Shown here in pieces: positions 1 to 64,000 of a stretch of DNA of 64,000 bases. The position numbers and the translations under genes were made by a program. Under the pieces are notes generated by a model. The model was not told the origin of the DNA. It did not search any database and saw only the letters and a program-made list of their open reading frames with translations. The stretch lies in NCBI GenBank assembly GCA_964023275.1, contig OZ029914.1, positions 49,740,530-49,804,529 on the forward strand, in the 5' to 3' direction. Numbering within the stretch: the first letter of the stretch is position 1; each line of letters opens with the position of its first letter. Source of the stretch: Norana najaformis. Lineage: Eukaryota; Annelida; Clitellata; Crassiclitellata; Hormogastridae.

Positions 1-308
1 GAAGGAAAGTTAAATATGTGATCAATGGTTTGTTTGTGTTGAGACAAGCTTCTTACATTTAATTACGCATACAATTACACGTACAATGTAATTGCAAAGG
101 TATGGTTTAAAAAAGATCCTTGCCGTTTAATTCAACAGTTTCGGATGCTTCTGCTACCAATTAGTATTACCAATGGGGCAAATTAGGTTTCACGATGGCA
201 TGAACAATCTATGCATGAACTGCGGGATGCATACGTTGCTGGCTCCCAGTTTACTCATAGAACATAGAGATAAGCAAACGTACCATTTTTCCACTCCAGG
301 ATGAGTGT

Positions 309-487
309 CTATCTGTATTTTTCTTTTCTTTTTCCTCTCTTTCTTTCTCCCTTTCTCAATTTCTCTGTCTCTCTATCTCTCTCTGTTTGTCATTGTCTCT
401 TTCTCACTTCTCTCACCTTCTCTGTTACTGTCTATCTGCGTCTCTGTGTAAATCTCACTATCTCTACCTGTTTGTCTCTCTGTCTGT
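309..487. repeat. Pyrimidine-rich low-complexity tract (TCTC-type)
   Basis: About 180 bases are almost entirely C and T on the + strand, with repeated TCTCTCTGT and TTTCTCTC units. The stretch can be read as an open frame only because of its composition, and the Leu/Ser/Phe-rich product is not a credible protein. The rest of 1-777 shows nothing I can support as a gene. Confidence 0.85.
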
Positions 488-777
488 AAAAAGTCGTCCG
501 TTTATTTGTGATTGAAATCAGGATATTGAGAAACAAACTGATATGTCGCCTAATCTATCCCAACGAGAAACATGCTTGGATGATTCTAAAGTTTTATTAG
601 ATTTATCTGGCAGTACGAAATCAATATCTTCAATCTGTACAGTGTACCCCAATTTTTCAATAGACGACGGATACGGGTGAAACCTAACGATTAGATGTGT
701 AGCAAAACTGATTAATCGTTCTTTTGCAGAGATAGCATTGTATTGCCTACATTGATGATATTTTGCGACGGATCCTT

Positions 778-851
778 GATGGCACAGTGGCCCTGGTGCT
801 AACGCGTCAACCTTTCACCTCTGCAATATGGGTTTAAATCCAGGACCAGCT
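778..851 (+). repeat. tRNA-derived SINE head (fragment)
   Basis: The stretch reads like a tRNA gene remnant. A GGCACAGTGGCC segment resembles a Pol III A box, and GGGTTTAAATCC about 50 bases later is a near-consensus B box. There is no good acceptor-stem pairing, so this looks like a SINE promoter rather than a working tRNA. Other tRNA-like SINE heads occur near 15.25, 15.6, 45.3 and 55.2 kb. Confidence 0.5.
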
Positions 852-1050
852 ATTTAAATCAACACATGCTCAATTGCATCAAAGAAATGTAATTTGCCGT
901 TGATACCATCGTATTTGATGTGAGTGTATGCTTAAATTCACTACACAAATATGCGCCTCTACAAGATATCTATTCCCTTACCTACTAAAACAGACCAGTC
1001 TCTAATTTGAGGGAGAATACAGCAGTAAATGTAAATGTGCACGTTTTCTA

Positions 1051-1146
1051 TAGCGACCGTATGGCCTCGATCCTTCTCATTTTTCAATGAATTTGATCGG
1101 GTGAGATCCTTTACCACCGCTGCCCATCTGAATGGGCGCCACGCCA
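1051..1146 (+). repeat. Dispersed ~95-bp repeat, copy 1
   Basis: The unit starts TAGCGACCGTATGGCCTCGA and ends with GAATGGGCGCCACGCCA. A second copy lies 50 bases downstream in the same orientation and a third at about 42.98 kb, with roughly 80-90% identity by eye. No protein is encoded. It is probably a SINE or short dispersed element. Confidence 0.75.
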
Positions 1147-1192
1147 TATGGAATATCTATGACCTACTTTAGGTAGCCAAATGGGAGTAAAT

Positions 1193-1310
1193 GTAAACGT
1201 ACACGTTTTTTATAGCGACCATATGGCCTCGACCCTGCTCATTTTTCAATGAATTTTTTGGGTGAGCTCCTTCGACACCGCTACCAGTTTGAATGGGTGC
1301 CACGCCATTT
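1193..1310 (+). repeat. Dispersed ~95-bp repeat, copy 2
   Basis: Same unit as at 1051: TAGCGACCATATGGCCTCGA, then the CTGCTCATTTTTCAATGAATTT core and GAATGGGTGCCACGCCATTT. The two copies are in tandem and point the same way. The following 1311-2270 holds no gene I can support. Confidence 0.75.
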
Positions 1311-2270
1311 AAGGTCCCCGTACGAACCGTTCTAACCTGCAGTAGTTTCCATTGCAAACAGAACAAGGAGATCTGCGGAGATCCAGATTGTTATAATATG
1401 TGCATTGTGGCAGTTTTATCATGTTACAGCTACGTTTGCAGAAGACATATTGGCCAATTAGTCAATTATTCGTCATTTAATTTTCATCAAAATTAAACTC
1501 TAGCTCGTATAGGTCTAAAACGTAATGTTTATGTCTGATCTACAAAACATAGTTATTAAAAAATATAAACTTTAAATAAATTGCTCTGAGTCTGCTCAAA
1601 CATTCTAAGATTCGTACTGGATATTTTGCGTACCGCTGTAAACCGAGCAGAACAGAGCTGTAGGCTAAGTATAAGTTTGCTCACGATAATACATTATAGG
1701 CCAACCTTTTGAAATGTTCAAAACTTGCGCAGGTACAAAAGGGGTTTCTCATACTGAATTGAACAGCGTATAGGCCTAAAGCAAGAGCATAAGAACGTGC
1801 ATACAATAACACAAAAGGTTCGTATCAACAATATGAACAAGTGTATGCATATTTGCAATGCGGAAGGTACAACTACAGTATAATACTAGACATGAAACTG
1901 AATATGCAGACGAGTTGTTGTGATTTGTGTGCATTTGAATCTATATAAAGGCAGGTGGGGTCGTGACACTTTGCAATAAAAAGCGCTCAAGCGTGCGTCA
2001 AAATCAAATAGTTCGTTTAGAAATGCAGAACTCTGGTAGAACGCTAATTCCACAGGAGACAACATACGTTGGCCATACATCTGCTGTTATTCAGTAAGTA
2101 TTGCAATCTTGTTTGGAACTGTTTAATGCAGTACTATATACTTAGTTCTTTAATATCAAACTATTCGATGTCGGTTTGTTATTAATGCGAAGTAATCGTT
2201 TTGGACAATTTACCAGCCTTTAAGGCTACTGAAGTAAAGAATAGACTAGTGGCTATCTCAATGACTCGAA

Positions 2271-4909
2271 TTACACTGGCCAACACATAATTTGTTGCCT
2301 CAAATGTTAGAACTGTTTCTGGGTATATTTGACCTGCTGATTCCAGAAAAGGCACCAGTTTTCTCCCAGCAGGTCTAGTTTTCGAGATATAGAACATTAT
2401 GCCATATACCAGTCCTTGCCTCTGCTCGCCCATAAAACATAAGGCTATAGCTATAATTATGTAGTGCTCAATTTATTATCTGATACACTAAATAAACATA
2501 ATAATACAAATACTTAAAAGAAAATGGTAGTACCTGAAACTGTACTTATATGATACCAAACAGAACAAGTTTGTTATAAAAATTTCAAGTCATTCGACAC
2601 CGAAGAAGCTCCTTTTGTACGATTTCCGAGTGTGGCATCTGCCGGAACAATCGCGCATAATATTCCAGCAATAGTCTGCCATCATGTGTGCATCCCATCT
2701 TCCTTGATATCGATTTTCCATTGTTTTGATGTCTTGGTGAAATCTTTCACCTTGCTCTTCGCTGAAGTCACGAAGATTCTCTGGAAAGCGATCTAAGTGA
2801 CTGTGGAGATAATGGACTTTAATGCTCATGTTGCAGCCAAGCTTGTTGAAATGAAGAAGCATATCCTCTACTAGTTGTGCATAATTGTCTGCCTTCTTGT
2901 TGCCAAGAAAATTTTTAGTTACAAGAACAAAGGAAGACCAGGCACAAGATTCGATTTCATTTACTGATTGTATGAAAAGTGGGTCATTCATAAGTTGCCT
3001 GATCTGTGGACCATCGAAAATTCCAGCCTTAAATTTTTACATTGTAATTCCTGGTAACTTGTGTGTACTATGTATTCGAAGCATGAACCTTCTTTATTCA
3101 AAGCCCTGACAAACTGTTTCATCAGGCCTAGCTTTATATGTAGTGGTGGCAGTATGATCCTATCTCGTGCCACCAAAGATTCCTTGATTACATTTTGAGC
3201 TCCAACCACCATGTCTTTCCTCGAAGGCCAATCTTTTCTTGTCCAATGTTCATGCTTGGCTCTACTGTCCCAAAGACACAAAAAGCAGGGATACTTTGTG
3301 TAGCCACTTTGTTGACCAAGGAGGAAATTTACCATCTTCAAGTCTACACAAATTACCCATTGATGTTCTTTGTATTTTATCTTTTCCAGTACTAAAGAGA
3401 TGGCATTGTACTCTTCTTTCATCCTGGTGGAGTGACCGATGGGAATAGAACCAAATTTGTTGCCGTTATTTAAAAGCACACATTTCAGACTACGTTTTGA
3501 ACTGTCGATAAAAAGACGCCACTCATCTGGGCTGTAATCCGACAGACCAATTTTCTTCAATAAGTTGCTGATGTCATTACAGAATACTAGGTTGTTGTCT
3601 TCGGTAAAGAATGGCAGCAAATCCTTTTCTCTGTTTCTATAAATTGTAATTTTCGTTCCAGGCTGAAGTGCATTCTTTTCCTTTAGTCTGGACGCAAGCA
3701 ATTCAGAGGACTCTTTGGAAAGATTTAAGTCCCTGATCAGATCACTCAACTCTTTTTGGTCAAAACGTTCACTGTGTGAAGTTGATTGGAAATCACTGTC
3801 ACTGCCCCCACTTTCTTCACTTTCGTCATCTTGTCCGATATTGGACATGCAAGTCTCATCGTCTGAGAGCTGAGGTAGTTCGCGAAAAGGTGGAACTGGT
3901 ACAATATCCGAATGCGGAACAGGTCTCCTGGCTGAAGGTATATCAGGGTAAGACAACTTGTGACGATTATTTTGATTGATGCCTATGATATTAACCATAC
4001 AAAAGTAACAGTCGTCGAAGTGGTTTATCTGTTCCCTCCAAACCATCGGTACACCAAATTTCAGGCAGCTTCTCTTTCCAATTGTCCAGTGGCGCAATTG
4101 TTCAATACAAGTTTTGCATACTGTATGAGGAGCCCATTGCTTATCTTGATCTCCAAGTTTGACACCAAAATAACCTACATATGCTCTTTTTACAAACTCA
4201 GAAATCGGTTTCCTGTTTGCTTTTAGTGTGTATTCCCCACAAATGTAGCAGAATATGTCTGGATGGTTAATGCAGCTCCGTCTGGAAGTAGCCATAACCT
4301 TAAGGATGTTCGCATCTGAGGAATTAAATGACTAACCTAAAAAATAGTAAGAACATGTAGTTATTTAATGCTCACATTCACAGATTGTTCTTGCGACCAA
4401 CTCTTAATATGCCCTAAGACGACTGCGGCTGCTCTAGCTTTCAGGAGGCGGTTTATATAGGCTATAAATGCTGACTTCAGCATAATCTATTTACATAGTT
4501 CGAAACCATGAAACGCTGTATAGGCCTAAGCACAAATAAATTCTAAATGAGGCCATGAATTTAGTGCTGAGTAAGCTGTAGGCTACGGAATAGTTATTTC
4601 GTTGAATCAGCAATATCTCAGCACGCGGCAAGATATGCTGATTTTACATTATAAGGATATAGGCATTATATGAATCAGCAAGAATTATAATTAGCCATAA
4701 ATAAAGCTTATTATGACATTTTAGTTTTGCCAAAGACATCGTTTAAAGAGTGGACTGGGTTTTCTTTACAAAATCGACGATATCTCAGAAACTAGACCTG
4801 ATGCACTCAATCCAATGACATTTTCTGAATCAGCGCCCAAAATTACCCCAAGAACAGGTCTAAAACCGAAGGCAACAAGAAAAAAAAAATTTTCTGTTGG
4901 CCAGTGTTA
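2271..4909 (-). mobile_element. DNA transposon copy A, TIR-bounded with TTA target duplication
   Basis: The element proper is 2274-4906 (2,633 bp). Its left end is CACTGGCCAACA and its right end is the inverted repeat TGTTGGCCAGTG; the inner part of the terminal repeat ends in TTGTTGCC. TTA flanks both ends (2271-2273 and 4907-4909), which fits a 3-bp target-site duplication. It is nearly identical to the element at 59.9-62.5 kb along its whole length. The CACT(A/G) termini, 3-bp duplication and single long ORF with DDE-like residues recall the CACTA/CMC group, but the family assignment is inference. Confidence 0.85.
2590..4295 (-). pseudogene. Transposase-like gene of copy A, broken by a 2-base insertion
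   Basis: The frame opens at 4295 with MATSRRSCINHPDIFCYICG and runs 435 codons to 2988. It then changes frame and is picked up by the frame at 2590-2991, which ends SFFGVE as in copy B. Compared with copy B the cause is an extra GT in the short GT run at about 3061-3066. The N-terminus has a zinc-binding-type pattern (C16, C19, H57, C60, C63). Other substitutions relative to copy B are few, so the break is recent. It is a non-autonomous copy unless the insertion is an assembly error. Confidence 0.85.
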
Positions 4910-5103
4910 TTATCCAAAACTCTATCACTCTAATTTATCTTTCTACAGAATGTATTGCATAACCTTACGTGTAATTCATTCACGAAATTACCCAGTTAAG
5001 GCTAGAGATATTTCGTATTGGACGGTCTGTAACACCCTTTACACTGGATACCTGTGGCATTGGTAGCAATGATGATAATGAGTGTGCCCTAAAATTCGCG
5101 TGG

Positions 5104-5238
5104 TGTCCTCTGTGTATTTCTCTATACCGCAACTAGTGCCCTCTGTGTATTTCTCTATACCGAAACTAATGTATTCTGTGTAGTTCTTTATACCGTAACT
5201 AGTGTTCTCTGTGTATTTCTTTATACCACGACTAAAAC
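5104..5238 (+). repeat. 33-bp minisatellite, about four units
   Basis: Four consecutive copies of a 33-bp unit of the form TG..CTCTGTGTATTTCT.TATACCG.AACTA start at 5104, 5137, 5170 and 5203. It lies upstream of TRIM-like gene A. There is no coding potential. The rest of 4910-6136 shows no gene; non-coding first exons of the TRIM-like gene could lie here but cannot be seen. Confidence 0.8.
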
Positions 5239-6190
5239 CGCCGATAGTTGCAATATCTCCACATGTGAACGGGCTGTAAGAGAATAACTCTTCTCTGACT
5301 TTAATGAAAACCGTTAAGGCTTATGTTAAAGAAGCTATGGTTTGAGAAAAAGTTGGATCAGCCCTAACCTAACATTAGCTATTATCTGGTGATTCACACA
5401 ATAGTAATATTATGGTAAGCAGTCAGTACGACTGGCTGAGGAAAATTTCATGGCACTGTCTAGACCGTACTCCGACACAAAATCCGAGTGTGCGACTATA
5501 GATCGTTTAAGTATTTAGGTCTGAGATAAAATGACATCAATAGGCCTAGTTCAAGTTTGAGTGCCTCTCTAACTCCGAAGATCAGTATGAAACATGTTAT
5601 TCTCGCGGCCACACCTTTATGTGCACTCCCGGTCAGCGTGGGTTTTCTAGGTTTTGCTTTCAATCGTTAAAATTCTTAAGAGTTGTTATTTTTTTTCGCT
5701 AGGAGAAACTAGAGCCCCTGATAAACTTTGAAAAGCACACTTTCCAATTGGTTTCATTGTAGAAAATCAACTGAAATTCTATGTATGAAAATCACACCAG
5801 ACCGTCTATGCTGCCAACCCATACCTTTTCTCCCTAAAAGACTGTATTCTTAAGTCCGAAATACAATCAGACTGCAACCTAACTAAGCATTTAATTGTAG
5901 ACCTAAACACACTAAGCGTACATTTATGCTTCCTGTTATATATACACGGGAAATCATTACGTTTTAATGACTTTCAGCGAAACTCCACTCTTCAACATAA
6001 GCAAGAAATAAATCGCTATAGTCGACGCATGTTGCAATTCATCTTGAGTGTACAGCTACGTCTTTGGGTCACAATATGACATCCAGCATAAGCTGTGACG
6101 CACTAATTTGCATTTAGCTTATGTACTGCAGCTTTAGTGCAAAGCAAATACACTTTAATCAATAACTCTTTGTTCATTAATATTTTAGAG

Positions 6191-9100
6191 ATGCCTAAAA
6201 GAAAGTGGAATTCGCGTTGGGACGATATGCTGATGTGTGGATTATGTCAGAAGATATTAACTGATAACCGAAGATTGTCTTGTATGCATACATTCTGTCG
6301 GAAATGTCTAGAAGAAGCAAAGAAAAGAAAGCCCAAATCAAAAAAGATTAATTGCAATATGTGTGAAAAAGAAACTGTACTGCCCAAAGGTGGAGTTGCC
6401 AACCTGAACAAAAACAGTTTTCTTGAAAAATTTGCACTTATGAAATCATTGAAAAGCAATGAGAACTTATGCATGTCCTGCGAGATCTGTCCAGACAGCA
6501 AGACAGGCCAAGCAACAAGATACTGTAGTGTTTGCTATCAGAATATGTGTGACGCTTGTGATAACCAACATAAAAAGATAAAGGCCACTAAAACCCACCA
6601 GGTTGTACATTTACAAAGTGACGAACATTACGAAGCAATGATGAAGAAGCCAGAAGTATGTTCTCAACATGACACCGAGATTGAGTTAATCTGTATCGAC
6701 TGTAAGCAAGCTATCTGTTCTGCCTGCTTGAAGGCTGGTCACGAGTTTCATAAAAGCCAAGACATTTACGGCGTGGCGGAAGGTATCAAGCGGATACTTC
6801 GTACTGACGTTGAAAATATGAGTGCAAGAATAAGCAGAGAGAAAGTTTTATTAGAAGAGTTAAGCCAGAAAGTGCTTGAGTATGACAAAAAAGTCAATCT
6901 TGAGAAGCAAATAGTTTCAGATTTTGCGAAAAGTTTAATTCAACGTATAACTTCTGTGGAAAGCGAACTCACTGCGCAGTTGGAAGCCACTTCAGAAACT
7001 GCTAAACAATCGTCCAATGTCACAAGGACAGCTCTAGAAGATGACATACGCAGATTAGACATGCATAGAACATACTTGGAACAACTGCTGACGATGGGTA
7101 GTTCATTCGATTTATATCAAGATGAGAAGCTGAGTGACTGCTGCAGAACACTAATAGCACCTCATCTTCCTGAGAAGACATTTCAGCGTATTGCTTTCCT
7201 TAAAGAAAATGAACTCCTTGATTATTTCGTCACAGCCATTTTAGGTAAGAAGGCGTATCAAATATATTTTGTCCACCACTTAATTCAAGGTTGTTTTACT
7301 AACTATATTTTTATTTTATTTAGTTAATAACGTTACTGGACTTAAACTTAGGAACTATCGTATTCTGAATGTATAGTTTTGATGGTGTCACTAAATTGAT
7401 CAATTCAAAGTTGCTGGATTTCTTACCGGACTTACAAATGTTACGATTTGATGCAACAAAAATTTCTTATACCAAAACGAGTCTTAACAAGTTCAGCAGA
7501 AACAGACCCTCTATTTTAAGTCATGATTATAAATGTGTTTCGTACTTCAGTGTAATGGGTCACTTAATAATGCCAAAAAGTTAATTTTAACGATAAGCAG
7601 GCATCCGTCTGGACTTTTACCGATAATGCTCCACATGTTGTTCGTTTCAGGAGAACAATTTAATTCCAATGCTGCGAAACACTTTCCAAAACGCAATGAA
7701 TTTTATGCTATCTCAAGACTTGAAGATACGACAAAGAATGAAATGCAATCACCCAAGATAGTGACAGCTCTTGATAGAGACGGTACTTCATTTCGAAATG
7801 ATTCGCAAGCTTCAACAATGGAATCGACTGAACTCTCTAATTCCGTTGACGAGAAGATAACATCTGTTGTGCGATTAGCAAAGAAAGATATGTTTACATC
7901 TTCTGAAACATCTGACTTAGGGTCTTCTATAAGCACAAATGAAACATCTCTTGGCAGGCACGACAGTAATTCCTCTCTTTCGAGTAGTACAAGTTCCAAG
8001 TTAGTTCCAGCAGAGACGACATCTGTTTCGTATGTAGCGAAGATAGAAGTTCCTATCTCTCCTAAAATAAACGATAATACATCTCCTAGAGGTTTTCCTT
8101 TTGGTGTGAACGACAGTAATTACTCTCTTTCGAGTAGTACAAGTTCCAAGTTAGTTCCAGCAAAGACAACTCCTGTTTCATATTCAGCAAAGAAAGAACT
8201 TGCTATAACCCCTGAAATAGATGACAATATATCTCCCATGAGCGCAAAACAAACTTCTCCTCTTGACATGTACGATAGTAATTTCTCTCCATCGTGGAGT
8301 AAAAATTCCAAGTTAGTATTGGTGAAAGATGATAAGAAGAGCGTAGAAGCCAATCAAACTATACAAGAACGTCAAAGTCAATCAAAACTGACAGACTCAA
8401 CTAGAAAATCTATGCAAAACAGTCCAATATCTAAAGCTGTCGAAGAAAGGAGCAGCCTGTGCACAACACCTTCCGCGCCAATAGATAGATATTTTTCGCA
8501 GGACAGAGATGGCAGTTTCTTGGGCAGACCAAATCTCGCACACAAGATAATTTTACCAAATTATGCAGCTCCTACATCTGAAATCTCCTCAAACAATTTG
8601 TCTATGAAATCTGCGATAACAGCGAAGAGCGATTTATCATCGACACTCTCGGCATCTACTGAAACTTCTGACAAGCCAAATGAATTGGAAGAAACTATTC
8701 CTGCTAGGGGCAGGGTTAAGAATCTAGTAAAAAATTTTAATGAAAGTAGCAAAGCCACAATTACGAGCACACAGTCTGACACGCTACTCAAAATGAGTAA
8801 GTGTATTTATTATGATGTTATTATTTATTATTAAAGGGTAAGTGTATTTATTATGGTTTGCTGAAATTTCAACAAACTTAATCTACAGGTAAAGGTCCTG
8901 CTCCATAACTGGCTTTGAAAACATTCCAAGCGTTATGATTCGTTTTATGGATATGTTAAACAATAATTACGGCAACCCAACATGCTAATATCACTTGCAC
9001 ACTGTCTTAAATTAAAAATTGATTAAAATAATATTCCACATAATATTAGTCGTTGTCTCACATCTTGACGAGACAACGACAGAACATCGGCTTTCCATCA

Positions 9101-12032
9101 CATCGTAATACATTGCTGATCGCCCTCCTAGATTCTTCATAATTTCGAGTATATTAGCTACTTGCATGTCAGGTAGGCTGTTCGTATAACTTGCATTGTA
9201 TGTTTTAGGTAACGCGCCACGGGCCGATCTCTCTAGAAGCCATTCACTGAGGGATCGGGAGAGAAATAAAGTCTTCACAGATGCAGCTGATTTGACTCTA
9301 ACGCAACAGAACACAAGTTAGTTGAATACATTACACAGTAATTTATGCCTGAATGTACATGTAAAAAATAGATTTTGCGCCCGGCACACAATTAATTGCA
9401 ATTTGCTCAAATATCAACATGACACAATTACTAGATCATGTTTAAATATGACACATATTCCTGCAAATTTAAAAACGTATAAGAACACTGCTTCTGCCAA
9501 CTCTTCATACTTACAGAACTATAGTTGGAGGTAACTACATTTGCATTGCATTTTTATTGTTTAAAATTAAAATTTCAAAAAATTTAAAATTGTATGCTTG
9601 ACCTTTAAGGCTCAGAACATCGGCATCATATCGTAATACATTGCTGTTCGCCCTCCAAGATTCTTGCGTTTCTCTGATACTGGTTTGTTGCAATAGCTAA
9701 GGTTCAGGACAGTTGTAGGCTCACGTGTCTTTAGCTGCTGTGCTCCTCGTATTTGGAAAATCGTCTACCACAAAAGGCCCGACTTGCAAACTCGCTCTCA
9801 TCTGTTAGATCACTTAACAGTTAGATCACTTGTTAAGACTAACTACTTCATCCTGTATTTTGCTTGATTCATTCCATCTTGGCCCTTAGCGAACAAACAT
9901 CCGCGCCTCAGATTCAGGTGTACTAACATCGCGCGCGTTAAAGGGCTTTAAATAAATAAATAATAAATAAATAAATGGTCTTTTAACAGACATACATTTA
10001 AGGAGCGTAAGGGATAATGGCATTATAATAAAATTACTGAAGTATTAAACTAAATCTGTTCACACAAGATAATATTGATTACGTACAGCAGGCTTATAAA
10101 TCTCGTTTTGGAACATCGTGACGGTAATGTTAATGTGACTATAAATCTCTGGAATTTAGACAAAAGCCGGGACAGGGAAGCCGGGTTAAAGACCAGCGCT
10201 ACATCAAATCAAGTTTGCAAGATCCAGGTTCTTTGGTCAGTTTCGCTGCAAGGTCAGAATCCGAGGGTCAAGCCTGGGAGATAACATGGCGCTACGGTGG
10301 AAATCGTTGGTGAAGGGGGTCATGTGATGGTACAGAAGAAGAATCAGGATAGGATAGTTTGAGAATTTCGGTTTTCAGTCTTGGTTGGAAGGTACAGGAG
10401 AGTGGACAATCGAAGGAGTGCTTGTATTGATAGGCGAGAAATGGGGATGAGCAAACTTGAGGAGGTTTTCGGGAGTTCGTTCCAAAGAGCTGACGACGCG
10501 TAGATTAAGGAGCGGTTGCAGAATTTGAGAGGAGGAGACTGGAGGCCAAGATAGAAAACAGTTTAGGAAGAAAGAGTGGATTGAATAGTGGATAGCTAAT
10601 GTCTACAGGATACAGTATATTCCGATTCATAAATATAATATACTTACTTAGTACTTGGTCCTTCCTGTGCAGTTCTGCACATCGGGCAACGCAGCTTCCC
10701 ATTCATCTCTGTCGACCGCCAGTCTTCCTGCCTCGTACCAAGAGATCTCCAAACACCCAAGGTCGTGTCTGATGGTCTCTGGCCAGTTCTTCCTTGGTCT
10801 TCTCCTCTTCCGTTTCCCTTCAGGAATCCAGTTCATTGCTTGACTGGCTCGCCTATCTCTGTCCATACGGATTACATGTCCCATCCATTTCAGTCTTCTC
10901 TTTCTGATGATATTCTCTATTCTCTGGTATCATCCTTTCTCTTATAGTTTTATTTGATATCTTATCACGCCACGAAATGTGCAGAATTCTTCTCAGCCAT
11001 CTGTGATGTGTTGCTTCAAGTCTTTTCTTTTTTGCCACCTTTCTTGTTTGCCATTTATATAATATAAAGGCTGCAATATTTTCCGTTAAAAGGGAATAAT
11101 TTGTTCTTTACTTTTCAGAAAAATTAAAACAGCCGAAGTTACTAGAGCAGCATACAATAAAACTTGACATTAATACGGCAGTCACTGGCGTTGCTGCAAG
11201 CGATAAAATCGTTTATGTGCTTCCGGAAAAAAGCTCTGAGATTCATGTGTTCAGCTTAGCCACAGGAAAACTTGAAAATCGTATATTCGTCGAAAATATG
11301 ACGAATCCAAGAGACATGGCTATCTGTACTCATCGTATGTGCTTGTACATAAGTGATTGGTCGACTTTCAAGGTTTATAGGATCGACTTAAAGGATAACA
11401 AAATCCTCAGTTGGAGTTGCGATCGCGATTATGGATCTCTTTCAGTTACTACTGATTACCATGTACTTTTAACTTGTCACAAAAATGGTAAATTTATCGA
11501 GTACGATACAAACGGGAAATTAATTAAGACAGTAGATGTCAGGCACAGTGACTTTATGCAAATCAATCCGTGGCATGTTATGCAGTTGATAGGTAACATG
11601 TTCGTAGTTAGCTTTGCAGATGAGCTAAGTGGTATACATGGATTATTACTAACGGATAGTAATGGAACTGCAATAAAGACGCTTAAAAGCAGGAAATTAG
11701 AAGAACAAACTAATTCAAAAACTTCGCGGAACAGAACGAAATCGGAAGAACGGAATCCATATGGATCTTCCTTCAGCGGAATCTTCCACTTGGCAGTGAG
11801 TCGGAAGCAGTGGATACTTGCGATAGATTGCAATAACAGCCGGATACTATTACTAAATAACAAGCTGGAGCTTCATCAGGAGCTGATCTCGTCCAAATAC
11901 CTCGATAAACCAAATCGAATATTTCTTGATGAAACCAACGGGCGCCTATACGTTGCAGACAACCAAGTAACAAATAGAAGACCTCACAATGGACAGATTA
12001 AGGTTTTTGATATTCGGGAATGCAACTTGTAG
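6191..12032 (+). CDS. TRIM-like E3 ligase A: RING, two B-boxes, coiled coil, Ser-rich repeats, NHL-like propeller
   Basis: Three coding exons fit with matching phase: 6191-7244 (donor TTTTAG/GTAAGA), 7651-8796 (acceptor TTTCAG, donor ATGA/GTAAGT) and 11119-12032 (acceptor TTTTCAG), giving about 1,037 residues. MPKRKW at 6191 follows an acceptor-like TTTTAG, so I prefer it to the upstream ATG at 6137. Exon 1 has a C3HC4 RING (C16, C19, C31, H33, C36, C39, C55, C58), B-box 1 (about 97-140), B-box 2 (157-193) and a long heptad-like helix (about 200-310). Exon 2 is Ser/Thr-rich with imperfect ~50-residue repeats. Exon 3 is repetitive, with NHL/β-propeller character (KFIEYDTNGKLIKTV, NGRLYVADNQ), and ends DIRECNL. 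TRIM-NHL proteins are usually ubiquitin ligases or RNA regulators; substrates here are unknown. Gene B at 56.9 kb is its inverted paralogue. Confidence 0.85.
9600..9976 (+). mobile_element. LINE 3' fragment in intron 2 of TRIM-like gene A
   Basis: The sense-strand translation resembles the end of a non-LTR reverse transcriptase ('CAPRIWK.VYHKRPDLQTRSHLL' in broken frame), followed by the 3' motif CGCCTCAGATTCAGGTGTACT and an (AAATAA)n tail. A homologous piece sits in the same intron of gene B (58.93-59.29 kb), so the insertion predates the gene duplication. A related 3' end is also present at 51.4 kb. Within 9090-9665 a 40-bp stretch (TCGTAATACATTGCTG...) occurs twice as a direct repeat. Confidence 0.6.
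10320..11040 (-). mobile_element. LINE reverse-transcriptase C-terminal fragments in intron 2
   Basis: The minus-strand frames 10853-11038 and 10648-10884 give ATHHRWLRRILHISWRDK, then MGHVIRMDRDRRASQAMNW and GRPRKNW-like and DEWEAALPDVQNC segments. This is the familiar C-terminal tail of invertebrate non-LTR reverse transcriptases. A second LINE-like piece (ELPE..SSPF..) follows at about 10.3-10.6 kb. Both are antisense to the host gene. The matching intron of gene B has the same insertion (57.85-58.83 kb), dating it before the duplication. Confidence 0.75.
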
Positions 12033-14344
12033 CACTGTCGCATTCAAGATCCTCTTTCTGGGAAGGACCTCAATTGTCGGTACCGTTCCGGCTTACGTTG
12101 ATGGAGTTTTATTTTCTAGCCTCGAACCAATCAGATATAGAAACAAGCTGAGACACGTGCGTAAAGACATACAGATAGACATACATACACACATACAGAC
12201 ACGCAGATAGACAACATATGCACAGACAGACGGACAGAGGGCCTAACAGATAGACATCAAACAGATAAAATATAAAAATATAAATGGCTAAATACATTAG
12301 TTTTTATGAATGCTCCACTATAAATGCTCCTATTTTTCTCGCTTGTGTGAAGTTAAATTTTTATGCTACTTGCTATTTCTCAAACTATAGATAAAGTTTG
12401 ATTTTATGCTGTTAGTTATCTCTCAAACTGTATAAAAAGTTGGATTTTTGCTGCAAAATTTCTCTCAACCTGTGTATGAAGTCAGATTTTTAAGCTGTTA
12501 TATAATATTGCATACTATGTAACAGCCCAAAATCTAAAAATCTAGGCAAGTTAAAAGTCTACCCTTTTAACGCGTTGTCTCTCGCTAATGCAGGTTGCTT
12601 ACTTACTTACCTACATGTTGTAGACAAATGCAGTAGTACATTTTTGGCGAGGAACTTGTTCGCAGCTGTTTGTGTTCAACGATACGCTGCTTATTATTTG
12701 CTGAAAACACATGTCGTTTACTGTCATAAAATAAGTTATGTCCTTTCGGATAAAAAATTAAAACAAGTTATGAGAAGGTATGAAAATTTTTATTATTCTA
12801 GAAATTTAAAGAAAACCGAAAATTTACTATAGTTTGCAGGATTTGTAGAAAATTGCTAATATAAATAAAAGTCAAGTTCAAATGTCAACGTCATTGAAGG
12901 TTTTTGTGAGACTTTTTGAAAATACATCACAAGTAAAGTTGTTAAAATATTAATGAAAGGTACCTCAGCGATATTCAGTTACATAGACTGAAATTTATCT
13001 CAAACAACAGTTATAAATAGATATTTAAACTATATATTGTGACAAATCGACATATGAAAGATAAAAATATATATAGTTATGACTTATTATAATTTTATCC
13101 AGAATCATATACAAATTTTAAGAAATCAACGTAAATGAAACTTTGTTTGAAATTGATATCAGTAAGATGTCTGAAAAATAATGAGTTTAGCAGTTTTACA
13201 AACTCGTCAATATCTACAACACCCATAAGACAAAGAGATAAAATCGATTAACTTCACAGTTTCACATAATGCTGGGTAGTAAATTAATAAAATTTTAAGC
13301 TTCAATAAATATAATTTTCATGAAGTATGTGTAAAACTTTTAGTTCCTTTAAAATTTTATTCAAATATTGTTTTTTTGCAAGATGTCGATACTACCAGTC
13401 TGGTAATAGAAGAAAAATTTAACACATTACAATTCTCCATGGTTATGGGCCGGAAAATTTCAATATTAAAAATGTAAAAATTTTTAAAATAATTTTTAAA
13501 TAAAAAAGAATACAAGTATTTTGAAAATTTCACTGCAGTAAGATTAAATTAACCAACTTGCAGCTTTAACCGACGTCATTCATTTTTTTAGATTTGTGTA
13601 AGATTACGACTTTTTTACTTATACATTTCTAAAATGCTATATTCTTATTTTTAAATATTCCTCTGCTTGTCTGTGCGATTCATCAGACGGCAAGTATGAT
13701 AAAGTGTATATCGACTTCTCTTTAACGGCTGAGAAAACTTTTGCTTCATAAAGTCTGCATAAATTATTTCCCACCCTGAAAGATACTTAATAATCAATTT
13801 TCAGTTTATTTTCAGTTTTATTGCATCTGTGGAACTGTAAAGTAATAGAACAATGTGCTATAAGCAAATTTACAAGCACAGTTTATAATATGAAGTACAA
13901 TTACAAAATGCTTAATGGATAAAGTAGAGCATAACCCTCAAACTTTTGTAACTATGGAATAAAGATAGGGTCGTAAGCTCCCTCAGTAGGGGAATAGGCT
14001 CCTACTCCCTACGGTTTAGTACCTTTCATTTTAAAACTTCGATTTCACAATTCATTGCTGAATGGGACTTAATTGCTCCGGATATTCGTCGGCAGAGGAT
14101 TCACCCAACCAACCAGTCGAATTTTTCTATCAAGGCCGGGATTGACTTTGGATTATGGAAACTCAAACCCCGGCAAATCCAACCTGGTTCAAAGTGGAAT
14201 ATAAGAAGCGTATATCGAACCACGGAACATCCGTGCTAATGCTGTAGTAATCTTTGATATCAACATTAAAGAGACATGTTTTGAGAAAGTAAAATAGTTT
14301 GATTAGTTGCGTATCAAAAGGAAAATTCAATTAGAAGGCTTTCT
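12033..14344. other. Non-coding stretch; end of the outer inverted repeat
   Basis: No gene is visible. 12165-12260 is a low-complexity ACATACAGATAGAC-type run. Homology to the region downstream of gene B continues in inverted orientation to about 13165, opposite 55520, where the two arms diverge after a shared GAAATTGATATCA. The rest, to the Ly6 gene, is AT-rich and unremarkable. Confidence 0.7.
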
Positions 14345-15976
14345 TCACACAAAAGTCATAATGTTAGTAACCAGCAATGCTGCAATGCTGAGCGATTGAC
14401 TCAGATTTATCCATTTTCCCGACGACTTGCTGTTAGTTGTAATAGCGATGTTAATTCCGCCAGTTGGAGAAACTGCTGTTGTGGCTGGTTTGGTCACGAT
14501 AATCTCGCCAGCTGATCGAGCTGCTGTTGTGGCTGGTTTTGTCACGGTAATCTTGCCAATTGATTGAGCTGCGGTTGTGGCTGGTTTTGTCATGTTAATC
14601 TCGCCAGTTGGTTGAGGTGCTGTTGGGGGTGGTTTTGTCACATAGCTGGTTACGTTGCCGTTGCAGTAGTTCTTCTCACAGAGGCAGATATATGACTTAA
14701 ATGAAACCAGTGTTCCATTGTAAGTAACGTTGTTTTCGGTACTAAAACAGCACATGTTTTCGTAGTAGAAGAACGTGTATTGAGTTTGGAACACATTCAC
14801 CATCAGACATTGTTCATACGTAAATTGCATAGGGTCTGTATAGCACGTCCGATTGGTAATGTATCCTACAGAAAGAAGAACAACTGTTTCTAAGGTATCG
14901 AATATCAACGCTTGTACTTACAGTTTTAAAATGTGTTCTAATGACTCCGTAGAGCCATTTTCATAATGCTTTATGCATCAGTCGATGGTCCCTTTAAGTG
15001 AAATCGTAATAAAAGATCATTATTCGTTGAAGAAACCAGGACGAATCCCACGAAGAATGAATGTTAACGGCTATGAAAATGAAATGATACATTTGGAACA
15101 GCAATTACTCAGCTCCAAAACTTCCAAAGCTGGTCATCTTTTCCTCCAGCTAAGTCTGAGTGAGGTGGTTTCCCGTTGCCTTCCTCACAGACAATTGTGG
15201 GTGAGCAACTTGCCCAAGGTCGCTACGCAGTGGCTTGAGGCAGATTCGAACCCGAGACCCTCCGTTAACGAGGCACAGACTGGCCCTAAATCTTATTATA
15301 TTGCCTAACGCGTGCACGCAATTTCTCGCATCCGGTTTTCTTTCTCAATAAACTCGAAACAAAAAAATTGCCACTCAATCAAATGGACATGTAAACGAGA
15401 AGAGCATTTTCTTAGCTAACTCCAAAAGATAGCCATGAATATAAAGTGCTAGCGACTTCATTTTTCTTAGCCTCGGTATATGGTATTTCTCCGTGCCTCT
15501 TGATCTTCCCAGAGAGGTTGTAGGTCAATATACTCATTTTGAGCTGAGTTCACTACAGGGCGCAAGTGAAGCAGAAATGTGAAAACATCTTTCTGCCCTC
15601 ACTGGGATTTGAACCACTGACCTCTAAGCTGAGGTCAGGGGTTAGCTAGAAGGCTAACAACTGGTTTATCGAGCACCCCAAACAGACACAACTTAAGTGC
15701 CATCAGACGCAATTAAGTTGACATATTATATCTCATCGTGGTTTTCAGTCAAATATTCTACTCACCCTGATATCCCAAATCATTCCACATTATGATACAT
15801 GCTGTGCCGGTACAGTTTGGTGTACCCTCGGACTCGAGAGGCTCTGGGCAGTTTGATTCAAATCCATATGATTCCTCAGCTTCGATATGGATGCAATCGT
15901 AGCAGGAAACTGCCTCAGTGACACGAACTATCACGAAGATCATCCCGAAAGCAAGCCAGACCATCGCCAGTTTCAT
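14345..15976 (-). CDS. Ly6/uPAR-type three-finger protein, GPI-anchor-like, with repeated Thr/Ala/Pro stalk
   Basis: Two exons join in phase 1: 15976-15766 (donor CAGG/GTGAGT) and 14865-14345 (acceptor CTGTAG), giving about 243 residues. Residues 1-22 are a signal peptide (MKLAMVWLAFGMIFVIVRV...). The mature part begins CYDC and carries the cysteine pattern of a three-finger domain, closing with CCFSTENN...CLCEKNYCNGN (the CC...CN ending). A stalk follows with about three tandem 17-residue units built on KPATTA. The last 20 residues are hydrophobic (SIAALLVTNIMTFV) and end without a basic tail, as expected for GPI attachment. Several NxT/NxS sites are present. The ligand is unknown. Cell-surface location fits the neighbouring IgSF receptors. 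Confidence 0.8.
15100..15290 (-). repeat. SINE with tRNA-like head and MIR-like core
   Basis: Read on the minus strand, a B box GGGTTCGAATCT (15242-15253) is followed by CGACCTTGGGCAAGTTGCTC. This resembles the tRNA head plus CCTTGGGCAAGTT core of MIR-type SINEs. The same core in degraded form (ACCCTTGGGAAATTCCTTAA) is in the SINE at 55.2 kb. Confidence 0.6.
15600..15676 (-). repeat. tRNA-like SINE head
   Basis: On the minus strand a segment starting GCTCGATAAACCAGTTGTTAG has an A-box-like region, a short anticodon-arm-like palindrome and a consensus B box GGTTCAAATCC (15605-15615). The acceptor stem does not pair convincingly, so I treat it as SINE-derived rather than a functional tRNA. Confidence 0.5.
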
Positions 15977-18385
15977 TCTGAAAAAGTTTTAAAGTAGGTT
16001 ATACTTTTCAAATGTATCGTTCAACACTCTGAGAAATATTTTATGTGTAACTAGAATGTCTTGGCTTGAAGTTTGATTTAATAAAATTATCAGTTTTAAC
16101 CTAGTTGGCTTAGACATAATATCTGTTATTAAAGTTTGGGCAGACTCCAGCAGGACAGTTTATTGTTAAATTTTCAGCAGTAGTAAGTGCTATGCAATGT
16201 AGCATTTAGAGACAGGCCTACAACTGAAAACATTTGCAGTAATTCAATGTACATGTTAGCCCAATAAGGTACCTGCATAATCAAAGGAGTTATATGAAAA
16301 CAAAATCGGTGATTGTACTGAAAGAAAGATTTGTGACTTGCTCGTCCGCGTCGAAAAAGAACCCATAGGCAAACAACTTCATCCAGTCCCTTGGTGGCGA
16401 GCGGTGCTATTGTTCAGCGGCGATTTAAATTTCAGGAGACTTGGGCCTTCTCTGTAGTTTGTGAGTCCAGAACCGTGCGAATGATAACGAGACTTACTTT
16501 TTGCATTACATAAATTAACGAAATATGTACAACATATTTACAGCGACCATTGCAAACAACAGCTTCAAGAGTCCCTGATTTACTTCGATCAGTGACTACG
16601 CGTGGTCAACCCGTTTATAAGATGCACGCGTTATTTAATCTTTCGGCTCTCCAGATGTTGCCCTCTTGATCGTCACTTAGCGAATTCTCTCAATCCATCT
16701 TAACCTGTTTTAACGTCTTTCCTTTCCCGTCATCTTTCACCTCCACCTGTCAATCTTTTCCTCTTCCACATTCCAATCGGAGGGATCCCTGTCTGTTGTT
16801 CATGTTTCCCTTTCTCGGTCGTCCTTTGTCGCTTTTATGACAGGCGTATGCAAGTTAGTCATGGCACTATTAATGATAGTCCGGCCTAACAAATTGATAT
16901 AGTTCTGACAAGTTAAAACAAAGGAATATAGTTAAACTAAACCAAATAACAAAATCTAGACATGTTAGACTAAAGTACAAAATCTAGACTTATTTTAAAC
17001 TAATCTTGCCAGCATTTCACAACGCTTACGCAATTTACCAATTTCACACGTTGCATCCGAATTCAAGACACGGAGATTAAAGGTTTGTGCTTTGGAAGTA
17101 GGTCTTCCAACCAATAAAACATATGGTAAACATCGTTAGATAAAGTGTCTGCACAAGATTTTGATAAAGTATCAATGTGTCTTACTGGTCTCAATTTTTA
17201 AATTTCGAAAACGAACTTCAATGGAATAAGTTTCTAGCAACTATTACAACTACTCAAACCGAACTGATGACCTGTCTTCCAAAGAATTATGCAGAAAATT
17301 GATATCCGTCAGGGTTTTGAAACACGACAGCTGAACAGTCAACTACTCTACTGCAAGAAAGCACGTAAGTTCCGACGTTAATTGTGCTATAAGGTTAGAT
17401 TATTTGCCTCATAAACAGCAATCGTAGGCCTAATATCTATTCCACTGCTACTGGCTCTTCACTTTCGACGCACAAATTCTAACGAATTATATCGCAGGTC
17501 TTCACTTCTTTCCACCAGAGAACTAGCCACGAATTGCAAAATCGATGATCCAAAACAAAGCGAACGACCCTAAAGAAATCGAGGCATGTTTCATTTGTTT
17601 AAGAGGTCTCCATGTCAACCCACAGTGTGTTTCAAGTCTATCGGTTTACTGGGCGTGCGAGTAGGTGACTTTCCAGCTCAGCAGGAGGGCATTGTTCAGA
17701 GTATTGAACCGGAGAGCGACCCAAAGGCCGCTGCAAGTAATGACCGATCCAGCCATTAAATGCCTGTCTCAGCGATAAAAGGAAACATAAAACCTGCCTA
17801 AAAGAGCATAACATCCAATGGCGATGAGTGACGGGCCCTGACAAGGATAAGGCAATTCAAAGGAAGACTGCGCCGTATTGAGTTTTATTGCGGTTAAACA
17901 AATTACTGAATGTTATGGGAACGAAACATAATAACCGGTAATTGATATGAAACAAAGAATTAAAGCCTTCTGTACTCAAGAAAACGCCGTCGCATTTCAG
18001 AAACGAACACTGCATTGAAGGCAGGTAGTTGTCACAACATGCTAAGCACTAATCGATGGTCGCTTAGACGTTTTAAGCCCAGACTTGAATTGGACATGGA
18101 TCAAACAAATGTCCAAGTGGCGAACAGCGGAGAGTAATTTTCCGCCGTTCGAGTAAGTCAGTGAAAACTTTGGGAGCCTATGGTACTTGTTAGTGGTTTT
18201 CTGTTTATCATCGTTAGAGTGAAGCCTTGTGTCGTTTCTCTAAAAATTATCTTACATGAACTTTGCGCTATATAAATTTCCAGATGTCTCAAAATTTATA
18301 TGCTGCCTTTTGGGATCCTTTCAGTGATGGTGCCTCTTATTCAAGTGTGAGATCTCGCACTTTAATCTCTAGTTATTATTATTAT

Positions 18386-18436
<51 letters not shown>

Positions 18437-20744
18437 TATCATCATCATCCTTATAATTATTGTTATTGTTATTGTTGTTATTATTGTTATTATTGTCATA
18501 AAATAATGGCAGTAAAAATAAGTTTTTATAACTAATATTAATAGTTTTTTAAATTATTAAATAAATTCATTCAATAACGAAAATCTACCAGGCATATTTA
18601 ATTATTGCAACAACAGTCATCAATAGACCTTTACACAACGATTAAGCGCAGTACAATTAATTATAATAATTCGCTTTTGAGAGACGCTGGAGAAGCGACA
18701 AAATGTTCAGATACATAAAATTGCATCACATATTGGTTCTTAAGCAAATACAACGACCATTCACAACATTTGGGATCATAAGTCACAATACTTCCATTAT
18801 CACTCAAAATTTGCACAACTGTGAGAAACAAGAAAAAACACAATTGGTCCTATAATTTATTCAGTCCACTTAAACTTGGGAGTACATCAGGTAAAGCGTT
18901 CCTGGTTAATACAGTATTGTTTCTGTTGGTAGTATTTGAAGAACGTGACCATCAATTAGTCTTTGCTGGGAAGGGTTGGTCGCATAAGTGTGTGGTCTAT
19001 GCTTGCGTATTGAACACATTCGTAATGCAGAGGCCTGGACTTTGGCTCTTGCACCGGAGTATATCCACCACAGGCGTTCATCTCCATGTACTCCGTTCCG
19101 TCAGCGCCAAAGTACTTTACATACAATATTCATACAACACGGTATTGAGGTCAAAGTGTAACTGAACGGTGAAGAGTAATGGAGCGGTAGACGGAAGGAG
19201 CATGAAAGCGAAATAGAAAGTGAATTTTCACGATGTACGTTATGTACACGTGGCTCCATGATGTGATGAGGGGTCGAATTTAGCTCATTATGAGTAAGTT
19301 CTAGTTGGTTTCACCATCAATTTACATCTAAATTTTCAATGTTTCGTGATATGATGATACGTAATGAACGGTAACATAGTCAATTAATAGAAATAACATG
19401 CAGAAATATTATTTTTTAATAAATTGTGATTTTATAAAAACTTATTTTATCTATCTATAAAAAGTATACTTGTACATGCTGTGTTTTCAAGTATTTGAAA
19501 TAAATGACGCTCAAGAACTAACATAAACTCTCACTGGACAAAAAAATTTCAATGCAAGTGTAGCAATTTCTTACGATTATGGCTAACAGCATAATAAGCC
19601 TATGAAATGTTGCTTTCAATTGAGTAATCTGGTGAAAATTCATATGCCGTATTATTGTGAAGTATTTCTCACCGTATTCTTGCAATTTTCCATGTCAAAT
19701 TTCTCGCCTGAAAACGCATCTGTGTATATGTTGCCGGCTGCAAAGAAAACATGGACTGGACTGGAAACTTTTACACTTATTTACATCGTCGACAAATCAT
19801 GCAGCTGTGTTGTGTGGTATATACAAGCAATGCCTATGCCTAGATTGAGACAGTTATGCCATTTACGCCTGTATGTACACTCATATGTTGGTGGATTTAT
19901 GGGAACTGTGCTCTTTACATTCCGGTATACGGAGTGTGTTAACCTGAGATACACGTCCCTGACTTAGAGGCACGTCTGGTACACCGTCATTCTCTTGCGC
20001 AAAGGCGGTGATGGTAGCTAACAGACCAGTTACACAGATTTTATATGATACATCTTGTTTCAGATAGCAAACACTTCAGCTCGTAAAGTATCAAAGACAT
20101 GACTATTTCGAAGCTAACACTGCATTACGAAATCAAGGAACCCAAAATATCGTTAATGACACAACAACAAATGAATTTCTAGACATTACTTTTTGGATGT
20201 TCCTTTCTATCGACTTTCCCATAAACTGGAGAAACTTTTCGCACAGGGCGACCGGAACCAACGGCACCAGCTTCCGCTACAAGTTTAACATATTATTCAA
20301 AATCTTTGTGTCCAGCAACAAGATACGTCATCGAAATTCATCATATTTATCCAAATATATATATATATATATAGACCTTTGAGAAATTGCTATTGACAAT
20401 AAATAAATAAATATGCAATGTAAATGCATTATAATGTAATGTAAAAAACATTTATATAGCACCTTTGACATCTACCAAATAATATCATTTTGAAGTATGC
20501 AGCTGGCTTCAATTATAAATATATTCAAGTTATCTGTTGCCAAGATGTTTAGAAGTTCCGTCAAAACATTACTGGTTCATTCACTAGATCAGAGATTAAT
20601 TCTGCAATGGATTTCTAACATGCACTTGCAAATAATTACTTAAAGTTGTCAGCAGCGCTTTGGTAAGCATTTTGCTTTGGAAGAAAGTTTATCAGCCATA
20701 CATACACAATTTACTCTGTGAGTTTTCTATAAAATCGCTTTATA
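15977..20744. other. Intergenic repeat-rich stretch
   Basis: I see no supportable gene. 18383-18500 is a CAT/CATCAT then TTATTG microsatellite. 20355-20372 is an (AT)n run. A CACTAATCGATGG motif at about 18047 belongs to a dispersed motif family. Further tail exons of IgSF gene I-1 could lie here but none is recognisable. Confidence 0.6.
18383..18500. repeat. (CAT)n / (TTATTG)n microsatellite
   Basis: Trinucleotide CAT repeats dominate 18389-18452 and pass into TTATTGTTATTG runs. The His/Tyr-rich frame over it is a composition artefact. Confidence 0.9.
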
Positions 20745-23700
20745 TCAGAAAAACAACCTTGGTTTGTGTGAAGCTACCTTTAGTAAAACATGCTTGAAAG
20801 AGTCGGAGATATAGATGAAATCGTTACCAAAGTTTTCTGCATTCTGTCGGCTGTTAAGGACTGGTGGTTCCATGCCGACTTCTGCGTTTCCTGCTTTGGC
20901 AAAATGAGTACATAACACTAGTCATTATTTAGCACAATTATTATTATCATCCATTTTATTGTCTCATCGTTATTATCACCATCTTCTTTTTAAACTTGCT
21001 CAATGTTAGCACTTTCATTATTTATATAATTTACAATTAATCATATAATTTTGATTGCATATAATAATCGATATTAGTACTAGACCTGATTTTGTAAACC
21101 TTATTTTATTCATAATTACATTCATACGTGTACTTTAAATGTTGCTGATTCTTATACAAAACCAACAAAACGGTTGTACCTGCGGCATATTCCATTAAAT
21201 CGATGTATCCAGCGTATACAGGTGGCGCCTGGAGGATTCTTGCTGGACCAACAACTTCTGCAAATTTAAGTATTTGGCTCTAATTTTGTTCAAATAGAAT
21301 ACGTTGAATCACAAAATACATATACATGTCCGCCATGTTTTCGATTGATCAAATTTGGTTTACAAAAACGCAATAAGTCACTACTGGGATACTACAGCAT
21401 CTACTGAGACTCAACAATCCAAAGGATTATGACTTTTGACGACGGCTTCACGTGCGGTGACCATCGGTTGATACCTTGTGATTATCTAGTGCACCAATTA
21501 TGTAGATTCAATCGTCAAAGTGTTTGAACCATCGTTTACAATCCATTTCTGTGCTTGTTTGGCTTAGAAAAGATTGTGACAGTATGACAATCTGTGTAGA
21601 GTGTAGAGTTTTATACGCTACCGTAGCTTGTGTTTCTCACCATTTGGATTCGCCTCAACACCCGGCAATATGTCTGGCTCATTGTTATCATTCCCTCGTT
21701 GCACTCTTGACAAAATATGTCCACACAACTCTGTTTAAAACACATTATCACGATCGTCAAAATAATATTCATCATTATGACTATCTTTCCACAATCATTG
21801 TTGCCACTCAGCGTCCTCATGTCATCATTCTTAAAATCTTTAATATTGCAAACCGTGTCGACGAATGCAATAAAATTTACTACAAGTTCTTAATTCTACA
21901 ATTTATTCTTTTAATTTTGTTAATTCAGCGTACGACTATATATTAACTGAATAAGATGACTCTTTTAAAATCAGGTGAAATAAAGCATGAACAAGGCTTC
22001 GAAGTGTTGTTTCGTCAGCTTCAATTACATTGTTGAAGGATACTGGCAACAGGAACTTTGAAGCCTTGTTCATGCTTTAAGAATTGCTTCTTGTTTCATG
22101 TCTGCGAGAAATGGATATATCTAACGGATTAGATTACCTTTGAAGTAGGTTCTGCTGATAATTAAAATTGTGATCATCAGAATGAAGCACAACGCGCCCA
22201 TGGCAATTGTCACATTTTTAATCATATTTCTTCCTATAATACATTTGGTTAACAGTTAATGTTTTAATTGTTATTATTTGACAACAGCTTTAACAAATAA
22301 AAACTTATGATTTGTAATGAGAAAATAACAACAAATGTCCAATCCAATCTAATCCATTCTAATATGATAACTTTTACAAATCCTTTTAAAATACACGTGC
22401 ATTTTGTTAAACCTACTCGAGATGATGTTTGACAATTGGCAACCATTTGACCTGAAGCAAGAGCGGAACCAGTGCTGTGTACACTGTCCATATTTTCCTC
22501 AAACTGCTTATAGAAAGCAATGTGCAAATAATAAAGAACAGCTGTGCAAATGGGCGGATTCAAAAAACCACTCCAGTCATGCACTTCAGCTTAAACTCAG
22601 GTTGTAGTTCCAAGGCAGTTCCTATGTGTCAGCCAGTTGTTACATAAATTGCAACAGAAGTACATTTCTTACCTTTGATAGTAACAGTTACTTCCTTCTG
22701 GACAACATAACTGGTCCCATTAACCAAGTTTTCTGCCGTGCACTCCAAGGTATATTCCTGATCGTTTTGACTAGCAGACATGTTGAGCAATAGTTCGGAT
22801 CCAACTGTTGCACCTGAAGCACCAATGTATCTCCATTTGTAATCAGGCTCAGGATTAGCATCAGCATTGCAACGGAGTTGTGATCCAATTTCGTAGAACT
22901 CCTTCACAGGCGTTATTGTTACGTTTCGAGGCCCATCTACATGGTTCAAATATATAAAACTTTTAAGTCACGAATGAGGAATTGTACTCCATAGATTAGT
23001 CGCAGGTTTTGAGATTACAGTCTAAAGATATTAGCTTGAATTTAATTTGAACCACTGAAAAATTGAAAACTAATGCGATAATATTAATAAAAACAATTTT
23101 AGATTAGATTAGAAAGTTAAATACTCAAGTCTATTTTTCTCACATGATAAAATGAAAACCAATCACATTTTGGTAGTGTATTATTTCAATAAGCTCGGAA
23201 ACTAATAAGCCACATTCCGACATATAATCAATATTAAAAATTCGAGCTTTTTAAAATAATACACTAAAAAATGTATTTCTAAAACGCCTGGTTGTACTGA
23301 TAGTGAGAAATAGCGCACAGCATAGATATGACATATATCTCAGGCAAATGTAAAACACGGCTGCTATGGCGTAAGCAAAAATGTTCCTAGTACTTCATCT
23401 ATATTAACACCGATTGTTTAAAACTATACAATGTTTCAAAGGAATATGCGTTATTATGAAAAACACTTACAATGTACTTTAATTGTGATGTTCCACTCAT
23501 GAACGTAATCTGGTACATTTGTAGCGTTAGTCACAATTGAACTATAGAGGGGAGCAAAGAATGTCTTGCAGGAGAAAATTGCTCCGTTATCACTGGAATT
23601 TACTTTAACTCTAAGAGTTGAAATAAGAGTCCGAGAACCAGAACTGTCATTACGATACGATTCAGATTTGACTTCAGCGCCATGCTTGAACCATTGCATT

Positions 23701-25061
23701 ACTGGACTCCAAATTCCGTTGTAGCTTATACTGCACGACACTGCTAAGGTTTCGTTTTCCACAGTGTAGTTTGAATTTCCAGACAAGTAACTTTCACACA
23801 AAGGATCCGAAGCTAAAACAACAGAAATCAAAATCAAAAGCTTTTCTTAGAAGTATCCTAATTAGTGAAAATGGGCAAACCGAAGCCAGACGCTGATGAC
23901 TCTTAAGTAAGGATCGCTATTATTACAAGCTTTACGATAACTGAGAAATTCGCATGTTTTCGAAGCAAACATTTCAGTCTGTTTCTTCAGTAATCTATAG
24001 TATCATAAAAGGAAACCAGTTTCCTAAAAAGCCCTTGAATAACAAATAGAACAACACAGTACGATGGCTGTACAGCGCATGTTGTTCAAAACAAGTGTAT
24101 TATAATAGACTAATTATTACGACAAATTCACTTAGTATTTATTGTCCTATCTTCTTGAAAGAATACGGTGCAAAGTAACGGACGTGCACTAACGTTTTGA
24201 GAAAATTACTTTTGCACATTCTTGTCAAACAGCCAATGAAACTGCTTAAGCATGTAACAATCTGTGCTTTAAAATTTCTTTAAACTGATCCTACTTTTTG
24301 TACATACCTAAAACAATCAGTTGTGCTTTGGATGAAACTCCGCTAACAATGGATGAGTTTGAATGCAACATGTAACATTCATAAATGCCAGCATATTCTA
24401 GTTTGGTGTTGTGAGTTGCTAGATCGTGACGTCCCACTGGTTCATTATCAACTGAAAATTCCCAATTCAATTGTTTGCTGAACGTATTCCCATTGTACAA
24501 TATAATTCGGCTATTATTGATTCTTCCCTCCTGAAAGTACCACTGTGTCAACAAATTTGAAGTCACTCTACATTCCATCCTCATAGGATTTCCAACGTGT
24601 GTCACCATATTCAAAGGCTGCCGTATTAAGGAATTGTCGGACAAAGCTGTTTTGTATAAAAAAATATATTTAAACAAAGTGAACTGATTTTTACACGGTT
24701 ATTAGTTGTACACAAATGATTCCATTTTAACGTTTATGCATTAGAACTTAAAATTTTGGAACACTCAAAACTGACAGTAACATTAAGGCACTGCAATAGT
24801 TATACACGTGTGGAATGAAGTGGGTGGTATTACTGTTTCACTTGACACTATCATAGCTTTTAAGAGGAAACTAGGAAGGATTTGCAATTAAGGATCCCCG
24901 GTGATTTGCTGAGTTTCTAACAAAAACACAGTTGAAATGTCTTCTGAACTACTTACAACTCATGTTATGTGTAAGCCACAATAAAATGTAACATAAAACC
25001 TACCGAGTGGAGTAACTACACAAATTAAGATCCATGCGATGGTACTTCGATATCTAAACAT
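20745..25061 (-). CDS. IgSF receptor I-1: signal, three Ig domains, class A membrane exon, tyrosine tail
   Basis: Exons in order: signal 25061-25004 (MFRYRSTIAWILICVV), Ig1 24646-24308, Ig2 23812-23471, Ig3 22936-22673, membrane 22233-22138, tail 21257-21180 and tail 20890 to stop at 20745. All joins are GT-AG and phase 1; about 440 residues. Ig cores: Ig1 MECR...QWY...YAGIYEC; Ig2 VSCS...MQW...NGAIFSC; Ig3 LRCN...WRY...YTLECTA. The membrane exon reads VTIAMGALCFILMITILII, then SRTYFK. The tail has PPVYAGYIDLMEY and FIYISD. The last exon may instead splice at CTAAAG/GTAGCT (20778). Many NxS/T sites suggest a glycosylated surface protein. The ectodomain is nearly the same as I-2. Ligand unknown; tail exons are less certain than Ig exons. 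Confidence 0.8.
21180..21257 (-). CDS. Class A cytoplasmic tail exon of I-1 (YxGYIDL motif)
   Basis: This is a 78-base phase-1 exon between acceptor AATTTGCAG and donor GCAG/GTACAA. It encodes EVVGPARILQAPPVYAGYID followed by LMEYAAG. Three tyrosines lie close together and YIDL is a YxxL motif. The segment matches the tail exon of II-2 (EGEPLPYDGYMDLAEL at 54.9 kb), which supports it as coding although both are too short for ordinary ORF detection. Confidence 0.7.
21981..22079. repeat. Perfect 20-bp inverted repeat (hairpin)
   Basis: TAAAGCATGAACAAGGCTTC at 21981-22000 is the exact reverse complement of 22060-22079, with a 59-base loop. The arms continue imperfectly inward (GAAG/CTTT). It lies in the intron between the membrane and tail exons of I-1 and could be a tiny foldback element. 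Confidence 0.85.
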
Positions 25062-25915
25062 ATTCTGGATATATCTTCAAGCTTCAAATAACAGATTCTG
25101 CCCTTCAAAACTAGTACTTGGCGATTCTGGATGGCTACTGAAGAAATTATCACGTTTGTTAGTTGAAAAGCAGTGCAAGCGGATGCTGTGGATTCACGTG
25201 ATGCTAATGACTGGTGAAGCCATAAAGTGCAAGACAAACACAGCCGACTGGATGTTGCATAGTACAACCGTACAATAGGTAGCTATTTGTTATCTTGCTA
25301 TTAGCTTGATTAGAAAGCATATAGCCGGAAACATATGAACCACGTATCTTACAGCCATATTAACTTTGAAACAAGAAAAACATGTTCTTGTTTGAAAAAC
25401 AACATATTGCTAATATATAACTTGGCAATCTCAATATATCAGTGCTTGTAAAGTCTGCAAGATTTTGAATACACCCGACCTGACTATATTACCAGGCACT
25501 AGTTGAAGAATTATGTGTATTAATATTCACACAATGTTTAAATCTTTTAACATGTCAGAAACTGGCTCAGTAAAAACTTGAGACGATTTAGCTGCTGCAT
25601 GTCAGAAATTGTCTCAGTAGCTTAAGTAATCTACATGTCTACGCAAACAGCAAAGACAAAGTAGGTAAGCTTATAAAAAACCTAGAGAGAAACTAGAGAA
25701 AAAAGAAACAATTCAAGATTAACTCTAAAAATTATTTAATTGATATGTACTAATATTCAAAACATCAACCGTTATCTGCTAAATACTACAATGCTACTCT
25801 ATGAAGTGTGATATTGTTTGTTACTTTGTTACTTGTGTTGCTTTAGTTACCAACCTTGTATAATCGCCATTTAGTAAAAATGATAATATAGGTTAACTGA
25901 GTTTTAGTGGGTCTA
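22490..25915 (-). repeat. Left arm of inverted duplication I
   Basis: This arm is the reverse-complement homologue of about 28010-31295. It covers the promoter side, signal exon and all three Ig exons of I-1 with their introns. Homology stops just after the Ig3 exon, so the membrane and tail exons are not part of the duplicated segment. The arms are separated by about 2.1 kb that holds pseudogene I-p. Confidence 0.85.
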
Positions 25916-26457
25916 CTCAGTCATCTGAACTGCTTCGATATTGCTCATAATGAGTCTTCATAGTCTTCTCTTCTTAAGCTGCATGAGATCATGTAATGTA
26001 GGTAGTACTATTGAATTTTTATGGAAATATATGTATAAACCTTTGTGAAATTGAAGAGTATCAATGTGATTATTTTTGCAAAAGCCTTGACGGTATGTAA
26101 AGAATGCAGCACTGTAGCTTTCCCTTGACAATGATAATCATGCATTTGCGTTATTAAGAACCTTACATATTTCCGTATATATTTTCTCTATTCGAGCCAA
26201 TTGCAAGATAACAATTAGCTACCGTGTTTTGGTTGTACTGTGAAACATCCAGCCGGCAATGTTTGTCTTGCACTTTATGAGCTTACCAGTTATTAGCATC
26301 ATTTGCATCCGCAGCATCCGCTTGCATTGCTTTTCAAATAACAAACGATATAAATTGGTTCATTAGCCATTCAGAATCGCCAGGTTATTACGCATTAAAA
26401 TACTTGTTTTGCAAGGACAGACAATTGTAATTTTAAATTTGAAACTATAGCCAGATT

Positions 26458-27497
26458 ATGTTTAAATTCCAAAGGATAATCTCTTGGAGCTTACTTTGTT
26501 TAATTGTTCACGGTGGTTTTGGTGTTGCGCTTTGTATCAATCTAATCTAAGTGGTTCGAATTGTTAAATTCAACTGCATTAGTGCTATAATGAAATTATT
26601 TTCTTGCAACTGATAATGCTGTTTAAAGCCATTTTAAAATGTTGATATTCTGCTTACACACTGGAACTTCATCCAGTAATTACTTCATCATGCAGCCTTC
26701 AAATTTGGTGGTATATGTTGGAAAGCCGATGAGGATGGAATGCAGGATGACTTCAAATTCTTTGACACAGTGGTACGTTCAGGAGGGAAGGTCCAATACT
26801 AGCCGCATTTTACTGTACAATTGGAAGACGTTCAACAAACAATTGAATTGTGAATTCTCAGTTGATAATGAAGCAGTGAGACATCGCAACCTACTAACGC
26901 ACAACATTAAACTAGAATATGCTGGGATTTATGAATGTTTCATGTTACACTCAAGCTCATCCAGTGCTAGCAGATTTTTATTCAAAGCACAGCTGATTGT
27001 TTTAGGTAAACATTAAAAGTAAGATCAATTTTAAGAAATCTTAATGGATAGATTTTAATATGCTTAGACAGTTTCATTGGCTGTTTGACAAGAATTTGTA
27101 AGCATGTCATATCCTCACAACAATAGAACACGTATCATTAGTTTGCACTGTATTCTTTAAAGAAGGTTGGACAACATAGACTATGAAAATAAGATCTTCA
27201 GCTTCTGGTTTCCATTTGCCGACCTTTCAGTAGTTAAGGTGCATCTAAGGAGAACTCTTGATCTTGATTTCTATAGTTTTAGCTTCGGATCCTTTGTGCA
27301 ATTTGTCTGCAAATTCAAACTACATCGTGGAAAACGAAAGCTTAGCGATATCGTGCAGAATAAGTTACAACGGAATTTGGAGTCCAGTAATGCAATGGAT
27401 TAAGCAGGGCGCTGAACTCAAATCTGAATCGAATCGTAATGACAGTTCTGGTTCTCGAAATCTTATTTCAACTCTAAAAGTTAGAGCAAATAAATAA
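26458..27497 (+). pseudogene. IgSF pseudogene I-p (truncated family I copy)
   Basis: A signal-like segment starts at 26458 (MFKFQRIISWSLLCLIV). Ig1 follows at about 26670-27005 (MECRMTS...YAGIYECFML, donor TTTTAG/GTAAAC), and the first half of Ig2 at 27293-27497 (ASDPLC...) ends at an in-frame TAA. The rest of Ig2, Ig3, and the membrane and tail exons are absent. The Ig1 acceptor CAG seen in I-2 is CTG here, and no clear donor follows the signal exon. About 250 bases of upstream sequence are homologous to the I-1/I-2 promoter region. It is probably a dead tandem copy in the loop of the inverted repeat. Confidence 0.8.
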
Positions 27498-28009
27498 AAT
27501 AAATCCAATAATCGGACACTATTTTAATCTACGAATTTGCCTTCAGTTGATATTCATTTAACCGATACCAAAACAATGGAAAGCTGAGTAGGCACCATTG
27601 TATTTCTCTGGCTGTCATCATCCAAATACTAGTTTGGCTCAAAGCACTAGTTATTTTAATTCCACCAACCAGTGTCGTGTAAGCAAATTAAAATAACGTA
27701 AAATAAGAGATATTTTGAATAGCTTAAGAAAAAATTTCCAAAGAAATAAATATTTAAAGTAAAATTGTTTTTAAGGCATGAGAGAATTCGCAGTAAATAG
27801 TTTATAGTTAAAGCAGGCACAGTTGCACACCGGATAAAACTGCTTCTAAAATATCTGAAATATCTGCTCATATCTTTTTTCTGTTTTAAATTTTAAATTT
27901 CAATTTAGCCGTTTTGACTTCTCATCCTCAACAGCAAATTTAGAACCATCGTATACAAAGAAACACACAAAGTTGATGTAAAGGTCAAAAGGTGAACCAA
28001 AAAGGGTAC

Positions 28010-31000
28010 AGTAGACCCGCTAAAACTCAGTTAACCTATATTATCATTATTACTAAATGGCGATTATACAAGGTCGATAACTAAAGTAACACAAGTAACA
28101 AAGTAACAAACAATATCACACTTCATAGAGTAGCATTGTAGTATTTAGTAGATCACGGTTGATGTTTTGAATATTAGTACATATCAATTAAATAATTTTT
28201 AAAGTTAATCTTGAACTGGCTCTTTTTTCTCTAGTTTTTCCTCTAGGTTTTTTATAAGCTTACCTACTTTGTCTTTGTTGTTTGCGTAGACATGTAGATT
28301 ACTTAAGCTACTGAGACAATTTCTGACATGCAGCAGCTAAATCGTCTCAAGTTTTTACTGAGCCAGTTTCTGACATGTTAATTCGTCTTAAGATTTAAGC
28401 ATTTTGTGAATATGAATATACATAATTCCTCAACTAGTCCATGGTAATATAGTCAGGTCGGGTGTATTCAAAATCTTGCAGAGTTTTCAAGCACTGATAT
28501 ATTAAGATTGCCAAGTTATATATTAGCAAGATGTTGTTTTTTCAAACAAGAACATATTTTTCTTGCTTCAAAGTTAATATGGCTGTAAGATACGTGGTTC
28601 ATATGTTTCCGAGTATATGCTTTCTAATCAAGCTAATAGCAAGATAACAAATAGCTACCTATTGTACGGTTGTACTATGCAACATCCAGTCGGCTGTGTT
28701 TGTCTTGCACTTTATGGCTTCACCAGTCATTAGCATCACGTGAATCCACAACATCCGCTTGCACTGCTTTTCAACTAACAAACGAGATAATTTCTTCAGT
28801 AGCCATCCAGAATCGCCAAGGACTAGTTTGAAGGGCAGAATCTGTTATTTGAAGCTTGAAGATATAGCCAGAATATGCTTAGATACCGAAGTACCATCGC
28901 ATGGATCTTAATTTGTGTAGTTACTCCACTCGGTAGGTTTTATGTTACTTTTTATTGTGACTTACACATAACATGAGTTGTAAGTAGTTCAGAAGACATT
29001 TCAACTGTGTGTTTGTTAGAAACTCAGCAAATCACCGGGGATCCTTAATTGCAAATCCTTCCTAGTTTCCTCTTAAAATCTATGATAGTGTCTAGTGAAA
29101 CAGTAATACCACCCACTTCATTCCACACGTGTATAACTATTGCAGTGCCTTAATGTTACTGTCAGTTTTGAGTGTTCCAAAATTTTAAGTTCTAATGCAT
29201 AAACGTTAAAATGGAATCATTTGTGTACAACTAATAACCGTGTAAAAATCAGTTCACTTTGTTTAAATATATTTTTTTATACAAAACAGCTTTGTCCGAC
29301 AATTCCTTAATACGGCAGCCTTTGAATATGGTGACACACGTTGGAAATCCTATGAGGATGGAATGTAGAGTGACTTCAAATTTGTTGACACAGTGGTACT
29401 TTCAGGAGGGAAGAATCAATAATAGCCGAATTATATTGTACAATGGGAATACGTTCAGCAAACAATTGAATTGGGAATTTTCAGTTGATAATGAACCAGT
29501 GGGACGTCACGATCTAACAACTCACAACACCAAACTAGAATATGCTGGCATTTATGAATGTTACATGTTGCATTCTAACTCATCCATTGTTAGCGGAGTT
29601 TCATCCAAAGCACAACTGATTGTTTTAGGTATGTACAAAAAGTAGGATCAGTTTAAAGAAATTTTAAAGCACAGATTGTTACATGCTTAAGCAGTTTCAT
29701 TGGCTGTTTGACAAGAATGTGCAGAAGTAAGTTTCCCAAAACGTTAGTGCACGCCCGTTACTTTGCACTGTATTCTTTCAAGAAGATAGGACAATAAATA
29801 CTAAGTGAATTTGTCGTATTAATCAGTCTATTATAATACACTTGTTTTGAACAATATTCGCTGTACAGCCATCGTATTGTGTTGTTCTATTTGTTAGTCA
29901 AGGGCGTTTTCGGAAACAATTTTGCTGGTTTCCTTTTATGATACTATAGATCACCGAAGAAATAGACTGAAATGTTTGCTTCGAAAACATGCGAATTTCT
30001 CAGTTATCGTAAAGCTTGTAATAATAGCGAAGTTAGTTAAGAGCCATCAGCGTCTGGCTTTGGTTTGCCCATTTTCACTAATTAAGATACTTCTAAGAAA
30101 AGCTTTTGATTTTGAATTTCGTTGTTTAAGCTTCGGATCCTTTGTGTGAAAGTTACTTGTCTGGAAATTCGAACTACATTGCGGAAAACGAAACCTTAGC
30201 AGTGTCGTGCAGTATAAGCTACAACGGAATTTGGAGTCCAATAATGCAATGGTTCAAGCATGGCGCTGAAGTCAAATCTGAATCGTATCGTAAAGATAGT
30301 TCTGGTTCTCGGACTCTTATTTCAACTCTGAGAGTTAAAGTAAATTCCAGTGACAACGGAGCAATTTTCTCCTGCAAGACGTTCTTTGCTCCCCACTCTA
30401 GTTCATTTGTAACCAACGCTACAAATGTACCAGATTACGTTTATCATTGGAACATCACAATTAAAGTACATTGTAAGTGTTTTTCACAATAATGCATATT
30501 CCTTTGAAACATTGTATAGTCTAAAACAATCGGTGTTGATATAGATGAAGTACTAGAAATATTTTTGCTTACACTATAGCAGCCATGTTCTACAATTGCC
30601 TGAGATTGGTTTTCATTTTATCATGTGAGAAATATCGACTAGAATATTTAACTTTCTAATCCAATCTAAAATTATTTTAGTAATGTAATCGCACTAGTTT
30701 CCAATTTACAGTGGTTGAAAATAAATTCAAGCTAAAATCTTAAAACTGTATTCTCAAAACCTACGACTGATCTATGGAGTACAATTCCTCATTCGTGACT
30801 TATAAGTATTGTATATTTGAACCATGTAGATGGGCCTCGAAACGTAACAATAACGCCTGTGAAGGAGTTCTACGAAATTGGATCACAACTCCATTGTAAT
30901 GCTGATGGTAACCCTGAGCCCAAATTTGAATGGAGATACATTTATGCTTCACCAGTCGGAGTTGGACGCGAACTATTGCTCAACATGTCTGCTAGTCAAA

Positions 31001-31295
31001 ACGATCAGGAATATACCTTGGAGTGCACGGCAGAAAACTTGGTTAATGGGACCAGGCATGTTGACCAGAAGCAAGTAACTGTTAATATCAAAGGTAAGAA
31101 ATGTACTTCTGTTGCAATTTATTTAGCAACTGGTTGACACGAGGGACCACATCTGCCTTGGAACTAAAACCTGAGTTTAAGCTGAAGTGCATGACCGGAG
31201 TGATTGTTTGAATTTACCCTTGCACAGCTGTTCTTTATTATTTGCACTTTGCTTTCTATATTCAGTTGGAGGAAGGTATGGACAGTGTGTAATAA
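28010..31295 (+). repeat. Right arm of inverted duplication I
   Basis: Inverted homologue of 22490-25915. The inner boundary is shared text near AGTAGACCC(G/A)CTAAAACTCA, and the outer boundary lies about 200 bases after the Ig3 exon. Protein differences rise with distance from the centre: 1 in Ig1, about 9 in Ig2 and about 15 in Ig3. Confidence 0.85.
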
Positions 31296-32058
31296 ACGTC
31301 AAGATCAAAATTAGAGGTCAAAATATTTTTAAAATAGAATTCTTACTCTACATTTATTCTGATTTAAAAATTCAAATTTTGTTAAACCTGTGATAAGTAG
31401 GCCTAATAAAAGTTATATTCTTATTGTTGATTGCACATTTAGTAATCAAACTATCTAAATATAAAAAAACAAACATTCGAAACTATTAGCATAGTTCTAC
31501 ATGATTCTGCATTTAAAGGCCTATATGCAGTTTTATACATCAATCTGCCGAACCCAAAACAAAGCTGAAAGCCTGCATGCAAGATCTCTAGGAAAGATAC
31601 ACAAAGTAAGACCACAGCTACTTGGGAAAGACAATGTAAACGAAGACATAGCAAGACTTGGACTAAACATTAGAGAAGCATTGGACTTATCAAATGACCG
31701 AAAAGCATGAAGATCATTTAGTCATAGATCAATCGCCGCCAAATTTCGCATAATTATGTTATATTTATCACACTTTTTTGGCAAACTCGATTGAATCTGA
31801 CATTGAATACCACGAAAACCGACCTGCAATACACAAGTCAACGGATATTATTGAATTTCTCTCAGTTTTTTCAGTGGCCAGTAATTACAATTATTAAAGG
31901 TCCTTTAGCTGAACTTAACTGTTTCCATTTTAGGAGAGCGGTCTTTGGCTTCCGCATATGTTTTTGGAGTTGTTGGAGCAGGTGGAGGAATCGTCTGTAC
32001 AGCAATTGCTTTCTTGATACCATTACTTCTGAGACGAAGGAAAAAGAAAGGTTTTTAA
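28875..32058 (+). CDS. IgSF receptor I-2: signal, three Ig domains, class B membrane exon, short basic end
   Basis: Exons: signal 28875-28932 (MLRYRSTIAWILICVVTPL), Ig1 29290-29628, Ig2 30131-30472, Ig3 30830-31093, membrane 31934-32058. All joins are phase 1, giving about 375 residues. Ig domains are as in I-1, with conserved Cys pairs and Trp (MECR/YEC, VSCS/FSC, LHCN/LECT). The membrane exon is unlike that of I-1: ASAYVFGVVGAGGGIVCTAI, then FLIPLLL and a basic RRRKKKGF before a TAA. I found no tyrosine tail. The only possible donor there, AAAG/GTTTTT, is poor, though a tail exon could be missing near the N run. Either the receptor is short-tailed and needs a partner to signal, or the 3' end is incomplete. 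Confidence 0.8.
31535..31745 (+). mobile_element. LINE reverse-transcriptase remnant in I-2 intron
   Basis: The translation LLGKDNVNEDIARLGLNIRE, then ALDLSNDRKA, resembles the last residues of a non-LTR reverse transcriptase (GL...EA..L..DR..W). It is a fragment with no other domain, sitting between the Ig3 and membrane exons of I-2, outside the duplicated arm. Confidence 0.5.
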
Positions 32059-32550
32059 TTACGCTTTCTGTATAACTTGCCAATACAATTTAGCTCTAAC
32101 ATTCAACTGAGATTATTTTACATGCAACCATTTTTACAACTTTTGCGATAAATGAACAGTATCATTGAATTTGGGAATTTTTAGCTGAACTTTGCTTGTA
32201 AATCGGGTTGAACGTTAGCCTCGAGTGATGAGTCTGAACTTCATTATGTATTACACAGAGCCAAACTAACTTGTATACTTTGTCCATCACAAAGAGCTAG
32301 GCTATTGTTCTCGATAATTATAATTTTTTAAAAATTAAATAACTCGAGAAATAGTCTACAAGCTCATTGATTCTGCTTTATTAACGTTTATGGTATATAA
32401 ATCGTGTCGCTACTTACATAATGACAATGCTTAACTGAAGACAGAAGCCATTCCAAATTAATTACTGCGCAAGATTCCCATTTTAACCGCCTCTAATGAG
32501 GCTCTAACCTGCACATTTCTCTAACAAGGCGATCGATCAGCCAATTGGCT

Positions 32551-32583
32551 NNNNNNNNNNNNNNNNNNNNNNNNNNNNNNNNN
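32551..32583. other. Assembly gap (33 N)
   Basis: A run of 33 Ns. The sequence immediately after it is already inside an Ig exon of gene III, so the signal exon and most of Ig1 of that gene are lost in or before the gap. The true gap size is unknown. Confidence 0.98.
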
Positions 32584-35500
32584 CAGGGCGTGCAAAACCG
32601 TTAACCGACAAAGCTGAGCTAATAGTATTAGGTATTACTCAATATTACTATTCAAATTGATAATAAATATGTAAAGCATGTCGAGACCAGATGGGAATTG
32701 ACAGTTCTATGACAAGTTATGGATTGCATATACATGCAGATATATACATATATATATCCCTTAGAGGTCAACACCAAATGCAATTACATACTAAAGAACC
32801 CAGGGGTAAAATTATCTCAATTTATATCGTTTCAAGCAATAGCTGAAAAGTGAATACTGTTACAATACAATATGCAAGACATATAGACAACAGTATGTAA
32901 CTAAATAATCTCAAATCAAAGAGGTTTATAAATTTGTGTATCTACAACAACGTTTGCTTTTGTATTCATCCACACAATCCTGTATGTCTGATACATCAGG
33001 ATCTTGCCCAACCAGCATACCCACGTTGGACCAACGCTATCCGACATTGGCTCAATTTTGGCCAACATTGGTCCAAAGTGTGTGTGTGTGCTGGCTAGAT
33101 GGTTACGTACATTGATGCTGATTCGATTATTCGCCGGTCATGGTATCCGCAGATGAAACGTCAACATTTATCAGCAATCAGTGCGAAAATGTATTCAAAA
33201 TTGACTTTTTATGACATCATAGATGTCTTACAAGACCAAGACGTGTTGCAGATATTGCTGACTGTGACTGCTGCAAGCAGCTAAATCAAATTTCGCATGA
33301 AAATATAACAAATTGATCCAAACAGATCCTTGTGCAACTAAGCACAAAGTCATCAATTAAGAACCATTAAAATTGTATTAGCAGCCGGTTATAATGATTC
33401 AAAATCATTGAGGTAGTTTCCTCCGTCCGGACTGACCCTCTGAGGGATATATATATATATATATATGCAAATATATACGCTGGTTTTAGATATTCCATTC
33501 TAAGAAGTTCAAATAATTCAGGGCAAGTACAGTGCTTGGGTTGAAAATACATGTACAAATACCTGCATATGGAATACAAGTACTACTCGAGTACAAGTAC
33601 CAAGCACTATATTCTTGCTCGTTTTTGCATGCACTGAATTTCATATTTTAAAATCTGTAATGCTTGCTCTACCATTTGCTAGTGACTGTATCATACGTAG
33701 CCTGTACTGTGGGATCAAAGCTCTCAGCGTAAACTGAATTATTTACTGATAGCTTATTGCGAAGTGATCCTGTGAGACATACCCAAAGTCGTTGAACAAT
33801 ACTCTTGATTTTGCTTATGTCAGCTTAAATTGATATAAGAGAACGATTTTGATACCAGTAATCCTCGTAAACAAGCCGATTTTAGAGCCCGAAGACGATG
33901 CATACAGAGAATGATATACTTAAAACCTAAATACGGCTCAGAGTTGGTCTTTGTATGCCAACATGCATATGCAACACATGTAGTATGGATTCAGAAAGTT
34001 AACGGTCCGTGAAAAGAAAAACATCGTACTTTAGCAACCATAACAGAACATAGAGACATTCGTACAAGGTACCGAATAATGAAAAGCGAACAGAGCACAA
34101 TGGGAAGCTATTTATAGCAGAAATATGCGGTAGTAACATATGTATTGAATCTGCACACAAGAAGTTATTCAGTAATGAGATGACAACAAGATATAGCCTA
34201 TATTATGTATACATTTCTACAACATGCTTTAAAACTGGTACTCTAAAAATACCTATTCAGATCCTACAAATCTCAAATATAACATAATGTATTTCTTCTC
34301 TATCGGTTTCTGTTGTGTTGCTTCATTGTCAGGTTCCAATCCAGTGTGCAGCGATAACACAAGCACACCTGATAGTTCTGTTGTCGAAAATGATGACTTG
34401 AGATTGACATGTCATGTAAACTACTCTGGTAACTGGAGCCCAGTTATGAACTGGTCAAAAGAAAATCATGTTGATCTTCTGGTTGCACATTCTAACATAC
34501 ACGGAAATGTTACACCGGGCTTAAATTATTTGACATCAAGCATCGTTGTACGTGCAAAGCTGAGTGAAGATGGAACACTGCCAACATATACATGTAAGAC
34601 GACCTTTGCACTTCCAGTGGACTCATTTCAAGACAACAATACCAGGGCAATACATATGCCGGATTATGTACATCTGTGGAACATTACAATTCGGGTCAGA
34701 TGTAAGTATTCCACAGCTGAGTATATCGCTACAAGTAAGACTAGAGCAATATGCAGCTACAGCTAAGCATTTTTCAACTGCATTGCACATGCAAGTTTTT
34801 CACTGCGCTACTAGAAATAATCCTAATTGGTGTTTGTTTCTAAACTGAGCTCACCTTAGTTCTTAAATTCTAATTTCTGTTTCACTTGAAACGACCATCG
34901 ATTAATATACTGTACATTATGATAGTGTCGCTATAGTAGTCATTTCATTAGATTAGAAGCGATTATTGCGGACGTAAAGTCGGTAAATCTGAATATCAGG
35001 CGCTAATGAATTCCGGTTAGGAACCAGCATACATACATAGACCATAAATGCATACATACTTACATAAAATGTTAACATTTTTCGCTGATCATACTCGAGC
35101 GATGCTATAACTATCGCTGTACATCTTGCATTTGCCACAGATGGCACAAGAAATCTAAGAATAACTCCGCTGCTGAACGAGTTCAACCCTGGTGACCGCC
35201 TGCGCTGTGTTGCCGATGGTGACCCTATTCCTTCCTATGAATGGTCACAAACTCAAGGCCCTAAGTCTGTTATCAGCGAAGGCATTCAGAGTACCTACTT
35301 CACAGTCGAAGAAACAATGACTAGCGACCAGGAATATACCTTCCAGTGCAAAGCCGTGAATAAGGTGGCTGGACAAGAGAAGGCAATATTTAAAAGGATC
35401 AATTTTAAAGTCAAAGGTACTGCGTATCATTCAGTCTATAACTTATCCAACGCACAGCATTTCACTTAATAAGCTCTTGGTAAATAGTCAACTGCATGTT

Positions 35501-37324
35501 TGCTACTGGTTTTAAGTTATTGTGCCTCTTTAACTTTCTATATGGCACCTCAAATGTTAGGCCTATCTGTGTATATTGACACATCTGCATGCAGTATTCA
35601 ATACAGTATTCAGTTTATTAATAAAACGAGACCCTGTTGAACTTATGATCGGGTCAAACCACTCGCGGACCCAAACAAGACAGGGTACAACTATATAATT
35701 GCTTGAACATAAAATCTTGATGAAAATGCCGAAATGTATTTTCCTTACGATAACTGTATCAAGTCTGATCACATCATTTACTTTTTAGGTCGGGATAGGC
35801 AGTCGTTTCCCGTTGGTTATGTAATCGGTGGAGTAGGAGGAATCGTCATAACAGTTGCTGTAGTCCTACTAAAGAAGCATTTAAAGAATAGATTTCGCAC
35901 ATCAACACAATCAACAAACCCCGATGATAGGTTAACAGGTAATGGCGCGCTAAGCCTAAACACAGTGTCCAATATGGGAGGAAAACGCTGCAGTAAAATA
36001 AACTGATAACTTCTGTAGCACCACTGTATTGATGTTCAAGGCATCAGTCCATTGTCGCAACTAACCAAAATTTGTGTGCAGGCCAAATACCAAGGTGAAT
36101 CCAGTCGAAAACCAAAAGGTAAATCCGAGAAAACACGCAATCAGTCAATAGAAGAAATGAGTCTAGAAAGAGATGAGTTTTTAGTGGAGATGTGAAGGCA
36201 AACACATACTTAACAGAGCGAATGTTTGCTGGAAGAAAGTTCCAGAACCTAGGACCTGCGCCAAAAAGCACTCCAATCGAGAGCTCTCCTTATCCATGGA
36301 ATAGTCAGATGAAAACAGTTAAAGGACTTAGTTGAACAATGTCTATCACAAGCCTATAGTCAATTGACTATGTAATCAATGCATAGACAGATAAACATGG
36401 AACTAGACCGAGAAATTAAGAGAGGCAGAGAGGGGATTGATATAAAGCCAGCAGTAGACTCAGAGAAAGAGACAGAGGCAAAGGTAGATATAAAGATATA
36501 CGAAAATGGTCTTGAACCTTTGAAAAAGGTGAAGAAAACGGTCTAGTCAAAACAGGAGCACTCAAAAGAAGAAATATTACTTACCCAACGCTGCCAAATT
36601 AAACAAAATGCACAGTATATCCAAATCGCTTTAACTTTTTTTGCTCTCTTTCTTCAGCTTGCTCTGTCTCTTTGAATCTGTGTATCTTTATATATATATC
36701 TCACACTTCTATCTGTCTTTATTTATAGCTCTCTGCCTTAAGTCTACTGCCTACCTCTCTTCATCTCTTTTAGCTCGTTTTCTTTCTCTTTGCTCTATTT
36801 TCTGATCTACGTTCTCAATCACTGTCTTCCTGTTATCAGCTGTCAATATTTCTTCTCACTGCAGTCAGTATTGCTCTGTAATATTGCCTTTTAAACCGTG
36901 TTCATAAGACGAACACAGTTAGCAAAATGCCAGCTCTAACTGAATTGTTCGCTGGTATGTTTAGCCTTAAAAAAATAGCACACGACTGAGGCAATAGCCT
37001 AGGATAGCCTACGAATTCGGAAAATCGACAGTTCACTTTCTTTTTTAAAGAGGCCCATAGATATCAGATGTCTCCCGACTAGAAAAACCTGTTAGTCTTT
37101 TTCACACTTGACTGGACTGTGTACAAGGTTAGTCTTTTTCATACTTGACTGGACTGTGCACAACGCTGTGTAAGCTGTGAGGTATGTTTACCGTGTCTAG
37201 TCGAGAGGCTCTAGCACCCCCAAACATTTTCCCACAGTAGGGAACAGTGCTCAATCGACTGTGAATAAAAATACTAGTATGAGTAGACCGCTTGGAAACA
37301 TTTATTTGGTAATCAGCTTCTGGC

Positions 37325-37374
<50 letters not shown>

Positions 37375-40213
37375 AATAATACTAATAATATTAATAACAA
37401 TACTATTAATATTAATAATATTGATAATAGTAGTATTATTGCTAGTATTAATAATAATAATAATATTATTATTATTATTAATACTATTAATAATATTATT
37501 GATAATAATACTATTATTAATATTATTAATATTATTATTATCAGCATTATTATTATTATTATTCTCAGAAATACGAATCGTATCTGCGATAAATTAGGGG
37601 TCGTCCGCTAGACTTGATTTCTTGTATGTGGGCTACAATGTATGTCATATAACGGACCGTGTTTGAGCCCCAGAGATGTACTAACGTTCTCTAGTCCCAT
37701 TGGTTTATGCTTTCATTTGAATAGTGTTGCAGCCTTATTTTATACAACCCAGTGACTGTATTTTCTGTACAGTATATATGTGCATTCTTACATATACTTC
37801 TGCACTCAGCGCTTTTGAGAGATAACTGAGTGACTTTATATTACAAACGTAAGAAATAAGTACATATAATTTATACTGTACATATGTACATACGAACGTA
37901 CATACATGCGTGCATACATACGTTTGTACATACATGCATGTATGAATACATACGTCATACTTACATGCATGCATGAATGCTTACATTACAGATACACACA
38001 TACACACATGGAGGCTATATATATCGCACATACAAATACGCATACATTCATGCATATTTATCTACACACATGCATCATGCATACGTGTATACATGTTGTT
38101 ACGAATGGCACATTTGGAAAGAAGGTTACTTGCTGAGTTGAGTGCCACCTGCAACACATGTTGTAGATGGGAGTGTTGGTATTAGTATATGAAGGAATGT
38201 CAGAGGATGGAGATTAATGGGAAAACCATAAAAAGGATGCATTTGTTGTAAAAGAAGGAGAAGTGATCGAGAAATTGTTGAAGAGTTTGAAACCGAACGG
38301 GAGAAAAAGCAACGTTTTTATGGAACAACGTGTTGTCGTCTTCGAGTCTTCAACAATTGGGGGCTCGTTCAAAAAAGCTCGTACGAAAGAGGCTCGTCCT
38401 AAAGAAATTCATCCAGTTGAATGAGTCGCCAACACTTGGGGCGTCGATGAAAGAAGGGAAGTCGTTGAGAAAAAGTATTCGGTCGCAGTACCGGTGTGCG
38501 ACTGTCGAAACAGTTATCAGCTCGGCAGAGAAGAGTACAGCTACAGGTAAGCGATGTGCGATCAACCGAAAGACTTTTCAATGCGGGAGGCTTTGTCGAG
38601 GCAGAGTTTTGTCAGGTTCAGAGTTTCGCTCTGCTGGGTTTCGTCAAGATAACGCCCCAGAGTTCGGTCTGTAAGGCGAAGCGAAAGGAATTTTTGGGCA
38701 CGAAGAGGTCTTCCGCTAGAGACTTCTACGCGGGGTGGTGCGGTCGAGGAAGTTCGTCTTCGGGACGCTTATTCTACAAAACATGGTCGGGAAATAATAG
38801 CGAGAAGTTTGTCCAATGGCGGCAGTGTATCCACTGTTGGTTCGGTCAGCGGCGTCCTCGTCTAAGGTCATGGAGTCAAGGGAGGAGCGAAGGAGAAGAA
38901 CGGGCTTGGACAATCCCGGACGAGCCCCCAATTGTTGCAAGTTGTCTAATGGGATGAGTAAACGCCAGCGCTAGTGTCAAATGGCAATATATTTACAAGC
39001 AACAATATGACTCGCGTGTACACAGAAACGCCCACAACGGCCAAACAACGAGCAGAATCTTAAGAGGAGATGCGTTCAAGAAAAATGTCAACTTCACAAA
39101 GAAAAGTCATCCACGTGAAGGAGACAGCATCAACCTCAAAAGGACATGTCGTGAATCCGGCAAACTATAACAACACAAACGACCAACAGGGTCAAAAAAC
39201 AATAGCCTGACTAACTAAGCATCAAGAACACGCCTATTTATAGGTGGACGTTCCCCGCCACAACTGACATTCCTACGATACAACAGCTGTTGCAGATGGC
39301 ACCCAAAGGTAGCATTCTAGCATTCCCGCCCACACGTGCCACCCGCAACAATGCATACACTGTGCTGTTTGTACTGTTTAACAGTAACTTTTACTTGTTC
39401 GGGTAGGGAGTGCCCCTGCTGAGTTTTTTCTATAAGAGGCGCTATATAAATCTTAAATTACAATTACAATTACACAAACATACTTGCATGCACCTGGCAA
39501 TGAAAAGATACAAGTTGTACACACATACCATGCGTACATACCGTTGTTACAACTCGTCTAAGGATACGTAATAGGACACCTGGTTTAGGTTTAAAATTTG
39601 GTTTATATCCTATGCTATATTCAAGCGTAACTTAACCCCCGTGGAGTTACACGACGTCGATCCCATACGAAAAGAAATCAAAACGTCCTTTAAAAGTCGC
39701 TGACAAGTAACGGTTCATAAAGGGCCAAAAAATCATTCACGCTGGGAGGCAACAGCATTAGTGAATAGACTGACAACAAAAAGCTCACACGCGACCGGTA
39801 AATAACATGCAATTGAGCAAAAACCAAAACGCCTTTTGTCAGGTCGGTTCTCTCGCCCAAAATGTACATACGACATGAATCTGCAACCATTTGGACCAAT
39901 CATAGAAGCAGTGTTTAATACTGTGAAAACCCCATGACGTGCATAGAAACATTTATGCATACATATATGCAACCATACATACAAACATACTTACATACAC
40001 CTGATAATGGAAAGAAGCCACTGTTTGAGCACTCACCTTTCATCGTATTAGTATCGTAATCGTAGGCATAAACTCGAGATTTCTACACCGCCAAATGAAA
40101 GCTAAGTTGCGGGAGCCAGCTTATCACAGGCGCTCAATCATCACAAAATCGGCAGGTAGGATCAGATTCGGTTCCAGATCAAGATCCAATGATCACGCAG
40201 GCAGGCAGCCAGC

Positions 40214-40301
<88 letters not shown>

Positions 40302-41645
40302 TGGATGGTGTTTGGAATTGAAGCGGTAAGATAGATAAGGGGAAGAGGAGGAATTGAGATAGGATTTGCGGAAGAGGAATGTTTTCAGTTTTGAGTGAAA
40401 CTCCTGCGTAGAGATTGCAAGGGGTGAAGTGTTGGTGAGTTCGTTTGATGGATCAGATAATTGTCAGAATTCTGGCCGGTGTTATTCCAGAAGTGTGGAG
40501 CAGCTATGGCTATGGCGCGATTTCCAAATTTTAAGTATGACGTGAAGGGAGGGCGCACAAGTGTTTGGAGAGAAGAGGAGCGGGTTGAACAAAGTAGTTG
40601 CACTGTAAATAGGCCTAAATAACGAAGATAGGAGGGTCGAGAAGATTTGACGTGTGTTGTAGGTGAGTGATAGGACTTTTTGTACTTAATTCGTTCAGAC
40701 ATGTTTTAAGTCAGTGAGGACACGAAGTCTGCGGGCGCGTCTCTCAGACGGTCGCTAGCTGAGCTCAGCTGACGCTTAGTTACAAAGAAAGTAGTATGAA
40801 TGGGGAACAGAATGCAGCCATGCATGAAAGTCTATGCAATGAAGGACCACCAAGTGCAACCATGCACGAAAGGCCCTTGTACAATGAAGATACATGGGGT
40901 ATCTGAAATAGTAAGAATCTGTGCTGTTAAACAGTATATATATATAATACTAATGCCCTCTGCATTTACATAAAGGATAATATTAATATATCTATTGTTT
41001 GCATAATATTACATAAATATTATATACTGTACAAATTTTATACACGCTTTATAACCATTATTTCCATGCAGTTTCGCGCATTGGTTCATAACTATGGAAT
41101 TCTCTACCACCATCTTTTGCGGGACCCTTTTCTTTCTCCTCTCATTTCGTAAACAGTTGAAGCCTTAGTTTTTCAAAGGTGAATTCGCAAATTAGGGCGA
41201 TATAAATATCTGAGTAATTCTAATAGCGGTATAAATATAAATTTAGATTAAAATAAAACTGTCCGTTTTTCTTTTTTAAACGTTCAGAAATGACTCCAAC
41301 AGCTGCGTTCCAGGACACGATTCCAGCTATTTCGCTGTCTTCTTCCGATGACTACGACTCAATCAACGATTCATCTAATCCAACGGAGATATCCTCCGAT
41401 CCAACTGTTCCTGGACCAAATGATTGCAGCTCAACGCTACCTTGCTTCCCTCCAAACGAGAACTACGCCCCACTTTCTGAGAGGACATCACTTGAAATGC
41501 CGACGATCTACAACCACTTGGAGTTGCCGTTAATTGAGGGAAGCATCAATCCATTCAACAGAGCAACGATGTCTGTTTATGTTAATGACAAAACTGTAGA
41601 CAGCTTAGATGCAACCGTTCATCCGTACTACAACATCGCTTCTTA
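32584..41645 (+). CDS. IgSF receptor III (5' end missing): Ig domains, class B membrane exon, ITAM-like tail
   Basis: Visible exons: end of Ig1 32584-32631 (GRAKPLTDKAELIVLG, donor TTAG/GTATTA), Ig2 34333-34701, Ig3 35141-35416, membrane 35789-35938, tail 41288-41645 to a stop. All joins are phase 1. Ig2 shows LTCHVNY...MNW...YTCKTTF; Ig3 LRCVADG...YEW...YTFQCKA. The membrane exon reads VGYVIGGVGGIVITVAVVLL, then a Lys/Arg-rich stop-transfer. The tail, about 119 residues, is acidic and Ser/Pro-rich, with YDSI, NENYAPL, TIYNHL, VYVND and YYNIAS. YAPL-x11-YNHL with an acidic residue before the first Tyr meets the ITAM spacing rule, and YVN fits a Grb2-type SH2 site. The 5.3-kb last intron is full of repeats. 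The role as a signalling receptor is inferred. Confidence 0.8.
33010..33075. repeat. Short TTGGCCAACATTGG-type minisatellite
   Basis: Consecutive imperfect units CACGTTGGACCAACG, GACATTGGCTCAA and TTTTGGCCAACATTGGTCC are nearly palindromic, followed by a (GT)n run. It lies in the intron between Ig1 and Ig2 of gene III. Confidence 0.65.
36044..36275 (-). mobile_element. LINE reverse-transcriptase C-terminal fragment
   Basis: The minus-strand translation LFGAGPRFWNFLPANIRSVK, then SPLKTHLFLDSF, is the standard C-terminal signature of CR1/L2/Rex-type reverse transcriptases (RLWNSLPxxIR...FK..LKT.LF). It is an isolated 3' fragment inside the last intron of gene III. Confidence 0.75.
36655..36830. 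repeat. Pyrimidine-rich low-complexity tract
   Basis: Runs of CTCTCTTTCTT and TCTGTCTTTATTTATAGCTC dominate, with no coding value. It sits within the last intron of gene III. Confidence 0.6.
37322..37565. repeat. (ATT)n / (AAT)n microsatellite
   Basis: About 240 bases of TTATTATTA passing through AATAATAAT and back, so the array is itself partly inverted. The Ile/Asn-rich frames on both strands are artefacts. Confidence 0.95.
37855..38093. repeat. (CATA)n-type degenerate microsatellite
   Basis: Imperfect ACATACATACG, CATGCATG and ACACACAT units fill this stretch, right up to the left LTR-like sequence. Confidence 0.85.
38094..38355 (+). mobile_element. LTR-like end in + orientation, followed by a primer-binding-site-like sequence
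   Basis: It begins TGTTG and ends CAACA. After a 2-base AT spacer comes TGGGGGCTCGTTC (from 38358), which matches the first 12 bases of the classical tRNA-Pro primer-binding site before diverging. An internal segment (GTGCCACCTGCAACACATGT) matches the LTR at 38933-39350, which lies in the opposite orientation. It is probably a shortened or degraded LTR. Confidence 0.65.
38356..38932. mobile_element. Internal region between two facing LTR-like ends
   Basis: This 577-bp, comparatively GC-rich block is bounded by inward-facing primer-binding-site sequences. It has open but unrecognisable frames on both strands and no gag, protease or polymerase motif. It may be leader sequence of two abutted element ends, or a non-autonomous element. 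Confidence 0.55.
38933..39350 (-). mobile_element. LTR in minus orientation with tRNA-Pro-type primer-binding site
   Basis: Read on the minus strand, a 418-bp LTR runs from TGTTGCGGGT (39350) to TTGCAACA (38933). It contains a TATA-like CTATAAATAGGCG (39234-39246). After a 2-base spacer, 38930-38913 reads TGGGGGCTCGTCCGGGAT, a full match to the tRNA-Pro primer-binding site of many retroelements. No coding region follows in the expected direction. Confidence 0.75.
40198..40302. repeat. (GGCA)n microsatellite
   Basis: About 25 units of GGCA with few interruptions (one AGGAAGG, one CCAGCC). The Gly-Arg-Gln-Ala frame over it is an artefact. It lies in the last intron of gene III. Confidence 0.97.
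40385..40702 (-). mobile_element. LINE reverse-transcriptase C-terminal fragment
   Basis: The minus-strand frame contains RSSSLQTLVRPPFTSYLKFG, NRAIAIAAPHFWNNTGQN and LHPLQSLRRSFTQ. This is the Arg-Phe-APxxWN ending typical of LINE reverse transcriptases. Fragment only. Confidence 0.7.
41288..41645 (+). CDS. Cytoplasmic tail exon of gene III (ITAM-like)
   Basis: The acceptor AACGTTCAG precedes 41288. The exon starts in phase 1, matching the donor ACAG/GTAATG at 35938, and ends with a TAA after YYNIAS. Tyr codons of the motif pair are at 41464 (YAPL) and 41509 (YNHL), 11 residues between the motifs. No similar exon was seen nearer to the membrane exon. Confidence 0.75.
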
Positions 41646-44600
41646 AAGTCAATGGGAATAACGTTTAAAATAACCTTTTAAATTGCAATTCAGATAACTG
41701 TACTAACGACAGAACGACTGATTAATAGATCAATGTAAGGTCATCTGTAACTGCTTACCTGTCTCGAATTAACCTCGATTGAAATCCCCAAGCGCTGTGA
41801 CTTAAGCCACCAGTTTGCCGCACGGCGCTATTGACAGTTTGGAATGAATTTAATGAACAAATCTAATACCAATAATATAAAAGAAATTAATTATAATTTT
41901 TGAGGCACGTTTTTAGAAGAAATTGAATGCTGAAGCAAAGTCACTCTAAACGGATCACTCTGGCCGATCTTCGAAGTATATATGGCAAAAGGAAAGCGTC
42001 TAAAATCTCGCAGTCTGACTTCATTTTGAGCAAGATGTTCTAGTTTAAAAACGTAAGACGTGTTCGGGAAGTGTGTGTGTGTCTTCGGTATAAGAAGGCT
42101 TTCATCTGAGATGATTGCCACCAAGGTTTCAAAGTTTGACAATATATTCACATACATAAGCCTGCAGACGTAAAAACCAAGACACACACATACATACATT
42201 ATATAATACCGACTTTTAAAAACTAATATCTGGTTGCAACGGAGACTGATTTCGTCAGAGGTGACTCCTCTATGTTGATTTAATAGGCAAATCGTTAAAT
42301 GTTACCTTCTGTTGGGCAATAATTATAATCGTGTATTTGGTGAATAAATTAAGGTAAGGTCACTGAGCAACATGTGGTTATGGGTAATACGATGGTATGT
42401 AATACTGTGGCGTTACCTTACGAACTATTCATTCATCAACAGCGCAGAATCACGGCACCAATTTTAAAGTCTCTTTCGCGAGAGGGAACAAATTCTACAA
42501 AAATTCTAAAACAAGGCATGCACTGTAACCACGTTGAAAATTACCGAGTTCCAGCTTCTATATTGAGTTACCACAATTAAAGCCGAACTATTTGAGAATC
42601 GTATATTGAGAATAGTCTATTGAGAATAGTGAAATTTTAATCAGGTAATTAATATGGAAATGATATTTATGTCCATATAGAGTAACATTGTGTGATAACT
42701 TACGGCATGTTTTTGCCGAATACTTCCTCACTTTGAAATGAGGGGAAACTCGTCTAAAGAGATTTGGACTTATAATTTATTTCAAAATGAAATCGTTTTT
42801 GTTCTGACTTAACATGCATTTAGTTTTTTTTCATGCAATTGAGAAGACAATGATACAATGGCGGTTTAAAATACACCGTTTGCAAAGAGGACCTTTGAAA
42901 GAGGACTTTTTAACGGGAAGTAAGTGGAAAGATAAGTTGGCTGGACGGTGTAAAATATAAGTATATGCATACATTTCTCTAAAGCGACCGTATGGCCTCG
43001 ACCCTGCTTATTTTCAACACATTTATCGGGCGAGATCCTTCCTCACTGCTGCCCATTTGAATGGGCATTACTTCATAAAGAATGAGGCAAGTTTTAAATT
43101 GGAAAACAAGTAAACAAGTAAGACAGCTATTCGCTTGTCTAATAATAGATAAAGTTGGGCGGCAATCAGACAGACAACCAGCAAAATTCAGTCTGACAAC
43201 TGAACTGCGAATTAGAAAGACAGAGAATCGGACACCCCGTCAGCCATAAAGTCATCTAGACAGTTATAGAACGAGTTGACAAGTCAAGCAGACTGACGTT
43301 CTTGTAGCATAATCGACTTGGAGTTCACAGGCCATTATGTCACCATAATACTAACATGGTCTGCGTTCGAGGTTCGAAACCATTGATCGGACATGTAATC
43401 CGTAGGGAGAGGCTGTTCATTTGTTGGAATGTTGTTACCATATTCGCGCTTCAGTTGAATTATTCTTCCACTCCTGAACCACACCTCTAAGGATTAATGT
43501 TCAAAGAGTCAAGCCGTTAACGAACCATTATCATACCAGGTCTGACCTTGTTTGACCTTACATGATCTTAACTGGCTTTAGCTAACCTTATCAATCATTA
43601 TCATGTACAATTTTCAGACTGAAATTTAATAGCACTATCTAAATTTCAGTTTACATATTTCTAAAGTTTTAGGAGTTTGGTATACTATTTATATATTAAT
43701 CAGCTTTCAACAAGTAGACTCTCCGATCATAAGCTTGCATTTTCACATTTCGTTATTTTATTCTAGGCTAATTTGCCCTAACTGTTATGAAACTCATGTG
43801 GGCATAATCAAGAAAACTGAAACAGTATGGGCCTATACATGATTTTACTAGTCGAAAAACAAAAGACAAACAACAACTCCCTTATTGACTCTGTTACTAA
43901 CTACACTGTAAAGCAAATATTATAACCTGCTTACTTGGACTCAAAAGAAAATGCAATAAAACTGCAATTTGAGTTTCTACACGCTTTGCTGATGGCTTTT
44001 GTGTGCAAAATATGCCTACATATATATGCCAACTTAGCCTACACTTTTAAACCTTCCAATGGAAAATATTACTCTAGTAGTTCTGCATTAATTAAGCCCC
44101 ACTATCTAATAACAAAAACATCAATCGATGGCGCTGAGCAATTGTATGTGCAGGACTTGTTCAAGGATAATATTATCGCAAAAGTAAAAAGAAAAGGCTA
44201 TCCCATCGCTGAATGACTGTGTTATTCTAAAGCATCGTCAACTCGAGCAATACGATGTAGGCGTATAAACGCACTACGAAGTACTACATTGTACAATAGG
44301 GTTAATACTGTATTAATATTTTCATTTAATTGTCTAACTTATTTTGTATTTAAAACATTACAGACTAACAACAGACAACTTAGTGAAGTGGTTTAAGCTA
44401 AATTACAGGTACATGCTTTTGTGGTGCAATATTCGACCGCATGATTAAGCAAATCTACATCTATGTAGAGATTATTTTAGCAAATACTTAAAAGCCATAT
44501 TGACATGCTACATTTGCCGTTTAAAGAATAGCCTTTAAAACTGTGATCGCCTTCAAAAACCAGAAAGTTTACCAAGAAAGTCATGCAAAGAAACAGTTCA

Positions 44601-44692
44601 ACGTTGTTTCTTAGACTTCACGCTATATCTTGTCGAACTCGTTGATGAGTAGTTCTCGGTATTTGAGAAGATGACATCAGCAACGAATGTTT
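41646..44692. other. Intergenic stretch
   Basis: No supportable gene. It holds the third copy of the ~95-bp dispersed repeat (42981-43075) and a possible SINE-like GTTCGAGGTTCGAAACC segment near 43370. A small open frame at 43935-44216 has no recognisable features and I do not annotate it. Confidence 0.6.
42981..43075 (+). repeat. Dispersed ~95-bp repeat, copy 3
   Basis: AAAGCGACCGTATGGCCTCG, CTGCTTATTTTCAACACATT and CCCATTTGAATGGGCATTAC match the two copies at 1.05 and 1.19 kb, in the same orientation. Confidence 0.75.
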
Positions 44693-47600
44693 CTATGTAG
44701 GCTTAAAAGACGGTAATACATTGTAATAAACACTTGTCTGATCATTGTCCCAGTTTGTATCTACGACCTCATAAATAGACGTTACTTCATGTTCCGGCGT
44801 ATGTGAACTTTCAACGATAGATGATCGCCTCACCATCCCCTCATATTCACCTATGGGTTGATGATTTTACTCTCCATTGAATAAATCAGCATTTGCACCC
44901 GACTTTGTCTTTTGTTGTTGCGAACCTGATGATACATACAGTGGACATTTCCTTCACTAGCTAAACCACTTATAAGTTTATCGATATACGTATATGTGAA
45001 GGTAATACATTTTGTGTACACGGGTCCATAGATATCCCTCAGAAAGTCAAAGGATCATTCGACTGAGGGGCACGACCACAACAATCGCACGACACGATAA
45101 TTTTTAAACCTAAAAAAATGTAATGATCCCGAAAGGATGGAGGACTGAGTATGTACTAGGTGGCGTGGCATTCAACGAACGGTCACCCAGCCGGGCACTA
45201 ACCGAGCTCAAAGTTGCTTAACTTTAATTCAAACGGCCACCATGCTTGTTGTGTATCCAACGCAAGTTCACCAAAGGAATAGCATTTGTGTTAGCCGAGG
45301 CACGATAGCCAATTAATTGTTTAGAGCGCTCGGCTTGTAATGCGGAGAGTACGGGTTATACCATTTTCCGCGGAGATTTCTGTGTAAGGAGCCTAGAGCA
45401 AGTCTTTCACTCATAATTGCTCAGCGTCATCGATTGATGCTTAGTCAATAGATTGTGGCACTTAATAAATGAAGAAATAATAAATGACAATATTAGTGCT
45501 AATAATAATTGTAATCTTAATTCCACATTTCTATAGCGCCCATCTTTACAAAAAGGTGTTATATTTTTTATAATAGATTTAATCTGTATCAACTTTCATT
45601 ATTTAGGAGTGAAATTCTATAGAAAATCAAACTGTGGTAGCACTAACCGTCTTGGTTTGGTTTTCGCATGTGCAATCGTAATGTGAATACTATAACACTG
45701 GTTATAATTCCAACAAAAACCCCAACTAATCCGAAAATGTATCCGCGAATTATCAACCAGACATTTCCTGCAAACATAATACATTTATTTTACTATTTAA
45801 TACGACCTAAATATTGTCAAAATGGCGAAATTAACATCTTCAAACCAGATTAGTTTCTCAAACGTTTTACATTTTCAGAGAAATTTGCACAGACCTTACA
45901 GAGATAACCAAGACCGGTGCATTTTAAATAATTTCAACCGTTATTGATAAAATTGCATAGGTTCAATTTTTTTAAAGTTCCAATAGTGAGAAAATGTGTT
46001 ATGTTTTACCCAAAATATCTGCGTCACAATTCTTCTTCGCTAAACTGTATGCAGACATAGCCCTACCTTTAATTTTGACAACAACTCTGGTGGACGTTGA
46101 CAATCTGTTTCCTCTCACCCAGTTTTCAGCAACACACTCGTACACATATTCAGCGTCGTGATCATTGGCGGTTTTCATAATGATTATTTCAGATCCATTT
46201 ACGGTACTTGATGTCTCCGTATCTATCCATCGATAAACAGGGCTTGGATTGGCATCTGTTGCGCAGATCAGGCGACTTCCAGGTTCGTAACTGTCCAGCA
46301 GAGGTATAACGGATATGTTCCTTGGACCATCTGATATTTCAATCAATAAATTAGTACCGCATCATTATTTATTTGAAGGGGTGCTGAAAAGCCTTAGCTT
46401 GAAGCCCTACAATTTAAATTATAGCACGGATAACTGAATACCGAGCTGCTATTATAATGTGGTGTAGCTGAAGAACGCAGTTAACATTTCATTAAGTTAT
46501 AGTCATCGCCTCTCAAGTGAAGAATTGTAGGTCCGCCTTCTTTATATGCTACTATTTTATGTGCAGTTGCGCAAAATGCTATTTATTATATCAAAATATT
46601 GGATATATTTTTAGCGGTCTAAAATCTCTCGATCAACATATGAACATATTCGACGTCAACATGACAGCAGCAAAAGGACACCGAATCGCCATGATAACTC
46701 TCTTGTTAACTTTCTTCTAAGCTTCATCATTTATCGTTACTTATTCCAGCCTTTTCTAGGTTCAGTATTGTCCTCAAAGACTTTGATTGCTATCCTGTAT
46801 TACACAGTGCTATAAGATGCAACATTTTGTACGAAGTATTTTGCACATTGTTATTATGGGACAAATGCCACAGCCTTGACGACAATTCCTCTTTCAATGT
46901 TTTCTAATCAAGTCCAGATTTTAATAAAAATTTAAAAGAAATTATTGGAGAACATTTCAAATGCTCTTTGCTGCATATCGTTTAAACAACTTACTGATTT
47001 TGTAATAGAACGAAGGTAAATTGTAGAAACTCACATTCTACATTGATTGTAATGTTCCACTGATGCACGTAATCTGGAATGTTCGAGGCATTTGTTGTAA
47101 CTTGATTTTCAGACGCAATGAAATGTGTCTTACATGTGATAACAGCGCCATTGTCGTTAGAATTGACTTCCATGATGACGAATGAAGACAAACTTTGGGA
47201 CCTTGGCGATTGACTGAGAGCAGACTCCAAGGAATGACTACGATTTTGTATTTGCTTGAACCATTTCATTGTTGGAACCCATCCATCAATGTAGTATACT
47301 TCGCATCGCATCCAGATAGTGTCAAACTCTGTTGCAATGTGGCCAGAATTACTTAAATTGGACCTGCACATTGGATCCGATGCTGAAATTCAATTTGTTC
47401 AACTAAAAAACTCGAACACCTAAGCCAACGAAAAAGCAAATGAATTTTTATATCACCAATAATTGCATTAAGGAAAGTCAGAACTATATATTGCAAAAAC
47501 ACACGGTTCTTCTTGCATACTGGTTAACAACATTACGAAACTTTATGTTTTAAGTCTAAATTCAAGTTACAACTTTTGTAATGAACCAAAAACGTGCTTT

Positions 47601-48582
47601 AATGATGGAATTACTATAGTAAAGTCAAAGATAATTTGCTGTTTTTGTGGATCCTGTTCTAAAACCTTGAAATCTAACGCTTTGTGCTTCTGAGAAGTTC
47701 ATCTGAATTGTGCTATACAAATTTACAACTATAATTACAGTTGAGCGAATTACAATTACATGCAAAGCTTATATTCAATTAAATCACCTCGAACATCTGC
47801 ACATCGCTCAACCTGATGTAGCTCAGTTGAATTCAGTATATTCTACATAACAATGCTTGTTTGCAATGCACATGCATATCCCGATTTCTCTGATAATGAA
47901 ATAGCTCCTGCGACAAATCTTATCTTAAAATCTGCCAGAAACACTTTACCAATCATATATAGTCTTTTTTTAAAATAAAAATGAATCTACATACCCAGCA
48001 CAAGCACTAGAGCTTTGGCCGAATATTTTTGGACGGTAGCAGAGGAAATTGACGATATCAGTGCGACACATTCATAAACACCGGCATGTTCCAACCTTAT
48101 GTTCTTTGCCAGAAGATCTCGTCGTTCAACACTCCAATTATCAATCAAAAAATCACCCACGAATATTTTAGTACTAAACGCCAATCCATTATAAAGTAAA
48201 ACGCTGTTTGCTTTAGTGTCAAGCGCCTGATAGTACCAATGAGTCTGAGAATTATTAACAACTCCGCATTCCAGTCTCATTGGCTTTCCAGCAACGACGG
48301 CTAGGTTGGACGGCGTTGTAGTAAAAACATCCTTTCTCGTGGCTTCCACTACGCAACGTAAAATAAATAGAATGAACTTATTACAATTTTATTATAAGGC
48401 AATATGTCACATAATACTCATACCAACATAAGTGACAATTTACTAAAAAATCTTCAAACAACTAAATTATCGAATTAAGTTGGGTTATGAAATTATATCT
48501 GATTCAGTTTCTCCAGTACGGAGAAGTCTCACTTACTTGAAATGACTTCAATTGCAAGCAAGACAGCTATCGATAAAATCAT
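44693..48582 (-). CDS. IgSF receptor II-1: signal, three Ig domains, class B membrane exon, ITIM-like tail
   Basis: Exons: signal 48582-48537 (MILSIAVLLAIEVIS), Ig1 48348-47995, Ig2 47382-47035, Ig3 46330-46067, membrane 45767-45648, tail 44850-44693. All joins are phase 1, about 429 residues. Ig1 has RLECGVV...HWYYQ...HAGVYECVAL; Ig2 MRCEVYY...MKW...NGAVITCKTHF; Ig3 LICATDA...YRW...YVYECVAEN. The membrane exon (GYIFGLVGVFVGIITSVIVF, then basic HMRK) would reach a stop just past the donor GACG/GTTAGT, so splicing to the tail is required for signalling. The tail reads (G)EYEGMVRR, TSIYEVV and TSVYYNVL. SIYEVV and SVYYNV both fit the S/I/V/LxYxxI/V/L rule for ITIMs, 11 residues apart. Inhibitory signalling is inferred. 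Head-to-head with II-2. Confidence 0.8.
45290..45475 (+). repeat. tRNA-derived SINE
   Basis: ATAGCCAATTAATTGTTTAG, AGCGCTCGGCTTGTAATGCG and ACGGGTTATA resemble a tRNA head (A box, anticodon arm, weak B box). The body holds CATCGATTGATGCTT and ends GTGGCACTTAATAAAT, as in the SINE at 55.2 kb. It lies in the intron between the membrane and tail exons of II-1. Confidence 0.7.
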
Positions 48583-50751
48583 GATGTTATACTACGAGAC
48601 CTCACGGAAGTCTTCCTATGGTCCTTCACACTAAATATACATCCTCAGGTTTCTAACATAAGAATATATCCTGACAAAACATCACCACCGAAAGAGCTAA
48701 CAATACGCGGATGCCTTTCAACACGTACTAAAAGATGCATTTTAAGTGCATCACAAATATAAAGAAGAGAATTATGGCTAAGTGGAACAGAGTGGCTGCT
48801 AATTACCGGACAATTAATATCTGGTACAACTTTCTGTTATGCGCTGTTAGGCTTAGTTTGCTGTATATCATCATTATGTGTACGCCTGCGCGTTGAAAGT
48901 GGAAATAGTAGCCAGGAGTGTAATTACAACTATATCTCCTTAGCCAAGAATCTGGTTGCATTTATCTCAATAGATGTTTAGTAAAATAGAAGAATTTTGT
49001 GCAATTTATTGACCATCCAACATAAACATTTATTTTTTTAAATTACAATAAACAAAGCTAAACTGAATCAATCAACTTTGCCAGAATTATCTGCACTGTG
49101 TATGCTAAATGAAAATTTTCAGATATATTTATGAACTTAAATTAAATATTTAAAGCGTTTGGCACATGCATCAGCCAGTATATGCGTTTTCAGTAAAACG
49201 GCCATGACTGTTGCTTCTTAGTTAAAAGAATGCGTTCTCATGTATTATAATCTAAGCATAGACAAGGAACAACTAACTAAGAGATAGCAACAAATTTGCA
49301 TATGAAAGAAGTGAAGTTTTAGCCACACTACCTGAAGAGTATACACTATATGAGAATATCTAAGAGTAAAGTATCCCATATCTCAAAAGTGAGACGCAAG
49401 GGAGGCGCTCATCTCTTTTTCTTGGTGCTTGAGCCGGCAGTGGACGAATTCCAAGGTCTTGGACACGACGCCAGTGTATCGTTAGGCCGTTTTCTTCCCA
49501 GCTTAAGCCGGTATCAAATTATTAGGCCTACTGCTTGGTGACAGCTTGAATAGGATCGTGCACGGAGTCGAACCTGCAACTGCATGGTAATGATCGTTCG
49601 TCACGATGGTCTATCGGTAACATGTAAAATGTAATTAATTCGAAAACAAAAATAATTAGAAGTTACTGGGTGCTAGCAGCGAACCAAAGAAGATAAACCA
49701 GGCATACAGTTAATAGTTTTTCACAGAATTAGCCATTGCAATCAGAGAAAGATATATTGTTAACTCAGTCGATACTGAAGTTGATGATATGGTAGAAGCT
49801 CAATGAACAAACGCTGTATGTCCCTGGAAATGCATACTGGAGTCAGTCAGCAGCAAGTCAGGTGGATGGGTGACCAGAAGCAATCAATTGAATGCCAACC
49901 ATTGAGGCCAGCACAGCCTTCACCTCTGTCGGAGTAATAAGAAAGTGAGTAAAGTTCCAAATGCAAGTTGCAATGCTTGCTGTTGGATTTTTCACTGTAC
50001 CATATATCACGTTTTGCGTTTCAGTCAAAAGAATTACTAAACCATCGGACCACGTTCCTAAAACGTTTTGCATTGAGATGTAAAAACAGTTTTTTGCCTC
50101 TACCCGTTTCACCTTTAGCTGTTAAAAAGGCATCGGCTTAAATGGAGGTTTAGTTAAAAATGTTTGTCAGTGGTTTGATTCGTTGAAAGCCGTGGCTAGG
50201 TGATTAATTCAAAATGTTACGTATCTTCTATTTTTATGTAATTTCGCCCTAGGTATTCTTATTTTTATGTCGTTTGAGCCGTAAAATTAAACGCAGAAAC
50301 ATGCCAGCTATCTTATTGCCTCGTTTTGAAATGAGAGCGACCAGGTTCCTGGCTAGTGGGGATGCATATGCAATTAGAGAGCTGGCTACTATTTTCCCTT
50401 TCATCACACAATCTCCTAACGGAAGGGTCTCCTATACCGAAGTTCAGCCTAAACCGATTGACCAAAGTTGTGCTAGACCTCATTATCTGATAATTAGCAG
50501 CCACAACTGAACTGCTTAGCCATAATTCTCTTCTTTTTATTTGTCGTGCACTTATACTTTACATATTATCGCATATAAACAAAAGCACCCGCGTGGTGGT
50601 ATATTCCCGACATAAAATGCATCATCAGTGGTTAGTTTGGATATAATATTACATCTTCAGAAATAGAGGATTCACTGTAAGCCTGATGTTCGCAAGGAAA
50701 CCAAGGAAGTGCACCTACAAATACTTCACTAAAACTTTTAAGCATAGCAAA
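48583..50751. promoter_or_regulatory. Shared head-to-head intergenic region of II-1 and II-2
   Basis: This 2.2-kb interval separates two divergent start exons. Short blocks next to both genes are inverted copies: TTAGCCATAATTCTCTTCTT lies at about 50516-50535 and, reverse-complemented, at about 48764-48783, with AATTAGCAGCCAC just beyond on each side. The blocks lie about 180-270 bases before each ATG and are good candidates for duplicated promoters. No convincing gene lies between. Confidence 0.55.
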
Positions 50752-53700
50752 ATGATTTTATTAATTCATATTTTGTACGCATTTGAAGTTATTTCAGGTA
50801 AGAATGTGCTCCCTAATACCTTTTGAATATTATAATTTTTCAGAAAAATCATTTCTTGCGAAAATATGTGAAATGGCATGTAGTTATTTTCAATAATTCA
50901 AAGAAGAAATATGCAAGCAAAAATATTATGTGATGTATTATATTAAAACAAATTTGTACGAGGCTAAGTTTATGTGTATTTTACTTTCCTAGTGGAAGCC
51001 ACAAGAAAGGATATTTTTACTACAACGCCGTCCAACCTAGCCGTCGTTGCTGGAAAGCCAATGAGACTGGAATGCGGAGTTGTTAATAATTCTCAGATTC
51101 ATTGGTACTATCAGGCGCTTGACACCAAAGCAAACAGCGTTTTACTTCATAATGGAGATGCGTTTATTACTAAAATATTCGTGGGTGATTTTTCGATTGA
51201 TAATTGGAGTGTTGAACGACGAGATCTTGTGGCAAAGAACATAAGGTTGGAACATGCCGGTGTTTATGAATGTGTCGCACTGATATCGTCGAATTCCTCT
51301 CCTATCGTCCAAAAATATTCGGCCAAAGCTCAAGTGCTTGTGCTGGGTATGTAGATTCATTCTTATTTTTAAAGAACAGACTATATAAATAGTAAACTGT
51401 TTCTTCTATTTATTTATTTATTTATTCATTTATTTTATTTAAAGCACTTAGAACGCGCTCAGTGTCAGTACACCTGAATCTGAGGCGCGGTTGTAGATGT
51501 TAAGATCACATTGTCGCAATTGCTATTTAATTATCAACATAAGCAGTAACATGTAGAGTATATTGAGTTTAATTGAACTACATGAGTTTGAGCGATGTGC
51601 GGATGTTCGAGATGATTTAATTGAATATTATCATTGTAAAAAATTGAAATTCGCTCATCCTCTTAAATTCAATTGCAACTGTAATTGTATTTGCAGATTT
51701 GTAGAGCACCACTTCAGATGAACTCCTCAGACACATAAAGCATTAGATTTCCAGATTTTAGAACAGAATCCACAAAAAACAGCAAAGTATCTTTTACTTT
51801 TCACTAGTAATTCCGTCCTCAAAGCTCATTTTCAATGCAATATAAAAATTTTTACTTGAGTTGCTAACTGGTATGCAAGAAGAACCGTGTATTTTTGCAA
51901 TATATAGTTTTTACTCACTTAATGCAATTATATGAGGTATAAAAATTCATTTGCTCTTTCGCTAGCTTACGTGTTTGAGTGCTTTATTGTACAAATTAAA
52001 TTTCAGCATTGGATCCAGTGTGCAGATTCAATTTAAGTAATCCTGGTCACATCGCAGCAGAATTTGACACTGTCTGGATGCAGTGCGACTTTAACTACGC
52101 TGGTGGATGCGTTCCAACAATGCAGTGGTTCAAACAAATACATAATCGTAGTCATGCCTTGGAGTCTGCTTTTAATCAATCTTCAAGTCCCCAAAGTTTG
52201 TCTTCATTCGTCACCATGCAAGTCAATTCTGGCGACAATGGCGTTGTAATCACACGTAAGACTCATTTCACTGCTTTTGAAAATCAAGTTGCAACAAGCG
52301 CCTCGAACATTCCAGATTACGTGCATCAGTGGAACATTACAGCTAACGTAGAATGAGTTTTCAGGTTCTTTTTTCTTGATGACCGGCAAACGGTATGCTA
52401 GCAACATACTGTAGTTTCAAAGGCATCGATTTTATGAATGTTAATGCAGCTTCAATTGCTTTTAATCATATCTAGCACTATTTTAAAATTATATTTTGAT
52501 TGCATGAACAAAAATCATGATTTATTTGAAGATTTCACTACAGCTCCAACGGAGTTTTATATTGTTCATATGAAATTTTACTTAATTAGTCAGTTAAGTA
52601 TTTTAAAGTTTTAGCAACTTTTACATGCATGTAGTAATAGTTCCAATGTTTAACGGCACCTTATGCCATCATAGGCCGTTGACGTCGCCCTCCTCCTGTA
52701 TTCAGGCTTAGGACTGGCACTATCCGAGTAGGCACTGGCGGAGTTACATGTAGGTAAGTATGTATCTAGATATTTATATAGCTATATCGCGCCTTTCAGT
52801 AACCTATCAAAGACAATTAAATCTAATAGCATATTTCACAGATGGTCCGAGGAGCATTTCAACTCAACCTCTGCTGGACAGCTACAAAATCAACAGCTAT
52901 CTGCCGTGTGAAGCTGACGGAAATCCAGCTCCTATGTATATTTGGAAAGACATTGTAACACTGACAATCACAAATGGCTCGACAGTAGTAATTTCGAAAG
53001 ACGTTAGTGAAAAAGATGTCGAGTATATGTACGAGTGTACCGCTGAAATATGGTGAGAGGTCACAAGATGACTAATTCAACCACGGTCACAGTGAGGATA
53101 AAAGGTTAGTTTTTCGGGAATCTTTGAGGGAAGACATCATATGGTAGTCATGTACATGTAACCTCTGCCTACTTCACTTCATGACACACGACTTTGTAAA
53201 GATTTGAATTCGGTTGCGTTGCTGTACGAACATTCAAAGTCCCAACAGAAGCCTTAAACAACCCTAAACGTTTGTAAACAAAGCCTTCCTACCCAGAAAA
53301 ACTACGCTTGTGAGCGGCTTTTATCCAGGCATGAAAATACATTGTCTGTTGTCTTTGCACTTTGCCATCTGTAACTGAAATTGTTGTTGTGCATCAGGGA
53401 TTACTTTTGTTCGCGAGTTTGAGCCTACTCTGTTTTATTTCAGGGGGTTACGCCGTGCGTAACGTGACTATTGCCATGGGAATTCTTTGTGTTCTGTTGA
53501 TGATATCACTATTCTACATCAGCAGAACGTATATTAAAGGTATCTGATATAATGATTTTGTTTTCCAATTTATTTTCAAGACATGTGAATATAACTGCAT
53601 TTTATTTCGGTTTATTACAATCTTAGACAGTGCCTTCCTTGAAATAATGCATTGATGTCTAGAATATACGACAAGGCTAAGGTTATGTTAGGCGCGTTGT

Positions 53701-54966
53701 GTTAACTAGATCTTGACGTTGCTATCTTTGTATGGGTTTCGACACCTTTCTCTCCAATGAATGGTAGTTTTGGAATGCAAATTTAGCTTAGAATCGACCA
53801 TCATATTACTGATGTCTCGTGCAATACATTCCAGTGTGAGAACTTCTATAGTACCACTCCGATGCTCAAGGCATCAATCGATGGTTGACACTAAGAAAAG
53901 TCATTGTATAAGCCAGATTCCAGGGTTAGTCTAGTTGAAAGCCAAAAATGGAATCAAAGAAGATATAAAAACAGCCGCCGACGGAAGAAATAAGTCCAGG
54001 AATAGGTGCTGTCGAAGTTTTCAGAGTAGACCAGAACGTATAGGAATGCATTGGATGGATTCGAATATATTAGAATAATTATTTTTGGCTAGCTTAGAAT
54101 ATATTGAAATTGATTTGGATTAGATTAAATTATATGAGAGTAGATTAAAATAGAGTAGGTAAGATATAGATAACGTGTAGACTAGAATGGAACTAGATTG
54201 GACTTACTGTAATTGCATTACTGTAGATTAGATATCAAAGTAAATGTTGCAGAACATTCAACTTTCGTGAATACAGTTTTCTAGTGAAATTTTAGACTGT
54301 TGTGGACATATGCAATTGGCTTTTCGACGAGGAGAAGAAAACAGTGAACCAGATGTCGTACCAGGCGTTCAAGATATCGCTGAAAGTATGGTTACACTTA
54401 TTCTGAGTTTCAGAAGATTTCAGTTTATAAATAGTCTATGTCTGTAATCTTTGATGACGACAACTCTGTTTACATTGAAAACCAGTACATCACTGAAACA
54501 CTGATTTAGATATATTTTTCTGTCGATATATTAATTACTTTTGCACTCTTTTTGAAATGACGACCTCCTTGGTAAGGATCATTCTTAAATTAAGTAATAT
54601 GCTTGAAAAGGATGCAATGCCTAGCAATTCTTAACGAAAATGTCTTGTTTGACGCTTCTTTTAGTTCAAGCGTTTGTTACTGATGCTCTGCAGCATTCCT
54701 CTTAAGCTGTGGTAAATCAATTCTTGGCTGATATAAACCTGACAGCCACGTTCGTTGGGTCTGAAAAGGGTCCTCAGATGACCAGTAGTTGCTACAAATG
54801 TTACACTGGGGGGCCACTATTTGCTCATTAAGCGTGGCTATCTGGGGATTAAGTCGTTAAAACGTAAATGATTTGGAAGATTCAACTGTCGTTTGTAGAC
54901 TATAACAATCCAGAAGGAGAACCTTTACCATATGATGGCTACATGGATCTTGCTGAACTGCCGCAG
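50752..54966 (+). pseudogene. IgSF II-2: class A homologue of II-1 with several lesions
   Basis: Exons by alignment with II-1: signal 50752-50797, Ig1 50993-51346 (about 90% identical to II-1), Ig2 52007-52354, Ig3 52842-53104, membrane 53444-53539 (NVTIAMGILCVLLMISLFYI), tails 54296-54385 and 54899-54966. Three lesions: the second Ig2 cysteine is Arg (codon 52255); the Ig2 donor has lost its GT, so translation meets TGA at 52354; and Ig3 lacks one base near 53052 (263 instead of 264 bases), giving an early stop after TAEIW. The membrane exon matches I-1, not II-1. Tail exons encode DCCGHMQLAFRRGEEN and NPEGEPLPYDGYMDLAEL. It is either recently dead or damaged by assembly errors; the Cys loss argues for real decay. 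Confidence 0.75.
51410..51500 (-). mobile_element. LINE 3' end with ATTT tail
   Basis: An (ATTT)n run is followed by AAAGCACTTAGAACGCGC and CAGTGTCAGTACACCTGAAT, matching the 3' terminus seen at about 58.93-59.0 kb and, inverted, at 9.90-9.97 kb. It sits in the intron between Ig1 and Ig2 of II-2 and is absent from II-1. Confidence 0.7.
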
Positions 54967-55189
54967 GTAGTACTCATAATGAGCTGCTTTTTATTAACAA
55001 AGGTTTTATGGAAATGGAAGAAAATTGAGACCAAACTGGCAGATTAATGAAGAGAATATGTCCAAACAAAGTAAGTTAATTTTTAGCAATTAAAAACCGT
55101 CACATAAGATATATTATTATGATGCTAATCTTATTACTTCGTTTCCAGTATATGTCTAAAAATTGCATTGTGTGACACGTCAGACACAG

Positions 55190-55345
55190 TAGGCGATTGA
55201 TTCAAATGTCCCCCATGTAGCGCGGAGGGTGTGAGTTCGAGTCTCCTCTGAGCGGCGGGTTATTGTGTGGAGACCCTTGGGAAATTCCTTAATGCACAAC
55301 TGCTCGATTGGTGCTTTGTAATTAGACAGTGGCACTCAGTAAATA
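55190..55345 (+). repeat. tRNA-derived SINE
   Basis: A B box, GAGTTCGAGTCTC, follows a tRNA-like head. The body has ACCCTTGGGAAATTCC (MIR-like core), GCTCGATTGGTGCTT and GTGGCACTCAGTAAAT. Same family as the element at 45.29 kb. The stretch 54967-56891 otherwise holds no gene; from about 55520 rightward it is the inverted homologue of the region after TRIM-like gene A. Confidence 0.65.
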
Positions 55346-55519
55346 CAAAAATATTAAAATTCTAAGCAAACAGTAAATTTTGGTACATTTAACTCCAATT
55401 GACCGTTATATTCAATAGCCTATCTAGCATGGTAGTCGGATATGTTGCATTGCATAATATTATGTTTTTAATGAAAGATGGGCATTACTAATTTGAAAGA
55501 TAAATTAAAAGTAGGCTAA

Positions 55520-56891
55520 TATGATATCAATTTCAAACTAGGTTTCATTTACGTTGATTTTTTAAAATTTGTGTATGACTCTGGATAAAACTATTATAAC
55601 TCATATTTACACATATTTTTATCATTCATCTATCGATTTGTGACATTACATAATTTAAATATCTATTTATAAGTGTCGTTTGAGATGCATTTCATTCTAT
55701 GTAACTGAATATCGCTGAGATATCTTTCATTAATATTTTAACAACTTTATTATTGATGTATTTTTATGTAACTTTATTATAGATGTAAGTCTCACAAAAG
55801 ACTGCAATGGCGTTGACCTTTGAACTTGACTTTTATTTATATTAGCAATTTTCCATAAATCCTGCAAAATATAGTAAATTTTATGCTTTCTTTAAAATCT
55901 TAGAGTAATAAAGATTGTTTCCATACCTTGTCAAAAATTGTTTTTATTTTTTATCCGAAAGGGCACAACTTGTTTTTATAAGAGTAAACAACACATGTAT
56001 TTTAGACAAATAATAAACGTCTTGTTGAACATCAATAGCTGCGAATAATTTCCTCGTCACATACGCACTACTGCACGGTCTCCAATCCTTTACAACATGT
56101 AGGTAAGTAAGTAACCTGCATTAGGGCGAAACAACGCATTGCAAAAGTAGATTTTTGAAAATCTAACTTTATACACTGTGTTGGGAGAAAATTAACAGCA
56201 TAAAAATATAAATTCAATTACAGTTTGAGAAATAATTAACAGCGTGAAAATCTCACTTTATATACAGTTTGAGAAATGGTAATTAGCAAAAAAATCTATT
56301 TTCATATACATCTCACGAAAAATTAGAGCATTTACACTGGAGCAATCATAGGAACTTAACGTATTTAGCCATTTTTATATTTTTATATTTTATCTGTTTG
56401 ATATCTGTCTGTTTGGCTATCTCTTTCCGTCTTTTTGTGCATATGTCGTCTATCTGTGTGTTTGTGTGTGCAAGTATGTCTACCTGTATGACTTTATACA
56501 CGTCTCTCAGTTTATTTCTGTATCTGTTGCTTTTGTAAGCCTTTGCAGGTTAGTAGGTAAGTAAACACGTAATCTTTATCAGATATCTTTATCAGCACGA
56601 GACAAACCTCCACGGCTATGCAACTGGCTTATACAAGTGCCACTTAAGGCAGGTTGAAAAAAACATGTTATGCAAAAGAAGTGAAACATTAAACATACGC
56701 AAATGGAAGAGGAAGGTCAAACATGGGCTTGAGTGGATGTGCGGAAGCCTGCCACCTCTATATCCCAACCTGACTGCGACATTCGTCGTTCCGATTGGTT
56801 CGAGACTAGAGCATAAAGCTTAACAGACTAAGCCGGAACGGTACCGACAAGTGAGGCCCTTTTCAGCAAGAGGAACTTGAATGCGACAGTG
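55520..56891. other. Right end of the outer inverted repeat, non-coding
   Basis: Blocks such as AAAATCAACGTAAATGAAAC (reverse strand) and the GATAGATGAATG-type text match 12.3-13.17 kb in inverted orientation. 56390-56525 is a TCTGTCTGT-type low-complexity run that mirrors 12165-12260. No gene is visible. Confidence 0.65.
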
Positions 56892-59800
56892 CTACAAGTT
56901 GCATTCCCGAATATCAAAAACCTTAATCTGTCCACCGTGGGGTCTTTTATTTGTTACCTGGTTGTGTGCAACGTATAGGCGCCCATTGGTTTCATCAAGA
57001 AACATTCGATTTGGCTTATCGGGGTATTTGAACGAGATCAGCTCCTGATGAATATCCAGCTTCTTATTGAGTAGCAGTATCCGGCTGTTATTGCAATCTG
57101 TCGCAAGTATCCACTCTTTCTGACTCACTGCCAAGTGGTAGATTCCGCTAAAGGAAGACCCATGTAGATTTCGTTCTTCCGATTTCGCTCTTTTATGAAA
57201 ATCTTTTGAATTAGTTTGTTCCTCTAATTCTCTGCCTTTAAGCGTCTTTATCGCAGTTCCAGTACTATCAGTTAGTAATAATCCATGCAAACCATTTTGC
57301 TCATCTGCAAAGCTAACTAAGAACATGTCATCTATAAACTGCATAACATGCCACGGTTTGATTTGCATAAAGTCAATTTGCCTGACATCTACTGTCTTAA
57401 TTAATTTCCCGTTTGTATCGTACTCGATAAACTTACCAGTTTTGTGACAAGCTAGAAGTACATGGTAATCAGTAGTCACTGAAAGAGATCCATAATCGCG
57501 ATTGCAACTCCAGTGAAAGACATTGTTATTCTTTAAGTCGACCCGATAAACCTTGAAAGTCGACCAATCGTTTATGTACAAGCACATATGATGAGTACAG
57601 ATAGCCATGTCTTTGGGATTGGTCATACTTTTGACGAGTATCTTATTTTCAAGTTTTTGTGTTACCAAGCTGAATACATGAATCTCAGAGCTTTTTTCCG
57701 GAAGCACATAAACGATTTTATCGCTTGCGGCAACACCAGTGACTGCTGTATTAATGTCAAGTTTTATTGTATGCTGCTCAAGTAACTTCGGCGGTTTTAA
57801 TCTATCTGAAATGTAAAGAGCAAATTATTCCCTTTTAACGGAAAATATTGCAGCCTCTACATTAAATAAATGGCAAACAAGGAAGGTGGCAAACAAGAAA
57901 AGACTCGAGTCAGCACATCACAGATGGCTAAGAAGAATCCTGCACATTTCGCGGCGTGATTAGATATCAAATAAAAGTATAAGAGAAAGGACGAGACAAG
58001 AGGATGCACATAGAGAATATCATGAGAAAGAGAAGACTGAAATAGATTGGACATATAATTCGTATGGACAGAGATAGGCAAGCCAATCAAGCAATGAACT
58101 AGATTCCTGAAGAGAAACATAGGAGGGGAAGACCAAGGAAGATCTGGCTAGAGACCGTCAGAAACGACCTTGGGTGTTTGGAGATAGCGTGGGATGAGGC
58201 AGGAAGACCGGCGGTCGAAAGAGATGAATGGAGAAGCTGAGTTACCCGATGTGCTGATCTGCACAGGAAAAACCAAGTACTAAGTAAGTATATTATATTT
58301 ATGAATCGGAATATACTGTATCTTGTAGACATTAGACATTCACTAATCAATCCACTCTTTCTTCCTTATCTGTTTTCTATCTTGGCCTCCAATCTCCTCC
58401 TCTCTCAAATTCTGCAACCGATCCTTAATCTACGCGTCGTCAGCTCATTGGAACGAACTCCCGAAAGACCTATTCCAGTTTGCTCATCCCCATTTCTTCG
58501 ATAGTCCTCTATTCTATACCTTCCAGTCAAGAATGAAAACCGAACTCATCAAACTATCCTATCCTGATTCGTCTTCTGTACCACCCCATAACCACCATCA
58601 ACAACGATTTCCACCGTAACACCATGTTATCTCTCAGGTTTGGCCCCCGGATTCTGACCAGGAACTGAAACTGACCAAACAACCTTGATCTTGCGGACTT
58701 GATTTGATATAGCGTCGGTGAATAAACTGGTGTCCCCGTGTCTTTGTGGCGTAGAGAAATTACGCAGATTTACATTAACATTCATATTACCATCATGATT
58801 TACCAATGCGAGAAATAAGCCTGCTACAATCAATATTATCTTGTGTGAGCAGATTTAGTTTAATACTTGATTAATTTTATCATAAAGCCATTATCCCTCA
58901 TGCTCCCTATGTGTAGCCTATAAAAAGACTATTTATTTATTAAAAGCACTTTCGCGCGCAGTGTCAGTACACCCGAATCTGAGGCGCAGGTTCGCTAGGG
59001 GCTAAGACGGAAACATGCAAAAGCCAGGGTATAGAAGTATGTCTTAAAAAGTGATATAAAAGAACATAGCAAGTTTGCAACTCAGGCGTTTTGTGGTAGA
59101 CGATTCCAAATGCAAGGAGCACAGCAGCTGAAGGCATGTGATCCTACAATTGTCCTGAACCTAGGTTCTTGCAACAAACCAGTATCAGACGAACGAAGAA
59201 TCTGGGAGAGCGATATGCAAAGTATTAAGATATGATGGAAGGCCGGTTTTCTTAGCCTTAAAAGTGAAGCATGCAATTTCAAACTTCCTAAAATTGTAAA
59301 ATTTTAATTTTAAACAAAATATGCACTGCAAATGTAGTTACCTTTAACTATAGTTCTGTAAGTATGAAGAGTTGGCAGAAGCAGTGTTCTTGTACATTTT
59401 TAAATTTGCAGGAATATGTGTCATATTTAAATATGATCTAGTAATGGTGATATTGTTGATATTTGAGCAAATTGCAATTAATTGTACGCAGGGCGCAAAA
59501 TCTATTTTTTCATGTAAATTCAGGCATAAATTACTGTGTATTGCATTGAACCAACTTGTGTTCTGTTGCGTTATAGTGAAATCAGACGCTTTTTTGAAGA
59601 CTTTATTTCTGTCCCAATCCCCCAGTGATTGGCGTCTAGAGAGATCGGCCCGTGGCGCGTTACCTAAAACATACAATGCAAGTTATACGAACAGCCTACC
59701 TGACATGCAAGTAGCTATATAACTGAACATTTTCGCATTTTTAAGTACCTCTCAACTACGATTATTATTAACCTAAAAACTCTATACGTGTTTTTACATG

Positions 59801-62800
59801 TCCACCTCCTTACCTTTTCAACTAACTTATCTGTGTCAACTAGCTTACCCACCGGAACCTGATTTCTGGTTTCCCTGACTTAACGAATATAGACTAGGCT
59901 GATTCAACGGATTGGCCAACACATAATTTGTTGCCTTAAATGTTAGAACTGTTTCTGGGTATATTTGACCTGCTGATTCCAGAAAAGGCACCAGTTTTCT
60001 CCCAGCAGGTCTAGTTTTCGAGATATAGAACATTATGCCATATACCAGTCCTTGCCTCTGCTCGCCCATAAAACATAAGGCTATAGCTATAATTATGTAG
60101 TGCTCAATTTATTATGTGATACACTAAATAAACATAATAATACAAATACTTAAAAGAAAATGGTAGTACCTGAAACTGTACTTATATGATACCAAACAGA
60201 ACAAGTTTGTTATAAAAATTTCAAGTCATTCGACACCGAAGAAGCTCCTTTTGTACGATTTCCGAGTGTGGCATCTGCCGGAACAATCGCGCATAATATT
60301 CCAGCAATAGTCTGCCATCATGTGTGCATCCCATCTTCCTTGATATCGATTTTCCATTGTTTTGATGTCTTGGTGAAATCTTTCACCTTGCTCTTCGCTG
60401 AAGTCACCAAGATTCTCTGGAAAGAGATCTAAGTGACTGTGGAGATAATGGACTTTAATGCTCATGTTGCAGCCAAGCTTGTTGAAATGAAGAAGCATAT
60501 CCTCTACTAGTTGTGCATAATTGTCTGCCTTCTTGTTGCCAAGAAAATTTTTAGTTACACGAACAAAGGAAGACCAGGCACAAGATTCGATTTCATTCAT
60601 TGATGGTATGAAAAGTGGGTCATTCATAAGTTGCCTGATCTGTGGACCATCGAAGATTCCAGCCTTCAATTTTTCCATTGTAATTCCTGGTAACTTGTGT
60701 ACTATGTATTCGAAGCATGAACCTTCTTTATTCAAAGCCCTGACAAATTGTTTCATCAGGCCTAGCTTTATATGTAGTGGTGGCAGTATGATCCTATCTC
60801 GTGCCACCAAAGATTCCTTGATTACATTTTGAGCTCCAACCACCATGTCTTTCCTCGAAGGCCAATCTTTTCTTGTCCAATGTTCATGCTTGGCTCTACT
60901 GTCCCAAAGACACAAAAAGCAGGGATACTTTGTGTAGCCACTTTGTTGACCAAGGAGGAAATTTACCATCTTCAAGTCTACACAAATTACCCATTGATGT
61001 TCTTTGTATTTTATCTTTTCCAGTACTAAAGAGATGGCATTGTACTCTTCTTTCATCCTGGTGGAGTGACCGATTGGAATAGAACCAAATTTGTTGCCGT
61101 TATTTAAAAGCACACATTTCAGACTACGTTTTGAACTGTCGATAAAAAGACGCCACTCATCTGGGCTGTAATCCGACAGACCAATTTTCTTCAATAAGTT
61201 GCTGATGTCATTACAGAATACTAGGTTGTTGTCTTCGGTAAAGAATGGCAGCAAATCCTTTTCTCTGTTTCTATAAATTGTAATTTTCGTTCCAGGCTGA
61301 AGTGCATTCTTTTCCTTTAGTCTGGACGCAAGCAATTCAGAGGACTCTTTGGAAAGATTTAAGTCCCTGATCAGATCACTCAACTCTTTTTGGTCAAAAC
61401 GTTCACTGTGTGAAGTTGATTGGAAATCACTGTCACTGCCCCCAATTTCTTCACTTTCGTCATCTTGTCCGATATTGGACATGCAAGTCTCATCGTCTGA
61501 GAGCTGAGGTAGTTCGCGAAAAGGTGGAACTGGTACAATATCCGAATGCGGAACAGGTCTCCTGGCTGAAGGTATATCAGGGTAAGACAACTTGTGACGA
61601 TTATTTCGATTGATGCCTATGATATTAACCATACAAAAGTAACAGTCGTCCAAGTGGTTTATCTGTTCCCTCCAAACCATCGGCACACCAAATTTCAGGC
61701 AGCTTCTCTTTCCAATTGTCCAGTGGCGCAATTGTTCAATACAAGTTTTGCATACTGTATGAGGAGCCCATTGCTTATCTTGATCTCCAAGTTTGACACC
61801 AAAATAACCTACATATGCTCTTTTTACAAACTCAGAAATCGGTTTCCTGTTTGCTTTTAGTGTGTATTCCCCACAAATGTAGCAGAATATGTCTGGATGG
61901 TTAATGCAGCTCCGTCTGGAAGTAGCCATAACCTTAAGGATGTTCGCATCTGAGGAATTAAATGACTAACCTAAAAAATAGTAAGAACATGTAGTTATTT
62001 AATGCTCACATTCACAGATTGTTCTTGCGACCAACTCTTAATATGCCCTAAGACGACTGCGGCTGCTCTAGCTTTCAGGAGGCGGTTTATATAGGCTATA
62101 AATGCTGACTTCAGCATAATCTATTTACATAGTTCGAAACCATGAAACGCTGTATAAGCACAAATAAATTCTAAATGAGGCCATGAATTTAGTGCTGAGT
62201 AAGCTGTAGGCTACGGAATAGTTATTTCGTTGAATCAGCAATATCTCAGCACGCGGCAAGATATGCTGATTTTACATTATAAGGATGTAGGCATTATATG
62301 AATCAGCAAGAATTATAATTAGCCATAAATAAAGCTTATTATGACATTTTAGTTTTGCCAAAGACATCGTTTAAAGAGTGGACTGGGTTTTCTTTACAAA
62401 ATCGACGATATCTCAGAAACTAGACCTGATGCACTCAATCCAATGACATTTTCTGAATCAGCGCCCAAAATTACCCCAAGAACAGGTCTAAAACCGAAGG
62501 CAACAAGAAAAAATTTTTTTTCTGTTGGCCAGTGTTATGATTCCTGACTACGAAGTCACTTAAGGCGGCAGCCATCGACTGATGCTTTGTGTATTATGAT
62601 AGCAGCGCTAAAGAAGTTATTAGAATAGATTAGATTACCTTCTGTTTTAACATCAAGTACGCATACTTGTCTATGCAGATGGATATTTATATAGTGTCTT
62701 TTTAAATTTACCTAATGTGCTCGATGCTAACCAAATGATGTACGAGTTTCTTTCAAATCATACAAGAACGACAGATTCATGCGCAGGCGATAATATGCTT

Positions 62801-64000
62801 GAAAATATGAAGAAATGTGCCAAGATGTGAGGCAACGACTTATATATTATTTTGATCAATTTTTAATTTAAGGCAGTATGCAAGTGATATTAGCATGTTG
62901 GGTTGCCGTCATTAATAGTTTGAACATATTCATAAAACGAACCGTAACGCTTGTAATTGTTTCAAAGCCAGTTATGGAGCAGGGTCTTTATTTGAAAGAT
63001 TAAGTTTGTTCAGCTTTCAGCAAACCATAATAAATACACTTACCCTTTAATAATAAATGACATATAATAACATCATAACAAATATACTTACTCAGTTTGT
63101 GCAGCGTGTCAGACTGTGTGCTCTTAATTGAGGCTTTGCTACTTCCATCAATTCTTTTTACTAGATCCTTAACACTGCCTCCAGCAGAAATAGCTTCTTC
63201 CGATGCTTTTGGCTTGTAAGAAGTTTCAATAGGTGCCGAGAGTGTCGATGATAAATCTTTTTCCGCTGTTTTTGTAGATTTCAAAGACAAATTGTTTGAG
63301 GAAATTTCAAATGTAGGAGTTGTATGATTTAGTGAAGTCATCTTGTATCCGAGATTTAGTCTGCCCAAGAAAATGTCACTTCTGTTCTGCGTAAAATATC
63401 TATCTATTGACGCGAAAGGTGTGCTCAGGTAGCTCATTTCTTCGACAACTTTCGATGTTAGGCTGTTTTGCATAGATTTTCTAGTTGAGTCTGACAGTTT
63501 TGATTGGCTTTGAGGTTCTTCTATAGTTTGGTTGGCTTCGACGTTCTTCTTAGTATCATCTTTCACCAATTCTGACTTGGAATTTGTACTCCTCGAAGAA
63601 GAGAAATTACTATCGTACATGTCAAGAGGAGAAGTTTGCTTTGCACACATGGGAGATATATTGTCATCTATTTCAGGAGTCACATGAAGTTCATTCTTTA
63701 CCAAATACGAAACGGACGTTGTCTGTGTAGGAACTAACTTCGAACTTCTACTACTCGAAAGAGAGGAATTACTGTCGTTCACGCTAAAATGAAAACTTCT
63801 AGGAGACGTATTATCATAATTTTTAAGAGAGGTAGAAACTTCTTTCCTTGGTATATACGAAAAAACCGTTGTCTTTGCTGGATCTAACTTGGAAATTGTA
63901 CTACTCGAAAGAGAGGAATAACTGTCGTGCCTGCCAAGAAAAGTTTCATTTGCGCTTATAGAAGACTCTATGTCAGATGTTTCAGAAGATGTAAACTCAT
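56892..64000 (-). CDS. TRIM-like protein B, 5' exon beyond the window
   Basis: Visible coding exons: the NHL-like exon 57805-56892 (acceptor TTTCAG; 914 bases, exactly as in gene A, ending DIRECNL) and the Ser/Thr-rich exon, open from the window edge (64000) to 63092 (donor CTGA/GTAAGT). The RING/B-box exon must lie to the right. The Ser-rich exon keeps the tandem units (DSxSSLSSS..SKL...TSPR), and the NHL-like exon is about 85% identical to gene A. Intron 2 (57806-63091) carries LINE fragments shared with gene A plus transposon copy B, which gene A lacks in that place. Both visible exons are free of stops, so the gene may be functional. Function as in A: a probable ubiquitin ligase with unknown target. 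Confidence 0.8.
57850..58830 (+). mobile_element. Degraded LINE fragments in intron 2 of TRIM-like gene B
   Basis: This is the inverted counterpart of 10.1-11.04 kb in gene A. On the + strand ATHHRWLRRILHIS and RMDRDRQANQAMN can be read in broken frames, followed by a second LINE-like segment (58.4-58.6 kb). It is more decayed than in gene A. Confidence 0.65.
58925..59290 (-). mobile_element. LINE 3' fragment in intron 2 of TRIM-like gene B
   Basis: The minus-strand frame reads TIVGSHAFSCCAPCIWNRLP followed by QNA, the usual C-terminal LINE signature. It ends at a shared 3' terminus with CAGTGTCAGTACACCCGAAT and an ATTT run. It is homologous to 9.60-9.98 kb. The adjoining 59340-59725 is likewise shared with 9150-9530 of gene A, function unknown. 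Confidence 0.7.
59913..62534 (-). mobile_element. DNA transposon copy B, intact ORF, inside a TRIM intron
   Basis: Same element as copy A and nearly identical. The right end TGTTGGCCAGTG/TTA is preserved (62534/62535-62537). At the left end the outermost three bases differ (GAT for CAC) and no TTA precedes, so the left boundary is altered. It lies in intron 2 of TRIM-like gene B in the same orientation as that gene, whereas copy A lies upstream of gene A in the opposite relative orientation. The two are therefore separate insertions, not part of the inverted duplication. Confidence 0.85.
60226..61929 (-). CDS. Transposase-like protein, 567 residues, probable DDE type
   Basis: A single intact ORF from MATSRRSCIN to SFFGVE. 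The N-terminus carries a zinc-binding-type module (C16-x2-C19 ... H57-x2-C60-x2-C63) and CYFC near residue 100. Residues 148-190 are acidic and Ser-rich. Candidate catalytic acids are D264 (WRLFIDSSKRS), D318 (VICVDLKMVNFLLGQ, followed by YPCFLC and HEHW) and E512/E513 (FSEEQGERFHQD). The D...LG....YPC..C and SEE..E..H patterns resemble CACTA/CMC and related DDE transposases. It would bind the element's terminal repeats and catalyse cut-and-paste transposition. The family is inferred; the ORF itself is unambiguous. Confidence 0.8.
   Translation of the reverse strand: MATSRRSCINHPDIFCYICGEYTLKANRKPISEFVKRAYVGYFGVKLGDQDKQWAPHTVCKTCIEQLRHWTIGKRSCLKFGVPMVWREQINHLDDCYFCMVNIIGINRNNRHKLSYPDIPSARRPVPHSDIVPVPPFRELPQLSDDETCMSNIGQDDESEEIGGSDSDFQSTSHSERFDQKELSDLIRDLNLSKESSELLASRLKEKNALQPGTKITIYRNREKDLLPFFTEDNNLVFCNDISNLLKKIGLSDYSPDEWRLFIDSSKRSLKCVLLNNGNKFGSIPIGHSTRMKEEYNAISLVLEKIKYKEHQWVICVDLKMVNFLLGQQSGYTKYPCFLCLWDSRAKHEHWTRKDWPSRKDMVVGAQNVIKESLVARDRIILPPLHIKLGLMKQFVRALNKEGSCFEYIVHKLPGITMEKLKAGIFDGPQIRQLMNDPLFIPSMNEIESCAWSSFVRVTKNFLGNKKADNYAQLVEDMLLHFNKLGCNMSIKVHYLHSHLDLFPENLGDFSEEQGERFHQDIKTMENRYQGRWDAHMMADYCWNIMRDCSGRCHTRKSYKRSFFGVE
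62570..62590 (+). repeat. CATCGATTGATGC-type dispersed motif
   Basis: AGCCATCGACTGATGCTTTG is one member of a near-palindromic motif seen in either orientation near 14978, 18047, 21461, 36040, 45430 and 53868. Two related copies lie in SINE bodies (45.4 and 55.3 kb), so it is most likely a SINE core rather than a regulatory site. Confidence 0.5.

Follow-up and report, generated by a model that had tools for sequence, protein, structure and literature searches.

The locus analysed here, from Norana najaformis, raises the question of why receptor genes lying head-to-head should carry almost the same outermost immunoglobulin (Ig) domain while differing in the parts that span the membrane and face the cytoplasm. 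The window, that is, the whole 64-kb stretch of DNA under analysis, contains two such pairs of three-Ig receptor genes, I-1 (minus strand) with I-2 (plus strand) and II-1 (minus) with II-2 (plus); the two inverted pairs described in the initial annotation were thus borne out when exon borders were checked. Each pair combines one class A and one class B membrane exon, and Ig and membrane (TM) exons are bordered by AG/GT in phase 1, except for the II-2 Ig2 donor, which is lost, and the I-2 membrane exon, which is terminated by a stop. Two further A/B head-to-head pairs were detected in the flanking chromosome: pair IV duplicates pair II, and in pair VI only Ig1 and its upstream DNA are common to the partners (97%). 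We consider it likely (probability about 0.7) that this is a paired-receptor cluster of old A and B genes in which Ig1 is kept alike by exon-scale gene conversion, the partners sharing a ligand and delivering different signals.

In pair I, gene I-1 (minus strand) comprises a signal peptide exon with the ATG (25004..25061), the Ig1 (24308..24646), Ig2 (23471..23812) and Ig3 (22673..22936) exons, a class A membrane exon (22138..22233) and three tail exons (21641..21730; 21180..21257, containing AGYIDL; and 20745..20890, with the stop), the last being the weakest exon call and having no convincing relative in the window. Its plus-strand partner I-2 has a signal peptide exon with the ATG (28875..28932), Ig1 (29290..29628), Ig2 (30131..30472) and Ig3 (30830..31093) exons, and a class B membrane exon (31934..32058) closing with an eight-residue basic tail (RRRKKKGF) and a stop, so that the protein is nearly tailless. 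The initial annotation had regarded the Ig exons as close copies and the duplicated arms as ending right after Ig3, and for this pair both statements hold: partner identity in Ig1/Ig2/Ig3 is 99/92/83% at the amino acid level (111/112, 104/113, 72/87), and the homologous arms (22481..25917, minus, and 28010..31288, plus), whose identity reaches 98% in a 1.1-kb stretch, end ~190 bp beyond Ig3, at 22481 / 31288. A truncated, partial third copy (signal peptide, Ig1 and part of Ig2; 26167..27491, plus) lies between I-1 and I-2; inspected by eye, it lacks an acceptor AG where the alignment would place one ahead of Ig1.

Gene III (plus strand) follows a 33-N gap (32551-32583), at which most of its Ig1 is missing: the end of the Ig1 exon is found at 32584..32631, the remainder falling in or before the gap, and a III-type Ig1 is complete in the flanks. 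The gene continues with Ig2 (34333..34701), Ig3 (35141..35416), a class B membrane exon (35789..35938) and an ITAM-like tail exon with YDSI, YAPL, YNHL and YYNI (41288..41646). This gap, the close similarity of the pair I arms and a 97% tract in pair VI could be taken to indicate that the pairs are assembly artefacts, produced by inverted joins of two haplotypes. Such an origin has a negligible probability: the 3' halves of the partners differ in four separate pairs, and the pair I Ig3 piece is present at two places in the genome, which are 100% and 90% identical to it.

In pair II, gene II-1 (or II-B, minus strand) is composed of a signal peptide exon with the ATG (48537..48582), Ig1 (47995..48348), Ig2 (47035..47382), Ig3 (46067..46330), a class B membrane exon (45648..45767) and a tail exon with the ITIMs SIYEVV and SVYYNV (44693..44850). 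On the plus strand, II-2 (or II-A) shows a signal peptide exon with the ATG (50752..50797), Ig1 (50993..51346), Ig2 (52007..52354), Ig3 (52842..53104), a class A membrane exon (53444..53539) and two tail exons (54296..54385 and 54899..54966), the second containing DGYMDL and having a length out of phase with that of I-1. II-2 is broken: its Ig2 exon has lost the donor, runs into a stop and carries arginine in place of a cysteine (ITRKTHF), and the Ig3 frame is disrupted, implying that pair II does not work as a pair in the haplotype as it reads here. Here the description of the Ig exons as close copies is valid for Ig1 only (91%, 106/117 aa), applies less to Ig2 (73%, 84/115) and fails for Ig3 (51%, 34/67, over the part that precedes the II-2 break), and DNA homology extends no further than the end of Ig2 (47027 / 52360) instead of past Ig3. 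Partner identity therefore declines outward from Ig1, and the common arm reaches past Ig3 only in pair I.

The same holds beyond the window. Ig1 is 111/117 aa identical in pair IV and 107/110 in pair VI, giving 91-99% in 4/4 pairs, with values for the deeper domains ranging from 95% to ~35%, and in pair VI the DNA is 97.3% identical over 1391 bp and stops being so ~23 bp past Ig1. Between A and B partners of pairs II/IV, dS is 0.04/0.13 in Ig1, 0.26/0.14 in Ig2, 1.2/1.7 in Ig3 and 3.1/1.8 in TM, being near saturation in the last two, while genes of one class differ between the two pairs by a dS of 0.04-0.36 in each of the four exons. Trees of I-1, I-2, II-1 and II-2, plus III except for Ig1, are incongruent, as Ig1, Ig2 and Ig3 group by pair (AU, alternatives p<0.02) and TM groups by class (AU; pair tree p 0.004). 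For the II/IV quartet, AU rejected the class tree of Ig1 (p 0.027) and KH/SH did not; in Ig2 it is the class tree that fits best (pair tree p 0.05). The level of the low-divergence tracts in pairs I and II was not reached in 1000 permutations. Based on these sequence comparisons, the A and B members of pairs II and IV seem to be old, distinct genes between which the outer exon was copied; the architecture is more specific than initially annotated, with identity strongest in Ig1 between otherwise old, distinct genes.

A different history, in which recent partial inverted duplications repeatedly placed a copied 5' half, inverted, before an unrelated 3' half, would yield chimaeric adhesion genes with no coupled signalling. 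The shared tracts of pairs I and VI begin upstream of the signal peptide and end in an intron, as expected from such events, and these two pairs, taken alone, fit duplication as well as conversion; in pair I, the Ig3 dS of only 0.11 is also compatible with the arms having been duplicated recently. Pair II does not conform to it: the Ig1 exon is 95.5% identical, whereas the adjoining 5' (signal-peptide) intron reaches 50.5%, only its last ~68 bp lying inside a blastn block, and the upstream DNA 62%, when a single event would have left the intron as similar as the exon. Moreover, in pairs II and IV the A and B genes split long ago at Ig3 and TM alike (dS at least 1.2), and each of the four pairs consists of one A and one B. 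Altogether, partial duplication appears an unlikely explanation of the locus, and we retain conversion between old A and B genes as the likely process.

The assignment of membrane exons to class A in I-1 and II-2 and to class B in I-2 and II-1, as annotated, was confirmed by shuffle tests and by the AU tree, and these define the different membrane and cytoplasmic parts of the partners. Class A is conserved, of the VTIAMG type, and class B is G-rich. Neither the A-A score nor that of I-2/II-1 was reached in 2000 shuffles, and for the four A-B combinations of these genes 279-945 of 2000 shuffles attained the score. Class B is loose: at a cut of <=10/1000 shuffles reaching the score, 6/10 B-B comparisons pass, and VI-B, not detectably like II-B or IV-B (713 and 440 of 1000 shuffles), is linked to the class via III; of the 25 A-B comparisons, one (I-1/VI-B) also passes. 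The idea that a single gene alternates between A and B membrane exons by splicing was rejected, as tblastn of the window detected no second-class exon beside any gene, the extra matches there being weak (E 0.07-0.5) and located elsewhere or in other exons.

At least five copies of the class A membrane exon were found in the 608 Mb genome (608,420,607 bases in 17 contigs; the counts are lower bounds), all at this locus and 4/5 in A/B head-to-head pairs; this, together with the presence of four pairs within ~170 kb (two of them, IV and VI, lying beyond the window), supports the paired-receptor architecture previously suggested, namely a common outer domain with different membrane/tail classes. 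Outside such pairs are one of the five class A genes (V-A) and three of the seven class B genes found (III, III- and III+); III- and III+ each have a different Ig gene as their head-to-head neighbour, the Ig1 of III- being unlike that of its neighbour (22/79 aa). By our own count, 24 of the 105 matchings of four A and four B genes give only A/B pairs, and pairs II and IV are not independent of each other; by itself, the all-A/B arrangement is not improbable.

That the classes differ in signaling output, another proposal of the initial annotation, is reflected only in part in motifs, with exceptions within class B. The II-B and IV-B tails each contain two ITIMs (three overlapping matches), a number attained by 3 and 4 of 5000 shuffled tails, and A tails hold one GY[IM]DL, kept in 5/5 A genes. 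In a single tail the YxxL of class A is within chance (I-1, 2582/5000 shuffles; IV-A, 2011/5000), and it is only its presence in all five A genes that speaks for the motif. I-2 is nearly tailless, and the tails of gene III and VI-B are ITAM-like, the single ITIM match of VI-B being unremarkable (1290/5000 shuffles), evidencing that class B does not correspond to one signal. No charged residue was present in the five TM cores tested, and thus there is no sign of adaptor pairing.

Regarding the domains themselves, Ig_3 scored above the Pfam cut-off in the four proteins analysed (I-1, I-2, III without Ig1, and II-1); the matches are to generic Ig models with no family-level assignment, and no sushi domain was matched at E<=0.01 in these proteins. 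Structure prediction of the ectodomains, advised in the initial annotation, produced an Ig2 model with eight strands (pLDDT 85.5) and an unusable Ig1 model (pLDDT 42.6). The listed PDB matches of the I-1 ectodomain (60 of 71) were a mix of CEA, contactins, IgLON and antibody light chains, with no Siglec among them. The Ig2 profile recovered six metagenomic fragments without usable context, four of them 56-63% identical to II-1, while scans of viral_contigs and genome_contigs found no relative, nor did the whole I-1 protein or the TRIM exon have a homologue in a large protein set. The receptor pairs of the window have TRIM-NHL flanks, and a third close TRIM copy is present in the flanking DNA. 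From the window alone, a perfect mirror-image block duplication with TRIM-NHL flanks was attractive; it was rejected because the third copy and a flank dS (0.15-0.20) far below the I-1/II-2 A-A divergence do not agree with one event.

A near-identical outer domain joined to differing membrane/tail parts looks like the vertebrate activating/inhibitory paired receptors, among which KIR, PIR and SIRP have similar ectodomains with opposed tails. CEACAM1/CEACAM3 and CD300A/C likewise have similar ectodomains and opposed tails, gene conversion having been reported for some; unlike all of these families, the receptors described here have no family-level match, given the generic Ig models in Pfam and the mixed PDB matches listed.

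The definition of paired receptors quoted in PMC5701461 asks for highly similar ectodomains and different membrane/cytoplasmic parts, both of which are seen here, and for opposite signaling and overlapping expression. Judged by architecture, the closest known case is the primate SIGLEC11/SIGLEC16 pair. These inhibitory and activating genes are head-to-head, ~9 kb apart, with ectodomain exons and an upstream region that gene conversion has repeatedly made alike, and in humans a nonfunctional SIGLEC16, the activating gene, is a common allele, according to that source (PMC5701461). Head-to-head genes, apparently homogenised outer exons and a broken A partner (II-2) recur here; in contrast, Siglec-16 signals via an adaptor, for which the five TM cores offer no charged residue, four pairs exist here, and beyond the Ig fold there is no evidence of common descent.

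The statement that no system exactly like this has been described in an invertebrate requires care, since FcoR receptors with ITIM/hemITAM motifs have been published for Botryllus, as have ITIM/ITAM motifs in Hydractinia genes that are allorecognition candidates (PMC12065747). In Botryllus schlosseri, FcoR/fester is described as a large clustered IgSF family with ITIM, hemITAM and single YxxI/L/V motifs and adjacent gene pairs (PMC12065747), all of which is reminiscent of the present locus; however, as described there, FcoR combines a variable-type Ig, sushi and two C2 Ig domains with a fester gene as co-receptor partner, whereas three Ig domains, without a sushi match, and an outer Ig domain common to both partners are observed here. 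Hydractinia/Podocoryna Alr are reported as clusters of single-pass IgSF receptors with many apparent pseudogenes (PMC11067881, PMC13119343), and carry ITIM/ITAM motifs (PMC12065747). By description, these traits are like those found here, and allorecognition loci with clustered IgSF genes, pseudogenes and ITIM/ITAM-like tails (PMC12065747, PMC11067881) invite the reading of this cluster as homophilic allorecognition or adhesion receptors in which Ig1 likeness would serve partner/self binding, not ligand sharing by opposed receptors. A/B head-to-head pairing with a shared Ig1 is absent from the Alr descriptions cited, on which the comparison was based, and we regard such a role as quite improbable.

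Under the paired-receptor reading, the cluster would consist of single-pass three-Ig receptors, several in head-to-head pairs, with class A partners joining a VTIAMG-type membrane exon to a tail with one GY[IM]DL, and class B partners joining a G-rich membrane exon, in the best cases, to a two-ITIM tail. Gene conversion that recurs at the scale of exons and bridges the short inverted gap would keep Ig1 nearly identical within a pair, its reach including Ig2 and Ig3 to differing depth. Both partners may bind the same ligand via Ig1 and relay different signals, the likely function, in an immune or allorecognition role, B being inhibitory where ITIMs are present and A probably activating via its single YxxL (hemITAM-like). 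The chances are about even that a non-vertebrate animal independently evolved an activating/inhibitory paired-receptor cluster whose outermost Ig is kept common by exon-limited conversion across head-to-head promoters; as part of this possibility, the series of conversion depths, from Ig1 alone (VI) to Ig1-Ig3 (I), suggests that paired recognition is actively maintained in several pairs at once.

If true, the paired-receptor principle of a single recognition surface with two signals, synchronised by conversion, would have arisen outside the vertebrate immune system. The four pairs would then serve as natural replicates in studies of why the outer Ig exon stays identical, and would provide a concrete gene set for testing how activating and inhibitory inputs are integrated in an animal that lacks classical lymphocytes.

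Between 20.7 and 55.0 kb, the window (49740530-49804529 in a genome of 608,420,607 bases and 17 contigs; GC 34-39%) contains five immunoglobulin superfamily (IgSF) genes and one fragment, a truncated copy at 26167-27491. The multi-exon IgSF and TRIM genes point to an animal genome. Reading across AG/GT splice borders, with the Ig exons in phase 1, gave models for two head-to-head pairs, pair I with I-1 (minus strand, 470 aa) and I-2 (plus, 375 aa), and pair II with II-1 (here II-B; minus, 429 aa) and II-2 (II-A; plus, broken), as well as for the additional gene III (plus), most of whose outermost domain, Ig1, is missing at a 33-N gap in the assembly (32551-32583). The Pfam family Ig_3 scored above its cut-off in I-1, I-2, III and II-1. 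The structure model of I-2 Ig2, built from 11 sequences, showed 8 strands with a pLDDT of 85.5, and that of Ig1 reached a pLDDT of only 42.6. No tRNA was found in the window, nor any Rfam family at gathering score.

The division of the membrane (TM) exons into a VTIAMG-type class A and a G-rich class B, proposed in the initial annotation, was borne out by 2000 shuffles that kept core and flanks apart: the A-A score was equalled in none, the three B-B scores in 0, 23 and 14, and the six A-B scores in 279-973, including the two membrane exons of pair I, which show no similarity (765/2000). When flank genes were included, scores equalled in at most 10 of 1000 shuffles were obtained in 10/10 A-A, 6/10 B-B and 1/25 A-B comparisons; class A is thus a close-knit family, whereas class B holds together loosely. 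Within class B, I-2, II-B, IV-B and III cohere by TM and VI-B links to III alone. The tails divide it into a branch with ITIMs, made up of II-B and IV-B, and one with ITAM-like motifs, made up of III and VI-B. In class A, I-1 and II-2 match at 50% in their first tail exon (E 3e-7, within the window). Genome-wide, the class A membrane exon produced five matches (5 candidates, 5 scored), every one inside this cluster.

Examination of 100 kb on either side, plus 60 kb more on the right, revealed, in window coordinates, two further A/B pairs arranged head-to-head, pair IV (B, 124099-118676, minus; A, 126743-131222, plus) and pair VI (A, 176737-173048 with the tail beyond, minus; B, 180472-186834, plus). 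Pair IV represents a segmental copy of pair II, with DNA identities of 96 and 90% for B-B and 82 to 94% for A-A. IV-A has no break in the exons read, the reading stopping short of the last, stop-bearing exon, and the tail of IV-B is open only with an upstream acceptor, according to our interpretation of the sequence. The flanks also carry a single class A gene, V-A (76577-79354, plus), preceded by a III-type Ig1 with a broken frame, and III-type B genes on the left (-7701 to -11309, minus) and right (107440 to 115619, plus). V-A and the three III-type genes lack an A/B pair sharing Ig1 and constitute counter-examples within the cluster. At -7701..-4403 the left III-type gene stands head-to-head with a different Ig gene with an unlike Ig1 (22/79 aa), and at 103039..107440 the right one faces a relative of that gene; not all head-to-head Ig pairs of the cluster share an ectodomain.

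The partners of each pair had been described as sharing their ectodomain. This holds in every pair for the outer domain (Ig1 amino acid identity 111/112 in I, 106/117 in II, 111/117 in IV and 107/110 in VI), but not for the whole ectodomain, as identity falls to 104/113, 84/115, 109/115 and 36/105 in Ig2 and to 72/87, 34/67, 47/86 and 29/83 in Ig3, respectively. How far the shared DNA extends differs between pairs: in pair VI it ends about 23 bp past Ig1, in pairs II and IV it reaches the end of Ig2 (IV: 122780/128050), and in pair I it continues to about 190 bp past Ig3.

In pairs II/IV, A-B dS was 0.04/0.13 in Ig1, 0.26/0.14 in Ig2, 1.2/1.7 in Ig3 and 3.1/1.8 in TM, while A-A and B-B dS between the two pairs was 0.04-0.36 across all four exons; A and B of these pairs thus appear to be old genes in which the outer exons are young. 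In pair II the Ig1 exon is 95.5% identical versus 50.5% in the preceding intron, of which about 68 bp adjoining Ig1 fall in a blastn block. Of the low-divergence tracts, the best one in pair I (25839-24213, 2.2% vs 7.9% outside) and the best one in pair II (48351-47972, 4.5% vs 21%) were each reached in 0/1000 permutations. Trees of the window genes grouped Ig1 (excluding III, without Ig1), Ig2 and Ig3 by pair (AU p of alternatives ~2e-6, <1e-40 and 0.003/0.018, respectively) and TM by class (pair tree, AU p 0.004). In the II/IV quartet, the class tree was obtained for Ig3, TM and the Ig1-Ig2 intron (alternatives p <=2.6e-4); for Ig1 it was rejected by AU (0.027), not by KH or SH, and for Ig2 it was the best fit, with other trees not excluded at 0.05. 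In raw identity, IV-A Ig2 is closer to B genes (95-96%) than to A genes (87-90%). Altogether, the dS gradient, the exon/intron contrast, the low-divergence tracts, the tree incongruence and the IV-A Ig2 identity are interpreted here as gene conversion on the scale of exons, with its strongest effect at Ig1. Partner dS in pair I is low in all three domains (Ig1 0.01, Ig2 0.10, Ig3 0.11), and for pairs I and VI recent partial duplication is a possible alternative to conversion.

Regarding the tails, II-B carries the ITIMs SIYEVV and SVYYNV and IV-B carries SLYEVV and SVYYNV, match numbers equalled in 3/5000 and 4/5000 tail shuffles. YxxI/L motifs number four in III (10/5000) and three in VI-B (48/5000), both with one ITAM-like pair (III: 111/5000) whose 11-residue spacer is longer than the 6-8 residues of a classical ITAM; the single ITIM match of VI-B is unremarkable (1290/5000). 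The one YxxL of the A tails is unremarkable in a single tail (I-1 2582/5000, IV-A 2011/5000) yet conserved, as GY[IM]DL occurs in 5/5 class A genes, including the broken II-2 (in VI-A read from the open frame, without splice test). The I-2 protein ends in RRRKKKGF, and none of the 5 TM cores examined has charged residues. These tail and core features make opposite outputs plausible for pair IV, as for the ancestor of pair II. Pair I may have them as well, and the case is least clear for pair VI.

Other elements accompany the Ig genes. TRIM-like frames (RING, B-box, coiled-coil) occur at 6191-12029 (+) and 57800-56895/65702-64665 (-), inverted with 76-85% DNA identity, and outside the window at 91952-85959 (-), followed by an open frame taken for the NHL part, with no Pfam match; each of the three lies tail to tail with a class A Ig gene as its nearest member of the family. 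Direct copies of 2.6 kb (2277-4913 and 59913-62541; 98.8% identical) contain a long reading frame with SCINHPDIFCYICGEYT close to its start and have the appearance of a recent mobile element. Relatives that are more diverged (47-55% aa) occur in the flanks. Small cysteine-rich frames at 14348-14917, without a Pfam match, and 15761-15988 (both minus) resemble, by eye, Ly6/uPAR-type three-finger proteins. Six metagenomic exon-size relatives of Ig2 (P0001-P0006) show that this family is present in other sampled DNA; for four of the six, the pair II type is the closest (56-63% to II-1).

Published work describes gene conversion between paired receptors of primates, including a head-to-head arrangement (PMC5701461), allorecognition receptors with ITIM/hemITAM in Botryllus and, per review, ITIM/ITAM motifs in candidate allorecognition genes of Hydractinia (both PMC12065747), and treats Alr clusters (PMC11067881, PMC13119343). 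Among the matches listed in the open-licence literature, a scope outside which most subscription papers fall, no invertebrate cluster of such build was found. The paired-receptor kind is already known from primates.

Gene order, membrane classes, graded identity, tree incongruence and motifs are shown here for one assembly, and a paired-receptor system with Ig1 maintained by conversion is the favored interpretation (probability about 0.7); the chance that the partners truly signal in opposite directions is about even. Following the SIGLEC11/16 case, conversion would keep ligand recognition common to both partners and, considering also what is generally known of ITIM and YxxL motifs, B may damp and A stimulate the same cell. 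Loss of one partner, as of II-2 here and SIGLEC16P in humans, would then shift this balance.
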